Shown: in pieces, positions 1 through 49,713 of the stretch
Numbering within the stretch: position 1 is the stretch's first letter
Layout of the letters: each line of letters starts with the position of its first letter
Assembly: GCA_900315755.1 (NCBI GenBank)
Contig: ONAI01000020.1
Span: 1 to 49,713 of the forward strand
Length of the DNA: 49,713 bases
Direction: 5' to 3'
Origin: an uncultured Ruminococcus sp.
GTDB lineage: Bacteria; Bacillota; Clostridia; Oscillospirales; Ruminococcaceae
The notes under the pieces: model-generated
What the model was told of the DNA's origin: nothing
The model's database searches: none
Seen by the model: the letters and a program-made list of their open reading frames with translations, nothing else
Made by a program: the position numbers and the translations under genes

Positions 1-44
1 TGCAAGAGAGGGCGTTTCCTTGTAAGGGTGCAGTATTTTTTGCC

Positions 45-62
45 TGCGGAGTTATCTCCGCA
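45..62. repeat. Perfect 7-bp stem-loop upstream of the zur promoter
   Basis: TGCGGAG and CTCCGCA pair around a TTAT loop. No T-run follows on the plus strand, so a terminator for an upstream gene is possible but not shown. The first 44 bases of the window show no recognisable gene. Confidence 0.5.
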
Positions 63-104
63 TGAAAAATGTTAAGTTATCGCTGTGATTTCATGGACGT
101 TAAC

Positions 105-133
105 TTGACATATTCCGTTATATATGATATAAT
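105..133 (+). promoter_or_regulatory. Sigma-A promoter of the zur-znuACB operon
   Basis: A consensus -35 TTGACA (105-110) and a consensus -10 TATAAT (128-133) are separated by exactly 17 bp. The predicted start is near 140, just before the inverted-repeat operator and about 35 bases ahead of the repressor gene. Confidence 0.9.
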
Positions 134-140
134 ACGAAAA

Positions 141-155
141 TGAATATCAATTTCA
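141..155. promoter_or_regulatory. Fur/Zur-box-like operator (7-1-7 inverted repeat)
   Basis: TGAATATCAATTTCA is a 7-1-7 inverted repeat with five of seven positions symmetric, the geometry of Fur-family operators. It lies immediately after the -10 box, over the predicted transcription start, so a bound repressor would block initiation. Autoregulation by the first gene of the operon is inferred. Confidence 0.65.
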
Positions 156-173
156 TATTATGGGGTGAAGTAA

Positions 174-596
174 TTGAAAAACGATTCGGGATATAACACC
201 AAGCAAAAGGAAAAACTGCTCAGTTATCTTATTTCAAATAAAGATAAGCACGTAAACGTTCAGACGATAAGTGCCTATATGTCCGAGGAGGGAACTCCGC
301 TCGGTACTGCCACTATTTACCGCCGTCTCGATAAGCTTGTAGAGCAGGGCGTTGTAAGGAAGTACGTCATCGACGGCAAAACTGGTGCTTGCTATCAGTA
401 CATCGACAGCCAGAGCAACTGCCATGAGCATTTCCACCTGAAATGTATAAAGTGCGAGCGGCTTATCCATATCGACTGCGGACACCTTAAAGGTATAAGC
501 GAGCACATTCTGGCTCACCACGGCTTTACTGTCGATTCGTCAAAGACCGTATTCTACGGAGTATGTTCAGAGTGTTCGGGAGCTGATAAAGAATGA
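174..596 (+). CDS. zur: Fur-family metal-responsive repressor, probably Zur
   Basis: A 140-residue Fur-family protein with an N-terminal winged helix (about residues 10-70, with the recognition segment TATIYRRLDKL) and a C-terminal metal-binding dimer domain. Visible metal sites are the HEHFH cluster at 84-88 and the structural zinc pairs C91xxC94 and C131xxC134. The start is TTG, fixed by the GGGGTGAAG ribosome binding site just upstream. It is the first gene of an operon encoding a zinc ABC importer, overlaps znuA by 4 bp, and has a Fur-box-like repeat in its promoter. The context favours Zur (zinc) over Fur or PerR, but metal specificity cannot be read from sequence alone. Confidence 0.85.
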   Translation: MKNDSGYNTKQKEKLLSYLISNKDKHVNVQTISAYMSEEGTPLGTATIYRRLDKLVEQGVVRKYVIDGKTGACYQYIDSQSNCHEHFHLKCIKCERLIHIDCGHLKGISEHILAHHGFTVDSSKTVFYGVCSECSGADKE

Positions 597-1606
597 GAAA
601 AAGGATAATAGGTCTTGCGGCGGCGCTGCTTACGGCAGCGTCAGTTTTCAGCGGATGTTCGCTTAAAAGTCCGGACAGGGGCGATAAGCTTTCGATAGTT
701 ACAACGAGCTTTCCGCCATACGACTTCGTAAGAGCAGTGGCAGGCGACAGTGCTGAAATTGAAATGCTGCTTCAGGCAGGTGCAGAGGCTCACTCCTATG
801 AGCCTGTGCCGCTGGATATAGCCAGAATACAGAACTGCGATGTTTTCGTGTATATCGGAGGCGAGGGCGAGGTCTGGGTGGACAAGATACTCGATTCGAT
901 AGATACCGAGGGCAAAACGATAATACGTCTCTTCGACTACATTGATCCGCTTGAGGAAGAGGAGGTCGAGGGCGCATCGCCTGACGGACATCACCACCAC
1001 CATCACGATCACGATGATGAGGACGACCACGACCACGATCACGATGATGAGGACGACCATGACCACGATGAAGAAGAGGAATTCGATGAGCATATCTGGA
1101 CCTCTCCGCGCAACGCCAAGCTGTGCGTTCAGGGGATAGAGGAGGCTTTGTGCCGTGATTTCCCTGAGAAAAAGGACTTGTTCAGCAGTCAGGGCGAAGT
1201 GTACGAAAAGCAGCTCGATGACCTCGACCGCGATTTCACCGAAATGACAGCGAGCGCTAAGGGGAATACTATAATAGTCGGCGACAGATTCCCGTTCCGC
1301 TATCTTGCTCATGATTACGGACTTAAATACTATGCGGCGTTCAGCGGATGCAGCTCGGAATCCGAGCCCTCTGTCTACACAATGGCTTTCCTTATCGACA
1401 AGCTGCTTGAGGGCGATACGGATGTTGTATTCTACCTTGAATTTTCCACTAAGCGTCTTGCGGAAAAGCTGAGTGATGCGGCTGATGTTGAAATGCTGCC
1501 GCTCCAGTCATGTCACAACGTAACGCGCGATGACTTCCGCAGCGGAGTTACCTACATAGACCTTATGAAACAAAATCTTGATAATCTTCGGGAGGCACTG
1601 AATTGA
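593..1606 (+). CDS. znuA: Zinc ABC transporter substrate-binding lipoprotein
   Basis: A cluster A-I metal-binding protein of 337 residues. It begins with a lipoprotein signal peptide (charged MRKR, hydrophobic core, lipobox ending at C22), so it should be tethered outside the membrane. Residues 132-168 form a loop almost entirely of His, Asp and Glu, including six consecutive His; this is the hallmark of zinc-binding ZnuA/AdcA proteins. A conserved metal-ligand His lies in AEAHSYEP (about residue 67). The start codon overlaps the zur stop (ATGA) and the end overlaps znuC (TTGA), so expression is coupled. The His/Asp loop is thought to capture zinc or sense its supply. Confidence 0.92.
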   Translation: MRKRIIGLAAALLTAASVFSGCSLKSPDRGDKLSIVTTSFPPYDFVRAVAGDSAEIEMLLQAGAEAHSYEPVPLDIARIQNCDVFVYIGGEGEVWVDKILDSIDTEGKTIIRLFDYIDPLEEEEVEGASPDGHHHHHHDHDDEDDHDHDHDDEDDHDHDEEEEFDEHIWTSPRNAKLCVQGIEEALCRDFPEKKDLFSSQGEVYEKQLDDLDRDFTEMTASAKGNTIIVGDRFPFRYLAHDYGLKYYAAFSGCSSESEPSVYTMAFLIDKLLEGDTDVVFYLEFSTKRLAEKLSDAADVEMLPLQSCHNVTRDDFRSGVTYIDLMKQNLDNLREALN

Positions 1607-2313
1607 AAACTATTATTGAATGCAAGGATCTCAGCGCAAGCTATGACGGTATGAAGGTGTTGAATTCACTCTCGTTCAGTCTCAATGAGGGCGATTATAT
1701 GTGCATACTCGGAGAGAACGGCTCGGGAAAGAGTACTCTTGTGAAGTGTCTGCTGGGAATAAAGCAGCTCGATGGCGGCAAAATAACGATGTGCGATGGT
1801 CTGAGCCAGAAGGACATCGGCTATCTTCCGCAGCATACCAATTTACAGAACGGATTTCCGGCGACTGTCTCGGAGGTAGTTATTTCCGGATGTCTTGGAA
1901 GACGCGGATTCCGTCCGTTTTATTCATCCGATGAGAAAAAGATCGCAAAAGCCGCAATGGAGCGTCTGGGGATAGCCGACCTTGCCAAGAGGAGCTGCCG
2001 CGAGCTTTCGGGCGGTCAGCAGCAGAGAATGCTGCTTGCAAGGGCAATGTGTGCCGCAAAGAAGCTGCTTCTTCTCGATGAGCCTGTGAACGGTCTCGAT
2101 CCTGCGGCACAGGAAGAGATGTATTCGCTGATACAGGAGCTCAACCGGAAGGACGGTATGACGGTGATAATGGTGTCTCACGATGTCGTAAGGGCTGTGG
2201 ACTGCTCTAATCGCATACTATGTCTTTGCAGCAACGATCACAGCTTCTTCGGCACTCCGGAGGAGTACCTCAATTCCCATCTTGGAAGCAAGTTTTTAGG
2301 AGAATCAAAATGA
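1603..2313 (+). CDS. znuC: Zinc ABC transporter ATP-binding protein
   Basis: A 236-residue ABC ATPase that powers the zinc importer. It shows a Walker A (GENGSGKST, about 37-45), a Q-loop (LPQH), the signature LSGGQQQR (135-142), Walker B LLLLDEP (155-161) and the H-loop SHD. It starts with TTG overlapping the znuA stop, preceded by GGGAGG. It overlaps znuB by 4 bp. The family assignment is certain; zinc as substrate comes from the His-rich partner and the Zur-type repressor. Confidence 0.92.
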   Translation: MKTIIECKDLSASYDGMKVLNSLSFSLNEGDYMCILGENGSGKSTLVKCLLGIKQLDGGKITMCDGLSQKDIGYLPQHTNLQNGFPATVSEVVISGCLGRRGFRPFYSSDEKKIAKAAMERLGIADLAKRSCRELSGGQQQRMLLARAMCAAKKLLLLDEPVNGLDPAAQEEMYSLIQELNRKDGMTVIMVSHDVVRAVDCSNRILCLCSNDHSFFGTPEEYLNSHLGSKFLGESK

Positions 2314-3137
2314 ACGATAATATCAGACTTATGTTTACGCCGGAATTCTTCGGCTCGATACTTCTGCCGGCACTCATCGGCGGTATAGCTGTTACTGTAT
2401 GCTGTTCGCTGCTCGGAGTTACACTTGTTCTGAAACGTTATTCCATGATCGGCGACGGACTTTCACATATCGGCTACGGTGCGCTCTCGGTAGCGGCAGT
2501 TATGAACGTTGCACCGCTTAAATTAGCGCTGCCTGTGGTAATAATAGCAGCGTTCATACTCCTGCGCCTTAGTGAGAGCAGCAAGATGAACGGCGATTCG
2601 GCTATCGCATTTTTTTCAACGACAGCTCTCGCAGTCGGAATACTTGTATCGTCCAAAGCCGGACTTACAAATGATGTCAGCCACTATATGTTCGGAAGCA
2701 TCCTCGCAATGACAAAGGGCGATGTGATACTCAGCGTAGTGCTTTCGGTGATCGTGATACTTGCATATGTAGTCCTTTACAACAGGATATTCTCGGTGAC
2801 ATTTGACGAGACCTTTGCCCGTGCGACCGGAGTCAACGCCGGTATATACAACATGATATTCGCTGTGCTGACCGCTGTAACGGTCGTACTCGGAATGATG
2901 ATGATGGGCGCACTGCTCATATCGAGCCTCATCGTAATACCTACTCTAACCTCGGTAAGAGTGTGCAAGAGCTTCAGGGGAGTTGTGCTTACATCCGGTG
3001 CGGTATCGGTAGTAAGCTTTCTTGCGGGAATGATGATCTCGCTGCTTTTCAACACGGCACCGGGTGCGAGCATAGTAATAGTGAATGTAGTGTTTTTCCT
3101 GATATTCTCAGTTGTCGGAAGGGCTATGAAGCGCTGA
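2310..3137 (+). CDS. znuB: Zinc ABC transporter permease
   Basis: A 275-residue membrane protein of the ABC-3 (ZnuB/TroC/MntB) family with about eight hydrophobic segments. The segment VLGMMMMGALLISSLIVIPT contains the conserved cytoplasmic loop and helix typical of the family. The in-frame reading continues upstream, but ATG 2310 is the likely start: it follows TTTTTAGGAGAATCAAA and overlaps the znuC stop. It completes the zur-znuACB unit. Confidence 0.92.
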   Translation: MNDNIRLMFTPEFFGSILLPALIGGIAVTVCCSLLGVTLVLKRYSMIGDGLSHIGYGALSVAAVMNVAPLKLALPVVIIAAFILLRLSESSKMNGDSAIAFFSTTALAVGILVSSKAGLTNDVSHYMFGSILAMTKGDVILSVVLSVIVILAYVVLYNRIFSVTFDETFARATGVNAGIYNMIFAVLTAVTVVLGMMMMGALLISSLIVIPTLTSVRVCKSFRGVVLTSGAVSVVSFLAGMMISLLFNTAPGASIVIVNVVFFLIFSVVGRAMKR

Positions 3138-3236
3138 AACAGGCGGATACAGTTTCACCTCATCCGATTCGTTCTCAGGTCTGCTGAGCTGCGCGGAAGC
3201 TTGCGGAACGTATATTTTTACATCTTCATCCGGCAT
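3108..3236 (-). CDS. Possible 42-residue hypothetical protein
   Basis: A short reading frame on the minus strand starts with ATG at 3236, preceded by a strong GGAGGTGT ribosome binding site 7-8 bases upstream. It ends at 3110, overlapping the 3' end of znuB by 30 bases. The product is acidic and hydrophilic (begins MPDEDVKIYVPQ) with no Cys, signal or membrane segment. I do not recognise it and see no clear promoter. It is supported only by the ribosome binding site and by filling an otherwise empty gap, so it may be spurious. Confidence 0.3.
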   Translation of the reverse strand: MPDEDVKIYVPQASAQLSRPENESDEVKLYPPVSALHSPSDN

Positions 3237-3273
3237 AGAAGCCACACCTCCAAATAAGCGGTAATAGTGTTAG

Positions 3274-3296
3274 TATCTCCGTTAACAGCGGAGATA
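3274..3296. repeat. Perfect 8-bp inverted repeat upstream of a membrane-protein gene
   Basis: TATCTCCG and CGGAGATA flank TTAACAG. It lies between the two divergent short genes, 25 bases upstream of the ATG at 3321. No T-run follows on either strand, so a regulatory stem-loop or operator is likelier than a terminator. Confidence 0.45.
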
Positions 3297-3320
3297 TACA
3301 TTTTGCGGAAAGGATTTGTT

Positions 3321-3791
3321 ATGAAAGCGGCAGAACTCGCAATGAAGTATATCGCTGCGGACATACTTTGTATGTTCATAGTGCTGACCTTCGCGCCGGC
3401 AGGAAATACGGCTTTCAGGTATGCCGGACTTGCTTGCAGTGCAGGAGTAATGGCGGCAATGATGATAAGCTTTGCGGCTTCGGAAGCCAATAAGTACGGC
3501 AAGGGCGGAGCAGGTGCAGCAGAGGGCATTATCGGTACAGCGTTCGTACCTCTCGCAAGCTGGGGAGTGCTCATGGCGTCAGTGGCGGCAGGCTTTGACT
3601 ACTACAAGTGGCATAAGCTGCTCAATGCAGACTTCCTCTACGCATATAACCTCATCGAGCACGATGCTTCATCATCGGCGCTGAGCTTCGGGGAAGTGCT
3701 GCTGATGCTGGTATTTGCAGTGATACCGCCGGCGGTATATGGCATTACTTATGCGCTTGTAAGAAAGGGCGTAATATTGTCAAAGTCTTGA
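3321..3791 (+). CDS. Small integral membrane protein of unknown function
   Basis: The ATG at 3321 follows GGAAAGGA and gives 156 residues. Four hydrophobic segments are visible (about 10-28, 32-52, 72-92 and 125-147), with a short Gly/Ala-rich cytoplasmic-looking stretch between the second and third. I recognise no family. It stands between znuB and a zinc-ribbon protein, and the promoter of the next gene overlaps its stop codon. It may or may not be co-transcribed with znuB, 184 bases upstream. Confidence 0.7.
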   Translation: MKAAELAMKYIAADILCMFIVLTFAPAGNTAFRYAGLACSAGVMAAMMISFAASEANKYGKGGAGAAEGIIGTAFVPLASWGVLMASVAAGFDYYKWHKLLNADFLYAYNLIEHDASSSALSFGEVLLMLVFAVIPPAVYGITYALVRKGVILSKS

Positions 3792-3816
3792 CATTGAATG
3801 GTATATGTGATAAAAT
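3788..3816 (+). promoter_or_regulatory. Sigma-A promoter of the zinc-ribbon membrane protein
   Basis: TTGACA (3788-3793) and TAAAAT (3811-3816) are separated by 17 bp. The -35 box overlaps the stop codon of the preceding gene. Confidence 0.8.
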
Positions 3817-3850
3817 TATTAATGAAATTTTGCACGACCGGAGTGATTTT

Positions 3851-4630
3851 ATGGCTTTTTGTAAATACTGCGGAAAAGAACTCCAGAAAGGAGAAGCCTG
3901 CGATTGCAAACAGGCAAAGGCTATCCTCGGTGTTTCCGCTGATAAGAACAATAAAAAAGCAACAGTCCCGATAACAGTTAAGACTACTGACGCATCGGAA
4001 AAAATAGATACATCCGCGCTGAAAGAGAAGATTTTCAACAAAAAGGTAATGGTGATCGGAGGCATTATCCTTACGGTCATTATCGTGTTCCTGTTATTCT
4101 TCATCTTTAACCATATCGGTGCAAGAGGCGCGGCGAGAAAATACGCCAAGAACCTCTACGATAACAAGGGCGGTAAGACCTATTACTCGATGCTGCTTCC
4201 GGATGACCTCTATAAGAGCCTCAAAGGTGATAAAATCGACGCTATGGTCGATGAGTTCAACGATGAGAACAAAGAGACAAATGCGGATTACAAGATCAAA
4301 TTCAAGGGTATCGACAAGATAAAAAAACTCAGCAGCCGTCAGCTCAACGGTGCGGAGAAGTATTTCGCATATTTCGCCGGAAAGTATGATAAGGCTTACA
4401 GGACTAAATCATTCAGCGCCAAAAAAGGCTATGTCTACGAGATAACCTATAAGATCAAGGACAGACAGTCCGGCGAAACTAAAAATTATACCAAGGAAAT
4501 AGCCGTTGTCAAATTCAGCGGCGAGGGCTGGAAGATACTCGATAAAGAACTCAGCGATGACCAGTCTTTCAGCGATTACCTCGAATCCCTCGATTCCGGT
4601 AACGCTAATGCCGAAAAATTCGGATTCTGA
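3851..4630 (+). CDS. Zinc-ribbon, single-pass membrane protein of unknown function
   Basis: ATG 3851, after GGAGTGA, gives a 260-residue protein. An N-terminal mini zinc ribbon (CKYCGKELQKGEACDC, residues 4-19) is followed by a polar linker. One strong transmembrane helix (about residues 76-100, VMVIGGIILTVIIVFLLFF) comes next, then a Lys/Asp/Tyr-rich domain of about 155 residues that would lie outside the membrane. Zinc ribbon plus one helix plus an extracellular domain is a common layout in Clostridia, with no established function. The frame stays open upstream to 3788, but the promoter occupies that stretch, so the earlier start is excluded. Confidence 0.75.
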   Translation: MAFCKYCGKELQKGEACDCKQAKAILGVSADKNNKKATVPITVKTTDASEKIDTSALKEKIFNKKVMVIGGIILTVIIVFLLFFIFNHIGARGAARKYAKNLYDNKGGKTYYSMLLPDDLYKSLKGDKIDAMVDEFNDENKETNADYKIKFKGIDKIKKLSSRQLNGAEKYFAYFAGKYDKAYRTKSFSAKKGYVYEITYKIKDRQSGETKNYTKEIAVVKFSGEGWKILDKELSDDQSFSDYLESLDSGNANAEKFGF

Positions 4631-4671
4631 CAAGTTCCCGGAGCATTTGTGAGGTTACTTTTACAGGTACT

Positions 4672-4892
4672 TTTTATCGGGGCAAACCTTTCTGAGGAAA
4701 GGTTCTTCCCCGAACCCCTTTCCAAAGACTTTTATTTCGTTTTTTTCGCAATGGTATTTGATTCAGGAAAGTTCGACAGTTTTGCTGCTTTATTATGCTA
4801 ACGTGAGAGTAATACCATTGCGAAAAAAACCAGACGAAAGTTTTAGGAAGGGAGTTTGAGGGAGAACCCTTTTTCAAAAGGGTTTCCCTCAA
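4672..4892. repeat. Compound inverted-repeat element, copy 1 (MITE-like)
   Basis: This 221-bp block fills most of the gap between two genes. It holds an outer hairpin (CGGGGCAAACCTTTC ... CCCCG), a long perfect 18-bp inverted repeat TTTTTTTCGCAATGGTAT (4740-4757) with its complement (4812-4829), and an outer hairpin on the right beginning TTGAGGGA. The same arms occur inverted at 35921-36107 around a different core. No open reading frame is inside. It could act as a bidirectional terminator, a non-autonomous mobile repeat, or both. Confidence 0.75.
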
Positions 4893-4963
4893 TAAGCAGT
4901 GCCTGTAAGAGCAACTCCGCAGGTGCTCCGGATTTTTGCGGAAAACAGGAAAATGGAGGTTTT

Positions 4964-5902
4964 ATGGCAGAGACGATATTCAGGCAGACGACGATCATGC
5001 TGATACTGATATTAGTAGGCGTAATGTGTGCAAAGACGCAGATGATAAGCAAGGAGACGAACAAGCAGTTATCGGTATTTGTACTTCAGGTAGTAAATCC
5101 GGCGGTGATACTGATGTCGTATCAGACGGAATACCGTTCAGAGCTTGTTGAGAATCTGCTGCTGTCGTTCGGGCTTTCGTTCGGAGCGTTCGTACTGATG
5201 ATAATATGCTCTTATATATTCATACGTCCGAAGGAGGGCAGGGAGACCGAGATAGACCGCTTTTCAGCAGTATACTCGAACTGCGGCTTCATGGGGATAC
5301 CGCTCATCAATGCCGTATTCGGTATGCAGGGAGTATTCTACCTTACGGCATTCATAACACTTTTCAACGTATTTGCGTGGACACACGGCATCATCATGCT
5401 TTCGGGCAAAAGGGACATGAAAAATGTGATAAAGGTGTTCTATTCTCCGACCATTATAGCGATCGTGCTTGGAATGCTCTCGTTCTTTCTTAGGGTGAAG
5501 ATACCGTCTGTACCTGCGAAAGCGTTCGGTTACATCGGCGACCTGAACACACCGCTTGCGATGATAGTATCCGGTGTCACGATAGCCGATACTAATGTAT
5601 CTGCGCTGCTGAAGAAGCCCTCGGTTTACTATGTGAGCTTTCTGAGACTGCTGCTGTTTCCGTTGATAGTATCGTCAGCACTTGCGCCTTTCGGCATTGA
5701 GGAGAAAGTCCGCATGACAATAGTCATAGCAGCGGCAGCACCGCCGGCAGCGATGTGTACTCTCCAGAGCATAAGATACGGTAAGAATTCGCTTTATTCC
5801 TCAGAGGTATTCGCATTCGGAACACTGCTTTCGGCAGCAACATTGCCGTTGATGGTCACAAGCGCGGAATATTTAACAAAATTGATAGGAAGAGTTTGTT
5901 AA
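4964..5902 (+). CDS. AEC-family (auxin efflux carrier-like) transporter
   Basis: A 312-residue membrane protein with about ten hydrophobic segments in two halves, each ending in a conserved Asn/Pro-containing helix (VVNPAVILMSYQTEY near the start; LNTPLAMIVSGVTIA about residue 190). YSNCGFMGIPLINAVFG is the typical conserved AEC segment. In bacteria such permeases usually export or exchange malate or other small acids; the substrate here is unknown. The start ATG 4964 follows TGGAGGT. The frame is open upstream into the repeat element, but that part is not protein-like. Confidence 0.85.
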   Translation: MAETIFRQTTIMLILILVGVMCAKTQMISKETNKQLSVFVLQVVNPAVILMSYQTEYRSELVENLLLSFGLSFGAFVLMIICSYIFIRPKEGRETEIDRFSAVYSNCGFMGIPLINAVFGMQGVFYLTAFITLFNVFAWTHGIIMLSGKRDMKNVIKVFYSPTIIAIVLGMLSFFLRVKIPSVPAKAFGYIGDLNTPLAMIVSGVTIADTNVSALLKKPSVYYVSFLRLLLFPLIVSSALAPFGIEEKVRMTIVIAAAAPPAAMCTLQSIRYGKNSLYSSEVFAFGTLLSAATLPLMVTSAEYLTKLIGRVC

Positions 5903-5937
5903 AAATGCTGATTTTAAGAAATTTTGCTTATTTCAGT

Positions 5938-5965
5938 TTGAATTTTATCAAAAGTGTGTTATAAT
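5938..5965 (+). promoter_or_regulatory. Promoter of the ROK-type regulator
   Basis: TTGAAT (5938-5943) and TATAAT (5960-5965) are separated by 16 bp, with an extended -10 (TGT before TATAAT). About 70 bases separate it from the start codon. Confidence 0.75.
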
Positions 5966-6039
5966 ATATTTACAGTACACCGTATCATTTACATATTGAC
6001 TAAAAAACATGAAAAATTATTAAAAAAGGAGTGTGTTTC

Positions 6040-7260
6040 ATGGAAAAAAGAGGAATAAGTAAACTTGACCTGAAAAGACGAAACAGAATGCAGATACTGC
6101 GAGTCATCAGAGAATCCGGACCTATTTCCCGTGTCGATGTTGCAAGCGCTCTTGAGATCACCAGAGCTGCTGTTACGATCATCACAAATGAAATGATCGA
6201 AGAGGGTGTTCTCGTTGAGATCGGCGAGGCTCCGATAAACACTGAGAAGCTCCAGAAAGGCAGAAGAAAAATACTTATCGACATCAATGTAAACAGCCGC
6301 TTTGCACTCGGCGCAACCGTTGATGAGAAAGAAGTAACGATCGGCCTTACAAATCTTAATTCCGAGGTGCTCGATAAATCAAGCATGGTGATCGACGAAA
6401 GAACTACCAGCAAGGATATTATCAACTATATCATCAGAACAAGCAACGAGATGATAGATAACAGCTGCCTTACAAAGGATAAGATAATCGGTCTCGGCGT
6501 CGGAGTAGTACCTTCGATGTGGGGCAAGCTGAAGATATTCTACAAGGACGGTATTCTTGATTTCACAAACTTCATTGAGAAGCTTTCAAGCGGTCTTAAT
6601 CTTGAGATCTGCTGCGGAAATGCTATCGGTCTTATGGCTCTTGCAAGCAACGATTTCAGAACCCAGAACGGCTATCAGACAAATCAGGCATTCATCCACA
6701 ACGGTAATCAGGTGAATCTTGCTATCATAAATAAAAACGAACTTTCAAGCGACTATGTATCATACACATCAACTATCGAAAAATACATCGTATGTCCGAA
6801 CGGAAAGCAGTATGAGGGCTATCCGAACGGCTCTGTGAAGGCTGAACTTTCAAGAACTGCGATGCTCAACGCTTTCTATGAGATCTATTCAAAGGATAAG
6901 ACACCTGTCCTCTATGAGCTTACAGAGGGCGATAAGTCGAAGATCAATACAGATAACGTGTTCATGGCGCTCATGCGCGGTGAAGAGCCTGTAAAGCAGC
7001 TTGTAGACGAGCTCATCGCAAAGTATACAGTGCTTATCAACAACCTTGCTATAAGCCACTTTGCAAAGAAGATCGTGCTTCATAACTTCAACCTCAACGA
7101 AAAGCAGTTTGATTACGTTAAACGTGAAATGATACGTCTTGTCAGCGAGGAAATTGCTGACAGAGTTGTACTCAGTAAGCTTGATGGCAAGAACAACTTC
7201 CTCGGCGGATGTGCTCTTGTTATTCAGGATAATTTCTATATCAGAGGCGGTATGCAGTAA
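6040..7260 (+). CDS. ROK-family-like transcriptional regulator with degenerate kinase domain
   Basis: The protein has 406 residues from ATG 6040, after AAAAAGGAGTG (an in-frame GTG at 6031 is too close to that site). Residues about 8-62 form a winged helix-turn-helix of NagC/XylR type (NRMQILRVIRESGPISRVDVASAL). The rest has the ROK fold pattern, but the catalytic Asn-Asp of sugar kinases is replaced by GN in CCGNAIGLMA. The CxCGxxGC zinc motif is replaced by a stretch with a single Cys (IVCPNGKQYEGYPNG). It probably binds DNA and perhaps a sugar ligand without phosphorylating it. It has its own promoter and terminator; no sugar operon is adjacent. Confidence 0.8.
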   Translation: MEKRGISKLDLKRRNRMQILRVIRESGPISRVDVASALEITRAAVTIITNEMIEEGVLVEIGEAPINTEKLQKGRRKILIDINVNSRFALGATVDEKEVTIGLTNLNSEVLDKSSMVIDERTTSKDIINYIIRTSNEMIDNSCLTKDKIIGLGVGVVPSMWGKLKIFYKDGILDFTNFIEKLSSGLNLEICCGNAIGLMALASNDFRTQNGYQTNQAFIHNGNQVNLAIINKNELSSDYVSYTSTIEKYIVCPNGKQYEGYPNGSVKAELSRTAMLNAFYEIYSKDKTPVLYELTEGDKSKINTDNVFMALMRGEEPVKQLVDELIAKYTVLINNLAISHFAKKIVLHNFNLNEKQFDYVKREMIRLVSEEIADRVVLSKLDGKNNFLGGCALVIQDNFYIRGGMQ

Positions 7261-7287
7261 GTCTGCATACGCGGATATAAAAAATTC

Positions 7288-7322
7288 GGACGTTTCCGGT
7301 GCTGCCGGGAACGTCCTTTTTG
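7288..7322 (+). terminator. Intrinsic terminator after the ROK-like gene
   Basis: GGACGTTTCCGG and CCGGGAACGTCC form a GC-rich stem around TGCTG, followed by CTTTTTG, 28 bases after the stop codon. It also lies beyond the end of the convergent VanZ-like gene. Confidence 0.85.
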
Positions 7323-7337
7323 TTTGAGGTTATGTAT

Positions 7338-7853
7338 TCAGGCAGCGGCACGTTTTGCGCTGCGGCGGCTCTTAATGCGGAAATACAGCCACATTGCCGC
7401 CATAGATATGAGCATTCCTGTGAGAGCGCCTGATGTGTCTATGAGGACATCCGTGAACATTCCGGCTCTTCCCGGCACGAATATCTGATGTATCTCATCC
7501 GAACAGGCATAGAGGAAACAGAAGAGCAGAACTCCCAGCGATTTTTTGCTGAAAAGCCTGCGCCTTCCGACAGTCAGCGAGGCGAGAAAGCCCAGCAGGG
7601 TGTAAATGGAATAGTGGGCGAGCTTCCGGACTATATGCTCGGCTTTGTCCATGACCGACATCTGCTTTGAAGGCGGCATTTTATTGTAGTCCTTAACGAA
7701 GGTCTGGACCGCTGTTTTGGTGACTCTGCCGCTCTTATCCGAGGACTTGTTTGCATTATCCATAGAAAAACAGAAAATGCACACCATACAAGCAATAGTG
7801 AGCATGGCAAAAAGAAGTCTTGCGGGATATATCCTTATAGTTGAAAATATCAT
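7338..7853 (-). CDS. VanZ-like family membrane protein
   Basis: A 171-residue protein with four hydrophobic helices and the VanZ signature set: FCFSMDNA near the first helix, RKLAHYSIYTLLGF (about 75-88) and YACSDEIHQIFVPGRAGMFTDVLIDTSGALTG (about 115-146). VanZ of Enterococcus confers low-level teicoplanin resistance, but most family members are housekeeping envelope proteins of unknown role; no van genes are nearby. The ribosome binding site AAGGAGA lies 5 bases upstream of ATG 7853. It ends in Arg/Lys/Ala. Confidence 0.88.
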   Translation of the reverse strand: MIFSTIRIYPARLLFAMLTIACMVCIFCFSMDNANKSSDKSGRVTKTAVQTFVKDYNKMPPSKQMSVMDKAEHIVRKLAHYSIYTLLGFLASLTVGRRRLFSKKSLGVLLFCFLYACSDEIHQIFVPGRAGMFTDVLIDTSGALTGMLISMAAMWLYFRIKSRRSAKRAAA

Positions 7854-7909
7854 ATATTCTCCTTAAACGTTAGTTGTTATCAGCTCAGAGATACAGCTTC
7901 TGCATGAAT

Positions 7910-7938
7910 ATTATACCACTCCCGGCAGCGGTTTGTAA
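7910..7938 (-). promoter_or_regulatory. Promoter of the VanZ-like gene
   Basis: On the minus strand TTACAA (7933-7938) and TATAAT (7910-7915) are spaced 17 bp, with an extended -10 TGG before TATAAT. Confidence 0.7.
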
Positions 7939-8023
7939 ATAATATAAGTCCGATATTGTTATATTTATCCGAAAGGAGGAGCTATTTTTCAGGTTTTTTG
8001 GGGAAAAATTTTCGCAAAATAGC

Positions 8024-8052
8024 TTGTAAGTTGATTCAGGAAATGGTATAAT
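8024..8052 (+). promoter_or_regulatory. Promoter of the 396-residue membrane protein
   Basis: TTGTAA (8024-8029) and TATAAT (8047-8052) have 17-bp spacing and an extended -10 (TGG). The leader to the ATG is about 60 bases; nothing else was recognised in it. Confidence 0.75.
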
Positions 8053-8118
8053 ATAAATTGACGGTTTGCGCTTGTATGCCAAGCCGCATAGTTATGATAT
8101 ATATTATCGGAGGTTTTA

Positions 8119-9309
8119 ATGAAAAGCTTATTGGCTAACGTGTGGACTAAGAGAGTCCTCGCTCTGGTAAGCGGGTTATATGCTGCCGGAGTATGTCGTT
8201 TGTGTTATCTTTCACTCTTTTATGATATACATATACACGGAAGAGCTTCGTTATGTCTGCTGCTGACCGCAGTCTCGATACTTGCAATGGTCGTTATGCT
8301 CTACACGCGCAAGCAGGTGCTTACAAGGATCGCAAGCTTCGTGATACTTCCGGCGATGCTGCCGGTCGTACTGCTCCATTTCGGAGAATGGGTGCTGATA
8401 ATCCCGATAATCGTTACGGGTATAGCGATATTTTTGCTTTCAGGTTCGGGAGAGGGCGCTAAAACTGCGATCGGTACAATAACGCTTCTGCTGTATATTT
8501 TCGGTGCGCTCGGCTACTTCCTGTTCACATCGTTCTTTGTCTCATCGGCAAAGGAGGAGGTAGTGCAGTCGGGAGTTTCCCCATCGGGCAGATACCGCTA
8601 CCGCGTTGTTAATACCGAGGACAGCTCCAACGGAAGCACTGCTATCCACATCGAGCCGAACTACGCTGATAAGGAGTATCCTTTCATTACGTTCACTCTT
8701 AAAAATGTCGACCGTATTGTCGATATGACAAGACCTATCAGCGAGGAGATCAACATTGAATGGAAAACTCAGACCAGACAGGAGATCACTGAGCAGCTGA
8801 ATGAAAAGTCCGAGCATATCGTGGTGCGTCTTTCACAGAATGCGCTCGAAAAGATAGGATATAAGAGCAACGATCATTACACACTCTTCGGTATATCGTC
8901 CTCACAGAAGAGCGAACTCGGTAAGGCTGAATCGGATTTCAACGACATCCTCCTCAGCGATGTACCGGATGAAAAGCTTTCAGTTTTCAACCTCGCAAAG
9001 GACGAAAAAGGTGCTTATTATGTGATCGAGCCTACTAAGGAATTCCTCCAGCAGACCGGCTTCCCGGAGGGACAGAGGATATACCTCAGAGACCTCAATG
9101 AAACCCAGCTGAGAGCGTTCCATATCATCGTTGATAATGCGATCTATCTCCATACGCTCACCGATGAGCAGCTCGATAAGCTCGGAGTGCCGGAAAAGGG
9201 CGATGTTATGTACTTCAACGGCGAGGTCTGCTTCCGCTATTACGTGGCAGAGCTCGAAGAGTATTTCGATGTCGATTCACGCCACTTCTCGCTTGACCTG
9301 TTGGGCTGA
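8119..9309 (+). CDS. Unknown membrane protein with large soluble C-terminal domain
   Basis: A 396-residue protein whose start ATG follows GGAGGTTTTA. The first about 145 residues contain five hydrophobic segments, the last being IGTITLLLYIFGALGYFLFTS. The remaining 250 residues are polar and acidic, beginning with a beta-rich stretch (SGVSPSGRYRYRVVNTEDSSNGSTAIHIEP). No catalytic motif or known family is apparent. It is monocistronic: its own promoter lies upstream and a repeat hairpin plus a terminator downstream. Confidence 0.75.
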   Translation: MKSLLANVWTKRVLALVSGLYAAGVCRLCYLSLFYDIHIHGRASLCLLLTAVSILAMVVMLYTRKQVLTRIASFVILPAMLPVVLLHFGEWVLIIPIIVTGIAIFLLSGSGEGAKTAIGTITLLLYIFGALGYFLFTSFFVSSAKEEVVQSGVSPSGRYRYRVVNTEDSSNGSTAIHIEPNYADKEYPFITFTLKNVDRIVDMTRPISEEINIEWKTQTRQEITEQLNEKSEHIVVRLSQNALEKIGYKSNDHYTLFGISSSQKSELGKAESDFNDILLSDVPDEKLSVFNLAKDEKGAYYVIEPTKEFLQQTGFPEGQRIYLRDLNETQLRAFHIIVDNAIYLHTLTDEQLDKLGVPEKGDVMYFNGEVCFRYYVAELEEYFDVDSRHFSLDLLG

Positions 9310-9359
9310 TACCAAAGGTATCGTTTATGTGTTACTGATATAGTATACTGTTACTTATA

Positions 9360-9416
9360 TTGAGGGAAACCCTTTTGAAAAAGGGTTCTCCCTCAATGCT
9401 CACGTTTCTTAACGAA
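9360..9416. repeat. Hairpin module of the compound repeat family
   Basis: TTGAGGGAAACCCTTTT and its complement (9360-9396) form a long hairpin matching the right-hand hairpin of the copy at 4672-4892. It is followed by CTCACGTTTCTTAACGAA (9399-9416), the reverse complement with one mismatch of 35901-35918, beside copy 2. So separate modules of the family occur alone. Confidence 0.65.
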
Positions 9417-9446
9417 GAAAGAACAATATCAAACTGAATAGGAACA

Positions 9447-9487
9447 ATAAATCCCGATACCAAACGAGTCGGGATTTATATTTTTTC
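9447..9487. terminator. Terminator between convergent genes
   Basis: ATAAATCCCGA and TCGGGATTTAT form a perfect 11-bp stem with an 11-base loop, followed by ATTTTTTCT on the plus strand. It lies between the convergent membrane-protein and nadE genes. A second 10-bp stem (CTGCTTAGAA, 9535-9559) sits just before the nadE stop. Confidence 0.75.
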
Positions 9488-9582
9488 TAACCATAGATTG
9501 CGTGTTTAAGTCACGTTTCCAGCTCCACAATCCTCTGCTTAGAATAGACTTCTAAGCAGGGCTGATTATCTATATCGCTGAA

Positions 9583-11496
9583 TTAATAATCAATACTTTC
9601 CAATTCTTTCAGCCACATATTCGCGGAGGCGTCACTTGGCATCCGCCAGTCGCCGCGGGGAGAAAGAGTAACAGTTCCGACTTTTGGTCCGTCAGGGAGG
9701 CAAGATCTCTTGAATTGCTGGTTGAAGAATCGTCGATAGAATATTTTCAGCCATTTCATTATCACTTCCTTGGGATAGGTGTCGGCGAATGAAAGGCAGG
9801 CGATACGGAATACCTTTGACGGAGAAAATCCATATCTCAGCATATAGTACATGAAGAAATCGTGAAGCTCATACGGTCCGACTATATCTTCAGTCTTCTG
9901 TGATATAGTACCGTTTTTCTCAGGTGGCAGAAGCTCGGGACTAACAGGAGTATCCAGTATATCGAACAAGATTTTTTTCAGCTCGCCCTCTGATATTTCA
10001 GCTTCATAGTTTACCAGCCAGCGCACAAGTGTTTTTGGAATGGACGAATTTACTGCATACATTGACATATGATCCCCATTATAGGTTGCCCAGCCGAGGG
10101 CAAGCTCTGATAGATCTCCTGTTCCGATGACGATACCGCCGAACTGATTAGCTTTATCCATTAACACTTGTGTTCGTTCCCGCGCCTGTGAGTTTTCGTA
10201 TGTCACATCGTGAATGTCAGGTGACTGTCCTATATCAGAAAAATGCTGCATTACACTGCTGCATATATTTATTTCAATGAGCGTCGAACCATAAGCCTTT
10301 GCAAGCAAACAGGCGTTGTTATAGGTCCTGTCGGTAGTACCGAAGCATGGCATTGTTATAGTGTGGATACCTTTTCTGTCAAGTCCGAGCAAATCAAAAG
10401 CGTGTACTGCAACTATAAGTGCAAGAGTTGAATCCAGTCCTCCTGAAAGCCCGAGAACTGCTTTCTTGCAGCCAATGTGTCGCAGTCTTGTCATCAATCC
10501 CACAGCCTGCATTGTGAGTATTTCCTCACATCTGCTGTCAAGCTGCATTTTATCGGACGGTACAAACGGAGTTTGAGGAAAAACTCTGTCAAGGACTGTA
10601 TTAGTAACATTCAGAGAAAAGTATGAAGTATAAATACTTGGCGAAGCTGAAAAAGTGTTCATTCTTCTACGCTCGTAGGACAGCTTTTTTATATCAATGT
10701 CCGCAATTGTAAGTCCGTGTGAAAAAGTCTTTGATTCAGCAAGTACAGAACCATTCTCGGCAATAATATTAAGTCCTGCGAATATCATATCCTGCGTGGA
10801 TTCGCCTATACCCGAATCGGCGTATGCATAAGTGCAGGAAAGAGAGCCCGAATGTGCTTTTACAAGGGTCCTTCGGTAATCAGCCTTTCCTATGACCTCA
10901 TCGCTTGCAGAAAGATTGAAGATAAGGACCGCTCCCGAAGCTGCAAGATGTTCCGACGGCGGAGAACTCACCCACATATCCTCGCATATCTCGACACCAA
11001 ATGTTAGCTCGGGAAGCTCCCTGCACATAAAAATGCTGTCTTCAAGGCGAACGGAATATTCTTCGTCAAGCGGAACATCTGCACAGAGGCTGTTATCGGC
11101 TGCAGTGAAATATCTCATTTCATAAAACTCGCTGTAATTTGGGATATTTTGCTTTGCAACTGCTCCGATAGCTTTGCCTTTGTTTACGATAACGGCACAG
11201 TTGTACAGCTTTCCGCAGACTGTAAGCGGCATTCCAATTATCGAAACAATATCCAGCTTTTCTGTCTCTTTTACTATCCTTACCAGTTCGCTTTTTGCCG
11301 AGCTTAAAAGTGCGTCCTGCAAAAACAGGTCTCCGCAGGTGTAGCCAGTTACTGACAGCTCAGGAAAGCATATTATCTTTACTCCCTTGCTGTGGGCTTC
11401 GGTGATGAGCTCAATGATCCTGTCTGCGTTGTACTGGCAGTCCGCAACCTTTATATCAGGCGTTGCGCAGGCAATTTTTATAAAACCGTCCTTCAT
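9583..11496 (-). CDS. nadE: Glutamine-dependent NAD+ synthetase
   Basis: A 637-residue two-domain enzyme converting deamido-NAD, ATP and glutamine to NAD+. The N-terminal nitrilase-type glutaminase domain (about 1-280) shows the triad E46 (FPELSVTGYTCGD), K115 and C171 (VEICEDMW). The C-terminal synthetase domain carries the PP-loop SGGLDS (351-356). ATG 11496, after TCAGGAGGG, was chosen; the frame continues upstream through the leader hairpin but that part is untranslated leader. It lies divergent to the GNAT gene with back-to-back promoters, and its leader has the same attenuator-like hairpin as other nitrogen genes nearby, fitting a glutamine-consuming enzyme. Confidence 0.95.
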   Translation of the reverse strand: MKDGFIKIACATPDIKVADCQYNADRIIELITEAHSKGVKIICFPELSVTGYTCGDLFLQDALLSSAKSELVRIVKETEKLDIVSIIGMPLTVCGKLYNCAVIVNKGKAIGAVAKQNIPNYSEFYEMRYFTAADNSLCADVPLDEEYSVRLEDSIFMCRELPELTFGVEICEDMWVSSPPSEHLAASGAVLIFNLSASDEVIGKADYRRTLVKAHSGSLSCTYAYADSGIGESTQDMIFAGLNIIAENGSVLAESKTFSHGLTIADIDIKKLSYERRRMNTFSASPSIYTSYFSLNVTNTVLDRVFPQTPFVPSDKMQLDSRCEEILTMQAVGLMTRLRHIGCKKAVLGLSGGLDSTLALIVAVHAFDLLGLDRKGIHTITMPCFGTTDRTYNNACLLAKAYGSTLIEINICSSVMQHFSDIGQSPDIHDVTYENSQARERTQVLMDKANQFGGIVIGTGDLSELALGWATYNGDHMSMYAVNSSIPKTLVRWLVNYEAEISEGELKKILFDILDTPVSPELLPPEKNGTISQKTEDIVGPYELHDFFMYYMLRYGFSPSKVFRIACLSFADTYPKEVIMKWLKIFYRRFFNQQFKRSCLPDGPKVGTVTLSPRGDWRMPSDASANMWLKELESIDY

Positions 11497-11514
11497 AGTA
11501 TCCCTCCTGAAACA

Positions 11515-11547
11515 AGAAAAAGGCACTGCCCAAAATGCAGCGCCTTT
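11515..11547 (-). promoter_or_regulatory. Leader attenuator hairpin of nadE
   Basis: Read on the minus strand, AAAAGCAAAGGCGCTGC pairs with GCAGTGCCTTT across a 7-base loop and runs into TTTTTC. It begins about 15 bases after the predicted transcription start and ends before the nadE ribosome binding site. Position and sequence match the leaders at 11653, 16140, 18836 and 27275. Confidence 0.7.
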
Positions 11548-11563
11548 GCTTTTCAATAAGATT

Positions 11564-11592
11564 ATTATAGACTCAAAATACTGATATGTCAA
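11564..11592 (-). promoter_or_regulatory. Promoter of nadE
   Basis: On the minus strand TTGACA (11587-11592) and TATAAT (11564-11569) have 17-bp spacing, both boxes matching consensus. Confidence 0.88.
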
Positions 11593-11609
11593 GAAAAATT
11601 TTCTTGACA
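11587..11609. repeat. 23-bp palindrome joining two divergent -35 boxes
   Basis: TGTCAAGAAAA, one central base, then TTTTCTTGACA: a perfect 11-1-11 inverted repeat whose two ends are the -35 boxes of the nadE and GNAT promoters. A dimeric regulator bound here would affect both promoters; shared promoter architecture alone is the alternative. Confidence 0.7.
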
Positions 11610-11632
11610 AACGCAAAAGCGAGTGATATAAT
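11604..11632 (+). promoter_or_regulatory. Promoter of the GNAT gene and following operon
   Basis: TTGACA (11604-11609), a 17-bp spacer and TATAAT (11627-11632), with an extended -10 TGA. Confidence 0.88.
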
Positions 11633-11652
11633 ATTAGCAAAGCTAAGAAGCA

Positions 11653-11683
11653 ACGGCGCTGAGTAATTCAGCGCCGTTTTTTG
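11653..11683 (+). promoter_or_regulatory. Leader attenuator hairpin upstream of the GNAT gene
   Basis: AACGGCGCTGA pairs perfectly with TCAGCGCCGTT and is followed by a T-run, about 15 bases after the predicted start of transcription. It is entered through AGCAA, as in the other leaders. Such a promoter-proximal terminator would silence the operon unless read through. Confidence 0.75.
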
Positions 11684-11698
11684 TTTGGAGGTGATATG

Positions 11699-12160
11699 AT
11701 GTCACAGATAAGATACAAATGGACTGACGGCAATAACAAAGATTTTCAGAGGTTTTATCGATCCACCGAGGAATACTACAGCAGACTTGTAGGCGGAGTT
11801 CAAAATCGCCAAGGCTTTATTCCCTACAATATATCCGAAAGTATAGGCACTGTTCTCATAGCCTATGTTGATGATATTGCTGTTGGCTGTGCAGGACTGA
11901 AAAAATACTCGGAATCAGATGCGGAAATAAAGCGGGTATGGGTAGAACCGCAATACCGCAGACATCATATTGCTTCTGATATGATGAAAATGATAGAAGA
12001 AATGGCAAAGAAAATGCAATTTATACGGACTGTACTGCAAACTCGCAAATCAATGAGCGAGGCGATATCACTTTATGAAAAGCTTGGATATTACCGCATA
12101 AGAAATTATCCGCCATATGACAAGCTTGAAGGTGCGGTATGTTATGCGAAAGATCTGTAA
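11699..12160 (+). CDS. GNAT-family N-acetyltransferase
   Basis: A 153-residue protein with the GNAT fold. Strand beta-4 and the acetyl-CoA motif are in AEIKRVWVEPQYRRHHIAS (the usual Q/RxxGxG/A loop is RRHHIA), followed by the long helix MMKMIEEMAKKM and a C-terminal segment SMSEAISLYEKLGYYRI. Two adjacent ATG codons (11696, 11699) follow GGAGGTG; the second is better spaced. The substrate is unknown. It is 18 bases from the PEP/pyruvate-binding gene and under the same promoter and attenuator. Confidence 0.85.
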   Translation: MSQIRYKWTDGNNKDFQRFYRSTEEYYSRLVGGVQNRQGFIPYNISESIGTVLIAYVDDIAVGCAGLKKYSESDAEIKRVWVEPQYRRHHIASDMMKMIEEMAKKMQFIRTVLQTRKSMSEAISLYEKLGYYRIRNYPPYDKLEGAVCYAKDL

Positions 12161-12178
12161 AACAAGGGAGGTATCACT

Positions 12179-14749
12179 ATGACTGCATTTGACAGGATTT
12201 GTTCAGGAATACCCGAAATGGACACCGCACTTGATAATATAAGGCTCGGCGACAATGTTGTGTGGAGAGTTTCCGAACTCTCGGAATTTAAGCTGTTTAT
12301 GGAGCTCTATCTCAGGCAGGCTATCGCTGACGGAAGAAATATAATATATTTCCGCTTTGCAAGTCATGAGCCACTTGTAGAAAACTGCCCCGAGGTCAGG
12401 ACAATAGAGGTGCCGCTTTCCCACAGATTTGAGACGTTCACTGTTGACATACACAACGAAATAGAAAAGGCAGGCAGGAACGCTTTCTACATATTTGACT
12501 GCCTTTCGGAATTGCAGGCAATGTGGGCGACAGACCTCATGATGGGCAACTTTTTCAGAGTTACCTGTCCGTTCCTGTTCATACTTGATACAGTTGCATT
12601 TTTCCCTATAATCAGAGGAAAGCACTCCGTCAACGCCATAAACAAGATTCTTGATACAACACAGCTTTTCCTTGATGTATATTCAGATAAAAAGAATGTG
12701 TATGTCCGTCCCGAAAAAGTCTGGAACCGAAATTCGGATACCATGTTCCTGCCACATACATTCGAGCCTGAGAGCGGACGTTTTCGTCCCATACTTGATG
12801 GTGTAAAATCAAGCCGTTTTTATCAGGTTCTCGGGAACGCACAGCGCTCCGCTGACGAACAGTACATGGACTCGTGGGACAGATTTTTTAACAAGGCAAA
12901 GATACTTCACGAAAACGGAATTGACATAGCCGAGCAGTGCAGTAATATGTGCAATATCATGATGACACGAGACTCGAAAATGCGTCAGATGGTCAAAAAA
13001 CATTTCCGTCCTGAGGATTATTTCAGCGTCCGAGACCACATGATAGGCACGGGAATGATAGGCGGAAAAGCCTGCGGAATGCTGCTGGCGAGGGCTATTA
13101 TCAGAAATAGCGAGCCTGATATTGATGACGTCCTTGAGCCCCACGATTCCTTCTACGTTGGTTCTGATGTTTATTATACCTATATCGTTGACAATGATTT
13201 CTGGGATATGCGCATAAAGCAGAGAACAGAGGACGGCTACTTTGCACTTGCGGATAAGTTCGCAGAGCAGCTTATGAACGGTAAATTCTCAGATGAAATG
13301 CGTGAACAGCTTAACCGTATCATAGAATACTACGGACAAGACCCGTATATCGTCCGTTCAAGCAGTATCCTTGAGGACGGCTTCGGCAACGCTTTTGCAG
13401 GCAAGTATGAATCGGTTTTCTGCGCAAACAGAGGAACACTCGAGGAGCGGCTGGAGGAATTTGAAAAGGCGATAAAAACAGTCTACGCAAGCACTATGAG
13501 TCTTTCCGCACTGGATTACCGAAAGCGCCGTGGACTTGACAAGCGTGATGAACAAATGGCACTTTTGATACAGCGAGTTTCGGGCTCATATTACAGTTCG
13601 TACTATATGCCTTGCGCAGCCGGTGTCGGCTATTCGTACAGTCCATATAGTTTTCTGAAAAGCTCTGACCAGTCTGCGGGAATGCTTCGCCTTGTTATGG
13701 GACTTGGCACGTCTGCCGTTGACAGGACAGAGGGTTCATATCCGCGTCTTGTGAGCCTTGATATGCCTGAAAAAACTGTTTATTCAACTTATGCAGACAG
13801 GCATAGATTCTCACAGGGGAAGGTGGAGGTCATCAACACTTCTGTTCACGACCTTGAACGTCTGCCCCTTAGAACGATAGAGCCTGAGATACCTGAATAT
13901 CTGCAAAATATCCTTCTCGAGCACGACTTTGATGCAGAGAGCAGACTGCGGGAAATGGGACGCAGAGTGTCATCAACTTTTATCTCCTGCAATGGACTTG
14001 TCAGCAATAAAACGCTTATGTCGCAGATGCAGAGAATGCTTCGTTGCATACAGAATGAGTATGAGTATCCTGTCGATACGGAGTTTACCATAAATGTTTC
14101 CGATGAGGGCGACTATACCATTGATCTTTTGCAGTGCAGACCCTTGCAGGTCATTAAGGCCAAGTCGGGAGTTACTGTTCCCAATGATATACCGCAGGAG
14201 CATATTCTGCTTGAAAGCAAGGGCGCTTCAATGGGGCTTTCCAAAGCCTCAAAGCTGGATATTATAGTGTACGTTGATCCCGTCGTGTACTACAATATGC
14301 CTTACAGCGAGAAGAATTCCGTTGCGAAAATGATAGGCAAAATCAACTGGACTTACCGTAACAGCGGCAAGCATATGATGCTTATGGTGCCGGGCAGAGT
14401 CGGAACATCTTCGCCCGAACTTGGCGTACCTACATCATTTGCAGACATAAGCGAATTTGACGTTGTATGTGAAATGGAAGAAGCCCGTGCAGGCTACAAT
14501 CCCGAGCTTTCCTACGGAAGCCATATCTTTCAGGATTTAGTGGAGGCAGAGATACTTTATACCGCTGTATTCAACAACAGTAAAACGCTGCACTTCGCTC
14601 CCGAAAAGCTGAAGGAACTGCGGAATAAGCTTGAAGACATCGACGAAAACAGCGGCCTTGACGATGTTATACACGTCTATGACGTGAGCCGCTGCAAGTG
14701 CGAGCTTTACAATGACATCAAAAATGAGCATCTTCTGATAACTATCTGA
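12179..14749 (+). CDS. PEP/pyruvate-binding (PPDK N-terminal) domain protein with RecA/KaiC-like N-terminus
   Basis: An 856-residue protein. The first 200 residues resemble a RecA/KaiC-type domain (GIPEMDTALDNIRLGDNVVW) but without a Walker A P-loop. The centre is an ATP-grasp domain like the N-terminal half of pyruvate phosphate dikinase/PEP synthase, with GMIGGKACGML (about 292-302) and YIVRSSSILEDGFGNAFAGKYE (about 400-421). I found no phosphohistidine swivel motif (TxGxxSHAA) and no PEP-binding barrel, so it is not a complete PPDK or PEP synthase. The C-terminal part has the conserved-looking runs GRVGTSSPELGVPTSF and YGSHIFQDLVEAEI. Its role is unknown; phosphotransfer to an unknown partner is possible. 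It follows the GNAT gene under nitrogen-type leader control. Confidence 0.8.
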   Translation: MTAFDRICSGIPEMDTALDNIRLGDNVVWRVSELSEFKLFMELYLRQAIADGRNIIYFRFASHEPLVENCPEVRTIEVPLSHRFETFTVDIHNEIEKAGRNAFYIFDCLSELQAMWATDLMMGNFFRVTCPFLFILDTVAFFPIIRGKHSVNAINKILDTTQLFLDVYSDKKNVYVRPEKVWNRNSDTMFLPHTFEPESGRFRPILDGVKSSRFYQVLGNAQRSADEQYMDSWDRFFNKAKILHENGIDIAEQCSNMCNIMMTRDSKMRQMVKKHFRPEDYFSVRDHMIGTGMIGGKACGMLLARAIIRNSEPDIDDVLEPHDSFYVGSDVYYTYIVDNDFWDMRIKQRTEDGYFALADKFAEQLMNGKFSDEMREQLNRIIEYYGQDPYIVRSSSILEDGFGNAFAGKYESVFCANRGTLEERLEEFEKAIKTVYASTMSLSALDYRKRRGLDKRDEQMALLIQRVSGSYYSSYYMPCAAGVGYSYSPYSFLKSSDQSAGMLRLVMGLGTSAVDRTEGSYPRLVSLDMPEKTVYSTYADRHRFSQGKVEVINTSVHDLERLPLRTIEPEIPEYLQNILLEHDFDAESRLREMGRRVSSTFISCNGLVSNKTLMSQMQRMLRCIQNEYEYPVDTEFTINVSDEGDYTIDLLQCRPLQVIKAKSGVTVPNDIPQEHILLESKGASMGLSKASKLDIIVYVDPVVYYNMPYSEKNSVAKMIGKINWTYRNSGKHMMLMVPGRVGTSSPELGVPTSFADISEFDVVCEMEEARAGYNPELSYGSHIFQDLVEAEILYTAVFNNSKTLHFAPEKLKELRNKLEDIDENSGLDDVIHVYDVSRCKCELYNDIKNEHLLITI

Positions 14750-14751
14750 GC

Positions 14752-14785
14752 AAAGGCGCTTATCCGCAGCGGATAGGCGCTTTTT
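14752..14785 (+). terminator. Intergenic hairpin of the shared leader type
   Basis: AAAGGCGC ... TATCC pairs with GGATA ... GGCGCTTT around GCAGC and is followed by a T-run. It is nearly identical to the leader hairpins at 16140 and 18836 and is entered through GAGCAA, but no promoter was seen directly before it. It starts within 3 bases of the preceding stop codon, so it acts inside the operon, as a terminator or a read-through control point for the FUSC-HAD gene. Confidence 0.75.
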
Positions 14786-14799
14786 ATGGAGTGAGTATA

Positions 14800-16068
14800 A
14801 TGAAACTTACATTTCCGCCCATTGGTGCAAGAATTATAAAATCATCTGTCGCAGTCGGATTGTGCATAGCAGTGTATTTCATAAGGGCACTTTTGCCAGT
14901 AAGCAGCGGCATACCTTTCTACGGAGTGCTGGCAGCTTTATGGTGTATGCAGCCATATTCCGACACCACGAAGAACAATGCCTTTCAGCGGTCAGCAGGC
15001 ACACTTATAGGTGCAGTATACGGACTTATATTTCTGCTGATGTTCCGCAGGCTTGGCTTGGTAATACCTGAGCTTGTCTATATCTCGGCAAATATTTTCA
15101 TAATCCCTGTGATATACACAACTGTTGTTATGAACAAGCGAACCGCTTCTTTTTTCTCATGCGTTGTGTTCCTGAGCATTGCGCTGACTCATTCCTTTGA
15201 CGAGAACCCTTATATATTCGTGCTGAACAGAGTTGTTGATACGTTTATAGGAATAATAATAGGAGTTGCCGTGAACGATCTCCGTCTGCCTGTGAAACGT
15301 AATGATAATACGCTGTATGTAAGCGGAATTGATGATGTACTTATATCGCCGACCTCTAATTACAGCAAGGTGGAGCTGAACAGGCTCATCCGCAGCGGAG
15401 TGAAGTTCACTATCTCCACTACCCGTACCCCTGCGGAGCTTATGTCCATTATGAAGGGTACAGAATTGCAGCTTCCGGCTATAGTTATGGACGGAGCAGC
15501 GATGTATGACATTAAGGAAAAGCAGTATCTTGAAATGACATATCTTTTGCCAAATGCTTCGGCAGAAGCCGAAAGGATAATTTCAGAGTGCGGACTGAAC
15601 TGTTTTATTAATACTATGCTCGATACCACTCTGCTGATATATTATGGAAAGCTGAATAATTCCGCGGAAAAAGAACTGTTTGAGTCACATAAACACTCTC
15701 CTTACAGAAACTATATCAGCTCTGAATACCGAAGGAAGAATATTAACGAGCGTGTTCTGTATATTACTGTCATTGCCGAAAAGATAGATATATTTCTTCT
15801 TGAAAGAAAGCTGCGTCAGCAGCTTGGAGTAAGTGCAAGGATAAGTATTTCCGACTCTGAATATGAAGGATTCATGTACCTTAAAATCTTCTCCCCTTGT
15901 GCTTCAAAAGAGAATATGCTGTTGAAGCTAAAAGAATATGCAGGTGCGGAAAGAGTGGTGACATTCGGCAGTATACGCGGCAAATACGACATTTATATAG
16001 ACGACGGCGGCGGAAATGCAACTGTGAAAAAGCTCAAAAAAGTTTGCAGATTCCATGGGAATTTTTGA
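14800..16068 (+). CDS. FUSC/aromatic-acid-exporter-like membrane domain fused to a HAD-like domain
   Basis: A 422-residue fusion. Residues about 10-165 contain six hydrophobic helices with the pattern of the FUSC/aromatic acid exporter family (YFIRALLPVSSGIPFYGVLAALWCMQP; RSAGTLIGAVYGL; ALTHSFDENPYIFVLNRVVDTFIGI). Residues about 170-422 resemble a Cof-type HAD phosphatase (SGIDDVLISPTSNYSKVE; KFTISTTRTPAELM), but the nucleophile motif DxDGT is replaced by SGIDDVL, so it may be inactive. ATG 14800 follows GGAGTGA. Its neighbours are the PEP/pyruvate-binding gene upstream and citrate synthase downstream. Transport of an acidic metabolite is an inference only. Confidence 0.72.
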   Translation: MKLTFPPIGARIIKSSVAVGLCIAVYFIRALLPVSSGIPFYGVLAALWCMQPYSDTTKNNAFQRSAGTLIGAVYGLIFLLMFRRLGLVIPELVYISANIFIIPVIYTTVVMNKRTASFFSCVVFLSIALTHSFDENPYIFVLNRVVDTFIGIIIGVAVNDLRLPVKRNDNTLYVSGIDDVLISPTSNYSKVELNRLIRSGVKFTISTTRTPAELMSIMKGTELQLPAIVMDGAAMYDIKEKQYLEMTYLLPNASAEAERIISECGLNCFINTMLDTTLLIYYGKLNNSAEKELFESHKHSPYRNYISSEYRRKNINERVLYITVIAEKIDIFLLERKLRQQLGVSARISISDSEYEGFMYLKIFSPCASKENMLLKLKEYAGAERVVTFGSIRGKYDIYIDDGGGNATVKKLKKVCRFHGNF

Positions 16069-16090
16069 CACACATGGCTTTGTCAGACTA

Positions 16091-16119
16091 TTGACAATTC
16101 GCAAAAGTTGTGATATCAT
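16091..16119 (+). promoter_or_regulatory. Promoter of the citrate synthase-isocitrate dehydrogenase operon
   Basis: TTGACA (16091-16096) and TATCAT (16114-16119) with 17-bp spacing and an extended -10 TGA. Promoter and leader are almost identical to those at 18784. Confidence 0.82.
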
Positions 16120-16139
16120 AAAGGTGTAATAAAGCAAGC

Positions 16140-16176
16140 AAAGGCGCTTATCCGCATGGATAGGCGCCTTTCTTAT
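16140..16176 (+). promoter_or_regulatory. Leader attenuator hairpin of citrate synthase operon
   Basis: AAAGGCGC-T-TATCC and GGATA-G-GCGCCTTT form a 14-bp stem (one T-G pair) with a GCAT loop, followed by CTTATT. It begins about 15 bases after the predicted start, after the single-stranded run AAAGCAAGC. Confidence 0.75.
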
Positions 16177-16193
16177 TTGAGGTGATACCGTTG

Positions 16194-17531
16194 ATGACTA
16201 CAAAAGAAGTAATGTATTCAGCTTTCTCGGAGGGAAACAACATTCCTGCTGAATATTTTGATAAGTACAGCGTAAAGCGAGGACTGAGGAATCCTGACGG
16301 AACAGGCGTTATGGCAGGAGTCACCAATATCTGTAATGTTCATGGCTATGTTGTAGATGACGGTGAGAAAAAGCCCACAGAGGGAAAGCTGATCTTCAGA
16401 GGCTACAGTATCAATGACCTTATCGAAAAAGCTGAAGCTGAGGACAGATTTGGTTATGAGGAGATAGTTTTTCTTCTGCTTACAGGCAGACTTCCGAACA
16501 GGAACGAGCTTGATGAATTCATAATGACATTATCTGATGAACGTGCGCTCCCTCAGGACTTCTTTGAAGATATGATATTAAAAGCGCCATCGCCCAATAT
16601 CATGAATAAAATGGCAAGAGCTGTTCTCTCGCTGTATTCTTATGACAACGCTCCGGAATCAAAAACTTCCGAGCATGAGGTTGATACAGCCGTATCACTC
16701 ATTGCAAAGATGCCTGTTATAATGGTCTGTGCCTATGAGACAAAAAGAAGATGCTATGATGATAAATCAATGATAATGCACCCTCTGATAAAGGGACAAT
16801 CCACAGCGGAAAACATTCTTTCAACTCTCCGCACTGACAGAAAGTTCACACACGATGAAGCAAAACTGCTTGACCTAATGCTTATGCTCCATGCTGAACA
16901 CGGCGGAGGCAACAACTCAACATTTACCTGCCGTGTACTTACTTCATCCGGAACAGACCCGTATTCTGCATATTCAGCAGCGATAGGTTCACTGAAAGGT
17001 CCACGCCACGGCGGTGCGAACCATAAAGCACTTGAAATGCAGGAGATAATAAAGGCAAATGTTAAAAACTGGGAGAATGATGACGAAGTAGCTGATGTGC
17101 TGAGAAAACTGCTGTGCAAGGAAATAGGTGACGGCAGCGGTCTGATATATGGTATGGGACACGCTGTGTATACGCTGTCTGATCCGAGAGCTGTAATACT
17201 GAAAAAGTATGCAGGAATGATGGCTGAGGGTACAGAGTTTGAAAAGGAATTCCGCCTTATTGAATCGATAGAGCGTCTTACGCCCAAAGTTTTTGAAGAT
17301 GTAAAAAGGTTGGGAAAAGCAATGTGTGCAAATATTGATATGTACAGCGGATTCGTCTATAAGATGCTGAGAATACCACCCGACCTGTTTACTCCTCTGT
17401 TTGCTGTTTCAAGAATGGCAGGCTGGTGCGCTCACAGATTCGAGGAGATAAACAGCGGCAGGCGTATCATGCGTCCCGCATACAAATCGATCAATAAGGA
17501 AAAGCCATACATTGATATGGAAAAAAGATAG
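16194..17531 (+). CDS. gltA: Citrate synthase
   Basis: A 445-residue citrate synthase-fold enzyme condensing oxaloacetate and acetyl-CoA. Catalytic His motifs are visible in GPRHGGANHKALEM (about residue 268-281) and GMGHAVYT (about 321-328); the second substrate-binding loop precedes the C-terminal RMAGWCAHRFEE. ATG 16194 was chosen; an in-frame TTG at 16191 is equally close to GAGGTGAT. It is 14 bases upstream of isocitrate dehydrogenase, so the pair makes 2-oxoglutarate for ammonium assimilation. 2-Methylcitrate synthase is a less likely alternative given the partner gene. Confidence 0.9.
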   Translation: MTTKEVMYSAFSEGNNIPAEYFDKYSVKRGLRNPDGTGVMAGVTNICNVHGYVVDDGEKKPTEGKLIFRGYSINDLIEKAEAEDRFGYEEIVFLLLTGRLPNRNELDEFIMTLSDERALPQDFFEDMILKAPSPNIMNKMARAVLSLYSYDNAPESKTSEHEVDTAVSLIAKMPVIMVCAYETKRRCYDDKSMIMHPLIKGQSTAENILSTLRTDRKFTHDEAKLLDLMLMLHAEHGGGNNSTFTCRVLTSSGTDPYSAYSAAIGSLKGPRHGGANHKALEMQEIIKANVKNWENDDEVADVLRKLLCKEIGDGSGLIYGMGHAVYTLSDPRAVILKKYAGMMAEGTEFEKEFRLIESIERLTPKVFEDVKRLGKAMCANIDMYSGFVYKMLRIPPDLFTPLFAVSRMAGWCAHRFEEINSGRRIMRPAYKSINKEKPYIDMEKR

Positions 17532-17545
17532 AAAGGCTGATAAAT

Positions 17546-18760
17546 ATGGAAAAGATCAAAATGAAAACACCGCTTGTCGAAATGGACGGCGATGAAATGA
17601 CACGTGTGATATGGAAGATGATAAAGGATATACTTATTATTCCGTATATTGACCTGAAGACGGAATATTATGACCTCGGACTTGAATACAGAAATAAAAC
17701 TGATGATAAAGTCACTGTTGAATCAGCAGAAGCAACCAAGAAATACGGAGTGGCGGTAAAATGCGCAACTATCACGCCGAATGCTGCCAGAATGGACGAA
17801 TATGAGCTGAAAGAGATGTGGAAGTCTCCAAACGGCACAATAAGAGCGCTCCTTGACGGAACAGTGTTTCGTGCTCCCATACTTGTTGATGGTATCACGC
17901 CATATATCCCGACATGGACAAAGCCTATCACTATTGCCCGTCATGCTTACGGGGATGTATATAAAAATACCGAAATGCGGGTCGAAAAGGGCAGCAAGGC
18001 TGAGTTAAAAGTCACTGATAAGAACGGCAACGGATCATTTGAGCTGATATATGATTTTTCTGACAGTGACGGAATCATTCAGGGACTTCATAATAAGGAC
18101 AAATCCATAGAAGGATTTGCGCGTTCTTGCTTCAATTATGCTCTTGATACAAAGCAGGACTTATGGTTTGCAACTAAAGACACTATTTCCAAGAAATACG
18201 ATCATCGTTTCAAGGATATTTTTGCCGACATATACGAAAAAGAATATAAAGTACGGTTTGAAGCCATTGGTATAGCATATTTCTATACACTTATAGATGA
18301 TGCAGTCGCAAGGGTTATCCGCTCTGATGGCGGCTTCATATGGGCGTGCAAAAACTACGACGGAGATGTAATGTCGGATATGGTCGCTACTGCTTATGGC
18401 AGTCTTGCAATGATGACATCTGTACTTGTATCCCCTGACGGCAAATACGAATACGAAGCTGCTCATGGAACTGTGCAGAGGCACTATTACAGGTATCTCA
18501 AGGGTGAGAAAACATCGACCAACCCTGTAGCAACTGTTTTCGCATGGAGCGGTGCGCTGAGAAAACGAGGCGAGCTTGATGTAATCCCTGCGCTTTGTGA
18601 CTATGCTGACAGGCTCGAAAAAGCAATACTTCAGACGATAAGTGATGGTATAATGACGGGTGATCTTGCAGCAATATCAAGCTTGAAAAACAAGCAGACT
18701 GTAGATACAGAAACGTTTCTGACCGAAACAGGAAAACGGCTGTGGATGATGTATGAGTAA
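17546..18760 (+). CDS. icd: NADP-dependent isocitrate dehydrogenase (eukaryotic-like subfamily)
   Basis: A 404-residue enzyme oxidising isocitrate to 2-oxoglutarate. Typical segments are PLVEMDGDEMTRVIWKMIKD at the N-terminus, KCATITPNAARMDEY, SPNGTIRALLDGTVFRAPI (substrate loop) and YEYEAAHGTVQRHYY with STNPVATVFAWSGAL (cofactor region). This pattern belongs to the homodimeric subfamily shared with mitochondria. It follows citrate synthase in the same operon and ends just before the next promoter. Confidence 0.93.
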   Translation: MEKIKMKTPLVEMDGDEMTRVIWKMIKDILIIPYIDLKTEYYDLGLEYRNKTDDKVTVESAEATKKYGVAVKCATITPNAARMDEYELKEMWKSPNGTIRALLDGTVFRAPILVDGITPYIPTWTKPITIARHAYGDVYKNTEMRVEKGSKAELKVTDKNGNGSFELIYDFSDSDGIIQGLHNKDKSIEGFARSCFNYALDTKQDLWFATKDTISKKYDHRFKDIFADIYEKEYKVRFEAIGIAYFYTLIDDAVARVIRSDGGFIWACKNYDGDVMSDMVATAYGSLAMMTSVLVSPDGKYEYEAAHGTVQRHYYRYLKGEKTSTNPVATVFAWSGALRKRGELDVIPALCDYADRLEKAILQTISDGIMTGDLAAISSLKNKQTVDTETFLTETGKRLWMMYE

Positions 18761-18783
18761 CATAAAAAATTATTGTCATTCTA

Positions 18784-18812
18784 TTGACAATTCGTTTCAG
18801 TTGTGATATCAT
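18784..18812 (+). promoter_or_regulatory. Promoter of the ATP-grasp/alpha-E/transglutaminase operon
   Basis: TTGACA (18784-18789) and TATCAT (18807-18812) with 17-bp spacing and extended -10 TGA. Confidence 0.82.
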
Positions 18813-18835
18813 AAAAGTGTAATAAAGCAAAAAGC

Positions 18836-18870
18836 AAAGGCGCTTATCCGCATGGATAGGCGCCTTTATT
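18836..18870 (+). promoter_or_regulatory. Leader attenuator hairpin of the ATP-grasp operon
   Basis: The stem-loop has the same bases as the one at 16140 (AAAGGCGC ... GCAT ... GGCGCCTTT), followed by ATTGTTT. The upstream leader differs only by a short insertion (AAGCAAAAAGCAAAGG). Confidence 0.75.
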
Positions 18871-18896
18871 GTTTGCAGAAGAATGGAGTGATAACA

Positions 18897-20188
18897 ATGA
18901 CACAGCAGAATAATGAACAGTGCACAAAGGCAGTGGGCAACGCAGACGAGATCAATGAGCTTTTAAGACGTTACGGCGTTAAGTTCGGCATATATAAAAA
19001 CGGTGTTTTCAATGAACAGTTTTTCCCGTTCGATCCGATACCGAGGGTGATTCCTGCGGAGGATTTCAAGAGCATTGAAAAGGGACTTGTTCAGCGTGTT
19101 AACGCCCTGAATGAGTTCCTTTTTGATATTTACCACGAAAAAAAGATAGTCAGAGACGGAATCATTCCCGAGGACTTCATCTACATCTCAAAGGGGTACC
19201 TTGCTCAGTGCGAGGGGATAACTCCGAAAAACAAGGTTTACAGCCATATTTCGGGTATCGACCTTGTACAGGCAAAGGACGGCGAGTGGTACATATTGGA
19301 GGATAATCTGCGGATACCGTCGGGCGCGTCCTATCCGCTCATCGCAAGGGAGCTTACCCGTATCGCCGCACCGCAGGCGTTTCAGGAAAACGATATAGTC
19401 GATAACCGCAACTATGCAAAGCTGCTGAAAGAGACCATGGAGAATGCAAACTGCGGCGGCATTAGGGCGATACTAACTCCCGGGCGGTATAATGCGGCAT
19501 ACTTTGAGCACTCCTATCTGGCGGAGCATACTGGTTCGGTACTTGTGCAGAACGATGAGCTTTTTGTCGAGGACAACATCCTTTATCACCGAACTTATTC
19601 GGGCGGCAAGACAAGGATAGGCGTTCTTTACCGCAGAATTGCCGATGAATATCTTGACCCGCTGAACTTCCTGCCTGAATCGCTTATCGGAATACCCAAT
19701 CTCATGGAGGTCTACCGCAGCGGAAATGTGGGAATTATAAACGCTCCGGGAAACGGCGTGGCTGACGACAAGGGAATCTATTATTTTGTGCCTAAGATGA
19801 TAAAATACTATCTTGACGAGGAGCCGATACTTCACAATGCTCCGACGTATCTGCCGTTCTATGAGGACGACATGAAGTACGTTCTGGACAATCTCGAAAA
19901 GCTGGTCATCAAGGACGTTGCGGAGGCCGGCGGATACGGAGTAGTCTTCGGCAACGATCTTACAAAAGAAAAATTAGAGGAATTCCGCAGAACTATAATC
20001 ATTTGCCGATTCTCGACAACGGCGAAACGGTGATGCGTAAAGCCGACCTGAGAGCATTTGTGCTGACAGGCGAAATAACAAAGGTGTGGGCGTCGGGACT
20101 TACACGGTTCTCGCGAAATCCCGATTCATTCGTAGTAAACTCATCGCAAGGAGGAGGCTTTAAGGATACATGGGTACTATCTCGTTAG
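18897..20188 (+). pseudogene. Circularly permuted ATP-grasp protein, frame broken
   Basis: The frame from ATG 18897 runs to a TGA at 20033 and encodes a CP-ATP-grasp domain (YSHISGIDLVQ, GEWYILEDNLRIPSGASY, RRIADEYLDPL, NAPGNGVADDKGIYYFVP, AEAGGYGVVFG). After LEEFRR it derails. The normal C-terminus (LPILDNGETVMRKADLRAF to NSSQGGGFKDTWVL) continues in another frame from about 19990 to 20188. Compared with my recollection of the family, about 12-14 residues that usually include an IAQ motif are missing at the join. So the lesion looks like a deletion not divisible by three, not a single-base slip. These proteins are predicted peptide-bond-forming ligases acting with alpha-E and transglutaminase partners. 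A sequencing or assembly fault is possible. Confidence 0.78.
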
Positions 20189-20871
20189 AACACAGCGACC
20201 GCCTTTACTGGCTGGGACGCTATACCGAAAGGGTTTTCACAACTCTGAAAACATTGCAGAAGCTCTATGACAGAACCATAGACAATAGGTCCGGATATGC
20301 TGAATATCTGGGATATTTCGGGCTTTCCGACAGCTACGGCAGCAACAGGGATTTCTTCCGCAGCTTTCTTTATGACAGTACAAATCCGAACTCCGTCGCA
20401 TACAGTCTTGAAAGAGCATATGACAACGGCATAGTTCTCCGTGAGGAAATTTCAACGGAAACGCTTTCATTTTTGCAGCTTGCAAAGGACACCCTTGCAA
20501 AGTCTGAAATGTCGGAAAATACACGGCTTTCACTTCTTCCGCTTGTGGATCAGTTGTATGCGTTCTGGGGCTGCATTGCCGACAATGTATACGATGAAGA
20601 AAAGAAAAACATCATCTACTGCGGAAAAACAGTGGAGCGGCTCGACCTGTATATGCGCACAGGCTATTCCTACAAATTGGTCAAAAAGGAGTTCGGACGC
20701 CTTTGCAAGAGACTTAAAAATGTCCCCGAAAATACGCCGTTCTGCTGCAATTCACAGTATTTCGGAGAGATCGAGGATATAGTAGGCTCTGCGGAGAAAT
20801 ATTCATCGGAAAGCAGCACCGCACTCGTTGATCTTGAACATCTTTTTGAACCAATGGGGGCGGCGGTATGA
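20170..20871 (+). CDS. Alpha-E domain protein
   Basis: A 233-residue, mostly helical protein of the alpha-E (DUF403) family, recognisable by the opening LEHSDRLYWLGRYTERVFTTLKTLQKLYD and by YCGKTVERLDLYMRTGYSY. This family nearly always sits beside a circularly permuted ATP-grasp gene, as here. Its start lies inside the end of the broken ATP-grasp gene (19-bp overlap), with GGAGGAGG upstream. It overlaps the transglutaminase by 4 bp. No catalytic residues are established for the family; a scaffold or accessory role is inferred. Confidence 0.88.
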   Translation: MGTISLEHSDRLYWLGRYTERVFTTLKTLQKLYDRTIDNRSGYAEYLGYFGLSDSYGSNRDFFRSFLYDSTNPNSVAYSLERAYDNGIVLREEISTETLSFLQLAKDTLAKSEMSENTRLSLLPLVDQLYAFWGCIADNVYDEEKKNIIYCGKTVERLDLYMRTGYSYKLVKKEFGRLCKRLKNVPENTPFCCNSQYFGEIEDIVGSAEKYSSESSTALVDLEHLFEPMGAAV

Positions 20872-21638
20872 AACGAATTAACTTCTATTTTTCCACCAAG
20901 CTGACATTCGATGATTACGTTCACGACCACAGCTTTGCACTTCGTATAATGCCTCCGGAGAGCACTTCTCAGCATATTCTTTCGTGCAGTCTGAATATTT
21001 CTCCATATGTTCCGACTCAGCAGACTGTTGACGCATTCGGCAACAATGTGACGGCAGGCTATCTGAGGGACGACCACCGCTACCTTGACTTTGAAATAAA
21101 GGGAACTGCTGAGGTGGACTCCGTAAAGCACCGCACTGACTATATGCCCTGCTATCTTTATCAGTCCGAGTACACTGCTCCAGATGATGAGCTGAGAAAG
21201 TTCTATGCGGAGCTGAAGGACAGATATATCGGCAGTATTCCCGACAGAGCTGCATTTTTCAGCGATATATTGTCGGACCTCATAGAGTACAAAAAGGACG
21301 TCACTGATACTTCAACAACTGCGGCGCAGGCGTTTGCGCTGAAAGCCGGCGTCTGTCAGGACTTCTCCCACATACTCATCTCACTTCTGCGAATGGACGG
21401 TATCGCCGCACGTTACATTGCCGGACTTGCATTCTGTGACGGCGAGACACACTCATGGGTTGAGTACTGGACGGGCGATCACTGGGAGGGCATCGACCCT
21501 GCGAATAACTGTGCCGTGAACGATGATTACCTTGTGATATCACAGGGACGTGATTTCCGTGACTGCGCCATTGACAGAGGCGTGATGTTCGGAAAGTACA
21601 CAAAGCAGTTACAGCTTGTGCGTTCGGTGCTGTCATAA
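20868..21638 (+). CDS. Transglutaminase-like cysteine peptidase/amidase
   Basis: A 256-residue protein with an N-terminal beta-rich region, typical of bacterial transglutaminase-like proteins linked to alpha-E, and a papain-like core. The triad is complete: C163 in GVCQDFSHIL, H195 in ETHSWVEYW and D210 in GIDPANN. Family members hydrolyse or transfer amide bonds; linked to the ATP-grasp, it may process the peptide the ligase makes. No signal peptide is seen, so it is cytoplasmic. It starts in the ATGA overlap with the alpha-E gene. Confidence 0.9.
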   Translation: MKRINFYFSTKLTFDDYVHDHSFALRIMPPESTSQHILSCSLNISPYVPTQQTVDAFGNNVTAGYLRDDHRYLDFEIKGTAEVDSVKHRTDYMPCYLYQSEYTAPDDELRKFYAELKDRYIGSIPDRAAFFSDILSDLIEYKKDVTDTSTTAAQAFALKAGVCQDFSHILISLLRMDGIAARYIAGLAFCDGETHSWVEYWTGDHWEGIDPANNCAVNDDYLVISQGRDFRDCAIDRGVMFGKYTKQLQLVRSVLS

Positions 21639-21655
21639 TGAAAGGAGGACTTCCA

Positions 21656-22594
21656 ATGATAGAGACTATTGCAAGCGCCGCACTTGCAGTCAATGAAAAT
21701 CTGAATATCCAGAAACGGCGGATACAGAACGGCAAAAACAAGACCCGTCTGAGCCTTGTTACAGGCACTCACGGCGACGAGCTGGAGGGGCAGTATCTTG
21801 CCTATATGGTGGGGAAATTCGTCGATGAGCACATAGATCAGCTTGACGGTATCCTCGACATTTACCCTGCGCTGAATCCAATGGGAATAGACAGCATTAC
21901 CCGCGGGATTCCCATGTTTGATCTGGACATGAACCGTGTTTTTCCCGGCACAAAGGACGGCACGATGATAGAGGTCATCTGCTCCTCGATAATTGACGAT
22001 CTCAGCGGCTCTGACGTCTGCATTGACGTTCATTCAAGCAATATTTTTCTCCGTGAGATTCCTCAGATACGCATGAGCGTTCCCACTGCGCCGACACTTC
22101 TGCCCTATGCAAAAATGATGAACGTGGACTTTGTGTGGGTACATGAATCTGCGACAGTTCTGGAGTCCACTCTCGCTCATACGCTGAACACAAGGGGAAC
22201 CAAAACTCTCGTTGTGGAAATGGGAGTGGGTATGCGTATAACCAAGGAATACTGCAAGCAGCTTTTCGGCGGCATACTCAATCTCATGAAAGAGCTGGGA
22301 ATGTGGCACGGCGAGACTGTTCCGGTCCGTGAGCCTGTTGTGTCCGAGGGACACGAGGTAGGCTTTGTGAACTCCGGTGCGGCTGGAATATTCGTGCCTG
22401 TTTCAAGCTTTGGCGATACCGTTAAGAAAGGCGACCACATCGGCGATGTAGTCGATCCGCTGACGTCAAAGGTGGTCGAAAAAGTTCTTGCAGTCTGTGA
22501 CGGAATGATATTTACGATGCGTGAATATCCCGTAGTTTACGGCGGTTCGCTGCTTGCAAGGATCTTGATGACATCGGGAGGTGAGGAGCAATGA
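21656..22594 (+). CDS. M14/AstE-like succinylglutamate desuccinylase/aspartoacylase family hydrolase
   Basis: From ATG 21656 (after AAAGGAGGA) the protein has 312 residues. Zinc ligands of the family are present: H39 and E42 in GTHGDELEG, H126 in DVHSSN, and the likely catalytic E188 in TLVVEMG. The C-terminal about 100 residues form a lipoyl-like beta-barrel (AAGIFVPVSSFGDTVKKGDHIG). The family cleaves N-acyl or peptide amide bonds near carboxylates. It precedes, with 4-bp overlap, a paralogue lacking these ligands. Confidence 0.85.
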   Translation: MIETIASAALAVNENLNIQKRRIQNGKNKTRLSLVTGTHGDELEGQYLAYMVGKFVDEHIDQLDGILDIYPALNPMGIDSITRGIPMFDLDMNRVFPGTKDGTMIEVICSSIIDDLSGSDVCIDVHSSNIFLREIPQIRMSVPTAPTLLPYAKMMNVDFVWVHESATVLESTLAHTLNTRGTKTLVVEMGVGMRITKEYCKQLFGGILNLMKELGMWHGETVPVREPVVSEGHEVGFVNSGAAGIFVPVSSFGDTVKKGDHIGDVVDPLTSKVVEKVLAVCDGMIFTMREYPVVYGGSLLARILMTSGGEEQ

Positions 22595-23514
22595 AGAAGA
22601 AAATTCTCTTTTCGATGAAGTCGCCTTACCGCGAACAGCTGGACATCATCGGCTACCGTTTCGGACACGGCAAAAAGGCTCTCGCAATAGTGGGGGCTAT
22701 GCGCGGAAACGAGGTCCAGCAGATGTATGTTTGCAGCCGTATGGTGCAGGAGCTTAAAAAGCTGGAGTCAAAGGGACGTATCGCCGAGGACTGCGAGATA
22801 CTTGTTATCCCCTGCGTGAACTACTACTCCATGAACATCGGCAAGCGTTTCTGGGCAATGGACAACACCGACATCAACCGAATGTTTCCCGGCTACGATC
22901 AGGGTGAGACTACTCAGCGCATCGCAGACGGTATATTCACCAGGATAAAGGACTACGAATACGGCATACAGCTTGCCAGCTTTTATCAGCAGGGAAACTT
23001 CCTGCCCCATGTAAAGGTCATGGACACCGGCTTTACGGACAGTGAGCTGATGAAGGACTTCGGACTTGAATTCGGCATTGTCCGCAAGCCGCGTCCCTAT
23101 GATACCACAACGCTCAATTACAACTGGCAGATATGGGAGACTAAAGCGTTTTCTGTTTATGCAAATGCCACTGATGAGATAGACGAAAAAGCAGCTGATG
23201 AGGCTGTGAACGCTATCCTTAGATTTATGGATAAACGGGGTATCGTCAGCGCTAAAACTCCTCCGGGATATGTAACGGTGATAATGAACGAGAGCGATAC
23301 AAGGCAGGTGCAGTCCGAGGCGGCAGGCATATTCGTCAGCCTCACGGACATAGGTAAAACTGTTGAGAGGGGAGACATACTCGGACGCATCACCGCCCCC
23401 TTTGACGGCGAGCTTGTATCAGAGATAAGATCACCTGTTTCGGGAACGGTCTATTTTGAGTATCACAGTCCGCTTATCAACGCGAAAACAGTTTGTTTCA
23501 AGATAATCAAGTGA
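22591..23514 (+). CDS. M14/AstE-like paralogue without zinc ligands (probable pseudoenzyme)
   Basis: A 307-residue paralogue of the preceding protein with the same order of segments. Aligned by eye, THGDELEG becomes MRGNEVQQ (His lost, Glu kept), DVHSSN becomes LASFYQ (His lost), and VVEMG becomes SVYAN (Glu lost). DINRMFPG and the C-terminal beta-barrel (AAGIFVSLTDIGKTVERGDILG) are kept. It is therefore probably not a metallo-hydrolase and may pair with or regulate the active neighbour. The 4-bp overlap suggests translation in equal amounts. Confidence 0.75.
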   Translation: MKKKILFSMKSPYREQLDIIGYRFGHGKKALAIVGAMRGNEVQQMYVCSRMVQELKKLESKGRIAEDCEILVIPCVNYYSMNIGKRFWAMDNTDINRMFPGYDQGETTQRIADGIFTRIKDYEYGIQLASFYQQGNFLPHVKVMDTGFTDSELMKDFGLEFGIVRKPRPYDTTTLNYNWQIWETKAFSVYANATDEIDEKAADEAVNAILRFMDKRGIVSAKTPPGYVTVIMNESDTRQVQSEAAGIFVSLTDIGKTVERGDILGRITAPFDGELVSEIRSPVSGTVYFEYHSPLINAKTVCFKIIK

Positions 23515-23524
23515 GGTGTATAAA

Positions 23525-23698
23525 ATGGAAAACAAAAAATTCAAGGGGACAAAAACTATTGTCTCAGAGGACGGGAAAACTGTCACTACTGTCACTGTCA
23601 GCGGGAGCAGTTCTTCCGACAGCTCGGCCAGTACCTCCACTGTTACAACATCAGTCACCACGACAACGACTATAACGACTGATAATGAGGTGAAGTGA
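23525..23698 (+). CDS. 57-residue Ser/Thr-rich protein
   Basis: ATG 23525 follows GAGGTG at a good distance, and the stop lies one base from the next ATG. The product has a basic start (MENKKFKGTKTIV) and then a run in which 25 of 34 residues (19-52) are Ser or Thr, ending TTDNEVK. It has no Cys, signal peptide or membrane segment. I know no family. Lying inside an operon of ligase, amidase and peptidase-like proteins it could be their substrate. Low-complexity Thr-rich stretches also occur in other proteins of this window, so this is only a possibility. Confidence 0.6.
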   Translation: MENKKFKGTKTIVSEDGKTVTTVTVSGSSSSDSSASTSTVTTSVTTTTTITTDNEVK

Positions 23699-23699
23699 A

Positions 23700-24689
23700 A
23701 TGATATCTTTGAACGATTACTTATTTTCGGGGAATACTGTGCTGAAAATACTGCACCGGTATTCCTCTGATTTGAAAAGCTCGGCAATAGAAAGCCGAAA
23801 TACTATCGACCTTGTACACTGTAATTTTCTGATACAGATAATTGAACTGCTTGAACATAACGACTTTCTAACATCGCAGTCAAACAGGATAAAAGAATTC
23901 TATAAATACATGACACAAAAATATCCGTTCCTTGCGTTCACATTCAAGGGACGGATAAAGTCACTGATAAGAGCAGAGGAAAAATTCAATGGGTATATCC
24001 TGGAATATATTTACAAGTATTATAAAAAGAACGGTGAATTTCCATCAGAAGCTGAAATTAAAAGCAGGCTAATATGCTTCCGTGATCTTATCGCATATCG
24101 TATAGTTATTTCAATACCTTCCTGTCATATCAAAAACGATGATGAAAAAAGCGAGATTGAGAAGAAATATCTCTATGAGATAGCAGATGTTGTCCCCGAA
24201 TTTCTTGAGGAAAGAGGGTTTACCGCAGAGCTTTCGGGATTCAGCGAAGAAAAGTATTCCGACAAGCTAAAAGAAAATGTCAGACCGTACTACCGCGACT
24301 ATGTGACATTTCCGAGAAGCACAGGGTATCAGTCGATGCATATAACTTTTTACGATAATCTTGCACGCTGCTTTACCGAATTACAGCTACGCACCAAGGA
24401 TATGGACGACTTTGCGGAGATAGGTGAGGCAAATCACTTCGGCTATGAGAAGTTGCAGGAGGCAAGGCGTACAAAGCGTGATGAGATACCCGTTGGCGAG
24501 TGTATATATTTTGATGAAGCATACGAGCGCCTTACCAAATTGCAGGAGCTGGAGCTTGCAAAGATTGACGTAAATATGTTCAAGGCTATAAATAATCAAC
24601 TCATCAACGACGGCTGCGGGCTGTTCCGCGGCAGACAGATCTTGCCTTTTGAGCATTTATCTCGTTTCCAAAATGATCTTATCGATTAG
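23700..24689 (+). CDS. RelA/SpoT-like nucleotidyltransferase-domain protein
   Basis: A 329-residue protein with a RelA/SpoT synthetase-type domain: FTFKGRIKSLIRAEEK, RDLIAYRIVI, PYYRDYVTFPRSTGYQSMHITF and ELQLRTKDMDDFAEIGEANHFGYE. There is no HD hydrolase, TGS or ACT domain, so it is not a full-length Rel; it is a small-alarmone-synthetase-like protein with a helical N-terminal extension (about 90 residues). It ends the ATP-grasp operon, starting just after the Ser/Thr-rich gene, and overlaps the convergent C26 hydrolase by 4 bp. Whether it makes (p)ppGpp is untested. Confidence 0.82.
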   Translation: MISLNDYLFSGNTVLKILHRYSSDLKSSAIESRNTIDLVHCNFLIQIIELLEHNDFLTSQSNRIKEFYKYMTQKYPFLAFTFKGRIKSLIRAEEKFNGYILEYIYKYYKKNGEFPSEAEIKSRLICFRDLIAYRIVISIPSCHIKNDDEKSEIEKKYLYEIADVVPEFLEERGFTAELSGFSEEKYSDKLKENVRPYYRDYVTFPRSTGYQSMHITFYDNLARCFTELQLRTKDMDDFAEIGEANHFGYEKLQEARRTKRDEIPVGECIYFDEAYERLTKLQELELAKIDVNMFKAINNQLINDGCGLFRGRQILPFEHLSRFQNDLID

Positions 24690-25390
24690 CAGTGCCGAAC
24701 AAATTCTTTGAAAATCAGTCTGCTGTTAATATCCTTTCGATAAGACAGTTCGGGGTGCCATTGTATTGCCCAGAGGAATCTGTGACCGGGGGCGCAGACA
24801 GCTTCGACAAGTCCATCAGGAGCATATGCCATGCTCTTTAATTCAGGCGACAAACTGCGGATTCCCTGATGATGATAACTGTTTACGGGGATGGTATCCG
24901 TTTTCAGAAGATCGTACAAAGGAGAACTGTGTTCTATACTAACTTCATGTATCGAAACGTCATACGGCGGCTTCTGACAGTGTGGTACCATATCAGAAAA
25001 CTGGGATGGGATATCCTGCCAGAGAGTTCCGCCAAGTGCGGCATTTATAAGCTGTATACCACGACATATGCCAAGAATCGGCTTATCAAGCTCAATTATG
25101 TGATCAAGAAGAAGCACCTCCATAGCATCTCTTTCGGGACTGCACTCACCGCAGGCACTGATCTTTCTTTCAGAATAAAGCTTCGGTTCAACGTCCTGAC
25201 CGCCTGTAAATATAAATCCATCGCACATAGATACTATTTGTTCGATAACTTTAATGTCACTGGTCAGCGGAAGCATTACGGGCAGACCACCCGCTTCAAT
25301 TATTCCTCCGAAATAGCCGGGAAGCATCCAATAACTTTTTTTATTATAGTCAACAAGGGGGATAACTCCAATAACAGGCCTTTTACTCAT
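24686..25390 (-). CDS. Class-I glutamine amidotransferase-like (peptidase C26, PuuD-type) hydrolase
   Basis: A 234-residue protein of the gamma-glutamyl hydrolase family. The nucleophile C109 lies in PILGICRGIQLINAALGG, and H212/E214 in WHPE complete the triad; the oxyanion segment TGGQDVEP is also present. PuuD-type members hydrolyse gamma-glutamyl amides such as gamma-glutamyl-GABA. It has a GGAGGATTAATAA ribosome binding site and lies 45 bases downstream of asparagine synthetase, with no promoter or terminator between, so the two are co-transcribed. It probably recycles glutamate or ammonia from gamma-glutamyl compounds. Confidence 0.88.
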   Translation of the reverse strand: MSKRPVIGVIPLVDYNKKSYWMLPGYFGGIIEAGGLPVMLPLTSDIKVIEQIVSMCDGFIFTGGQDVEPKLYSERKISACGECSPERDAMEVLLLDHIIELDKPILGICRGIQLINAALGGTLWQDIPSQFSDMVPHCQKPPYDVSIHEVSIEHSSPLYDLLKTDTIPVNSYHHQGIRSLSPELKSMAYAPDGLVEAVCAPGHRFLWAIQWHPELSYRKDINSRLIFKEFVRHC

Positions 25391-25435
25391 TTATTAATCC
25401 TCCAATTAAACGGTCTGCACAGCTTTGCGTTAGGT

Positions 25436-27016
25436 TTATTTTCCACTCTCACCGTAATTTGAAAGTACGCGGGCAGAGGGATCGTTTACATCACAGCCCT
25501 CCCAATCCTTGTTCGGCATCCAGAAATCAACTACCATTTTGCTGTTATTCGGATAGAACTTCTCAAATATCTCACGGTAAAGCAACGACTCCTTGGTAAA
25601 GGGCTTTGCATGGGAATACTTTGTGCAGTCAAGCTCAAATTCTTCGTCCAAATAATAATTCTCGGCATATTCTTTAAGGTGATCCACCATAGAGTGACCT
25701 ACCGCGTCTGAGAAAGCTGCCTTTTCACGGTAAAGGATATCGCGGGGCAGATAGTCTCCCTCAAAAGCGCGGCGAAGCAAGTATTTTCCTTTATTGTATT
25801 TATTGATCTTCAATTCAGGATCGACAGCCATTACATATTTAACGAAGTCAAGGTCGCCAAAAGGAACTCTTGCTTCAAGAGAATTTACCGAGATACAACG
25901 ATCTGCACGGAGAACATCATACATATGGAGTTCTTTTACACGCTTGACGGACTCCTTCTGAAAAGCTTCCGCAGACGGCGCAAAGTCTGTATACTTATAG
26001 CCGAAAAGCTCGTCTGAGATCTCCCCTGTGAGAAGGACGCGTATATCGGTCTGCTCGTGTATAGCTTTGCATAGCAGGTACATTCCTATGCTTGCACGAA
26101 TTGTGGTTATATCATAAGTTCCGAGCAGATGTATGACATCTTCAATAGCAGAAATCACATCATCTTTTGTGATAATGGTCTCTGTATGATCGCTTCCGAT
26201 ATAGTCAGCCACCTGTTTAGCATATTTAAGGTCGATAGCGTCCGTGTTCATGCCGATAGCGAAGGTCTTTATGGGTTTGTCGCTTTTTTTCTGTGCTATG
26301 GAGCATACAAGTGACGAGTCAAGACCGCCGGATAGTAAAAATCCAACTTTTGCATCAGAGTCGAGACGCTTTTCAACGCCTGCCACCAGTTTATCGTGGA
26401 TATTTCTGCATACTGTGTCGATATCATCACTGATCACTTTGTCAACAGATGTGATATTGCAGTAGCAGTGGAATTCTCCGTTTTTATAATAATGTCCCGG
26501 TGGAAATGGCGTGATTTTTTTACATATCTTTACAAGGTTTTTAGGCTCGCTGGCAAACACCATTGTGCCATCGTCGGACTTTCCGTAATACAGCGGACGT
26601 ATGCCTATCGGGTCTCTTGCGGCTATGAATTGACGCTCAACACAATCATATATAACACAGGCAAATTCAGCATCGAGCAGTGAGAACATATCCGTTCCGT
26701 ATTCTCTGTATAAGGGAAGAAGAATTTCGCAGTCGCTGTCGCTTCTGAAAATATAGCCCATATCAATGAGCTTGTCCCTGAGCTTTCGGAAACCATATAT
26801 CTCGCCATTACATACTGCAAAATCTCCATCAAGTTCAAAAGGCTGCATTCCCTCGGGAGTAAGTCCCATTATAGACAGGCGCTGAAAGCCGAGAATACCG
26901 TCGGGTACCTTTACTATCCTTTGATCGTCAGGACCTCGTGAGACTGTAGTCTTTAAACCTTCCATAACTTTTCCTGTACCGCCGCTGATGCCGCAGTAAC
27001 ACATTATCGTACACAT
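25436..27016 (-). CDS. asnB: Asparagine synthetase (glutamine-hydrolysing)
   Basis: A 526-residue AsnB. The N-terminal Ntn glutaminase domain should begin with Cys2 (MCTIMCYCGISGG; a second start, MCYCG, would also expose a Cys). SRGPDDQ, GFQRLSIMG and CNGEIYG are typical. The synthetase domain has the PP-loop SGGLDSS (about residue 247-253). ATG 27016 follows GGAGGAATACAGAA; the longer frame upstream covers the leader hairpin and is not translated. It uses glutamine to amidate aspartate and heads an operon with the C26 hydrolase. Its own promoter and attenuator-like leader lie upstream. Confidence 0.93.
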   Translation of the reverse strand: MCTIMCYCGISGGTGKVMEGLKTTVSRGPDDQRIVKVPDGILGFQRLSIMGLTPEGMQPFELDGDFAVCNGEIYGFRKLRDKLIDMGYIFRSDSDCEILLPLYREYGTDMFSLLDAEFACVIYDCVERQFIAARDPIGIRPLYYGKSDDGTMVFASEPKNLVKICKKITPFPPGHYYKNGEFHCYCNITSVDKVISDDIDTVCRNIHDKLVAGVEKRLDSDAKVGFLLSGGLDSSLVCSIAQKKSDKPIKTFAIGMNTDAIDLKYAKQVADYIGSDHTETIITKDDVISAIEDVIHLLGTYDITTIRASIGMYLLCKAIHEQTDIRVLLTGEISDELFGYKYTDFAPSAEAFQKESVKRVKELHMYDVLRADRCISVNSLEARVPFGDLDFVKYVMAVDPELKINKYNKGKYLLRRAFEGDYLPRDILYREKAAFSDAVGHSMVDHLKEYAENYYLDEEFELDCTKYSHAKPFTKESLLYREIFEKFYPNNSKMVVDFWMPNKDWEGCDVNDPSARVLSNYGESGK

Positions 27017-27047
27017 TTCTGTATTCCTCCAACGTTTGATAAATAAT

Positions 27048-27090
27048 AAAAAAGACGTTCCAACAGACAAATAATCTGCTAAAACGTCCT
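27048..27090 (-). promoter_or_regulatory. Leader attenuator hairpin of asnB
   Basis: On the minus strand GACGTTTTAGCAGA pairs with TCTGTTGGAACGTC (a few mismatches) and is followed by TTTTTTATT. It begins about 10-15 bases after the predicted start and is entered through AACAAGG, a variant of the shared AGCAARGGCGC entry. Confidence 0.65.
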
Positions 27091-27101
27091 TGTTTAGAAA
27101 C

Positions 27102-27130
27102 ATACTATCACTTTTAAGCTGAAATGTCAA
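27102..27130 (-). promoter_or_regulatory. Promoter of asnB
   Basis: On the minus strand TTGACA (27125-27130) and TAGTAT (27102-27107) are spaced 17 bp, with extended -10 TGA. Confidence 0.82.
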
Positions 27131-27228
27131 CAGAAAAAATGCTGATCTTGCATTTATGTTAAAATTTGATAGATGTTTTCATCAAATTCACAGTAAAATG
27201 TGAGATAGGCCAAATTTTAAAAAAGCTA

Positions 27229-27257
27229 TTGACAAATCGAAGTAAAGGGAATATAAT
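27229..27257 (+). promoter_or_regulatory. Promoter of amt-PII
   Basis: TTGACA (27229-27234) and TATAAT (27252-27257) with 17-bp spacing. It is divergent from the asnB promoter, with about 100 AT-rich bases between the two -35 boxes. Confidence 0.88.
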
Positions 27258-27274
27258 GGCATTGTAAACAGCAA

Positions 27275-27318
27275 GGGCGCTGCAGACTATTAGTCTGCGG
27301 CGCTGTTTTGGTTTTATA
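27275..27318 (+). promoter_or_regulatory. Leader attenuator hairpin of amt-PII
   Basis: GCGCTGCAGACT and AGTCTGCGGCGC (one T-G pair) form a 12-bp stem around ATT, followed by TGTTTTGGTTTT. It is entered through CAGCAAGG about 10 bases after the predicted transcription start. Confidence 0.75.
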
Positions 27319-27338
27319 GCGATAAATCCACGCACAAT

Positions 27339-27380
27339 GGGGTGTATGATGTACTGAGTTGTCGGTACATCGTACACTCC
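27339..27380 (+). promoter_or_regulatory. Second leader stem-loop of amt-PII
   Basis: GGGGTGTATGATGTAC and GTACATCGTACACTCC form a 16-bp stem (two G-T type pairs) around a 10-base loop, followed by TTTGTTATTTCT. It ends about 30 bases before the AAGGAGG ribosome binding site. It may be a second terminator or a pausing structure; the other leaders lack it. Confidence 0.6.
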
Positions 27381-27419
27381 TTTGTTATTTCTGCTGTAAC
27401 TTTTTAAGGAGGTATTTAT

Positions 27420-29228
27420 ATGGACACTCAGACGATCTTACAACAAGCCATGGATGAGACAAATGGTGTAATCTTTGGTGTATGGTTCCTTATCGGAGCT
27501 GCACTTGTATTCTTCATGCAGGCAGGATTTGCTATGGTGGAGACAGGCTTCACACGCGCAAAGAACGCAGGCAATATCATTATGAAGAATCTTATGGACT
27601 TCTGTATCGGTACAGTTGTCTTCATTCTTATAGGCTTCGGACTTCTCTTTGGTGAAGATTTAGTCGGAATAATCGGACAGCCCGGATTTGATATTTTCAC
27701 ATCCTACGGTTCATTCGATTGGTCAAACTTTGTATTCAACCTTGTATTCTGTGCAACAACAGCAACTATCGTTTCAGGTGCAATGGCTGAACGTACTAAA
27801 TTCTTATCCTACTGCGTATACTCAGCTATCATCAGTGCTATCGTTTATCCTATCGAGGCACACTGGGGCTGGGGTGGCGGCTGGCTGAGCCAGTGGGGAT
27901 TCCACGATTTCGCAGGTTCAGCACATATCCATATGGTCGGCGGTATCGCAGCTCTCGTTGGTGCAGCTATACTCGGCCCCCGTATCGGTAAGTTCACAAA
28001 AACTAAGGACGGCGATATCAAGGTCAACGCCATTCCCGGTCATAACCTTACAATAGGAGCTCTCGGATGCTTCATACTCTGGTTTGGCTGGTATGGATTC
28101 AACGGTGCAGCTTGTACTTCGGTTGATCAGCTCGGTTCAGTATTCCTTACAACAACAGTTGCTCCTGCAATCGCAACTGTTACTTGTATGATATTCACAT
28201 GGTTAAAATATGGCAAGCCTGATGTTTCAATGTGTCTTAACGCTTCATTGGCTGGACTTGTTGGTATCACAGCTCCCTGCGATGTTACAGATTGTCTCGG
28301 TGCTTCTATCATAGGTATCGTTTCAGGTTTACTTGTTTGCTTCGGTGTTTGGTTCCTTGATTACAAGCTCCACATCGACGATCCTGTTGGTGCAGTAGCA
28401 GTCCACATGATGAACGGTATCTGGGGCACTATAGCAGTTGGTCTCTTTGCAAATCCTGATGTTCCCGGTTATTCACTGGCTGACCAGAACGGTAATCAGC
28501 TCGCAGGTCTCTTCTACGGTGGTGGCTTCGGACTTCTTGGCAGACAGCTCACAGGATTCGCAGCAATTGCAGCATTTACGGCAATCTCAATGACAATAGT
28601 ATTCTTTGCTATTAAAAAGACTATCGGTCTCCGCGCTTCTGAGCAGGAGGAGATCATTGGTCTTGATGTTACAGAGCACGGTCTTATATCCTCTTATGCA
28701 GACTTTGCACCTGCTCTTACAGATGCCGGAATGTATGGTTATACAAAAGATGACGCAAAGAGCGTTAAAAAGGTCGGAACTTCCGACACACCTGCTGTTC
28801 CCGTTGACAAGGCTGTTGAAGTTGAGAACTATTCAGTTCCTTCACCAGACGGTACAAACAAGCTTACCAACATTGTAGTCATATTCAAACAGCAAAAGCT
28901 CCAGCAGTTCATTGAGGCTATGGAAGCTATAGACGTAAAGGGCATAACAGTTACAAATGTTCTCGGCTGCGGAATGCAGAACGGACAGACAAACTACTAT
29001 CGTGGTACTACAGTAGAAATGAATCTGCTTCCTAAGGTAAAAGCTGAGATCGCAGTATGTGCAGTTCCTGTGGAGAAGGTAGTTGCAGCAGCTAAGGCCG
29101 CCCTCTACACAGGTAACTACGGTGATGGTAAGATGTTCATTTATGACATTGAAAACATTATCAAGATTCGTACAGGTGAGGAAGGCTATAATGCTCTCCA
29201 CGATTCAGCTGAATGGGAAAAAGCATAA
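27420..29228 (+). CDS. amt: Ammonium transporter fused to a PII signalling domain
   Basis: A 602-residue protein. Residues about 15-405 are an Amt/Rh channel with eleven helices, including FFMQAGFAMVETGFTRAKNAGNI, the IEAHWGWGGGWL segment and HMMNGIWGT. Residues about 475-590 are a PII (GlnB) domain: NIVVIFKQQKLQQFIEAM, a T-loop GCGMQNGQTNYYRGT, and a C-terminal YDIENIIKIRTGEEG. In most bacteria PII is a separate trimer that plugs Amt; here it is covalently attached through a linker of about 60 residues. It should import ammonium and sense 2-oxoglutarate/ATP-ADP. It is followed by glnN. Confidence 0.93.
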   Translation: MDTQTILQQAMDETNGVIFGVWFLIGAALVFFMQAGFAMVETGFTRAKNAGNIIMKNLMDFCIGTVVFILIGFGLLFGEDLVGIIGQPGFDIFTSYGSFDWSNFVFNLVFCATTATIVSGAMAERTKFLSYCVYSAIISAIVYPIEAHWGWGGGWLSQWGFHDFAGSAHIHMVGGIAALVGAAILGPRIGKFTKTKDGDIKVNAIPGHNLTIGALGCFILWFGWYGFNGAACTSVDQLGSVFLTTTVAPAIATVTCMIFTWLKYGKPDVSMCLNASLAGLVGITAPCDVTDCLGASIIGIVSGLLVCFGVWFLDYKLHIDDPVGAVAVHMMNGIWGTIAVGLFANPDVPGYSLADQNGNQLAGLFYGGGFGLLGRQLTGFAAIAAFTAISMTIVFFAIKKTIGLRASEQEEIIGLDVTEHGLISSYADFAPALTDAGMYGYTKDDAKSVKKVGTSDTPAVPVDKAVEVENYSVPSPDGTNKLTNIVVIFKQQKLQQFIEAMEAIDVKGITVTNVLGCGMQNGQTNYYRGTTVEMNLLPKVKAEIAVCAVPVEKVVAAAKAALYTGNYGDGKMFIYDIENIIKIRTGEEGYNALHDSAEWEKA

Positions 29229-29310
29229 TATTACAGTGTCGCTGCGGATAATAATTACAAAATTATCCGCAGTTGATTACACATTTATATAATACCGGGA
29301 GGTAATTACA

Positions 29311-31398
29311 ATGGAAAAAATAACTGATTTCTTTGGTTCGATGGTATTTGATGACAGAATAATGAAGGCTACACTTTCAGAGAAGGTGTATAAGTCACTG
29401 AAAAGAACTATTGTCAAGGGAACTCCACTTGATATATCCGTTGCCAATGCAGTAGCTGCAGCCATGAAGGAATGGGCGGTAGAAAAGGGCGCCACACACT
29501 ACACACACTGGTTCCAGCCGATGACTGGTGTGACTGCCGAGAAGCACGACAGTTTCATCTCCCCTGCTCCCGACGGCAGAGTTATTATGGAGTTCTCCGG
29601 AAAGGAACTCGTCAAGGGCGAGCCTGATGCTTCGTCATTCCCGTCCGGCGGACTTCGCGCAACATTTGAGGCAAGAGGCTACACTGCGTGGGATCCCACT
29701 TCTTACGCCTTCATAAAGGACGGCACACTTTACATCCCGACTGCATTCTGCTCTTATACAGGTGAGGCACTGGATAAGAAAGTTCCGCTTCTCCGATCCA
29801 TGGAGGCTATCAATAAGCAGGCACTGCGTATCTTAAAACTTTTCGGAAACACAAGCGTAAAGAGTGTAAAGACCTCCGTTGGTCCCGAGCAGGAATACTT
29901 CCTTGTTGACCGTGATATGTGGAAGCAAAGAAAAGACCTCATTATGACAGGAAGAACTCTCTTCGGTGCTATGCCGCCCAAGGGACAGGAAATGGACGAT
30001 CACTATTTCGGCTCTATCAAGCCGAGAGTTGCAGAGTATATGGCTGATCTGGACAGAGAGCTCTGGAAGCTCGGCATCCTTGCCAAGACAAAGCACAATG
30101 AAGTTGCTCCTGCACAGCATGAACTTGCGCCTATCTATGATACTACAAATATCGCTGCCGACCACAACCAGCTTACAATGGAGGTAATGCAGAAAGTTGC
30201 TCTCCGTCACGGACTTGTTTGTCTGCTCCACGAAAAGCCTTTTGCTGGCGTGAACGGTTCCGGCAAGCACAACAACTGGTCTATCTCCACAGATCAGGGT
30301 GAGAATCTGCTCTCTCCCGGAGAAACACCGGCTGAGAATGCACAGTTCCTGCTGTTCCTTGCTGCTGTTATCAAGGCTGTTGACGATTATCAGGACTTGC
30401 TGAGACTTTCTGTTGCTACAGCCGGCAACGATCACCGTCTTGGTGCAAACGAAGCTCCGCCTGCTGTTATATCTATATTCCTCGGTGATGAACTGACCGC
30501 TGTTCTTGATGCCATTGAAAATGATACTCCATACGGCGGAACAACTAAAGAGAAAATGAAACTCGGCGTTGATGTGCTTCCTCAGTTCAGCAAGGACACT
30601 ACTGACCGCAACCGTACTTCGCCTTTTGCATTTACTGGAAACAAGTTCGAATTCCGTATGCTCGGCTCATCCAACAGTATCTCCTGTGCAAATATCCACC
30701 TCAATGCTGCTGTTGCTGAGGTGCTGAGGCAGTTCGCTGATGAACTCGAAAGCGTATCCGATTTCAATTCAGCGCTCCACGAACTCATCAAGCGCACTAT
30801 AAAGGAACATAAGCGCATAATCTTCAACGGAAACGGCTATGACGATGCATGGATAGCTGAGGCTGAGAAACGCGGACTCATGAACCTGAAGACCACTGCT
30901 GACGCAATGCCGCATATCTGCGATAAAAAGAACGTGGATATGCTCACTTCACACGGTATTTTCACAGAAGCTGAGATATTTTCACGCTGTGATATAATGC
31001 TCGAAAACTATGTAAAGACTGTCAACATTGAAGCTACAACAATGGTGGATATGGCTCGTAAGGAGATAATCCCTGCTGTTGCCAAGTTTGCTGCTGATAC
31101 TGCTTCTGCTGTCTCTGTTAAAAAGAGCGTATCCAAGGCTGCATGTAAGTACGAGACAAAGCTTGTCACCGAACTCTCAGAGCTTATAGACGAAATGGAT
31201 ACTGCCACAACAGAACTCGAAACTGCGATTGCCGAATTCAAGGATATCGATGAGATAATAAAGGCTTCTGAGTTTGTCCGCGACACAATGCTGCCGGCTA
31301 TGGATAAGCTCCGCAGTGCAGCTGACAAGGCTGAGACAGTAACGTCCGCGACCTACTGGCCGTTCCCTGCGTACGATAAGCTCCTTTTTGGAGTATAA
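29311..31398 (+). CDS. glnN: Type III glutamine synthetase
   Basis: A 695-residue GSIII, the usual length for this class (much longer than GSI). Typical segments are [59 protein letters not shown] and [23 protein letters not shown]. It condenses glutamate and ammonium into glutamine. The start ATG follows GGGAGGTAATTAC, 82 bases after amt; no separate promoter was seen, so the two are probably co-transcribed. A clear terminator follows. Confidence 0.95.
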
Positions 31399-31452
31399 TC
31401 ATTTAAAAGCCTGAGAAAGTCTTTTTATAGATATCTCCTTAAAATACAGCAT

Positions 31453-31495
31453 AAACTACAGAGCCAACAGCATTTAGCTGTTGGTTTTGTAGTTT
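31453..31495. terminator. Bidirectional terminator after glnN
   Basis: AAACTACA-GAG-CCAACAGC and GCTGTTGG-TTT-TGTAGTTT form a long stem with a small internal loop and a TTTTG tract. It serves glnN and the convergent mobile-element gene. Just beyond, GTAATACCATTG (31500-31511) matches one arm of the compound repeat. Confidence 0.8.
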
Positions 31496-31511
31496 TCGGG
31501 TAATACCATTG

Positions 31512-32663
31512 TTATATCTTAATCAATTTCTGATACTCCTCCATCTCCAACTTGCCATCAGCAGCTTTAGTTCGCAGCTCGATAGCGTATTCTCCCCACT
31601 CAGCGAACTGTGACTTGCTCATTTTCTTTTTCATATAGCGAGCGTAGTGCTGTTTGTATGCACGATTGTATATCTCCCACACAGGATCACTCTTTATCTT
31701 CTCCTTGAAGTTGTGGCTCATTGCATTGTCACGGCAAGTCTTAGGCGGATTACTGCTGACCAGGCGCTTGCAGTAGTGTGAGAAGGTAGTGTGCTTCATG
31801 ATGAACCACCGACCGCAGTTGCGGCACTTGACAGGCATAAACTTCTCCTCAATGCACTTGAATAATTCAAAATACAGAAAGGCTCCCAGCGATGTGAAAC
31901 GATAAGTCTCACAGAGTATGGGACCTTTTTTTGTTTCGATAACCGTGTGCCCCATGCACATACTTCCGCTTGAAGCAATACTTGTATAACGCTGAAAAGT
32001 ATCAATTACTTTTTGAGTTGTCGGGTAACTGTTGTGGTCACAAAGCTCGTCAACGAACGGCATAAAGATTTTCTTGACGCGGATAATGTCCTCGATAAAA
32101 GTTGAGAACTCGTTCGTCATCTGCTCGATACAAGTTGCGAAGTCAGCAGCGTCTTTTCTGTTTTCATAGTTGCTGAAAACTTTCTTGCTGTCAAATTCGT
32201 AATCAGATAACGCTCGCAGTTCTTTCAAATCTTCTGTGATATACATTTCCTCAAAGGACACAGGAGTGCTCTCTGCGTTGACAAAGTGTTCGTTGTAGTC
32301 ATCGACTTCAAACTCCGAGTCCTCATAAAATGGCTCATCAAAAATGTCGTTGTAGTACGCAAACAGATTTCTCAGGAGACCGTGCCGGAAATGTTTTGTG
32401 TCGTAGGGCGGAAGTGACTTCGCAATGTCCATGATGCTATCGTATGCGAATTCAATTTCCTGTGCGCACTTGCCTATGTCAGCAGGGCAGAACATGGAAC
32501 TTATGTTCAGCTCTGACTTTGCACGTTCACATACGCCAAACAGTTCACCTAAGTCATAAAAATTCATTGAAAAATAGCGCAGAAGTATCTCTCCGAGCGG
32601 ATAAACTCTGCTGTCGGAAAGATATATTTTTCTGTCATGGTAGTGTGCTTCTATCTCAAACAT
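31512..32663 (-). CDS. DUF6076-like zinc-ribbon protein
   Basis: A 383-residue protein with a long acidic N-terminal region and a treble-clef-like zinc site near residues 287-320 (CRNCGRWFIMKHTTFSHYCKRL, then TCRD), followed by a basic C-terminal helix (YKQHYARYMKKKMSKSQF). This arrangement matches the DUF6076 proteins often found near recombinases in Clostridia; the match is from memory. Function unknown; the zinc finger and basic tail suggest nucleic-acid binding. The ribosome binding site is AAAGGAGTTATT. It is transcribed divergently from the small winged-helix gene. Confidence 0.7.
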   Translation of the reverse strand: MFEIEAHYHDRKIYLSDSRVYPLGEILLRYFSMNFYDLGELFGVCERAKSELNISSMFCPADIGKCAQEIEFAYDSIMDIAKSLPPYDTKHFRHGLLRNLFAYYNDIFDEPFYEDSEFEVDDYNEHFVNAESTPVSFEEMYITEDLKELRALSDYEFDSKKVFSNYENRKDAADFATCIEQMTNEFSTFIEDIIRVKKIFMPFVDELCDHNSYPTTQKVIDTFQRYTSIASSGSMCMGHTVIETKKGPILCETYRFTSLGAFLYFELFKCIEEKFMPVKCRNCGRWFIMKHTTFSHYCKRLVSSNPPKTCRDNAMSHNFKEKIKSDPVWEIYNRAYKQHYARYMKKKMSKSQFAEWGEYAIELRTKAADGKLEMEEYQKLIKI

Positions 32664-32677
32664 AATAACTCCTTTCA

Positions 32678-32695
32678 GAAATAGTGTTCTATTTC
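32678..32695 (-). repeat. Stem-loop next to a ribosome binding site
   Basis: GAAATAG and CTATTTC pair perfectly around TGTT, a few bases upstream of the AAAGGAG of the DUF6076-like gene. It could modulate translation. Confidence 0.4.
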
Positions 32696-32804
32696 GTCAG
32701 AGGGCATAACACTGCGGATTGCTTTAAAAATAGCTGTATAAATAGCTTGAAACCAAAAGTTTACAATTTGTTCACAAAAATAGATTATAGATTGAACTCG
32801 GTAG

Positions 32805-32822
32805 AGATAGTATACTATATCT
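32805..32822. promoter_or_regulatory. Palindromic operator candidate between divergent genes
   Basis: AGATAGTATACTATATCT is a near-palindrome centred on GTATAC. It ends two bases before the -35 of the plus-strand promoter, the place for a dimeric regulator such as the neighbouring winged-helix protein. Confidence 0.45.
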
Positions 32823-32823
32823 A

Positions 32824-32852
32824 TTGACTTTTGTCAAGAGAGCGTGTATACT
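32824..32852 (+). promoter_or_regulatory. Promoter of the small winged-helix gene
   Basis: TTGACT (32824-32829) and TATACT (32847-32852) with 17-bp spacing and an extended -10 TGT. The about 70-base leader to ATG 32925 shows nothing else. Confidence 0.72.
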
Positions 32853-32924
32853 GAACACAGTTAAGACGTCCGGACAGCTCTTGACATCACAAGTAAAAAC
32901 TCGAAACGCGAAAGGAAGATGTAG

Positions 32925-33290
32925 ATGAAAGATTTGAACGTTATCAACTGCACAGCGTACTCTAACGGCGTCAATTCACCGCTTGAGTATCTCAACATCA
33001 CTACGCCTGCCGAGTTCAAGGTGGTGATGGACTTACTCTGTTACTACGACAGCGAAAAGAAAAGTTCGACCATAAGCCGCACAGGTATTGCAAGAGACAC
33101 TGCAATGTCGGTGAGCAATGTTGAGCGCGCACTGAAAACTCTTGCGCAGAAGGACATCATTCGTATCCACAACAATTATGCTGACAACGGTCGTCAGGTC
33201 GAGAACTCTTATGAGGTCGCATTTCTCAACTATGACATGGACGAAGACAAGCTCCGCAACGCAGAGCTTGCACTTCAGTTCAAAAGTTAA
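32925..33290 (+). CDS. Small winged-helix DNA-binding protein of the mobile element
   Basis: A 121-residue protein with a helix-turn-helix pattern: FKVVMDLLCYYDSEKKSSTISRTGIARDTAMSVSNVERALKTLAQKDIIRIH (about residues 30-82), like replication-initiator or MarR-type winged helices. The start ATG follows AAAGGAAG. It is monocistronic, divergent from the DUF6076-like gene, and may repress both through the palindrome between them. No recognised family name. Confidence 0.7.
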   Translation: MKDLNVINCTAYSNGVNSPLEYLNITTPAEFKVVMDLLCYYDSEKKSSTISRTGIARDTAMSVSNVERALKTLAQKDIIRIHNNYADNGRQVENSYEVAFLNYDMDEDKLRNAELALQFKS

Positions 33291-33950
33291 TTGTCATAGG
33301 GGCTGTGTCATGATGTCATAGGCTTATATATTAAGTATACAAGATAATATATATTATAATAGCAAAGAGAACGGTTATGTATTACTTGATAGTTATATAA
33401 ACTATGTGCCTTCTTTTCTTTGCAATAATAACTATGACAGGAAACGTGTAAGGAACGATGATCTGAAACACGCACAGAAAGCCCCGAGTTTGCCGCCTTC
33501 AAAACCAAAATAGTATAGTTACCCCACCGCTCCCGTTGAACGCGATTGTCGCACAACGTGGAGCGAGTGTGGCGATACCACACCAATACTATTAGCAAAG
33601 GAAAAGGTGGTGACGGTGACAAAAATTCTTCCCTTTTGGGAAGGCAAGCATCGCAAGCGGCATTCCGCCTGCCGCTGAAGCGGGAGAACCCGTGCCCCTT
33701 TTTGGTTTGCAGGAAAAAGGCTGGCGTCAAACCGCCAGCCAATTTACCTCGGACGGGCAGTGCCCGCCGAAATATCGGAACTTACAGTATTTGCAAATTG
33801 AGGTCAAAATAAGAAAACGCGAAAAATCTTGGAGTCAGAAAAAGAAAAAACTACAATTATCGCCTATAATCATGGAGGTGTGACCGGAGTCAAAGAATCA
33901 TTTTAAATTGAATAGTAAGTTTGAAAAAGTGTGACGTGAAAGGAGTTCAT
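33291..33950. other. Gene-free, hairpin-rich stretch inside the mobile element
   Basis: I see no convincing gene in these 660 bases. Perfect stems are GTGTGG-CGATA-CCACAC (33567-33583) and GGCTGGCG-TCAAAC-CGCCAGCC (33719-33740), with CGGGCAGTGCCCG and CGGGAGAACCCG nearby. The first 200 bases are AT-rich and the middle is GC-rich. This resembles a transfer origin or a structured RNA more than coding DNA; no relaxase site could be assigned. Confidence 0.5.
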
Positions 33951-34112
33951 ATGAGATCTGAAACTAATGAAAAAGCTCTTTACGTTGACAAAAAGATGAC
34001 CATTAACGGACAAACCTTTGACGTGACGCTTGTTTTCAAACCTCCTGAAAAGCCAAGCGAAACCGTTGAGGATAAGATAAAGCACTTGATAAACGGTGAA
34101 AAAATAAGCTGA
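33951..34112 (+). CDS. TnpW-like transposon-encoded small protein
   Basis: A 53-residue protein from ATG 33951, after AAAGGAGTTCAT. It opens with MRSETNEKALYVDKKMTING and ends with ETVEDKIKHLINGE; the closing motif ETVEDKIK is what I recognise from TnpW proteins of recombinase-carrying elements. It lies 95 bases upstream of the serine recombinase, the usual order. Function unknown; probably an accessory to recombination. Confidence 0.72.
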   Translation: MRSETNEKALYVDKKMTINGQTFDVTLVFKPPEKPSETVEDKIKHLINGEKIS

Positions 34113-34207
34113 AAAAGCTCTGGACTTTCGAGCCGGGTAGTGATATACTGTGGGTGTATCCTATTCGGTTTGATTCCAGAAGCGAGCGCTTCGGAACAGG
34201 AGGATAT

Positions 34208-35848
34208 ATGAAAACAGAATCAAACGCGGAACAGATAACAGCGCTGTACTGCCGCCTCAGTCAGGAGGACTTGCGTGCAGGAGAGTCGCTGTCAATAGAA
34301 AATCAAAGACTTATGCTGAAAGACTACGCCGAAAAGAATGGCTTCCGCAATTGTCAGTATTACGTCGATGACGGTTACAGCGGCACCGATAACACACGTC
34401 CCGAGTACGTTCATATGCTAAGCGATGTTGAGAACGGATTGGTCGGAACAGTCATTGTGAAAGATCAGTCGAGACTTGGACGTGACCACTTGGAGACAGA
34501 CAGGCTCATGGAGTTGGTGTTCCCTGCATATGATGTTCGCTTCATTGCGGTAACTGACAACGTAGATAGTGCTAACGGTTTCAATGAGATGTCTGGTATC
34601 AAAAACTTGTTCAATGATATGTACGCCCGGGACTGCTCGAAGAAGATACGTGCAGTGCAGCGAGCTAAAGGTGAGCGAGGAGAGCGCGTCGGAACAACAA
34701 CTCCATACGGCTATATGAAGGACGAAAACAAACACTTGATACCGAATCCTGAGACCGCACCTGTCGTCAATCGGATATTTGAAATGAGTGCTGAGGGTAA
34801 AGGTGTCCGAAAGATATGCGACATACTGACCGCCGAGGAAGTATTGACTCCGAGTGCTTATGGAGCTCGCAAATATGGCAAGCAGAAAACAAGCTCGCCT
34901 TATCGCTGGTCGCTGAAAACAGTCAGGGAGATGTTGAAAAATCGAATCTACTGCGGCGACACGGTCAACTTCAGCACCTACACGAAGTCCTACAAGCTGA
35001 AAAAGACGCTCAAGAACGAGCCTGAGAATATGCTCATATTCGAGAACACACACGAAGCTATAATCTCACGGAAGCTGTTTGACACCGTTCAGAAGCACTA
35101 CGAAGGAAGAAAGAAGTCGGACAAGTTCGGCGAGACTGATAAGTACGCTGGTTTTCTTTACTGCGCGGAGTGCGGTTCAAAGCTCTACCTACACCGAGCG
35201 AGAACGCTTGACCCGAAGAAGAATAACTATATGTGCGGCGGCTATCAAAGCCGCGTCACGGACTGCACCGCTCACTACATTCGAGAAAAGGTGCTCGATA
35301 GTATTGTGCTTCGGTATCTGAGACAGGTTGTCAGCTATGCGCGTAACAAATCTGACGAGTTCTACGCTATGGCAATGGCAAATGGTGAGGTTGAAGCTCA
35401 AAAGCAGTTTAAGGAGAATGAAAAGCTTAGAAGCGAATATGAATCCAAAATTAGTCAGCTCGACAATGCGATACAGCTTCTCTTCATGGACAGGTCAAAC
35501 GGAAAGATCACGGATGAGCGCTACGATATACTCTCTGCAAACTTCGAGAAGGAGCAGTCAGAGATAAAAGCCAAGCTCAGCACTCTCGATTCTCAGCTGG
35601 ACAAGATGAAAGTGCGAGAGAAGTGTGTCAGAGACTTCATTAACAACGCCAAGCAGTATACAGAGATACGCAAGCTCACTCCCGAGATACTAAAGTCTTT
35701 CATCGGGCACATTGAAGTCTACGAAAAGGCAGTCAAACATTCAAGGACCTGCGGAAACCACATCGTCATCTACTTCACCTTCATGCCCGACAAGGCAATA
35801 GCTATTGACAGGATGATATCCGAGAATGGTGAAATTATAACCCTTTAA
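34208..35848 (+). CDS. Large serine recombinase (TnpX/Tndx type)
   Basis: A 546-residue large serine integrase. The catalytic domain opens with TALYCRLSQEDL (nucleophile S18) and contains YYVDDGYSGTDNTRPEY and VKDQSRLGRDHLETDRLMEL. A recombinase domain follows (GYMKDENKHLIPNPETAPVVNRIFEM), then a zinc ribbon (FLYCAECGSKLYLHR ... MCGGY ... TDCTAHY) and a coiled-coil (about 400-475). ATG 34208, after AACAGGAGGAT, was chosen over the upstream frame. It would integrate and excise the element. It is full length and appears intact. Confidence 0.93.
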   Translation: MKTESNAEQITALYCRLSQEDLRAGESLSIENQRLMLKDYAEKNGFRNCQYYVDDGYSGTDNTRPEYVHMLSDVENGLVGTVIVKDQSRLGRDHLETDRLMELVFPAYDVRFIAVTDNVDSANGFNEMSGIKNLFNDMYARDCSKKIRAVQRAKGERGERVGTTTPYGYMKDENKHLIPNPETAPVVNRIFEMSAEGKGVRKICDILTAEEVLTPSAYGARKYGKQKTSSPYRWSLKTVREMLKNRIYCGDTVNFSTYTKSYKLKKTLKNEPENMLIFENTHEAIISRKLFDTVQKHYEGRKKSDKFGETDKYAGFLYCAECGSKLYLHRARTLDPKKNNYMCGGYQSRVTDCTAHYIREKVLDSIVLRYLRQVVSYARNKSDEFYAMAMANGEVEAQKQFKENEKLRSEYESKISQLDNAIQLLFMDRSNGKITDERYDILSANFEKEQSEIKAKLSTLDSQLDKMKVREKCVRDFINNAKQYTEIRKLTPEILKSFIGHIEVYEKAVKHSRTCGNHIVIYFTFMPDKAIAIDRMISENGEIITL

Positions 35849-35856
35849 TAACAAAA

Positions 35857-35884
35857 ATCTCCGAGGGAATGCTCCCTCGGAGAT
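35857..35884. terminator. Stem-loop after the recombinase gene
   Basis: ATCTCCGAGGGA and TCCCTCGGAGAT form a perfect 12-bp stem with a 4-base loop, 9 bases after the stop. The T-run lies on the minus-strand side (AAAAA on plus), so it fits best as a minus-direction terminator; plus-direction termination is less certain. Confidence 0.6.
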
Positions 35885-35900
35885 ACCATACATATTAATG

Positions 35901-36107
35901 TTCGTTAAGGAACGTGAGCTAAACTCCCTTCCTAAAACTTTCAGCTTGTTTTTTTCGCAATGGTATAAGAACTAACACAAAAATAAAAAACCGGAAGTTT
36001 ATATAACTTCCGGAATTTTTTATACCATTGCGAAAAAAACGAAATAAAAGTCTTTGGAAAGGGGTTCGGGGAAGAACCTTTCCTCAGAAAGGTTTGCCCC
36101 GATAAAA
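35901..36107. repeat. Compound inverted-repeat element, copy 2 (MITE-like)
   Basis: The arms match 4672-4892 in reverse orientation. A perfect 19-bp inverted repeat TTTTTTTCGCAATGGTATA (35949-35967) pairs with 36021-36039, and a hairpin CCTTTCC...GGTTTGCCCCG ends it at 36107. The core differs from copy 1 and contains a terminator-like stem CCGGAAGTT-TATAT-AACTTCCGG (35991-36013) with T-run. TTCGTTAAGGAACGTGAG (35901-35918) recurs inverted at 9399-9416. Confidence 0.75.
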
Positions 36108-36153
36108 GTCGCAATAATACTGCATCAGCAGCACATATACAGTACCTTTGACA

Positions 36154-36957
36154 TCAACCTTTGAGGACACCGAGCGGGTCGATGAATCTGCCGCTGTGAG
36201 TCATTTCGAGGTGCAGATGAGGTTCTTCGCTGCTTTCGATGTCGGCGGTATTGCCGACAACTCCGATGAGGTCGCCGCCTGCGACGGTATCGCCCTGCTG
36301 GACTGAAAGATCAGAGCCGAGTCCGCAGTATTTGGTCACATAGCCGTTATGGTGATCGAGAGTGACTGTGATGCCCCAGAGCGGATCGTTTTTGATCTCC
36401 TTTATCTCGCCGGATGATACCGCGTAGACTTCCGTTCCGACCTCCGCCTTGAAATCAGTACCGTTGTGAGTCTGCCATGCGCCGGTGGTCTCATTTTTTA
36501 CCAGTTCGCCGCAGCTGAAAGGATTTATGACATTTTCGATGTCTGCGAGCGGCGGCTTCTGATTTTCGAGTACCGTATGACTGCTCTCAGCGGCTGTCTG
36601 CTGAGCCGGCGGTTCAGCAACAGTGTCTATCACCGGAGCGTCCGCATTGAGCTTAGCCGGCGGTATAGTGGTAATTTCGCGCGGTCTGGTCGCCTCCGGA
36701 AGTGTGACCTTTACCGGCGGAGCAGTCGTTACCGGTGTGGTAACTGTGTATTGATATGAGGTAGTCTTGGGAATGTCATCGGCTCTTTTATCGACTGCCG
36801 CTTCGGGCGAGGCGAGTTTATTTGCAGGCTTGCTGCCGCCGTGGTCATAAGCGAAAAAGCAAGCTGAACCGATCATTACTGCACTTATTCCAAGAGCTGC
36901 ATAAAAGCCCTTAGTACCTTTTTTCATGTTGTTATCTGATAAAGAATTTTTCTTCAT
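36154..36957 (-). CDS. Membrane-anchored M23 family protein, SpoIIQ-like
   Basis: A 267-residue protein from ATG 36957, after GGAGGTGTTATA. One N-terminal transmembrane helix (GFYAALGISAVMIGSACFF) is followed by a Pro/Thr-rich linker (about 50-125) and a LytM/M23 domain with HNGTDFKAEVGTEV and PHLHLEM, so the HxxxD and HxH zinc ligands are all present. SpoIIQ of some Clostridia keeps such ligands and acts at engulfment; other M23 proteins cut peptidoglycan crosslinks. No sporulation genes other than spoVG are visible, so the sporulation role is not established. Confidence 0.8.
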   Translation of the reverse strand: MKKNSLSDNNMKKGTKGFYAALGISAVMIGSACFFAYDHGGSKPANKLASPEAAVDKRADDIPKTTSYQYTVTTPVTTAPPVKVTLPEATRPREITTIPPAKLNADAPVIDTVAEPPAQQTAAESSHTVLENQKPPLADIENVINPFSCGELVKNETTGAWQTHNGTDFKAEVGTEVYAVSSGEIKEIKNDPLWGITVTLDHHNGYVTKYCGLGSDLSVQQGDTVAGGDLIGVVGNTADIESSEEPHLHLEMTHSGRFIDPLGVLKG

Positions 36958-37068
36958 GTATAACACCTCCAAGTATATTGTTGACTGCGATCGGAAGATT
37001 ATACGTCAGTTTTTTTGATCGTGTGAAAAAATGGCAGCTGCTTCGAGCTGTTCCATATGCAGTATTTC

Positions 37069-37097
37069 TTGACATATCATGTTTATTAAGCTATAAT
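37069..37097 (+). promoter_or_regulatory. Promoter of the sulfatase-fold membrane protein
   Basis: TTGACA (37069-37074) and TATAAT (37092-37097) with 17-bp spacing. The leader holds a small stem-loop, CCGGAC-TTC-GTTCGG (37136-37150), just before the gene. Confidence 0.85.
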
Positions 37098-37178
37098 TAA
37101 TTTGTATTCGGTAACCGGCATCAGCGGTTATTGCTCCGGACTTCGTTCGGGAAAAGGGACTGATTAGGGGGATTGGAA

Positions 37179-38966
37179 TTGGAAAAATCAGCTGTATTGA
37201 AAAAGCTGAAAAACAGGCTGCATATCGACAAAAGAACAGAGGCAGCCATCATAGCTTTAAGTATTTCGTTCGGATTCATGATATTTTTGTTTTCTCCAAT
37301 GGAGATATTTGTCGGAAGTCCGAGTGATTTCACAATAGGCTTCAGGGAGATCTTCTTTCCGATGCTTTTAAAAGCGGCGGAGGCATCGCTGTTTATCGCA
37401 TTATTGCTTAATGCTGCCTGTTTTATTAACAAAGCGCTTTACACAGTTCTTTCGGATCTTCTGTTCGGCGCACTTATCGCAGGATATTCTCAGCAGCTGT
37501 TTATGAACGGCAAAATGAATCAGATCACAGGAGATGAAGCTGCAAACACAGAGCTTTCGCCGGCTGTTACAGCCAATCTGATAGTATATCTGTTACTGCT
37601 GCTGCTGCCGTTGCTTCTGACCTTTATCAGGTCAGCACTTGGCGAAAGGATACGAATAAAGCTTCGCAGCGAGACTGTCGTTGCCTATGTTTCAATAGTG
37701 ATCGTGCTGATGCAGACAGTAGGTCTGGCAGCAACGTCAGTAAAGGTAGACTGGAGCAAATACGACCGCAATTTCACAGCACGTTTATCCTATAATAAAC
37801 TGCTTGAGCTTTCCGGCGATGAAAATATAGTTGTATTCATCGTTGACCGCTTTGACGGCGAGACCTTTGATGAGGTACTGAAAGAATATCCTGAGCTTAA
37901 CAGTGAATTAGGCGGCTTTACGTATTATCGGAACAACGTTTCGCACTATACGAATACCTTTCCGTCAATTCCAAATATGCTTTCCGGTCAGCATTATGAG
38001 GGCGAAAATGTCGTTGATTACGTAAGCAGGATATGGAAAGGGGATACCGTTCCGAAGCTCCTTTTTGAAAACGGCTGGCGTAATACAATGGTCATTGACA
38101 GCAACACAACTTACAGGAACAACGATCAGATCTCCGGATTTTGCAGCAATATCGAGAAAATAGATCAGGATGATATTGAGTATAATTATAACGGCGAAAA
38201 AGGCATCATCCCTACTATGACATGGCTTTCGATGTATAAGCTGTTTCCGTATGCTGCAAAGGACTTCTGTCTGCCGATGGTGAACAAGTCTCCCTCAGAG
38301 GACTTCATAACGGTTGACGGCGAAAACAGTGATCTTGTACCGCTCCTCACATCTGATAAGGTCGATCTCAAGCTCTACGCTCAGTTAAAGGAAAAAGGGC
38401 TCAGAACGGGCGAAAACAAAACGTTTACCTTCATTCATATTAACGGTATGCACGATGTCAGCAAAGAGGTCTCTGAGCTGTATCAGAACGTTTCAAAGGC
38501 TGATGAACGCACTACTCTGCGCGGAGTATTTCAGATTCTTTCTGAATATTTTGAACAGATGAAGCAGCTTGGCATATATGATAATTCGACTATACTTGTC
38601 CTCGGTGATCATGGAAGGCTTCCGAATGAAATAATGTCACAAAGGCAGGCAACACTCGACGATGTTATAACGACAGCTCTGCTTATAAAGCAGAAAAATA
38701 CCGCAGCTGAGCCTTTGAAGACCGATTCCGTGCACGAGCTCTCAAATGACTATTTCTTTGCGAGCATTCTTGAATACGCAGGTATAGACCATGAGAAATA
38801 CGGCGTTTCGTATAACGATGTTATCAACGGCAATCTCAGCGCTCCGAGGTACTTGCAGACGATGTTCTGGAACGGTTCAAACAACATTGATTACAAAGCA
38901 CTCTATAAAATAACCGGCGATGCAAGAGATTTTGACAACTGGGAAGAACTCCCGGAGCATGAATAG
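37179..38966 (+). CDS. Sulfatase/alkaline-phosphatase-fold membrane protein
   Basis: A 595-residue protein with about four to five N-terminal hydrophobic segments and an extracellular alkaline-phosphatase-like domain: ENIVVFIVDRFDGETFDEVL, YTNTFPSIPNMLSGQ (nucleophile region) and NSTILVLGDHGRLPNE (metal ligands D, H). The layout resembles lipoteichoic acid synthase-type sulfatases, but the usual LTA-synthase motifs are not clear. Two in-frame TTG codons (37173, 37179) precede it; 37179 is better spaced from AGGGGGA. It has its own promoter and is followed by a strong terminator. It may modify a surface polymer with a phosphoalcohol group. Confidence 0.78.
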   Translation: MEKSAVLKKLKNRLHIDKRTEAAIIALSISFGFMIFLFSPMEIFVGSPSDFTIGFREIFFPMLLKAAEASLFIALLLNAACFINKALYTVLSDLLFGALIAGYSQQLFMNGKMNQITGDEAANTELSPAVTANLIVYLLLLLLPLLLTFIRSALGERIRIKLRSETVVAYVSIVIVLMQTVGLAATSVKVDWSKYDRNFTARLSYNKLLELSGDENIVVFIVDRFDGETFDEVLKEYPELNSELGGFTYYRNNVSHYTNTFPSIPNMLSGQHYEGENVVDYVSRIWKGDTVPKLLFENGWRNTMVIDSNTTYRNNDQISGFCSNIEKIDQDDIEYNYNGEKGIIPTMTWLSMYKLFPYAAKDFCLPMVNKSPSEDFITVDGENSDLVPLLTSDKVDLKLYAQLKEKGLRTGENKTFTFIHINGMHDVSKEVSELYQNVSKADERTTLRGVFQILSEYFEQMKQLGIYDNSTILVLGDHGRLPNEIMSQRQATLDDVITTALLIKQKNTAAEPLKTDSVHELSNDYFFASILEYAGIDHEKYGVSYNDVINGNLSAPRYLQTMFWNGSNNIDYKALYKITGDARDFDNWEELPEHE

Positions 38967-38990
38967 CGGCTATTCCGCAGCTTAACGGTG

Positions 38991-39030
38991 AAAAAAGCAG
39001 CCAGACGCTTAAAGCGCTGGCTGCATTTTT
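38991..39030. terminator. Bidirectional terminator between convergent genes
   Basis: GCAGCCAG-A-CGCTT and AAGCG-C-TGGCTGC form a 13-bp stem with an A-C mismatch, preceded by AAAAAA and followed by ATTTTTG. It ends both the sulfatase-fold gene and pbp2. Confidence 0.88.
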
Positions 39031-39033
39031 GTA

Positions 39034-41340
39034 TTATTCTGGTTGTGCAGCGGGATCCGGAGGATCAGCTGCGGCATTCTGAGGCTGTTCATCAGCAGGT
39101 GCAGGCTGCTCGTTCTGAGGAGGTTCAGCGGCGGGCTGTTCGTTCTGAGGCTGCTGCTGAGGGAGTTCCTGCGGATGATTCTGCGGGATCTGCGGCAGAT
39201 CCGGGTACTGCTGAGGCTGCTGCTGTTCCTGCTGATCTATCTGTATCTGAGGCTGGATGTAAGGCTGAGTTGTAGTAGTTGAGGTAGTTGTAGCAGTTTT
39301 GTCTTCGGGGGAAGTTGTGACCTCCGGCGGAAGAGTAGCGGTCGGCTTTACGCCGTTGAGACCGTAGCACTCCTGATAGCCGAGGATAAGGTCGCGGATC
39401 ATGTACTTTGAATACTCACCGCCCTCGATGATACCGGCGAAAGCGACTTCGGGATCATTCGCAGGAGCAAATCCGATGAAGAACGAGCTCTGCTCTTCGA
39501 GGTCCTTACCGGTCTGAGGAGTACCGGTCTTGATAGCGACATCGAATCCGAGATCGGAGAGCGAATACTTAGCCGGGAAGTTGTTCTTTGAAGCGTCTAT
39601 CATACCGCTGATGATGGTATCGAATACGTAATCGTAGTTTTCCTCGATCTTGCAGGCGACCTCTGGCTGAGTTTTTGAAACGAGGTCGCCTGAGCCGTAA
39701 TCGTAGAGGCTGTCAACGATGTAGTTCTTGTAGCGTGTACCGTGGTTGCCGATCGTACTTGCAACTGAAGCCATCTGGAGCGGAGTTATACCCTCGTCCT
39801 GGTTACCGATAGCCGCCTGAAGCACATAACCGATGTACCATGTGAGACCGTGCTCTTCAAAGGTCTCGGGGTTACAGAGATAGCCGGCAGCATCGCCGGT
39901 CTCGATGCCGGTGTGCTGACCAAGACCGTAAAGCTGGGAATACTTGGTTATCATGTCGATACCGAGCTTGTCTGCGAGCTCATAGAAGTAGATATTGCAG
40001 GAAACCTCGATCGCGCGGCGTATCGAGATGCTGCCGTGCTTGCCGGTACAGCTGAACTTGCCGCCGTGGTAGATCATATCTGTTTGGCAGTTGAAGGTAG
40101 TGTTCGGATCGACGATGCCCTCGTTGAGACCGGCAGTAGCGGTAATGGTCTTGAAGGTCGAGCCGGCGCGGTAAAGACCGTGTGTAGCGCGGTTGAGGAG
40201 GGGAGAATCCTCCATTTTCAGGAGTTCATCGAATTTGGTCGAGTAGTCCTTGAGGTTGAAGGTCGGAGCGGTCGCAAGACCTTTCACAGCGCCTGTTTTA
40301 GCATCGAGGACTGCTATCGCGCCGCACTTTACATCCTTGAATTTAGGGTTAGTGTTGATATTCGGGAACTCCTTGATGAAGTTATCGAGGATGCCCTGAA
40401 GCTTCAGCTGGTAAGCGCCGTCAACGGTAAGTCTCACGGTGTCGCCGGAGTGGGTGTCAACAATGGTCTTCACATCGACCACAGAGCCCTTATCAACGGT
40501 GATCTCCTCTTCGCCGTTCTGACCGCGCAGAGTTTTTTCGAGAGCGCTCTCGATACCGCTTTTGCCGACAACGTCATTGAGCGCATAGCCCTGATTTTTG
40601 AGCTCCTCGTATTCCTCGGCGTAGATAGGACCTACTGTGCCGAGCTCGTGCGGGAGGATGTCTCCGCGGACGATACGGCGTTCAGAAGCCTCAACAGCGT
40701 CGATACCGGGATAGAAGTTGCTCAGTTCCTTGAGGTCAACAACAGTCTGCTGGTCAACGCCCTTAGCGAGTACCATGTCGATGTTATAGGCGAAGTCCTG
40801 AACGATCATCTCATATCTCATACCGGCGATGATACGTCTTTCCTGTTCGGTGTATTTCGCGGAGATCTTGTTATCCGAGATGAGCTTATCTATGCAGTTT
40901 TCGGCAGTTGCGTATACGTTCAGGTTGAGGTTCGAGATGACCTCCTGAGATTCATCGTTGGTAAAAACATAGGGCGAATCCTTGCTTATCGGCAGAGTTT
41001 CCTTGAATTCGCAGCCGTGCTCTTTGAGGGCATTGTATATGACGAGAAGCGTCTCGTTGCCCTTTTCGAGGTCTTCCGGAAACAGCGATTTGCACAGCAC
41101 GAGGTCTGTTCGGGTGTTGTTTGTGACGAGGACGTTTCCGTTGTAATCCACGATACCGCCGCGTGTAGCCTTTATCTGACGGGTATATGTCACAGCGTCC
41201 TTGCTGAACTTGGTCGGAGTTTTGATGTCTTCATCACCGACTACCTGTATCTCCATAAGGCGCAGCGCACTCAGTACACCCAGCATTATCACAAGCATTA
41301 CGATTATTATGGATTTTATATTATCAGTGAGACTTTTCAA
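39034..41340 (-). CDS. mrdA: Penicillin-binding protein 2 (elongation transpeptidase)
   Basis: A 768-residue class B PBP with one N-terminal membrane helix, a dimerisation domain and a transpeptidase domain. The active-site motifs are STFK (about residue 393), SCN (about 444) and KTGTPQ (about 600). It starts with TTG, preceded by AAGGGAGAATA. After the catalytic domain about 80 residues are almost entirely Thr, then Pro, Gln, Glu and Ala (QPQIQIDQQEQQQPQQ and similar repeats); this tail is unusual for the family and would lie outside. It follows mreD, separated by 157 bases containing a repeat hairpin, and works with MreBCD in side-wall synthesis. Confidence 0.92.
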   Translation of the reverse strand: MKSLTDNIKSIIIVMLVIMLGVLSALRLMEIQVVGDEDIKTPTKFSKDAVTYTRQIKATRGGIVDYNGNVLVTNNTRTDLVLCKSLFPEDLEKGNETLLVIYNALKEHGCEFKETLPISKDSPYVFTNDESQEVISNLNLNVYATAENCIDKLISDNKISAKYTEQERRIIAGMRYEMIVQDFAYNIDMVLAKGVDQQTVVDLKELSNFYPGIDAVEASERRIVRGDILPHELGTVGPIYAEEYEELKNQGYALNDVVGKSGIESALEKTLRGQNGEEEITVDKGSVVDVKTIVDTHSGDTVRLTVDGAYQLKLQGILDNFIKEFPNINTNPKFKDVKCGAIAVLDAKTGAVKGLATAPTFNLKDYSTKFDELLKMEDSPLLNRATHGLYRAGSTFKTITATAGLNEGIVDPNTTFNCQTDMIYHGGKFSCTGKHGSISIRRAIEVSCNIYFYELADKLGIDMITKYSQLYGLGQHTGIETGDAAGYLCNPETFEEHGLTWYIGYVLQAAIGNQDEGITPLQMASVASTIGNHGTRYKNYIVDSLYDYGSGDLVSKTQPEVACKIEENYDYVFDTIISGMIDASKNNFPAKYSLSDLGFDVAIKTGTPQTGKDLEEQSSFFIGFAPANDPEVAFAGIIEGGEYSKYMIRDLILGYQECYGLNGVKPTATLPPEVTTSPEDKTATTTSTTTTQPYIQPQIQIDQQEQQQPQQYPDLPQIPQNHPQELPQQQPQNEQPAAEPPQNEQPAPADEQPQNAAADPPDPAAQPE

Positions 41341-41413
41341 ATATATTCTCCCTTCATCTCTGAAAGCAACCCCCGCATTTCCGTGTGTTTTCAGGTTTCG
41401 GTGATATGCGGCT

Positions 41414-41450
41414 CTTATCGGGGCAAACCCTTTTGAAAAAGGGTTCCGCC
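41414..41450. repeat. Hairpin module of the compound repeat family, between mreD and pbp2
   Basis: CTTATCGGGGCAAACCC starts like the hairpin of the elements at 4672 and 36107, and AACCCTTTT pairs with AAAAGGGTT. The outer right half diverges (CCGCC instead of CCCCG). In the minus direction it sits inside the morphogenesis operon and could reduce read-through into pbp2. Confidence 0.55.
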
Positions 41451-41497
41451 AACAGCAGCGTATTACTGAAAAGGTAAAAACGCAGGGGATGCGGAGG

Positions 41498-42067
41498 TTA
41501 TTGTTGTTGATTGCGGGTATTGATAGCTTCCTCGATAGAGAGGTGTGCTTTAGGCATAAAGAAGTGGTTGATAAATCTGATAATGAGGAAGATAAATACG
41601 GCTGAGATCATAGTATAGAGCCATATCCTCATAGAAACTCTGGTAAATATCCTGCTTACGTCGTCGTATTTCCAGATCTGGTAGTAGAATTTATAATCGA
41701 GCCAGCACTGGATAAAGGCAGCGAGGGCAGTAATAGCCATAAAGTTCACGAATTTGTTTTTCAGATACAGTTCAAACAGAAGGGAAGTCATCAGGCATGA
41801 GACTGTGAGGATCACCGCATTATAGCCGAAAAGCTTATTGCAGCTTATGTCGATAAGGAAGCCGCATATTGCTCCCGTAAAGACAGAGGCATACTGATCG
41901 TTATTGATAGCGATGCAGATCGGGATAGGTATAAGCAGGATCGGTTTGCGCCATGTGCCGGATGTCATAATGATGAAGCTTGAGAGTATCAGAAAGTAGT
42001 AGAGCAGCCAGCGCACGACTGTTTTAAAGCGGAGTATACGCTGTTCGCGGGAAGTTCTGAGCCTCAT
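41498..42067 (-). CDS. mreD: Rod shape-determining protein MreD
   Basis: A 189-residue protein with five to six hydrophobic helices, the MreD pattern (PILLIPIPICIAINNDQYASVFTGAICGFLIDI). It begins where mreC ends (one-base overlap), and mreC precedes it in the same operon. It is a membrane partner of MreC in the elongation complex. It carries no catalytic motif; the assignment rests on length, topology and neighbours. Confidence 0.9.
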   Translation of the reverse strand: MRLRTSREQRILRFKTVVRWLLYYFLILSSFIIMTSGTWRKPILLIPIPICIAINNDQYASVFTGAICGFLIDISCNKLFGYNAVILTVSCLMTSLLFELYLKNKFVNFMAITALAAFIQCWLDYKFYYQIWKYDDVSRIFTRVSMRIWLYTMISAVFIFLIIRFINHFFMPKAHLSIEEAINTRNQQQ

Positions 42068-42921
42068 CAGTCATCCTCCCTTTTGCCGCTGAAATCGGTG
42101 ATAACGATAACAGAGGTCAGACGTGTGATGTCGGTACACGGTTCGATCATAGCCGTAACGGAGAGACCGTTCGAGTCATATCCGATACTTTTTATCTTGC
42201 CGATAGGGTAGTCCTTCGGGAACATACCGCTCGAACCGGCAGTTATCATGAGATCGCCTTCTTTGAGCTGATGTGCGGGGCTTACGTGGATAAGTCTTGT
42301 AAGACCTTCCTCGGCAGCGACAACGCCGCCCTCGATGATACCTGTATCAGCGCTTGACGAGGAGCATACCGCAGCGATCGAGAGATCCGGTGAGAGTATC
42401 GAGCGCACAGTGGTAACGTGCTTTGAGACCTCAATGGTGATACCCACAAGACCTTCCGCAGTAACAACCGGACAGTTCGGCTTGATGCCGTCCTCCGAGC
42501 CCTTGTCGATAGTGAAGGAACGGAACGGATCATTGGTAACATAACCCAGTATCTTGCACGGAACTGAGAGGATATAGTCCTCATGATCCTCTTTTATGCT
42601 CACGAATTTTCTCAGTTCCTCACATTCAGCGACGAGAGCATCGTAGTTAGTGAGCTTTTTGTTCAGCTCACCGAGTTCAGCCTTTAGACGCTGGTTTTCC
42701 TCGTAATACTCATCAGCCTTGTTGAATTTATCAACATTGCGCTCGAACTTCATGCTTATGCCGTTAGTGACCTTCCTTATCGGCTTGGTCATGGTATTAA
42801 TGAAGGAAACGCTTGAAACAGAGTAGCCGCCCTTAGTGACGGCGTAGATCATTATACCAACGAGGAATGCGAGAAAAGAGAGCATTATTTTGAATCTGGT
42901 GCTTTTTAGGAATTCACGCAT
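42067..42921 (-). CDS. mreC: Rod shape-determining protein MreC
   Basis: A 284-residue protein with one N-terminal membrane anchor (FKIMLSFLAFLVGIMIYAV), a coiled coil (about 55-105, YYEENQRLKAELGELNKKL) and the beta-rich extracellular domain (CPVVTAEGLVGITIEV, GDLMITAGSSGMFPKDYPIGKI). It lies between mreB and mreD, 10 bases after the mreB stop. MreC links cytoplasmic MreB to the periplasm-side synthases. Confidence 0.93.
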   Translation of the reverse strand: MREFLKSTRFKIMLSFLAFLVGIMIYAVTKGGYSVSSVSFINTMTKPIRKVTNGISMKFERNVDKFNKADEYYEENQRLKAELGELNKKLTNYDALVAECEELRKFVSIKEDHEDYILSVPCKILGYVTNDPFRSFTIDKGSEDGIKPNCPVVTAEGLVGITIEVSKHVTTVRSILSPDLSIAAVCSSSSADTGIIEGGVVAAEEGLTRLIHVSPAHQLKEGDLMITAGSSGMFPKDYPIGKIKSIGYDSNGLSVTAMIEPCTDITRLTSVIVITDFSGKREDD

Positions 42922-42931
42922 TTGCTTCTCC

Positions 42932-43948
42932 TTAATAATACTTGACGTTTTCTGTCAGAGCATCCTGATAATCAGCGATGTGTTCGAGTATTCTTCCCGT
43001 ACCCTCGGCAACGCAGTCGAGAGGGTATTCAGCGATATACACCGGCATACCTGTCTCACGGTTGATAAGTCTGTCAAGACCGCGCAGCAGAGCGCCGCCT
43101 CCGGTCAGAGTGATACCGTGGTCGATAATATCGGCTGAGAGCTCAGGGGGAGTTCTTTCGAGAGTAGACTTTATCGCGTCGATGACTCTTGAAAGGGGTT
43201 CAACGAGTGCATCGCGTATCTCGGCAGAGCTTACAACGATATTCTCAGGGAGTCCGTTAAGGAGATTGCGTCCTTTGATTTCCATAGTCTCCTCTTTTTC
43301 GCTCGGAAAGGCGTTGCCGATCTCAAGCTTAACGTTTTCGGCAGTACGCTCACCGATGAGGAGATTATATTTTTTCTTGATATAGTTGATGATAGCGTTA
43401 TCGAATTCGTCGCCGGCGCATCTTACAGAGCGTGAGGAGACGATGCCTCCGAGGGAGATAACAGCGACCTCGCTCGTACCTCCGCCGATGTCAACGACCA
43501 TACTTCCGGCAGGATCGTTAGTCGGCAGACCTGCGCCGATAGCGGCAGCCATAGGCTCTTCGATGATGAGAACGTTATTCGCGCCGGCTTTCTTGCAGGA
43601 TTCGCGCACGGCACGGCGTTCAACGGCAGTAACGCCCGAAGGTATGCAGATTATGACGTTAGCCTTAGTGAAAAGAGTACCTTTCAGTGCTTTGCGGATA
43701 AATTCCTGAAGCATAGTGGTAGCGATGTCGAAATCGGCGATAACGCCGTCTTTGAGAGGTCTAACAGCGACGATAGAGCCGGGAGTCCTTCCGATGACAT
43801 CCTTAGCTTCCTTGCCGACATAGCGGCATTTATCCGTTCTGGTGTTGACAGCAACAACAGAAGGCTCTCTTATTATAATACCTTTGCCTCTCATATATAC
43901 AAGGGTATTTGCTGTACCCAGATCAATACCAATATCTTTAGTAAACAT
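42932..43948 (-). CDS. mreB: Rod shape-determining protein MreB
   Basis: A 338-residue actin homologue. Nucleotide-binding motifs: phosphate 1 [19 protein letters not shown], phosphate 2 [19 protein letters not shown], adenosine motif [14 protein letters not shown]. It polymerises along the membrane and places the wall-elongation machinery. It sits between a DUF4321-like gene and mreC. Confidence 0.96.
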
Positions 43949-43982
43949 TAATGCAGCTCCTTAAAAAACATATATGTAGAAA

Positions 43983-44246
43983 TTATTTGCCGGAGATAAG
44001 CTTCGGAGCGGTCTTGTAGTAGACAAGAACGGCTGTCAGAACGAGCAGAAGCTGGCAGACGTTGAAGCTGAGGAAGAAACCGAATGCGAGCTTGAACGAA
44101 TCGGTGTCGATGAAAGTACCCGGATCGAACTTGAGAGTTTTAGAGTAGCCGAGCCATTTCAGCGAGCCATAGGCGTAATCTCCGACGATATCGCCGAGGA
44201 AAGTTGCTGCAATAACGAGCAGAACCATGTAAAGCGTCTTTTTCAT
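43983..44246 (-). CDS. DUF4321-like small membrane protein
   Basis: An 87-residue protein from ATG 44246, after GAAAGGAGATCATA. It has two hydrophobic segments (residues 4-20 and about 55-78) separated by a loop with GDYAYGSLKWLGYSKTL. Its size, topology and place just upstream of mreB fit DUF4321 proteins of Clostridia, though the match is from memory. The role in cell shape is unknown. The in-frame extension upstream (to 44459) overlaps dut in another frame and is not used. Confidence 0.65.
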   Translation of the reverse strand: MKKTLYMVLLVIAATFLGDIVGDYAYGSLKWLGYSKTLKFDPGTFIDTDSFKLAFGFFLSFNVCQLLLVLTAVLVYYKTAPKLISGK

Positions 44247-44281
44247 TATGATCTCCTTTCGCCGCAGAAGCGGATTTTGTT

Positions 44282-44728
44282 CTATAAATTTTCTATACCG
44301 GATGAACCGAAGCCGCCCTCTCCTCTGTTTGTCTGAGAGAGGGAATCGCTGACCTCGATCTCCGGTAAAAGGATACGTGTTGGGATAAGCTGAGCGATCC
44401 GCATACCGTGGGTGACGGTGAAGTCTGATTTTCCGTGGTTTATCAGTGGTATGAACCATTCGCCGCGGTAATCGCTGTCGATAACGCCGACGCAGTTTGC
44501 GAGGGCGATGCCGTACTTTGTAGAAAGTCCTGAGCGAGGATATATCAGCAGAGCGATGTCATCGCAGTCGGGCTGAGCAGTGAGACCTGTCGGTATCATT
44601 TTTATCTCGCCGGGAGCGAGTACGACAGGCTCATCGAGGCAGGCACAGACATCCATACCGGCGCTGCCGGAGGTAGCGCGTGTCGGAATGACCGCATTTT
44701 CGCTGAGTTTTTTGAAAGTTAGCTTCAT
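44282..44728 (-). CDS. dut: dUTP diphosphatase
   Basis: A 148-residue trimeric dUTPase. Motifs in order: SAGMDVCA, IYPRSGLSTKYG, GVIDSDYRGEW, MRIAQLIP and the C-terminal RGEGGFGSSG. It hydrolyses dUTP to dUMP. The start ATG 44728 lies one base past the stop of the U32 gene; its GAGGTATCTG ribosome binding site lies within that gene's 3' end, so translation is coupled. Confidence 0.95.
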   Translation of the reverse strand: MKLTFKKLSENAVIPTRATSGSAGMDVCACLDEPVVLAPGEIKMIPTGLTAQPDCDDIALLIYPRSGLSTKYGIALANCVGVIDSDYRGEWFIPLINHGKSDFTVTHGMRIAQLIPTRILLPEIEVSDSLSQTNRGEGGFGSSGIENL

Positions 44729-44729
44729 A

Positions 44730-46760
44730 TCAGATACCTCTGTAATACAGACCGCGTGTGATGTTGTGTTCCGGCTTCTGACCTGAGATAGCACGTCCGG
44801 TCTGGAAAGCGTCCTCATCGCTGAGGAGGATAACACCGAAGGAAATACCCTTGAATTCGTTTAGCCTGTCCGCCATGAAGAGGCAGTCGGAGTTGAGCAC
44901 CTCGGTGTATTCGCCGGAGCAGGCAACAGGAAGGGAACGTCCTGTGCGGTCGATGAGGTGACCTGTGCATTTCGCGCAGCCGACCTCGTTCTTTATGGGA
45001 CAGTTTCTCGTAAGCATGAGCGGCAGCCGTCCGTAGACCACGCCTCCGAGCGGCAGCGAGGTACGAAGTCCGGCTATCTGACGGAGAGTAGCCTCGACCG
45101 AGACTATGCAGTCCACAAGACCTGCATCCCTCAGATATTCCGCGCTGAACGAGTTGTAAACATTCAGCGTGAAGCTGCCGTGGAGCAGCATACCGGTCTC
45201 TTTGCCGAGAGCGATACTGTCGGGAGTGTGACACATAAGGCGACCTACTCCGAGCGACTTTACACGCTCGATGTCCGAACGTACAGCGGCTTCGTCCGCG
45301 ATGAACCTCGGCGGCGAAGCTATCACCATTTCAGCCGGAACTTTGCTCAGAAGTCCCTCATTTATAAGTCCGCACGGCACTATCACAAATTCCGCTGATC
45401 CGGCAGCTGCGACAGCCTGAGAAGCTGTCCTGCACATTACACGCAGCGGCAGCCGGTCGGGCGCTTCCCTTCGGGAAGCCGCCGCGAACTCCGGCACATA
45501 GTCAGTGACAGTGAATTGCGGGGTATTGGCGTTTATGACGAGTTCCGAAAGCTTTCCGACGAGTTCGCGGCGAAGCTCGTTGAGCTTCCCGACCGGCGTA
45601 AAGAGACCGTCGTCGATGTCGGCGGTAAGTGAACCGAATGAGAACACCGTGTCGCCGAGCTTTGAAAGCTGACGTGAAAGTGAATCGAGGTCAGTCGGAC
45701 GGTTGACAGCAGGGGAGGGCACATCGCCTGTGACCTCAGCGGAGACACTGCCGCACGAAGCGGTAATAGTGACCGGCTGACCTGCGCGTACAACAGCGTG
45801 GAGATCGACCTTGTGTATCTGCCGCTCATGGCGGTAGAGCTCGTGAATTTTAGGGATAAGAGACTGTGCGGCGGTAACGTCCTCTTTCTGGCGGACGCCG
45901 AACATCTCAGACCTGTTTGTAGTAAAATAGCCATCGGTGAAGCCGCTTCGTGAGAAAACTCCTTTGAGAGTCTGCATATCGGGCACATTACCTTCAAGAG
46001 CCTGTGCGAGCTCACTGACTGCGGAAGCGACGTACTCCGGACGCTTCATGCGTCCCTCTATTTTGAGCGAATCCACGCCGATCTCTGCGAGTTCGCAGGC
46101 GCGCGGGATAAGTGAGAGGTCCTTGAGGGAGAGAGCGGCTTTATCCTTCTTGCCGGAAGCCGAGAAAGGCAGACGGCAGGCTTGTCCGCAGCAGCCGCGG
46201 TTGGCTGAGCGAGAGCCGATCATCGCTGACATATAGCACTGTCCCGAGACTGACATACACAGCGCACCGTGTACGAATATCTCGGTTTCGATATTCTCCC
46301 TGCAAATGGCAGCTATTGTATTTTTGTCGAGTTCACGCGCCGGAACTACGCGGGCATAGCCGAATCCACTGAGTAAACGCGCACCGGCGGCGGTATGTAC
46401 CGACATCTGCGTAGAGGCATGGAGAACAGCGTCCGGAACGCAGCGGCGGATGAGTTCCGCACAGCCCCAGTCCTGAACGATAAAGGCGTCCACGCCGACA
46501 GAAGCGGCATATTTTATATAGTCGCAGAAGGTATCAGCCTCGTCATCGGAAATTATGGTATTCACAGCGAGGTCGAGCTTAGCACCGCAGAGGTGACAAA
46601 GTCTTGCGGCTTCTGCGAGTTCTTCGCGGGTAAAGTTAGAAGCGCTGCTTCTTGCGGAGAAGAGTTTACCGCCGGCATAGACTGCGTCCGCACCGGAACG
46701 CAGAGCGGCACAGAGGGCTTCCATGCTGCCTGCCGGAGCGAGTATCTCCGGACGCTTCAT
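44730..46760 (-). CDS. Peptidase U32 family protein (RlhA/YhbU-like)
   Basis: A 676-residue U32 protein: PEILAPAGSMEALCAALRSGADAVYAGG at the N-terminus, then NRGCCGQACRLPFS with Cys residues typical of the family and SLKIEGRMKRPEYVA. It has a C-terminal extension of about 400 residues. Members include the 23S rRNA C2501 hydroxylase RlhA and putative collagenases; the full-length type fits RlhA-like tRNA/rRNA hydroxylation better than a secreted protease (no signal peptide). Cysteines CPIKNEVGCAKC (about 600) may bind an Fe-S cluster. It overlaps zapA by one base. Confidence 0.88.
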   Translation of the reverse strand: MKRPEILAPAGSMEALCAALRSGADAVYAGGKLFSARSSASNFTREELAEAARLCHLCGAKLDLAVNTIISDDEADTFCDYIKYAASVGVDAFIVQDWGCAELIRRCVPDAVLHASTQMSVHTAAGARLLSGFGYARVVPARELDKNTIAAICRENIETEIFVHGALCMSVSGQCYMSAMIGSRSANRGCCGQACRLPFSASGKKDKAALSLKDLSLIPRACELAEIGVDSLKIEGRMKRPEYVASAVSELAQALEGNVPDMQTLKGVFSRSGFTDGYFTTNRSEMFGVRQKEDVTAAQSLIPKIHELYRHERQIHKVDLHAVVRAGQPVTITASCGSVSAEVTGDVPSPAVNRPTDLDSLSRQLSKLGDTVFSFGSLTADIDDGLFTPVGKLNELRRELVGKLSELVINANTPQFTVTDYVPEFAAASRREAPDRLPLRVMCRTASQAVAAAGSAEFVIVPCGLINEGLLSKVPAEMVIASPPRFIADEAAVRSDIERVKSLGVGRLMCHTPDSIALGKETGMLLHGSFTLNVYNSFSAEYLRDAGLVDCIVSVEATLRQIAGLRTSLPLGGVVYGRLPLMLTRNCPIKNEVGCAKCTGHLIDRTGRSLPVACSGEYTEVLNSDCLFMADRLNEFKGISFGVILLSDEDAFQTGRAISGQKPEHNITRGLYYRGI

Positions 46761-47125
46761 CAGATGCTGTCCTTGAGCTGGCGCAGCTTGACCATATTTT
46801 CAAGCTGTTCGATCTTGGATTTGAGCACCTCGATCTCTTTCTGGGCTGCATCGCGTTCGATGCGGGTCCTGCCGGCTTCATCGACATATTCCTTTGTCTG
46901 TGTACGGATATTGTCGAGGCGCTGATTAGCCTTGTTGAGGTCATCGAGTAGGCTCAGAGCGACCATCATCGAAGCGGCATATGGTGAAGAACCGCTGCCG
47001 GAATTCATGATCTCGTTTATTTTATTTTCGAGGGCTCTTGCGAGTGCGTATACATAATTCGGGGATTCGGAGGTTTTAAGCTTATACTCCTTGCCGCAAA
47101 TTGAAACTTTCACATCGTTAAGCAT
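46760..47125 (-). CDS. zapA: Cell division protein ZapA
   Basis: A 121-residue protein: an N-terminal beta/alpha head (VSICGKEYKLKTSESPNYVYALARALENKIN) and a coiled coil (about 70-112, RIERDAAQKEIEVLKSKIEQLENMV). ZapA tetramers cross-link FtsZ filaments. It heads the operon leading to dut and mreBCD. Confidence 0.88.
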   Translation of the reverse strand: MLNDVKVSICGKEYKLKTSESPNYVYALARALENKINEIMNSGSGSSPYAASMMVALSLLDDLNKANQRLDNIRTQTKEYVDEAGRTRIERDAAQKEIEVLKSKIEQLENMVKLRQLKDSI

Positions 47126-47184
47126 TTCGTTTTCGTTCCTTTCGTAATAGACTAATGCCGCATGGCATCAAATCACCACTCTAC

Positions 47185-47190
47185 ATTATA
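47185..47190 (-). promoter_or_regulatory. Probable -10 box of the zapA-mre operon
   Basis: TATAAT on the minus strand about 60 bases before zapA; a weak -35 (TTCCAT) is 17 bp upstream. A small inverted repeat ATGCC-GCAT-GGCAT lies in the leader. Nothing else is seen in this 130-base gap. Confidence 0.55.
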
Positions 47191-47255
47191 CTACATTTTT
47201 TTGCATTATGGAAGAGTTTTTTACAATTAACATATTTATTTTATTCCGGAGACCG

Positions 47256-47840
47256 TCAATAGTAGCGCTTCAGACCTATAACCTTGCCGAGAACGGCTAC
47301 ACTATCGAGGATTATAGGATCCATAGTATCGTTTTCGGGCTGGAGGCGGAAGTGACCTTTTTCCTTGTAGAAGCGCTTGACGGTAGCTTCCTCGCCGTCG
47401 ATGAAAGCGACGATGATGTCGCCGTTTTCGGCATAGTCAGTCCTTTCGACTATAACGATGTCGCCGTCGAGGATACCTGCGTTTATCATACTTTCGCCGC
47501 GGACTCTGAGAGCGAAGAGGTCAGCCGGATCGTAGTTATCGGTCTCGAAGCCGATATAGCCGGTGATGTCCTGAACCGCGGTGATAGGCTGACCGGCGGT
47601 TACTGTACCCAGAACGGGTACGGCAGCAGTAGAGCTGTTTGGCAGACGGAGAGTACGGTTGAGGTTATTGGTCTTTTCGAGCAGACCGTCGTTCACGAGC
47701 ATTTCGATATAGCGGTGAGCGGTCGATGTCGAGTGGAAGTCCATAGCGTCCATTATCTCGCGGACAGAGGGCGAAGTGCCCTCATTGAGCCTGCGTCTGA
47801 TATAGTTGAAGACCTCTATTTTCTTATCCTTAGTTGACAT
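47256..47840 (-). CDS. lexA: LexA repressor
   Basis: A 194-residue LexA. The N-terminal winged helix is SPSVREIMDAMDFHSTSTAHRYIEML; the self-cleavage site is A82-G83 (GTVTAGQP); the catalytic S117 is in GESM and K155 in ATVKRF. It controls the SOS response. The start ATG 47840 lies after GAGGAGTCATGAT, overlapping the end of murC, so it is co-transcribed with murC; the operon link is unusual. Confidence 0.95.
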   Translation of the reverse strand: MSTKDKKIEVFNYIRRRLNEGTSPSVREIMDAMDFHSTSTAHRYIEMLVNDGLLEKTNNLNRTLRLPNSSTAAVPVLGTVTAGQPITAVQDITGYIGFETDNYDPADLFALRVRGESMINAGILDGDIVIVERTDYAENGDIIVAFIDGEEATVKRFYKEKGHFRLQPENDTMDPIILDSVAVLGKVIGLKRYY

Positions 47841-47841
47841 A

Positions 47842-49254
47842 TCATGACTCCTCTCCGAGTTTTTTGAGTATCATCTTAGCGATTTTATAGGCATCGCCGC
47901 AGCCGAGGGTGATAACGAGGTCGCCCTCCTGAACGTGATCGCATACATAGTCGCATATCTGCTGGAAGTTGGCGTATTTACGCTCATCTGTCCACTCTGC
48001 GGATTCGTCCTGCGGGAACCAGATGCAGTCCGGTATTTTCTCAGCGAGGTGTCGTGTGAAGATGCCGTAGGTATTCTTCTCGCGGCTGCCCATGATGTCG
48101 GTGAGGACGGCGTGATCCGGTATTTGCAGCACTCTTGCGAAGTCATCGAGGAGAAGCTTTGTGCGCGAGAAGGTGAACGGCTGGAATATCGCCCATACGT
48201 GGCTGAAATTCATTTCCATAGCGGCTCTGAGGGTAGCTTCGAGCTCTGTGGGGTGGTGGGCGTAGTCGTCAACGACTGTAACACCCTTTTCAAAGCCGAG
48301 CTTCTCGAAGCGGCGCTTAGCACCGCGGAACTCAGCGAGTCCTTTCTGAACGGCTGAGAAGTCCACGCCGAGGTGATCTGATACTGCGATAGCAGCCAGA
48401 GCGTTGAGGACATTGTGTATTCCGGCGACGTTGAGGGTGATCGAACCCAGTTTTTTGCCGTTTTTCATAGCATCGAATGTAGTGAGCAGACCGTTTTCGT
48501 GACGGATATTCTCAGGATAGAAGTCGCAGGAAGAGTCCTTGCCGAAGGTGATGATCTTCTTGTCGAGACCTTCAACAGCCTTCATGGTGTTGGCATCTGA
48601 GCCGTTCACAATGAGGATCTTCGAGGTATTTCCGGCGAATTTCCGGAACGAAGCGATGATATTTTCAAGAGTTCCGAAGTAATCGAGGTGATCGGCGTCG
48701 ATGTTGAGGATAACGGAAATATCGGGCGAGAGCTTGAGGTAGTGATCCTCGAACTCGCAGGATTCGCACACGAGGACATCGCTCTTGCCGGCGATGCCGC
48801 TTCCGCCGATGCATGGGAGTTTTCCGCCGATATACGCGGAGAGATCGACACCTGCTGTGAAGAGTATCTGGGTTATCATAGAGGTAGCGGTAGTCTTTCC
48901 GTGAGTACCCGAAACGCATACGGCGTTATTGTACCAGCTTGTCACGATACCGAGGAGGTCGGCGCGTTCAAGGACCGGAACTCTGCTTGCTCTTGCAGCC
49001 ATAAGCTCAGGGTTATCCTCCATGATAGCGGCAGTGTGGACGATGAGGTCAGCGCCCTTGATGTTCTCGGCTCTCTGACCGATGAATACCTCGATGCCCA
49101 TTTTTCTTACAGCTTCGAGGGTTTCGGTCTCATTGTTGTCCGAGCCGGTGAGGAAATAGCCCTGCGAGTGGAGTATCTGGGCAAGAGGGTACATACCCGA
49201 ACCGCCGATACCGATAAAGTGGATGTGTTTTTTGCCGGTTAAAATGTTATCCAA
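47842..49254 (-). CDS. murC: UDP-N-acetylmuramate--L-alanine ligase
   Basis: A 470-residue Mur ligase. KHIHFIGIGGSGMYPLAQILHSQGY (UDP-binding Rossmann), VSGTHGKTTATSMITQ (ATP P-loop), DADHLDYFGTLENII and DDYAHHPTE are present. It adds L-Ala to UDP-MurNAc in the cytoplasm. Translation from TTG 49254 fits AGGAAAGG best (spacing 8); an in-frame GTG at 49263 touches that site. Confidence 0.95.
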   Translation of the reverse strand: MDNILTGKKHIHFIGIGGSGMYPLAQILHSQGYFLTGSDNNETETLEAVRKMGIEVFIGQRAENIKGADLIVHTAAIMEDNPELMAARASRVPVLERADLLGIVTSWYNNAVCVSGTHGKTTATSMITQILFTAGVDLSAYIGGKLPCIGGSGIAGKSDVLVCESCEFEDHYLKLSPDISVILNIDADHLDYFGTLENIIASFRKFAGNTSKILIVNGSDANTMKAVEGLDKKIITFGKDSSCDFYPENIRHENGLLTTFDAMKNGKKLGSITLNVAGIHNVLNALAAIAVSDHLGVDFSAVQKGLAEFRGAKRRFEKLGFEKGVTVVDDYAHHPTELEATLRAAMEMNFSHVWAIFQPFTFSRTKLLLDDFARVLQIPDHAVLTDIMGSREKNTYGIFTRHLAEKIPDCIWFPQDESAEWTDERKYANFQQICDYVCDHVQEGDLVITLGCGDAYKIAKMILKKLGEES

Positions 49255-49277
49255 TACGATCACCTTTCCTGACTGCG

Positions 49278-49293
49278 GATATAGCTCCGCATG
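49278..49293. repeat. Small stem-loop upstream of murC
   Basis: GCGGA and TCCGC pair around GCTATA in the murC leader. A related sequence, GCGGAGTTATCTCCGC, starts the window (45-62). Confidence 0.35.
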
Positions 49294-49330
49294 ATTGTTA
49301 TAATATTATTTTATTAACATAAAAATTTGC

Positions 49331-49359
49331 TTGCATTTTTATCTAAAGTATGTTATAAT
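49331..49359 (+). promoter_or_regulatory. Promoter of spoVG
   Basis: TTGCAT (49331-49336) and TATAAT (49354-49359) with 17-bp spacing and an extended -10 (TGT). The leader is about 100 bases. Confidence 0.75.
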
Positions 49360-49465
49360 GCGTGTATGGTCCTAAAGCGCCGCTTTTTGCTCTTGGAGTT
49401 CAGCATTTTGAGCTTCAGAACGTGACTGCTTTCGGCCGTTAATCTTCATAGAAGGAGGAGACTGA

Positions 49466-49713
49466 GTGGAAATTACAGATGTGAAGATCAGAAGGATCAT
49501 GTCCGAAGGCAGGCTGAGAGCTGTTGTCTCAATGACGGTTGATGATATGCTTGCTGTTCACGACATTAAAGTAGTTCAGGGGGATGACAGACTTTTCGTG
49601 GCAATGCCGAGCAGAAAAGACGAAAACGGTGTTTTCCGTGACATCGTTCACCCTATATCAGCTTTTGCAAGAAAGCAGATCGAGGAGCGTATTCTTGAAG
49701 CATATCAGGAACA
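49466..49713 (+). CDS. spoVG: SpoVG family regulator (cut by the window edge)
   Basis: The frame opens with GTG 49466, after GAAGGAGGAGA, and runs off the right edge with at least 82 residues. MEITDVKIRRIMSEGRLRAVVSM, FVAMPSRKDENGVFRDIVHPI and ARKQIEERILEAY are characteristic of SpoVG, a small DNA/RNA-binding regulator affecting septation and sporulation genes. The C-terminus is outside the window. Confidence 0.92.
   Translation, partial: MEITDVKIRRIMSEGRLRAVVSMTVDDMLAVHDIKVVQGDDRLFVAMPSRKDENGVFRDIVHPISAFARKQIEERILEAYQE

Follow-up and report, generated by a model that had tools for sequence, protein, structure and literature searches.

Six transcription units within 16 kb of a rumen Ruminococcus genome open with a promoter followed almost at once by a structure resembling an intrinsic terminator, which raises the question of what decides whether transcription of these units continues. 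The stretch analyzed here (the window) spans 49,713 nucleotides. Promoter and terminator scans of positions 11000 to 30000 confirm the arrangement first described in an earlier note, namely six leaders that each combine a promoter with an intrinsic terminator, the promoter spacer being 17 nt in every case. The promoter scan found 42 candidates versus 35.5 expected in shuffles, and as these counts are near shuffle level, only the top of the list is meaningful. All three 12/12 matches belong to nadE, GNAT-PPDK, and amt, two of the three 11/12 matches to citrate synthase and ATP-grasp, and one of the three 10/12 matches to asnB. The terminator scan gave 22 candidates (expected, 15.4), and the first seven on its list comprise the six leader hairpins and the second terminator of the amt leader (27339-27380). 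A seventh hairpin, claimed to precede the FUSC-HAD gene, also folds as described; it begins at the PPDK stop codon, and FUSC lacks a promoter of its own. The features are as follows, with hexaloop hairpins located by motif search and folding and loops in brackets.

9583..11502 (-): nadE, glutamine-dependent NAD synthetase, putative target
11519..11547 (-): nadE intrinsic terminator, with the hexaloop's 3' half in common, -17.0 kcal/mol
11539..11550 (-): nadE-leader hexaloop hairpin AGC[AAAGGC]GCT
11564..11592 (-): predicted nadE promoter, TTGACA-17-TATAAT, 12/12 match
11604..11632 (+): predicted GNAT-PPDK promoter, 12/12 match
11649..11660 (+): GNAT-PPDK-leader hexaloop hairpin AGC[AACGGC]GCT
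11652..11678 (+): GNAT-PPDK-leader terminator, -18.9 kcal/mol
11681..14749 (+): GNAT acetyltransferase and PPDK_N protein, putative targets
14748..14761 (+): FUSC-HAD hexaloop hairpin GAGC[AAAGGC]GCTT, no promoter found
14752..14783 (+): FUSC-HAD upstream terminator-like hairpin, -20.4 kcal/mol, unflagged in the terminator scan
14791..16068 (+): FUSC-HAD fusion protein
16091..16119 (+): predicted citrate synthase-icd promoter, 11/12 match
16136..16149 (+): citrate synthase-leader hexaloop hairpin AAGC[AAAGGC]GCTT
16140..16171 (+): citrate synthase-leader terminator, tail CTTATTT, -22.6 kcal/mol
16182..18760 (+): citrate synthase and isocitrate dehydrogenase, putative targets
18784..18812 (+): predicted ATP-grasp operon promoter, 11/12 match
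18832..18845 (+): ATP-grasp-leader hexaloop hairpin AAGC[AAAGGC]GCTT
18836..18867 (+): ATP-grasp-leader terminator, tail ATTGTTT, -22.6 kcal/mol
18852..23514 (+): ATP-grasp, Alpha-E, transglutaminase-like, and two AstE/AspA-type genes, putative targets, operon assumed
25436..27130 (-): asnB, open reading frame as listed, true start 3' of the leader
27051..27091 (-): asnB-leader terminator, -22.3 kcal/mol
27082..27095 (-): asnB-leader hexaloop hairpin AAAC[AAGGAC]GTTT
27102..27130 (-): predicted asnB promoter, TTGACA-17-TAGTAT, 10/12 match
27229..27257 (+): predicted amt-PII promoter, 12/12 match
27269..27282 (+): amt-PII-leader hexaloop hairpin CAGC[AAGGGC]GCTG
27276..27304 (+): amt-PII-leader first terminator, -22.7 kcal/mol
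27332..27345 (+): amt-PII-leader second hexaloop GCAC[AATGGG]GTGT, 4 bp (7-bp stem in relatives)
27339..27380 (+): amt-PII-leader second terminator, from terminator scan and folding
27420..31398 (+): amt-PII fusion and type-III glutamine synthetase (GS), putative targets, second gene assumed to be in the same operon

The shared entry of these hairpins, AGCAANGGCGC, shows strong conservation both within the window and across the genus. Exact copies number 7 on the two strands of the window, whereas 100 shuffles gave a mean of 0.17 and never more than one; six lie in the hairpins of nadE, GNAT, FUSC, citS, ATP-grasp, and amt, and the seventh (14216) is inside the PPDK coding sequence. The asnB leader, set apart earlier as lacking the entry, carries the variant listed above. 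AGCAANGGCGCT occurs only 10 times in the whole assembly, comprising the 7 window copies, two inside coding sequences (L003 and L004), and one antisense to a terminator-like hairpin (L012). Being so rare and partly coding, the entry is not a general terminator mark; a motif present at all terminators, which would have spoken against the earlier proposal, is rejected by this whole-genome count. In the genome as a whole, 32 sites match promoter plus CAANG, and nine of these have a stem of at least 3 bp: the six window units and three further units, a second amt, pyrG-GSIII, and gltB-gltD-glnA-ANTAR-purF, all on contig C121. TTTT follows in seven of the nine, the T runs being broken in citS and ATP-grasp.

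Two competing structures in each leader

The entry and lower stem, singled out earlier as the conserved part, are indeed conserved, but they are better read as a mini-hairpin, AGC[AANGGC]GCT, that is mutually exclusive with the terminator. All seven window hairpins have A1 and G4 in the loop, the pattern being A-A-N-G-N-N. Antitermination targets of ANTAR proteins (AmiR/NasR/EutV) are characterized by just such a hexaloop with A1 and G4. Window scans, folding, and an order-wide pairing test agree that the hexaloop hairpin overlaps an intrinsic terminator; in the last, 144 of 168 leaders contain a downstream arm with which the 3' half of the loop plus stem can pair, versus 33 to 58 when shuffled. 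Folding in the window gives -17 to -23 kcal/mol for the terminators versus +0.4 to -3.7 kcal/mol for the mini-hairpins, which are very weak in nadE and GNAT (3 bp) and asnB (+0.4 kcal/mol).

Across the order, the leader pattern is found in 122 of 295 genomes, versus 4 with a reversed pattern. Among the matches listed, 120 of 145 sites have stems of at least 3 bp, and a T run follows 113 of these 120 versus 8 of the other 25; the 145 exclude this Ruminococcus genome and 6 matches too near the end of a retrieved sequence, some of which may duplicate sites already counted. Because the searches fixed A1, A2, and G4, the constancy of these positions in the resulting sets is partly by design. GSIII, glutamate synthase, amt, and gdhA predominate among the downstream genes, which were assigned by a simple start-codon rule with one representative per small family checked against Pfam.

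On this sequence evidence, each leader is probably a site of transcription attenuation at which an ANTAR-domain protein acts on one hexaloop. Polymerase would initiate at the promoter, which is close to consensus, and would first produce a hairpin of 3 to 7 bp with an A-A-N-G-N-N loop. The 3' half of this hairpin serves at the same time as the upstream arm of a terminator that is much stronger. As this half is common to both structures, transcription would by default end some tens of bases downstream of its start. By homology, an active ANTAR protein would grip the hexaloop at A1 and G4, hold it, and so block the terminator. The genes behind the leaders serve mainly nitrogen assimilation or use glutamine, and a shortage of nitrogen or glutamine is the likely signal. 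Gene content makes read-through under nitrogen limitation plausible, as does the precedent of NitR of Clostridium saccharobutylicum, described in a review as an ANTAR protein that induces GS/GOGAT genes by antitermination under nitrogen limitation (PMC6316151). Beyond the GS/GOGAT targets given there, the present putative regulon also has citS-icd, nadE, pyrG, and others.

The earlier note left open whether the single sensor was RNA or protein. A common trans-acting sensor is well supported by the sequences, with an ANTAR-domain protein as the candidate. In contrast, an RNA-only sensor is unlikely, as almost nothing is transcribed 5' of the terminator on predicted starts (the 7th nucleotide after the -10 element). 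The first loop base lies 10, 13, 14, and 17 nt from these starts in four window leaders, within the 10 to 20 bases originally estimated, but at only 4 nt in asnB and 9 nt in amt. Order-wide, the hairpin follows the predicted start by 0 to 6 nt in 146 of 168 leaders, leaving no room for a riboswitch, T-box, or leader peptide. No Rfam family matched the window at gathering score, and the 13 matches of a permissive Rfam search with the amt leader were all far under gathering scores.

One hexaloop or two

The leaders resemble the dual-hexaloop systems (AmiR, NasR, EutV; Ramesh 2012, PMC3369931) in having an A1/G4 hexaloop at the 5' foot of a terminator, an ANTAR protein encoded in the genome, and nitrogen genes as targets. 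They differ in having one hexaloop per terminator, placed right where the transcript begins. Could they be disguised dual targets, with the second hexaloop elsewhere in the leader? We consider this unlikely. With the loop unconstrained, a second A1/G4 hexaloop (at least 5 bp) lies within about 175 nt downstream in 48 of 167 leaders, versus 7 to 22 for seven other loop classes, and the amt leader here and GSIII leaders elsewhere carry such a further hexaloop. However, in the leaders that were folded, any terminator visible beside the further hexaloop is separate from the first one and belongs to that hexaloop. The linkers of dual motifs are short, 5 to 12 nt in Enterococcus faecalis eut and 2 to 25 nt in an actinobacterial search, whereas close partners (14 to 40 nt) in our leaders are at background (19/168 versus 12 to 28 for the nine other loop classes of the ten compared), so that a hidden close second hexaloop was rejected. 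Upstream, an A1/G4 hexaloop is present in only 1 of 168 leaders; given the short distance from predicted start to hairpin, there is no room for the classical upstream hexaloop P1 except in 9 of the leaders. As judged from sequence, the leaders probably represent a single-hexaloop, 5'-terminal variant of ANTAR antitermination that falls outside the dual-hexaloop definition of two hairpins and a short linker (Ramesh 2012).

EutV antitermination was published as requiring both loops, a requirement retained by Walshe 2022 (PMC8934654). That EutV-RNA structure identified the single hexaloop as the minimal ANTAR-binding motif, and the authors predicted one-hexaloop sites in general terms and called for examples. 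Single sites were expected where the time limit set by a transcribing polymerase is absent; here, they are in transcription attenuators. The published ANTAR-RNA searches compared here required two hairpins and would therefore miss leaders of the one-hexaloop form. We found no paper on this regulon in one literature library, and some leaders may be in the tables of Ramesh 2012. The leaders thus form a large natural set that bears on the need for two loops in antitermination.

A slightly less probable alternative is that AGCAANGGCGC is recognized in linear form, as RNA or DNA, by some other sequence-specific protein and that the hexaloop is a by-product. The conservation of the entry would fit, and two genomes (G196 and G372) have purA leaders of hexaloop form and no convincing ANTAR gene. 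Against such a reader, the flanks vary while pairing is kept. In the covariation test suggested by the earlier note, stem pairs 2 to 6 are formed in 77.8% of cases order-wide versus 55.5% when shuffled (61.6 versus 45.4% for 74 unique stems), and pairing of at least 3 bp is retained in variants such as ACAGC/GCTGT, AAGGC/GTCTT, TGAGC/GTTCA, TGAAC/GTTCA, and AAGAC/GTCTG. Co-occurrence with ANTAR genes and shared loci also argue against it. An ANTAR gene is present in 68 of 72 genomes of the order with a validated site (stem of at least 4 bp plus TTTT, which drops 39 of the 145 sites) versus 81 of 194 others, a comparison that leaves out 29 pattern-positive genomes and whose Fisher values overstate the link, as the genomes are related. 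The strict leader pattern finds no site in 71 of 168 ANTAR genomes. In several relatives, an ANTAR gene ends an operon that starts with a hexaloop leader, and an ANTAR frame was found in 30 of 32 loci scanned, L052 and L240 being unmatched by the search expression. Least likely of all are unregulated, constitutive promoter-proximal terminators that simply keep basal expression low, for although the terminators are strong and present in every leader, termination needs neither a conserved loop nor a covarying mini-stem, and the leaders are associated with nitrogen genes and ANTAR genes.

ANTAR proteins and their glutamine synthetase neighbors

The genome encodes two ANTAR proteins (PF03861), both in nitrogen operons. 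ANTAR genes cluster with GS/GOGAT, as in gltB-gltD-glnA-ANTAR-purF behind its hexaloop leader, and similar loci occur order-wide. The analysis names a candidate master regulator for the way Clostridia of the rumen and gut assimilate ammonia. Of the residues with which EutV touches G4 or the stem, both proteins keep Lys149, Glu160, Met172, Asn173, and Arg175. Tyr164, which stacks on G4 in EutV, is His in both, and both have lost Arg142 and Arg168.

In Bacillus, active glutamine synthetase is the nitrogen sensor for the regulator encoded by an adjoining gene, GlnR/TnrA, which binds DNA. Here, both ANTAR genes lie directly behind glutamine synthetase paralogues with damaged active sites, and the neighbor is a putative RNA-binding protein; an interaction between the two is proposed. 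Both ANTAR receivers have Asn in place of the phospho-accepting Asp. These receivers and the degenerate GS directly upstream lead us to speculate that a GS-type partner, and not phosphorylation, may gate the two ANTAR proteins. More broadly, and with greater doubt than confidence, we suggest that nitrogen control across much of the Clostridia might use a minimal switch in which one hexaloop, made from the first nucleotides transcribed, suffices for ANTAR antitermination, with the Ruminococcus ANTAR proteins gated by the catalytically dead adjoining GS, a former enzyme turned nitrogen sensor. A GS beside ANTAR is not always dead: an alignment of 13 such copies belonging to other genera in the order shows that 3 have lost metal ligands, 5 are altered at the flap Glu alone, and 5 are intact at the residues checked.

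Promoter, hexaloop and overlapping terminator

A promoter and terminator scan bore out the six transcription units that the earlier note had placed behind promoters with 17-nt spacers. Between 11.5 and 27.3 kb, each begins with a near-consensus promoter of that spacing, which matches at 12, 12, 12, 11, 11, and 10 of 12 positions, and a strong intrinsic terminator comes next. We checked gene identities against Pfam, and transcription starts are predicted throughout.

Transcription units in the window with a promoter-proximal terminator
nadE
GNAT-PPDK
citrate synthase-icd
ATP-grasp operon
asnB
amt-PII

The seventh hairpin proposed there, 5' of FUSC-HAD, is likewise present and begins at the PPDK stop codon; no promoter was found for it, and the terminator scan that caught the other six did not flag it. 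FUSC-HAD itself (14791-16068) is a single gene fusing a FUSC-type membrane domain with a HAD hydrolase. The PPDK_N-domain protein (12179-14749), which is 856 aa long and has a GNAT protein as its partner, scored below cut-off with all NCBIfam models. At 18852-23514, ATP-grasp, Alpha-E, transglutaminase-like, and two AstE/AspA-type genes lie in series behind a nitrogen-type leader, which suggests an operon for peptide or amide metabolism.

The motif AGCAANGGCGC has seven matches in the window, where 0.17 would be expected; no more than one was seen in any of 100 shuffles. In the whole assembly, AGCAANGGCGCT has 10 matches: six at window hairpins, three in coding sequence, and one antisense to a terminator-like hairpin. 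AGCAANGGCGCT folds as AGC[AANGGC]GCT, a mini-hairpin whose six-base loop (in square brackets) has A at position 1 and G at position 4. According to Ramesh 2012 (PMC3369931), such an A1/G4 hexaloop hairpin is what is recognized in ANTAR antitermination. As the mini-hairpin bases also belong to the terminator 5' arm, the two folds are mutually exclusive. With folding energies of -17 to -23 kcal/mol for the window terminators and +0.4 to -3.7 for the mini-hairpins, the expected default is OFF. The shared hairpin entry described earlier, with asnB as the exception, holds for the other leaders, whereas asnB turns out to carry a variant hexaloop, AAAC[AAGGAC]GTTT.

A looser pattern, promoter plus CAANG, gave 32 matches in the window's own genome versus three for the reversed control. 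Nine have a stem of at least 3 bp, namely the six window promoters and three on another contig, C121. The pattern fixed loop positions 1, 2, and 4, and variation at 3, 5, and 6 was seen within that. TTTT is present in 7/9, the T runs of citrate synthase and ATP-grasp being interrupted.

Hexaloop leaders on contig C121
Leader 1: second amt
Leader 2: pyrG, with type-III glutamine synthetase (GSIII) behind (by eye); CAGC[AAGGGA]GCTG
Leader 3: gltB-gltD-glnA-ANTAR-purF, divergent from pyrG; AAC[AACGAC]GTT

Covariation, ANTAR co-occurrence and gene context

The analysis covered both comparative checks suggested in the earlier note, a motif search across Ruminococcus and a test for covariation. TATAAT-N4/30-AGCAANGGCGCT occurs in 32 of 100 genomes of the genus and its reversal in none, part of the matches being coding sequence (e.g., loci L023, L027, and L037). 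Across 295 genomes of Oscillospirales, TTGACN-16/18-TATAAT-N3/30-CAANGGCG occurs in 122, versus four for the reversed pattern. Among the matches listed, own genome excluded, we read at least 145 distinct sites from 93 genomes. The stem reaches at least 3 bp in 120 of 145 (one pair being fixed by the pattern), and TTTT follows 113/120 stem-bearing sites versus 8/25 others. Within this set, stem pairs 2 to 6 are formed in 77.8% of cells versus 55.5% when shuffled (largest of 1,000 shuffles, 60.7%); for the 74 unique stems, the values are 61.6% and 45.4% (largest, 52.7%). This coupling favors the mini-hairpin, because the terminator fold does not pair one half of the mini-stem with the other. In a sample drawn from Clostridia, 62/245 genomes match; nine of the 245 lie inside the order, and 54/236 outside it match. 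The reversed control gave one match, inside the order. Among the matches listed, a stem and T run are found in 14/20 sites, all outside the order, with GSIII, amt, asnA, pyrG, purC, and amidotransferase-type genes behind (by eye).

First genes behind 113 order sites, among the matches listed
GSIII: 48
glutamate-synthase amidotransferase: 28
amt: 8
gdhA: 5
purF: 3
pyrG, purA, purC, asnA: 2 each
gltB, asnB, PPDK, ATP-grasp: 1 each
unrelated or unclear: 9

A recurring locus in the order, with variations, combines GSIII or gdhA, a pair of divergent hexaloop leaders, and, after these, GATase-gltB-Fe-S-oxidoreductase-GXGXG-GS-ANTAR.

In the genus, an ANTAR gene is found in 32/32 pattern-bearing genomes versus 60/68 others (Fisher P = 0.04). 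In the order, 168/295 genomes have PF03861: 97/122 with the raw pattern versus 71/173 without. For validated sites (stem of at least 4 bp plus TTTT; 29 pattern-positive genomes left out), the figures are 68/72 versus 81/194, with a Fisher P of 1e-16 that is overstated because the genomes are related. In G386, one of the four exceptions, the receiver part gives a strong match (E = 1.5e-17) that lies about 7 kb from the hexaloop site and is truncated where the contig ends; G382, another, has only a weak match (E = 0.016; 27% identity) on the contig of its site. No convincing ANTAR match was found in G196 or G372; both have purA leaders with a 7-bp hexaloop stem (L133 and L115, respectively).

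One hexaloop per terminator

The leaders depart from the dual-hexaloop definition of ANTAR targets. The hairpin begins 0 to 6 nt from the predicted start in 146/168 leaders; a minimal upstream hairpin would fit in nine of 168 and is present in one. A close downstream partner hexaloop is at background level (19/168 leaders versus 12 to 28 for nine other loop classes). More distant A1/G4 hexaloops occur in 48/167 leaders, versus 7 to 22 for seven other loop classes, an excess that gives the least biased indication that A1/G4 is preferred. Since most of these, in the leaders that were folded, are tied to their own terminator, each unit seems to consist of a single hexaloop with its terminator, at times with two units in series, as in amt (27332-27380). 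The order search spanned 3 to 30 nt from promoter to loop (peak spacing, 12 to 16 nt) and would miss leaders with a longer lead.

Second attenuators, CATACAC[AANGGG]GTGTATG followed by a terminator of their own, are seen in amt and pyrG leaders (window 27332-27380; L017, L034, L121, and L276), the loop being GAAGGG, with G at position 1, in L121 and L276. One more hexaloop, TGTTC[AATGGC]GAGCA, lies in the gltB leader of L121 (reverse strand, ~2870-2885), shortly 5' of the gltB start; it lacks a T run and may act on translation or be due to chance.

In their mode of working, the leaders would resemble ANTAR antitermination. With ample nitrogen, the terminator would form and transcription stop; when nitrogen or glutamine is short, an active ANTAR protein would trap the hexaloop emerging from polymerase, and transcription would continue. 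In Walshe 2022 (PMC8934654), only one hexaloop is contacted by an ANTAR dimer at any one time, and a single hexaloop is named as the minimal binding motif, yet antitermination is still held to need both loops contacted in turn. The leader sequences suggest that one hexaloop may suffice when transcribed first, which would extend the ANTAR target class to single, 5'-terminal hexaloops. A functional precedent is NitR of C. saccharobutylicum, as given in a review (PMC6316151).

ANTAR proteins and their glutamine synthetase neighbors

The own genome has two ANTAR proteins, on contigs C57 and C121; the former is 100% identical to a protein of a Ruminococcus flavefaciens MAG (SIG534). Both keep the EutV contact residues Lys149, Glu160, Met172, Asn173, and Arg175, have His for Tyr164, and lack Arg142 and Arg168 (positions in the second protein mapped by eye). 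In both receivers, Asn also stands where the phospho-Asp usually is. By our own assignment of this position, 30 ANTAR frames have Asn in 16, Asp in 7, and Cys or Gly in 7, and are mostly of one type because they were drawn from the best PF03861 matches of the genus.

Glutamine synthetase paralogues directly 5' of the ANTAR genes
L072:187-1479(-), with ANTAR protein L001
L073:178-1455(-), with ANTAR protein L002

The C57 copy has E129K, E212K, and H269S and has lost the flap Glu; the C121 copy has E129S, R339G, D50T, and a changed flap Glu. Catalytic residues are damaged in both copies. We propose that ANTAR may be gated by a GS-like partner, which would resemble the control of GlnR/TnrA by GS. 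Beside the 30 genus frames, the GSGMH motif reads GSAL in 24/25 GS pieces, and metal ligands are lost in 3/13 GS copies from other genera of the order.
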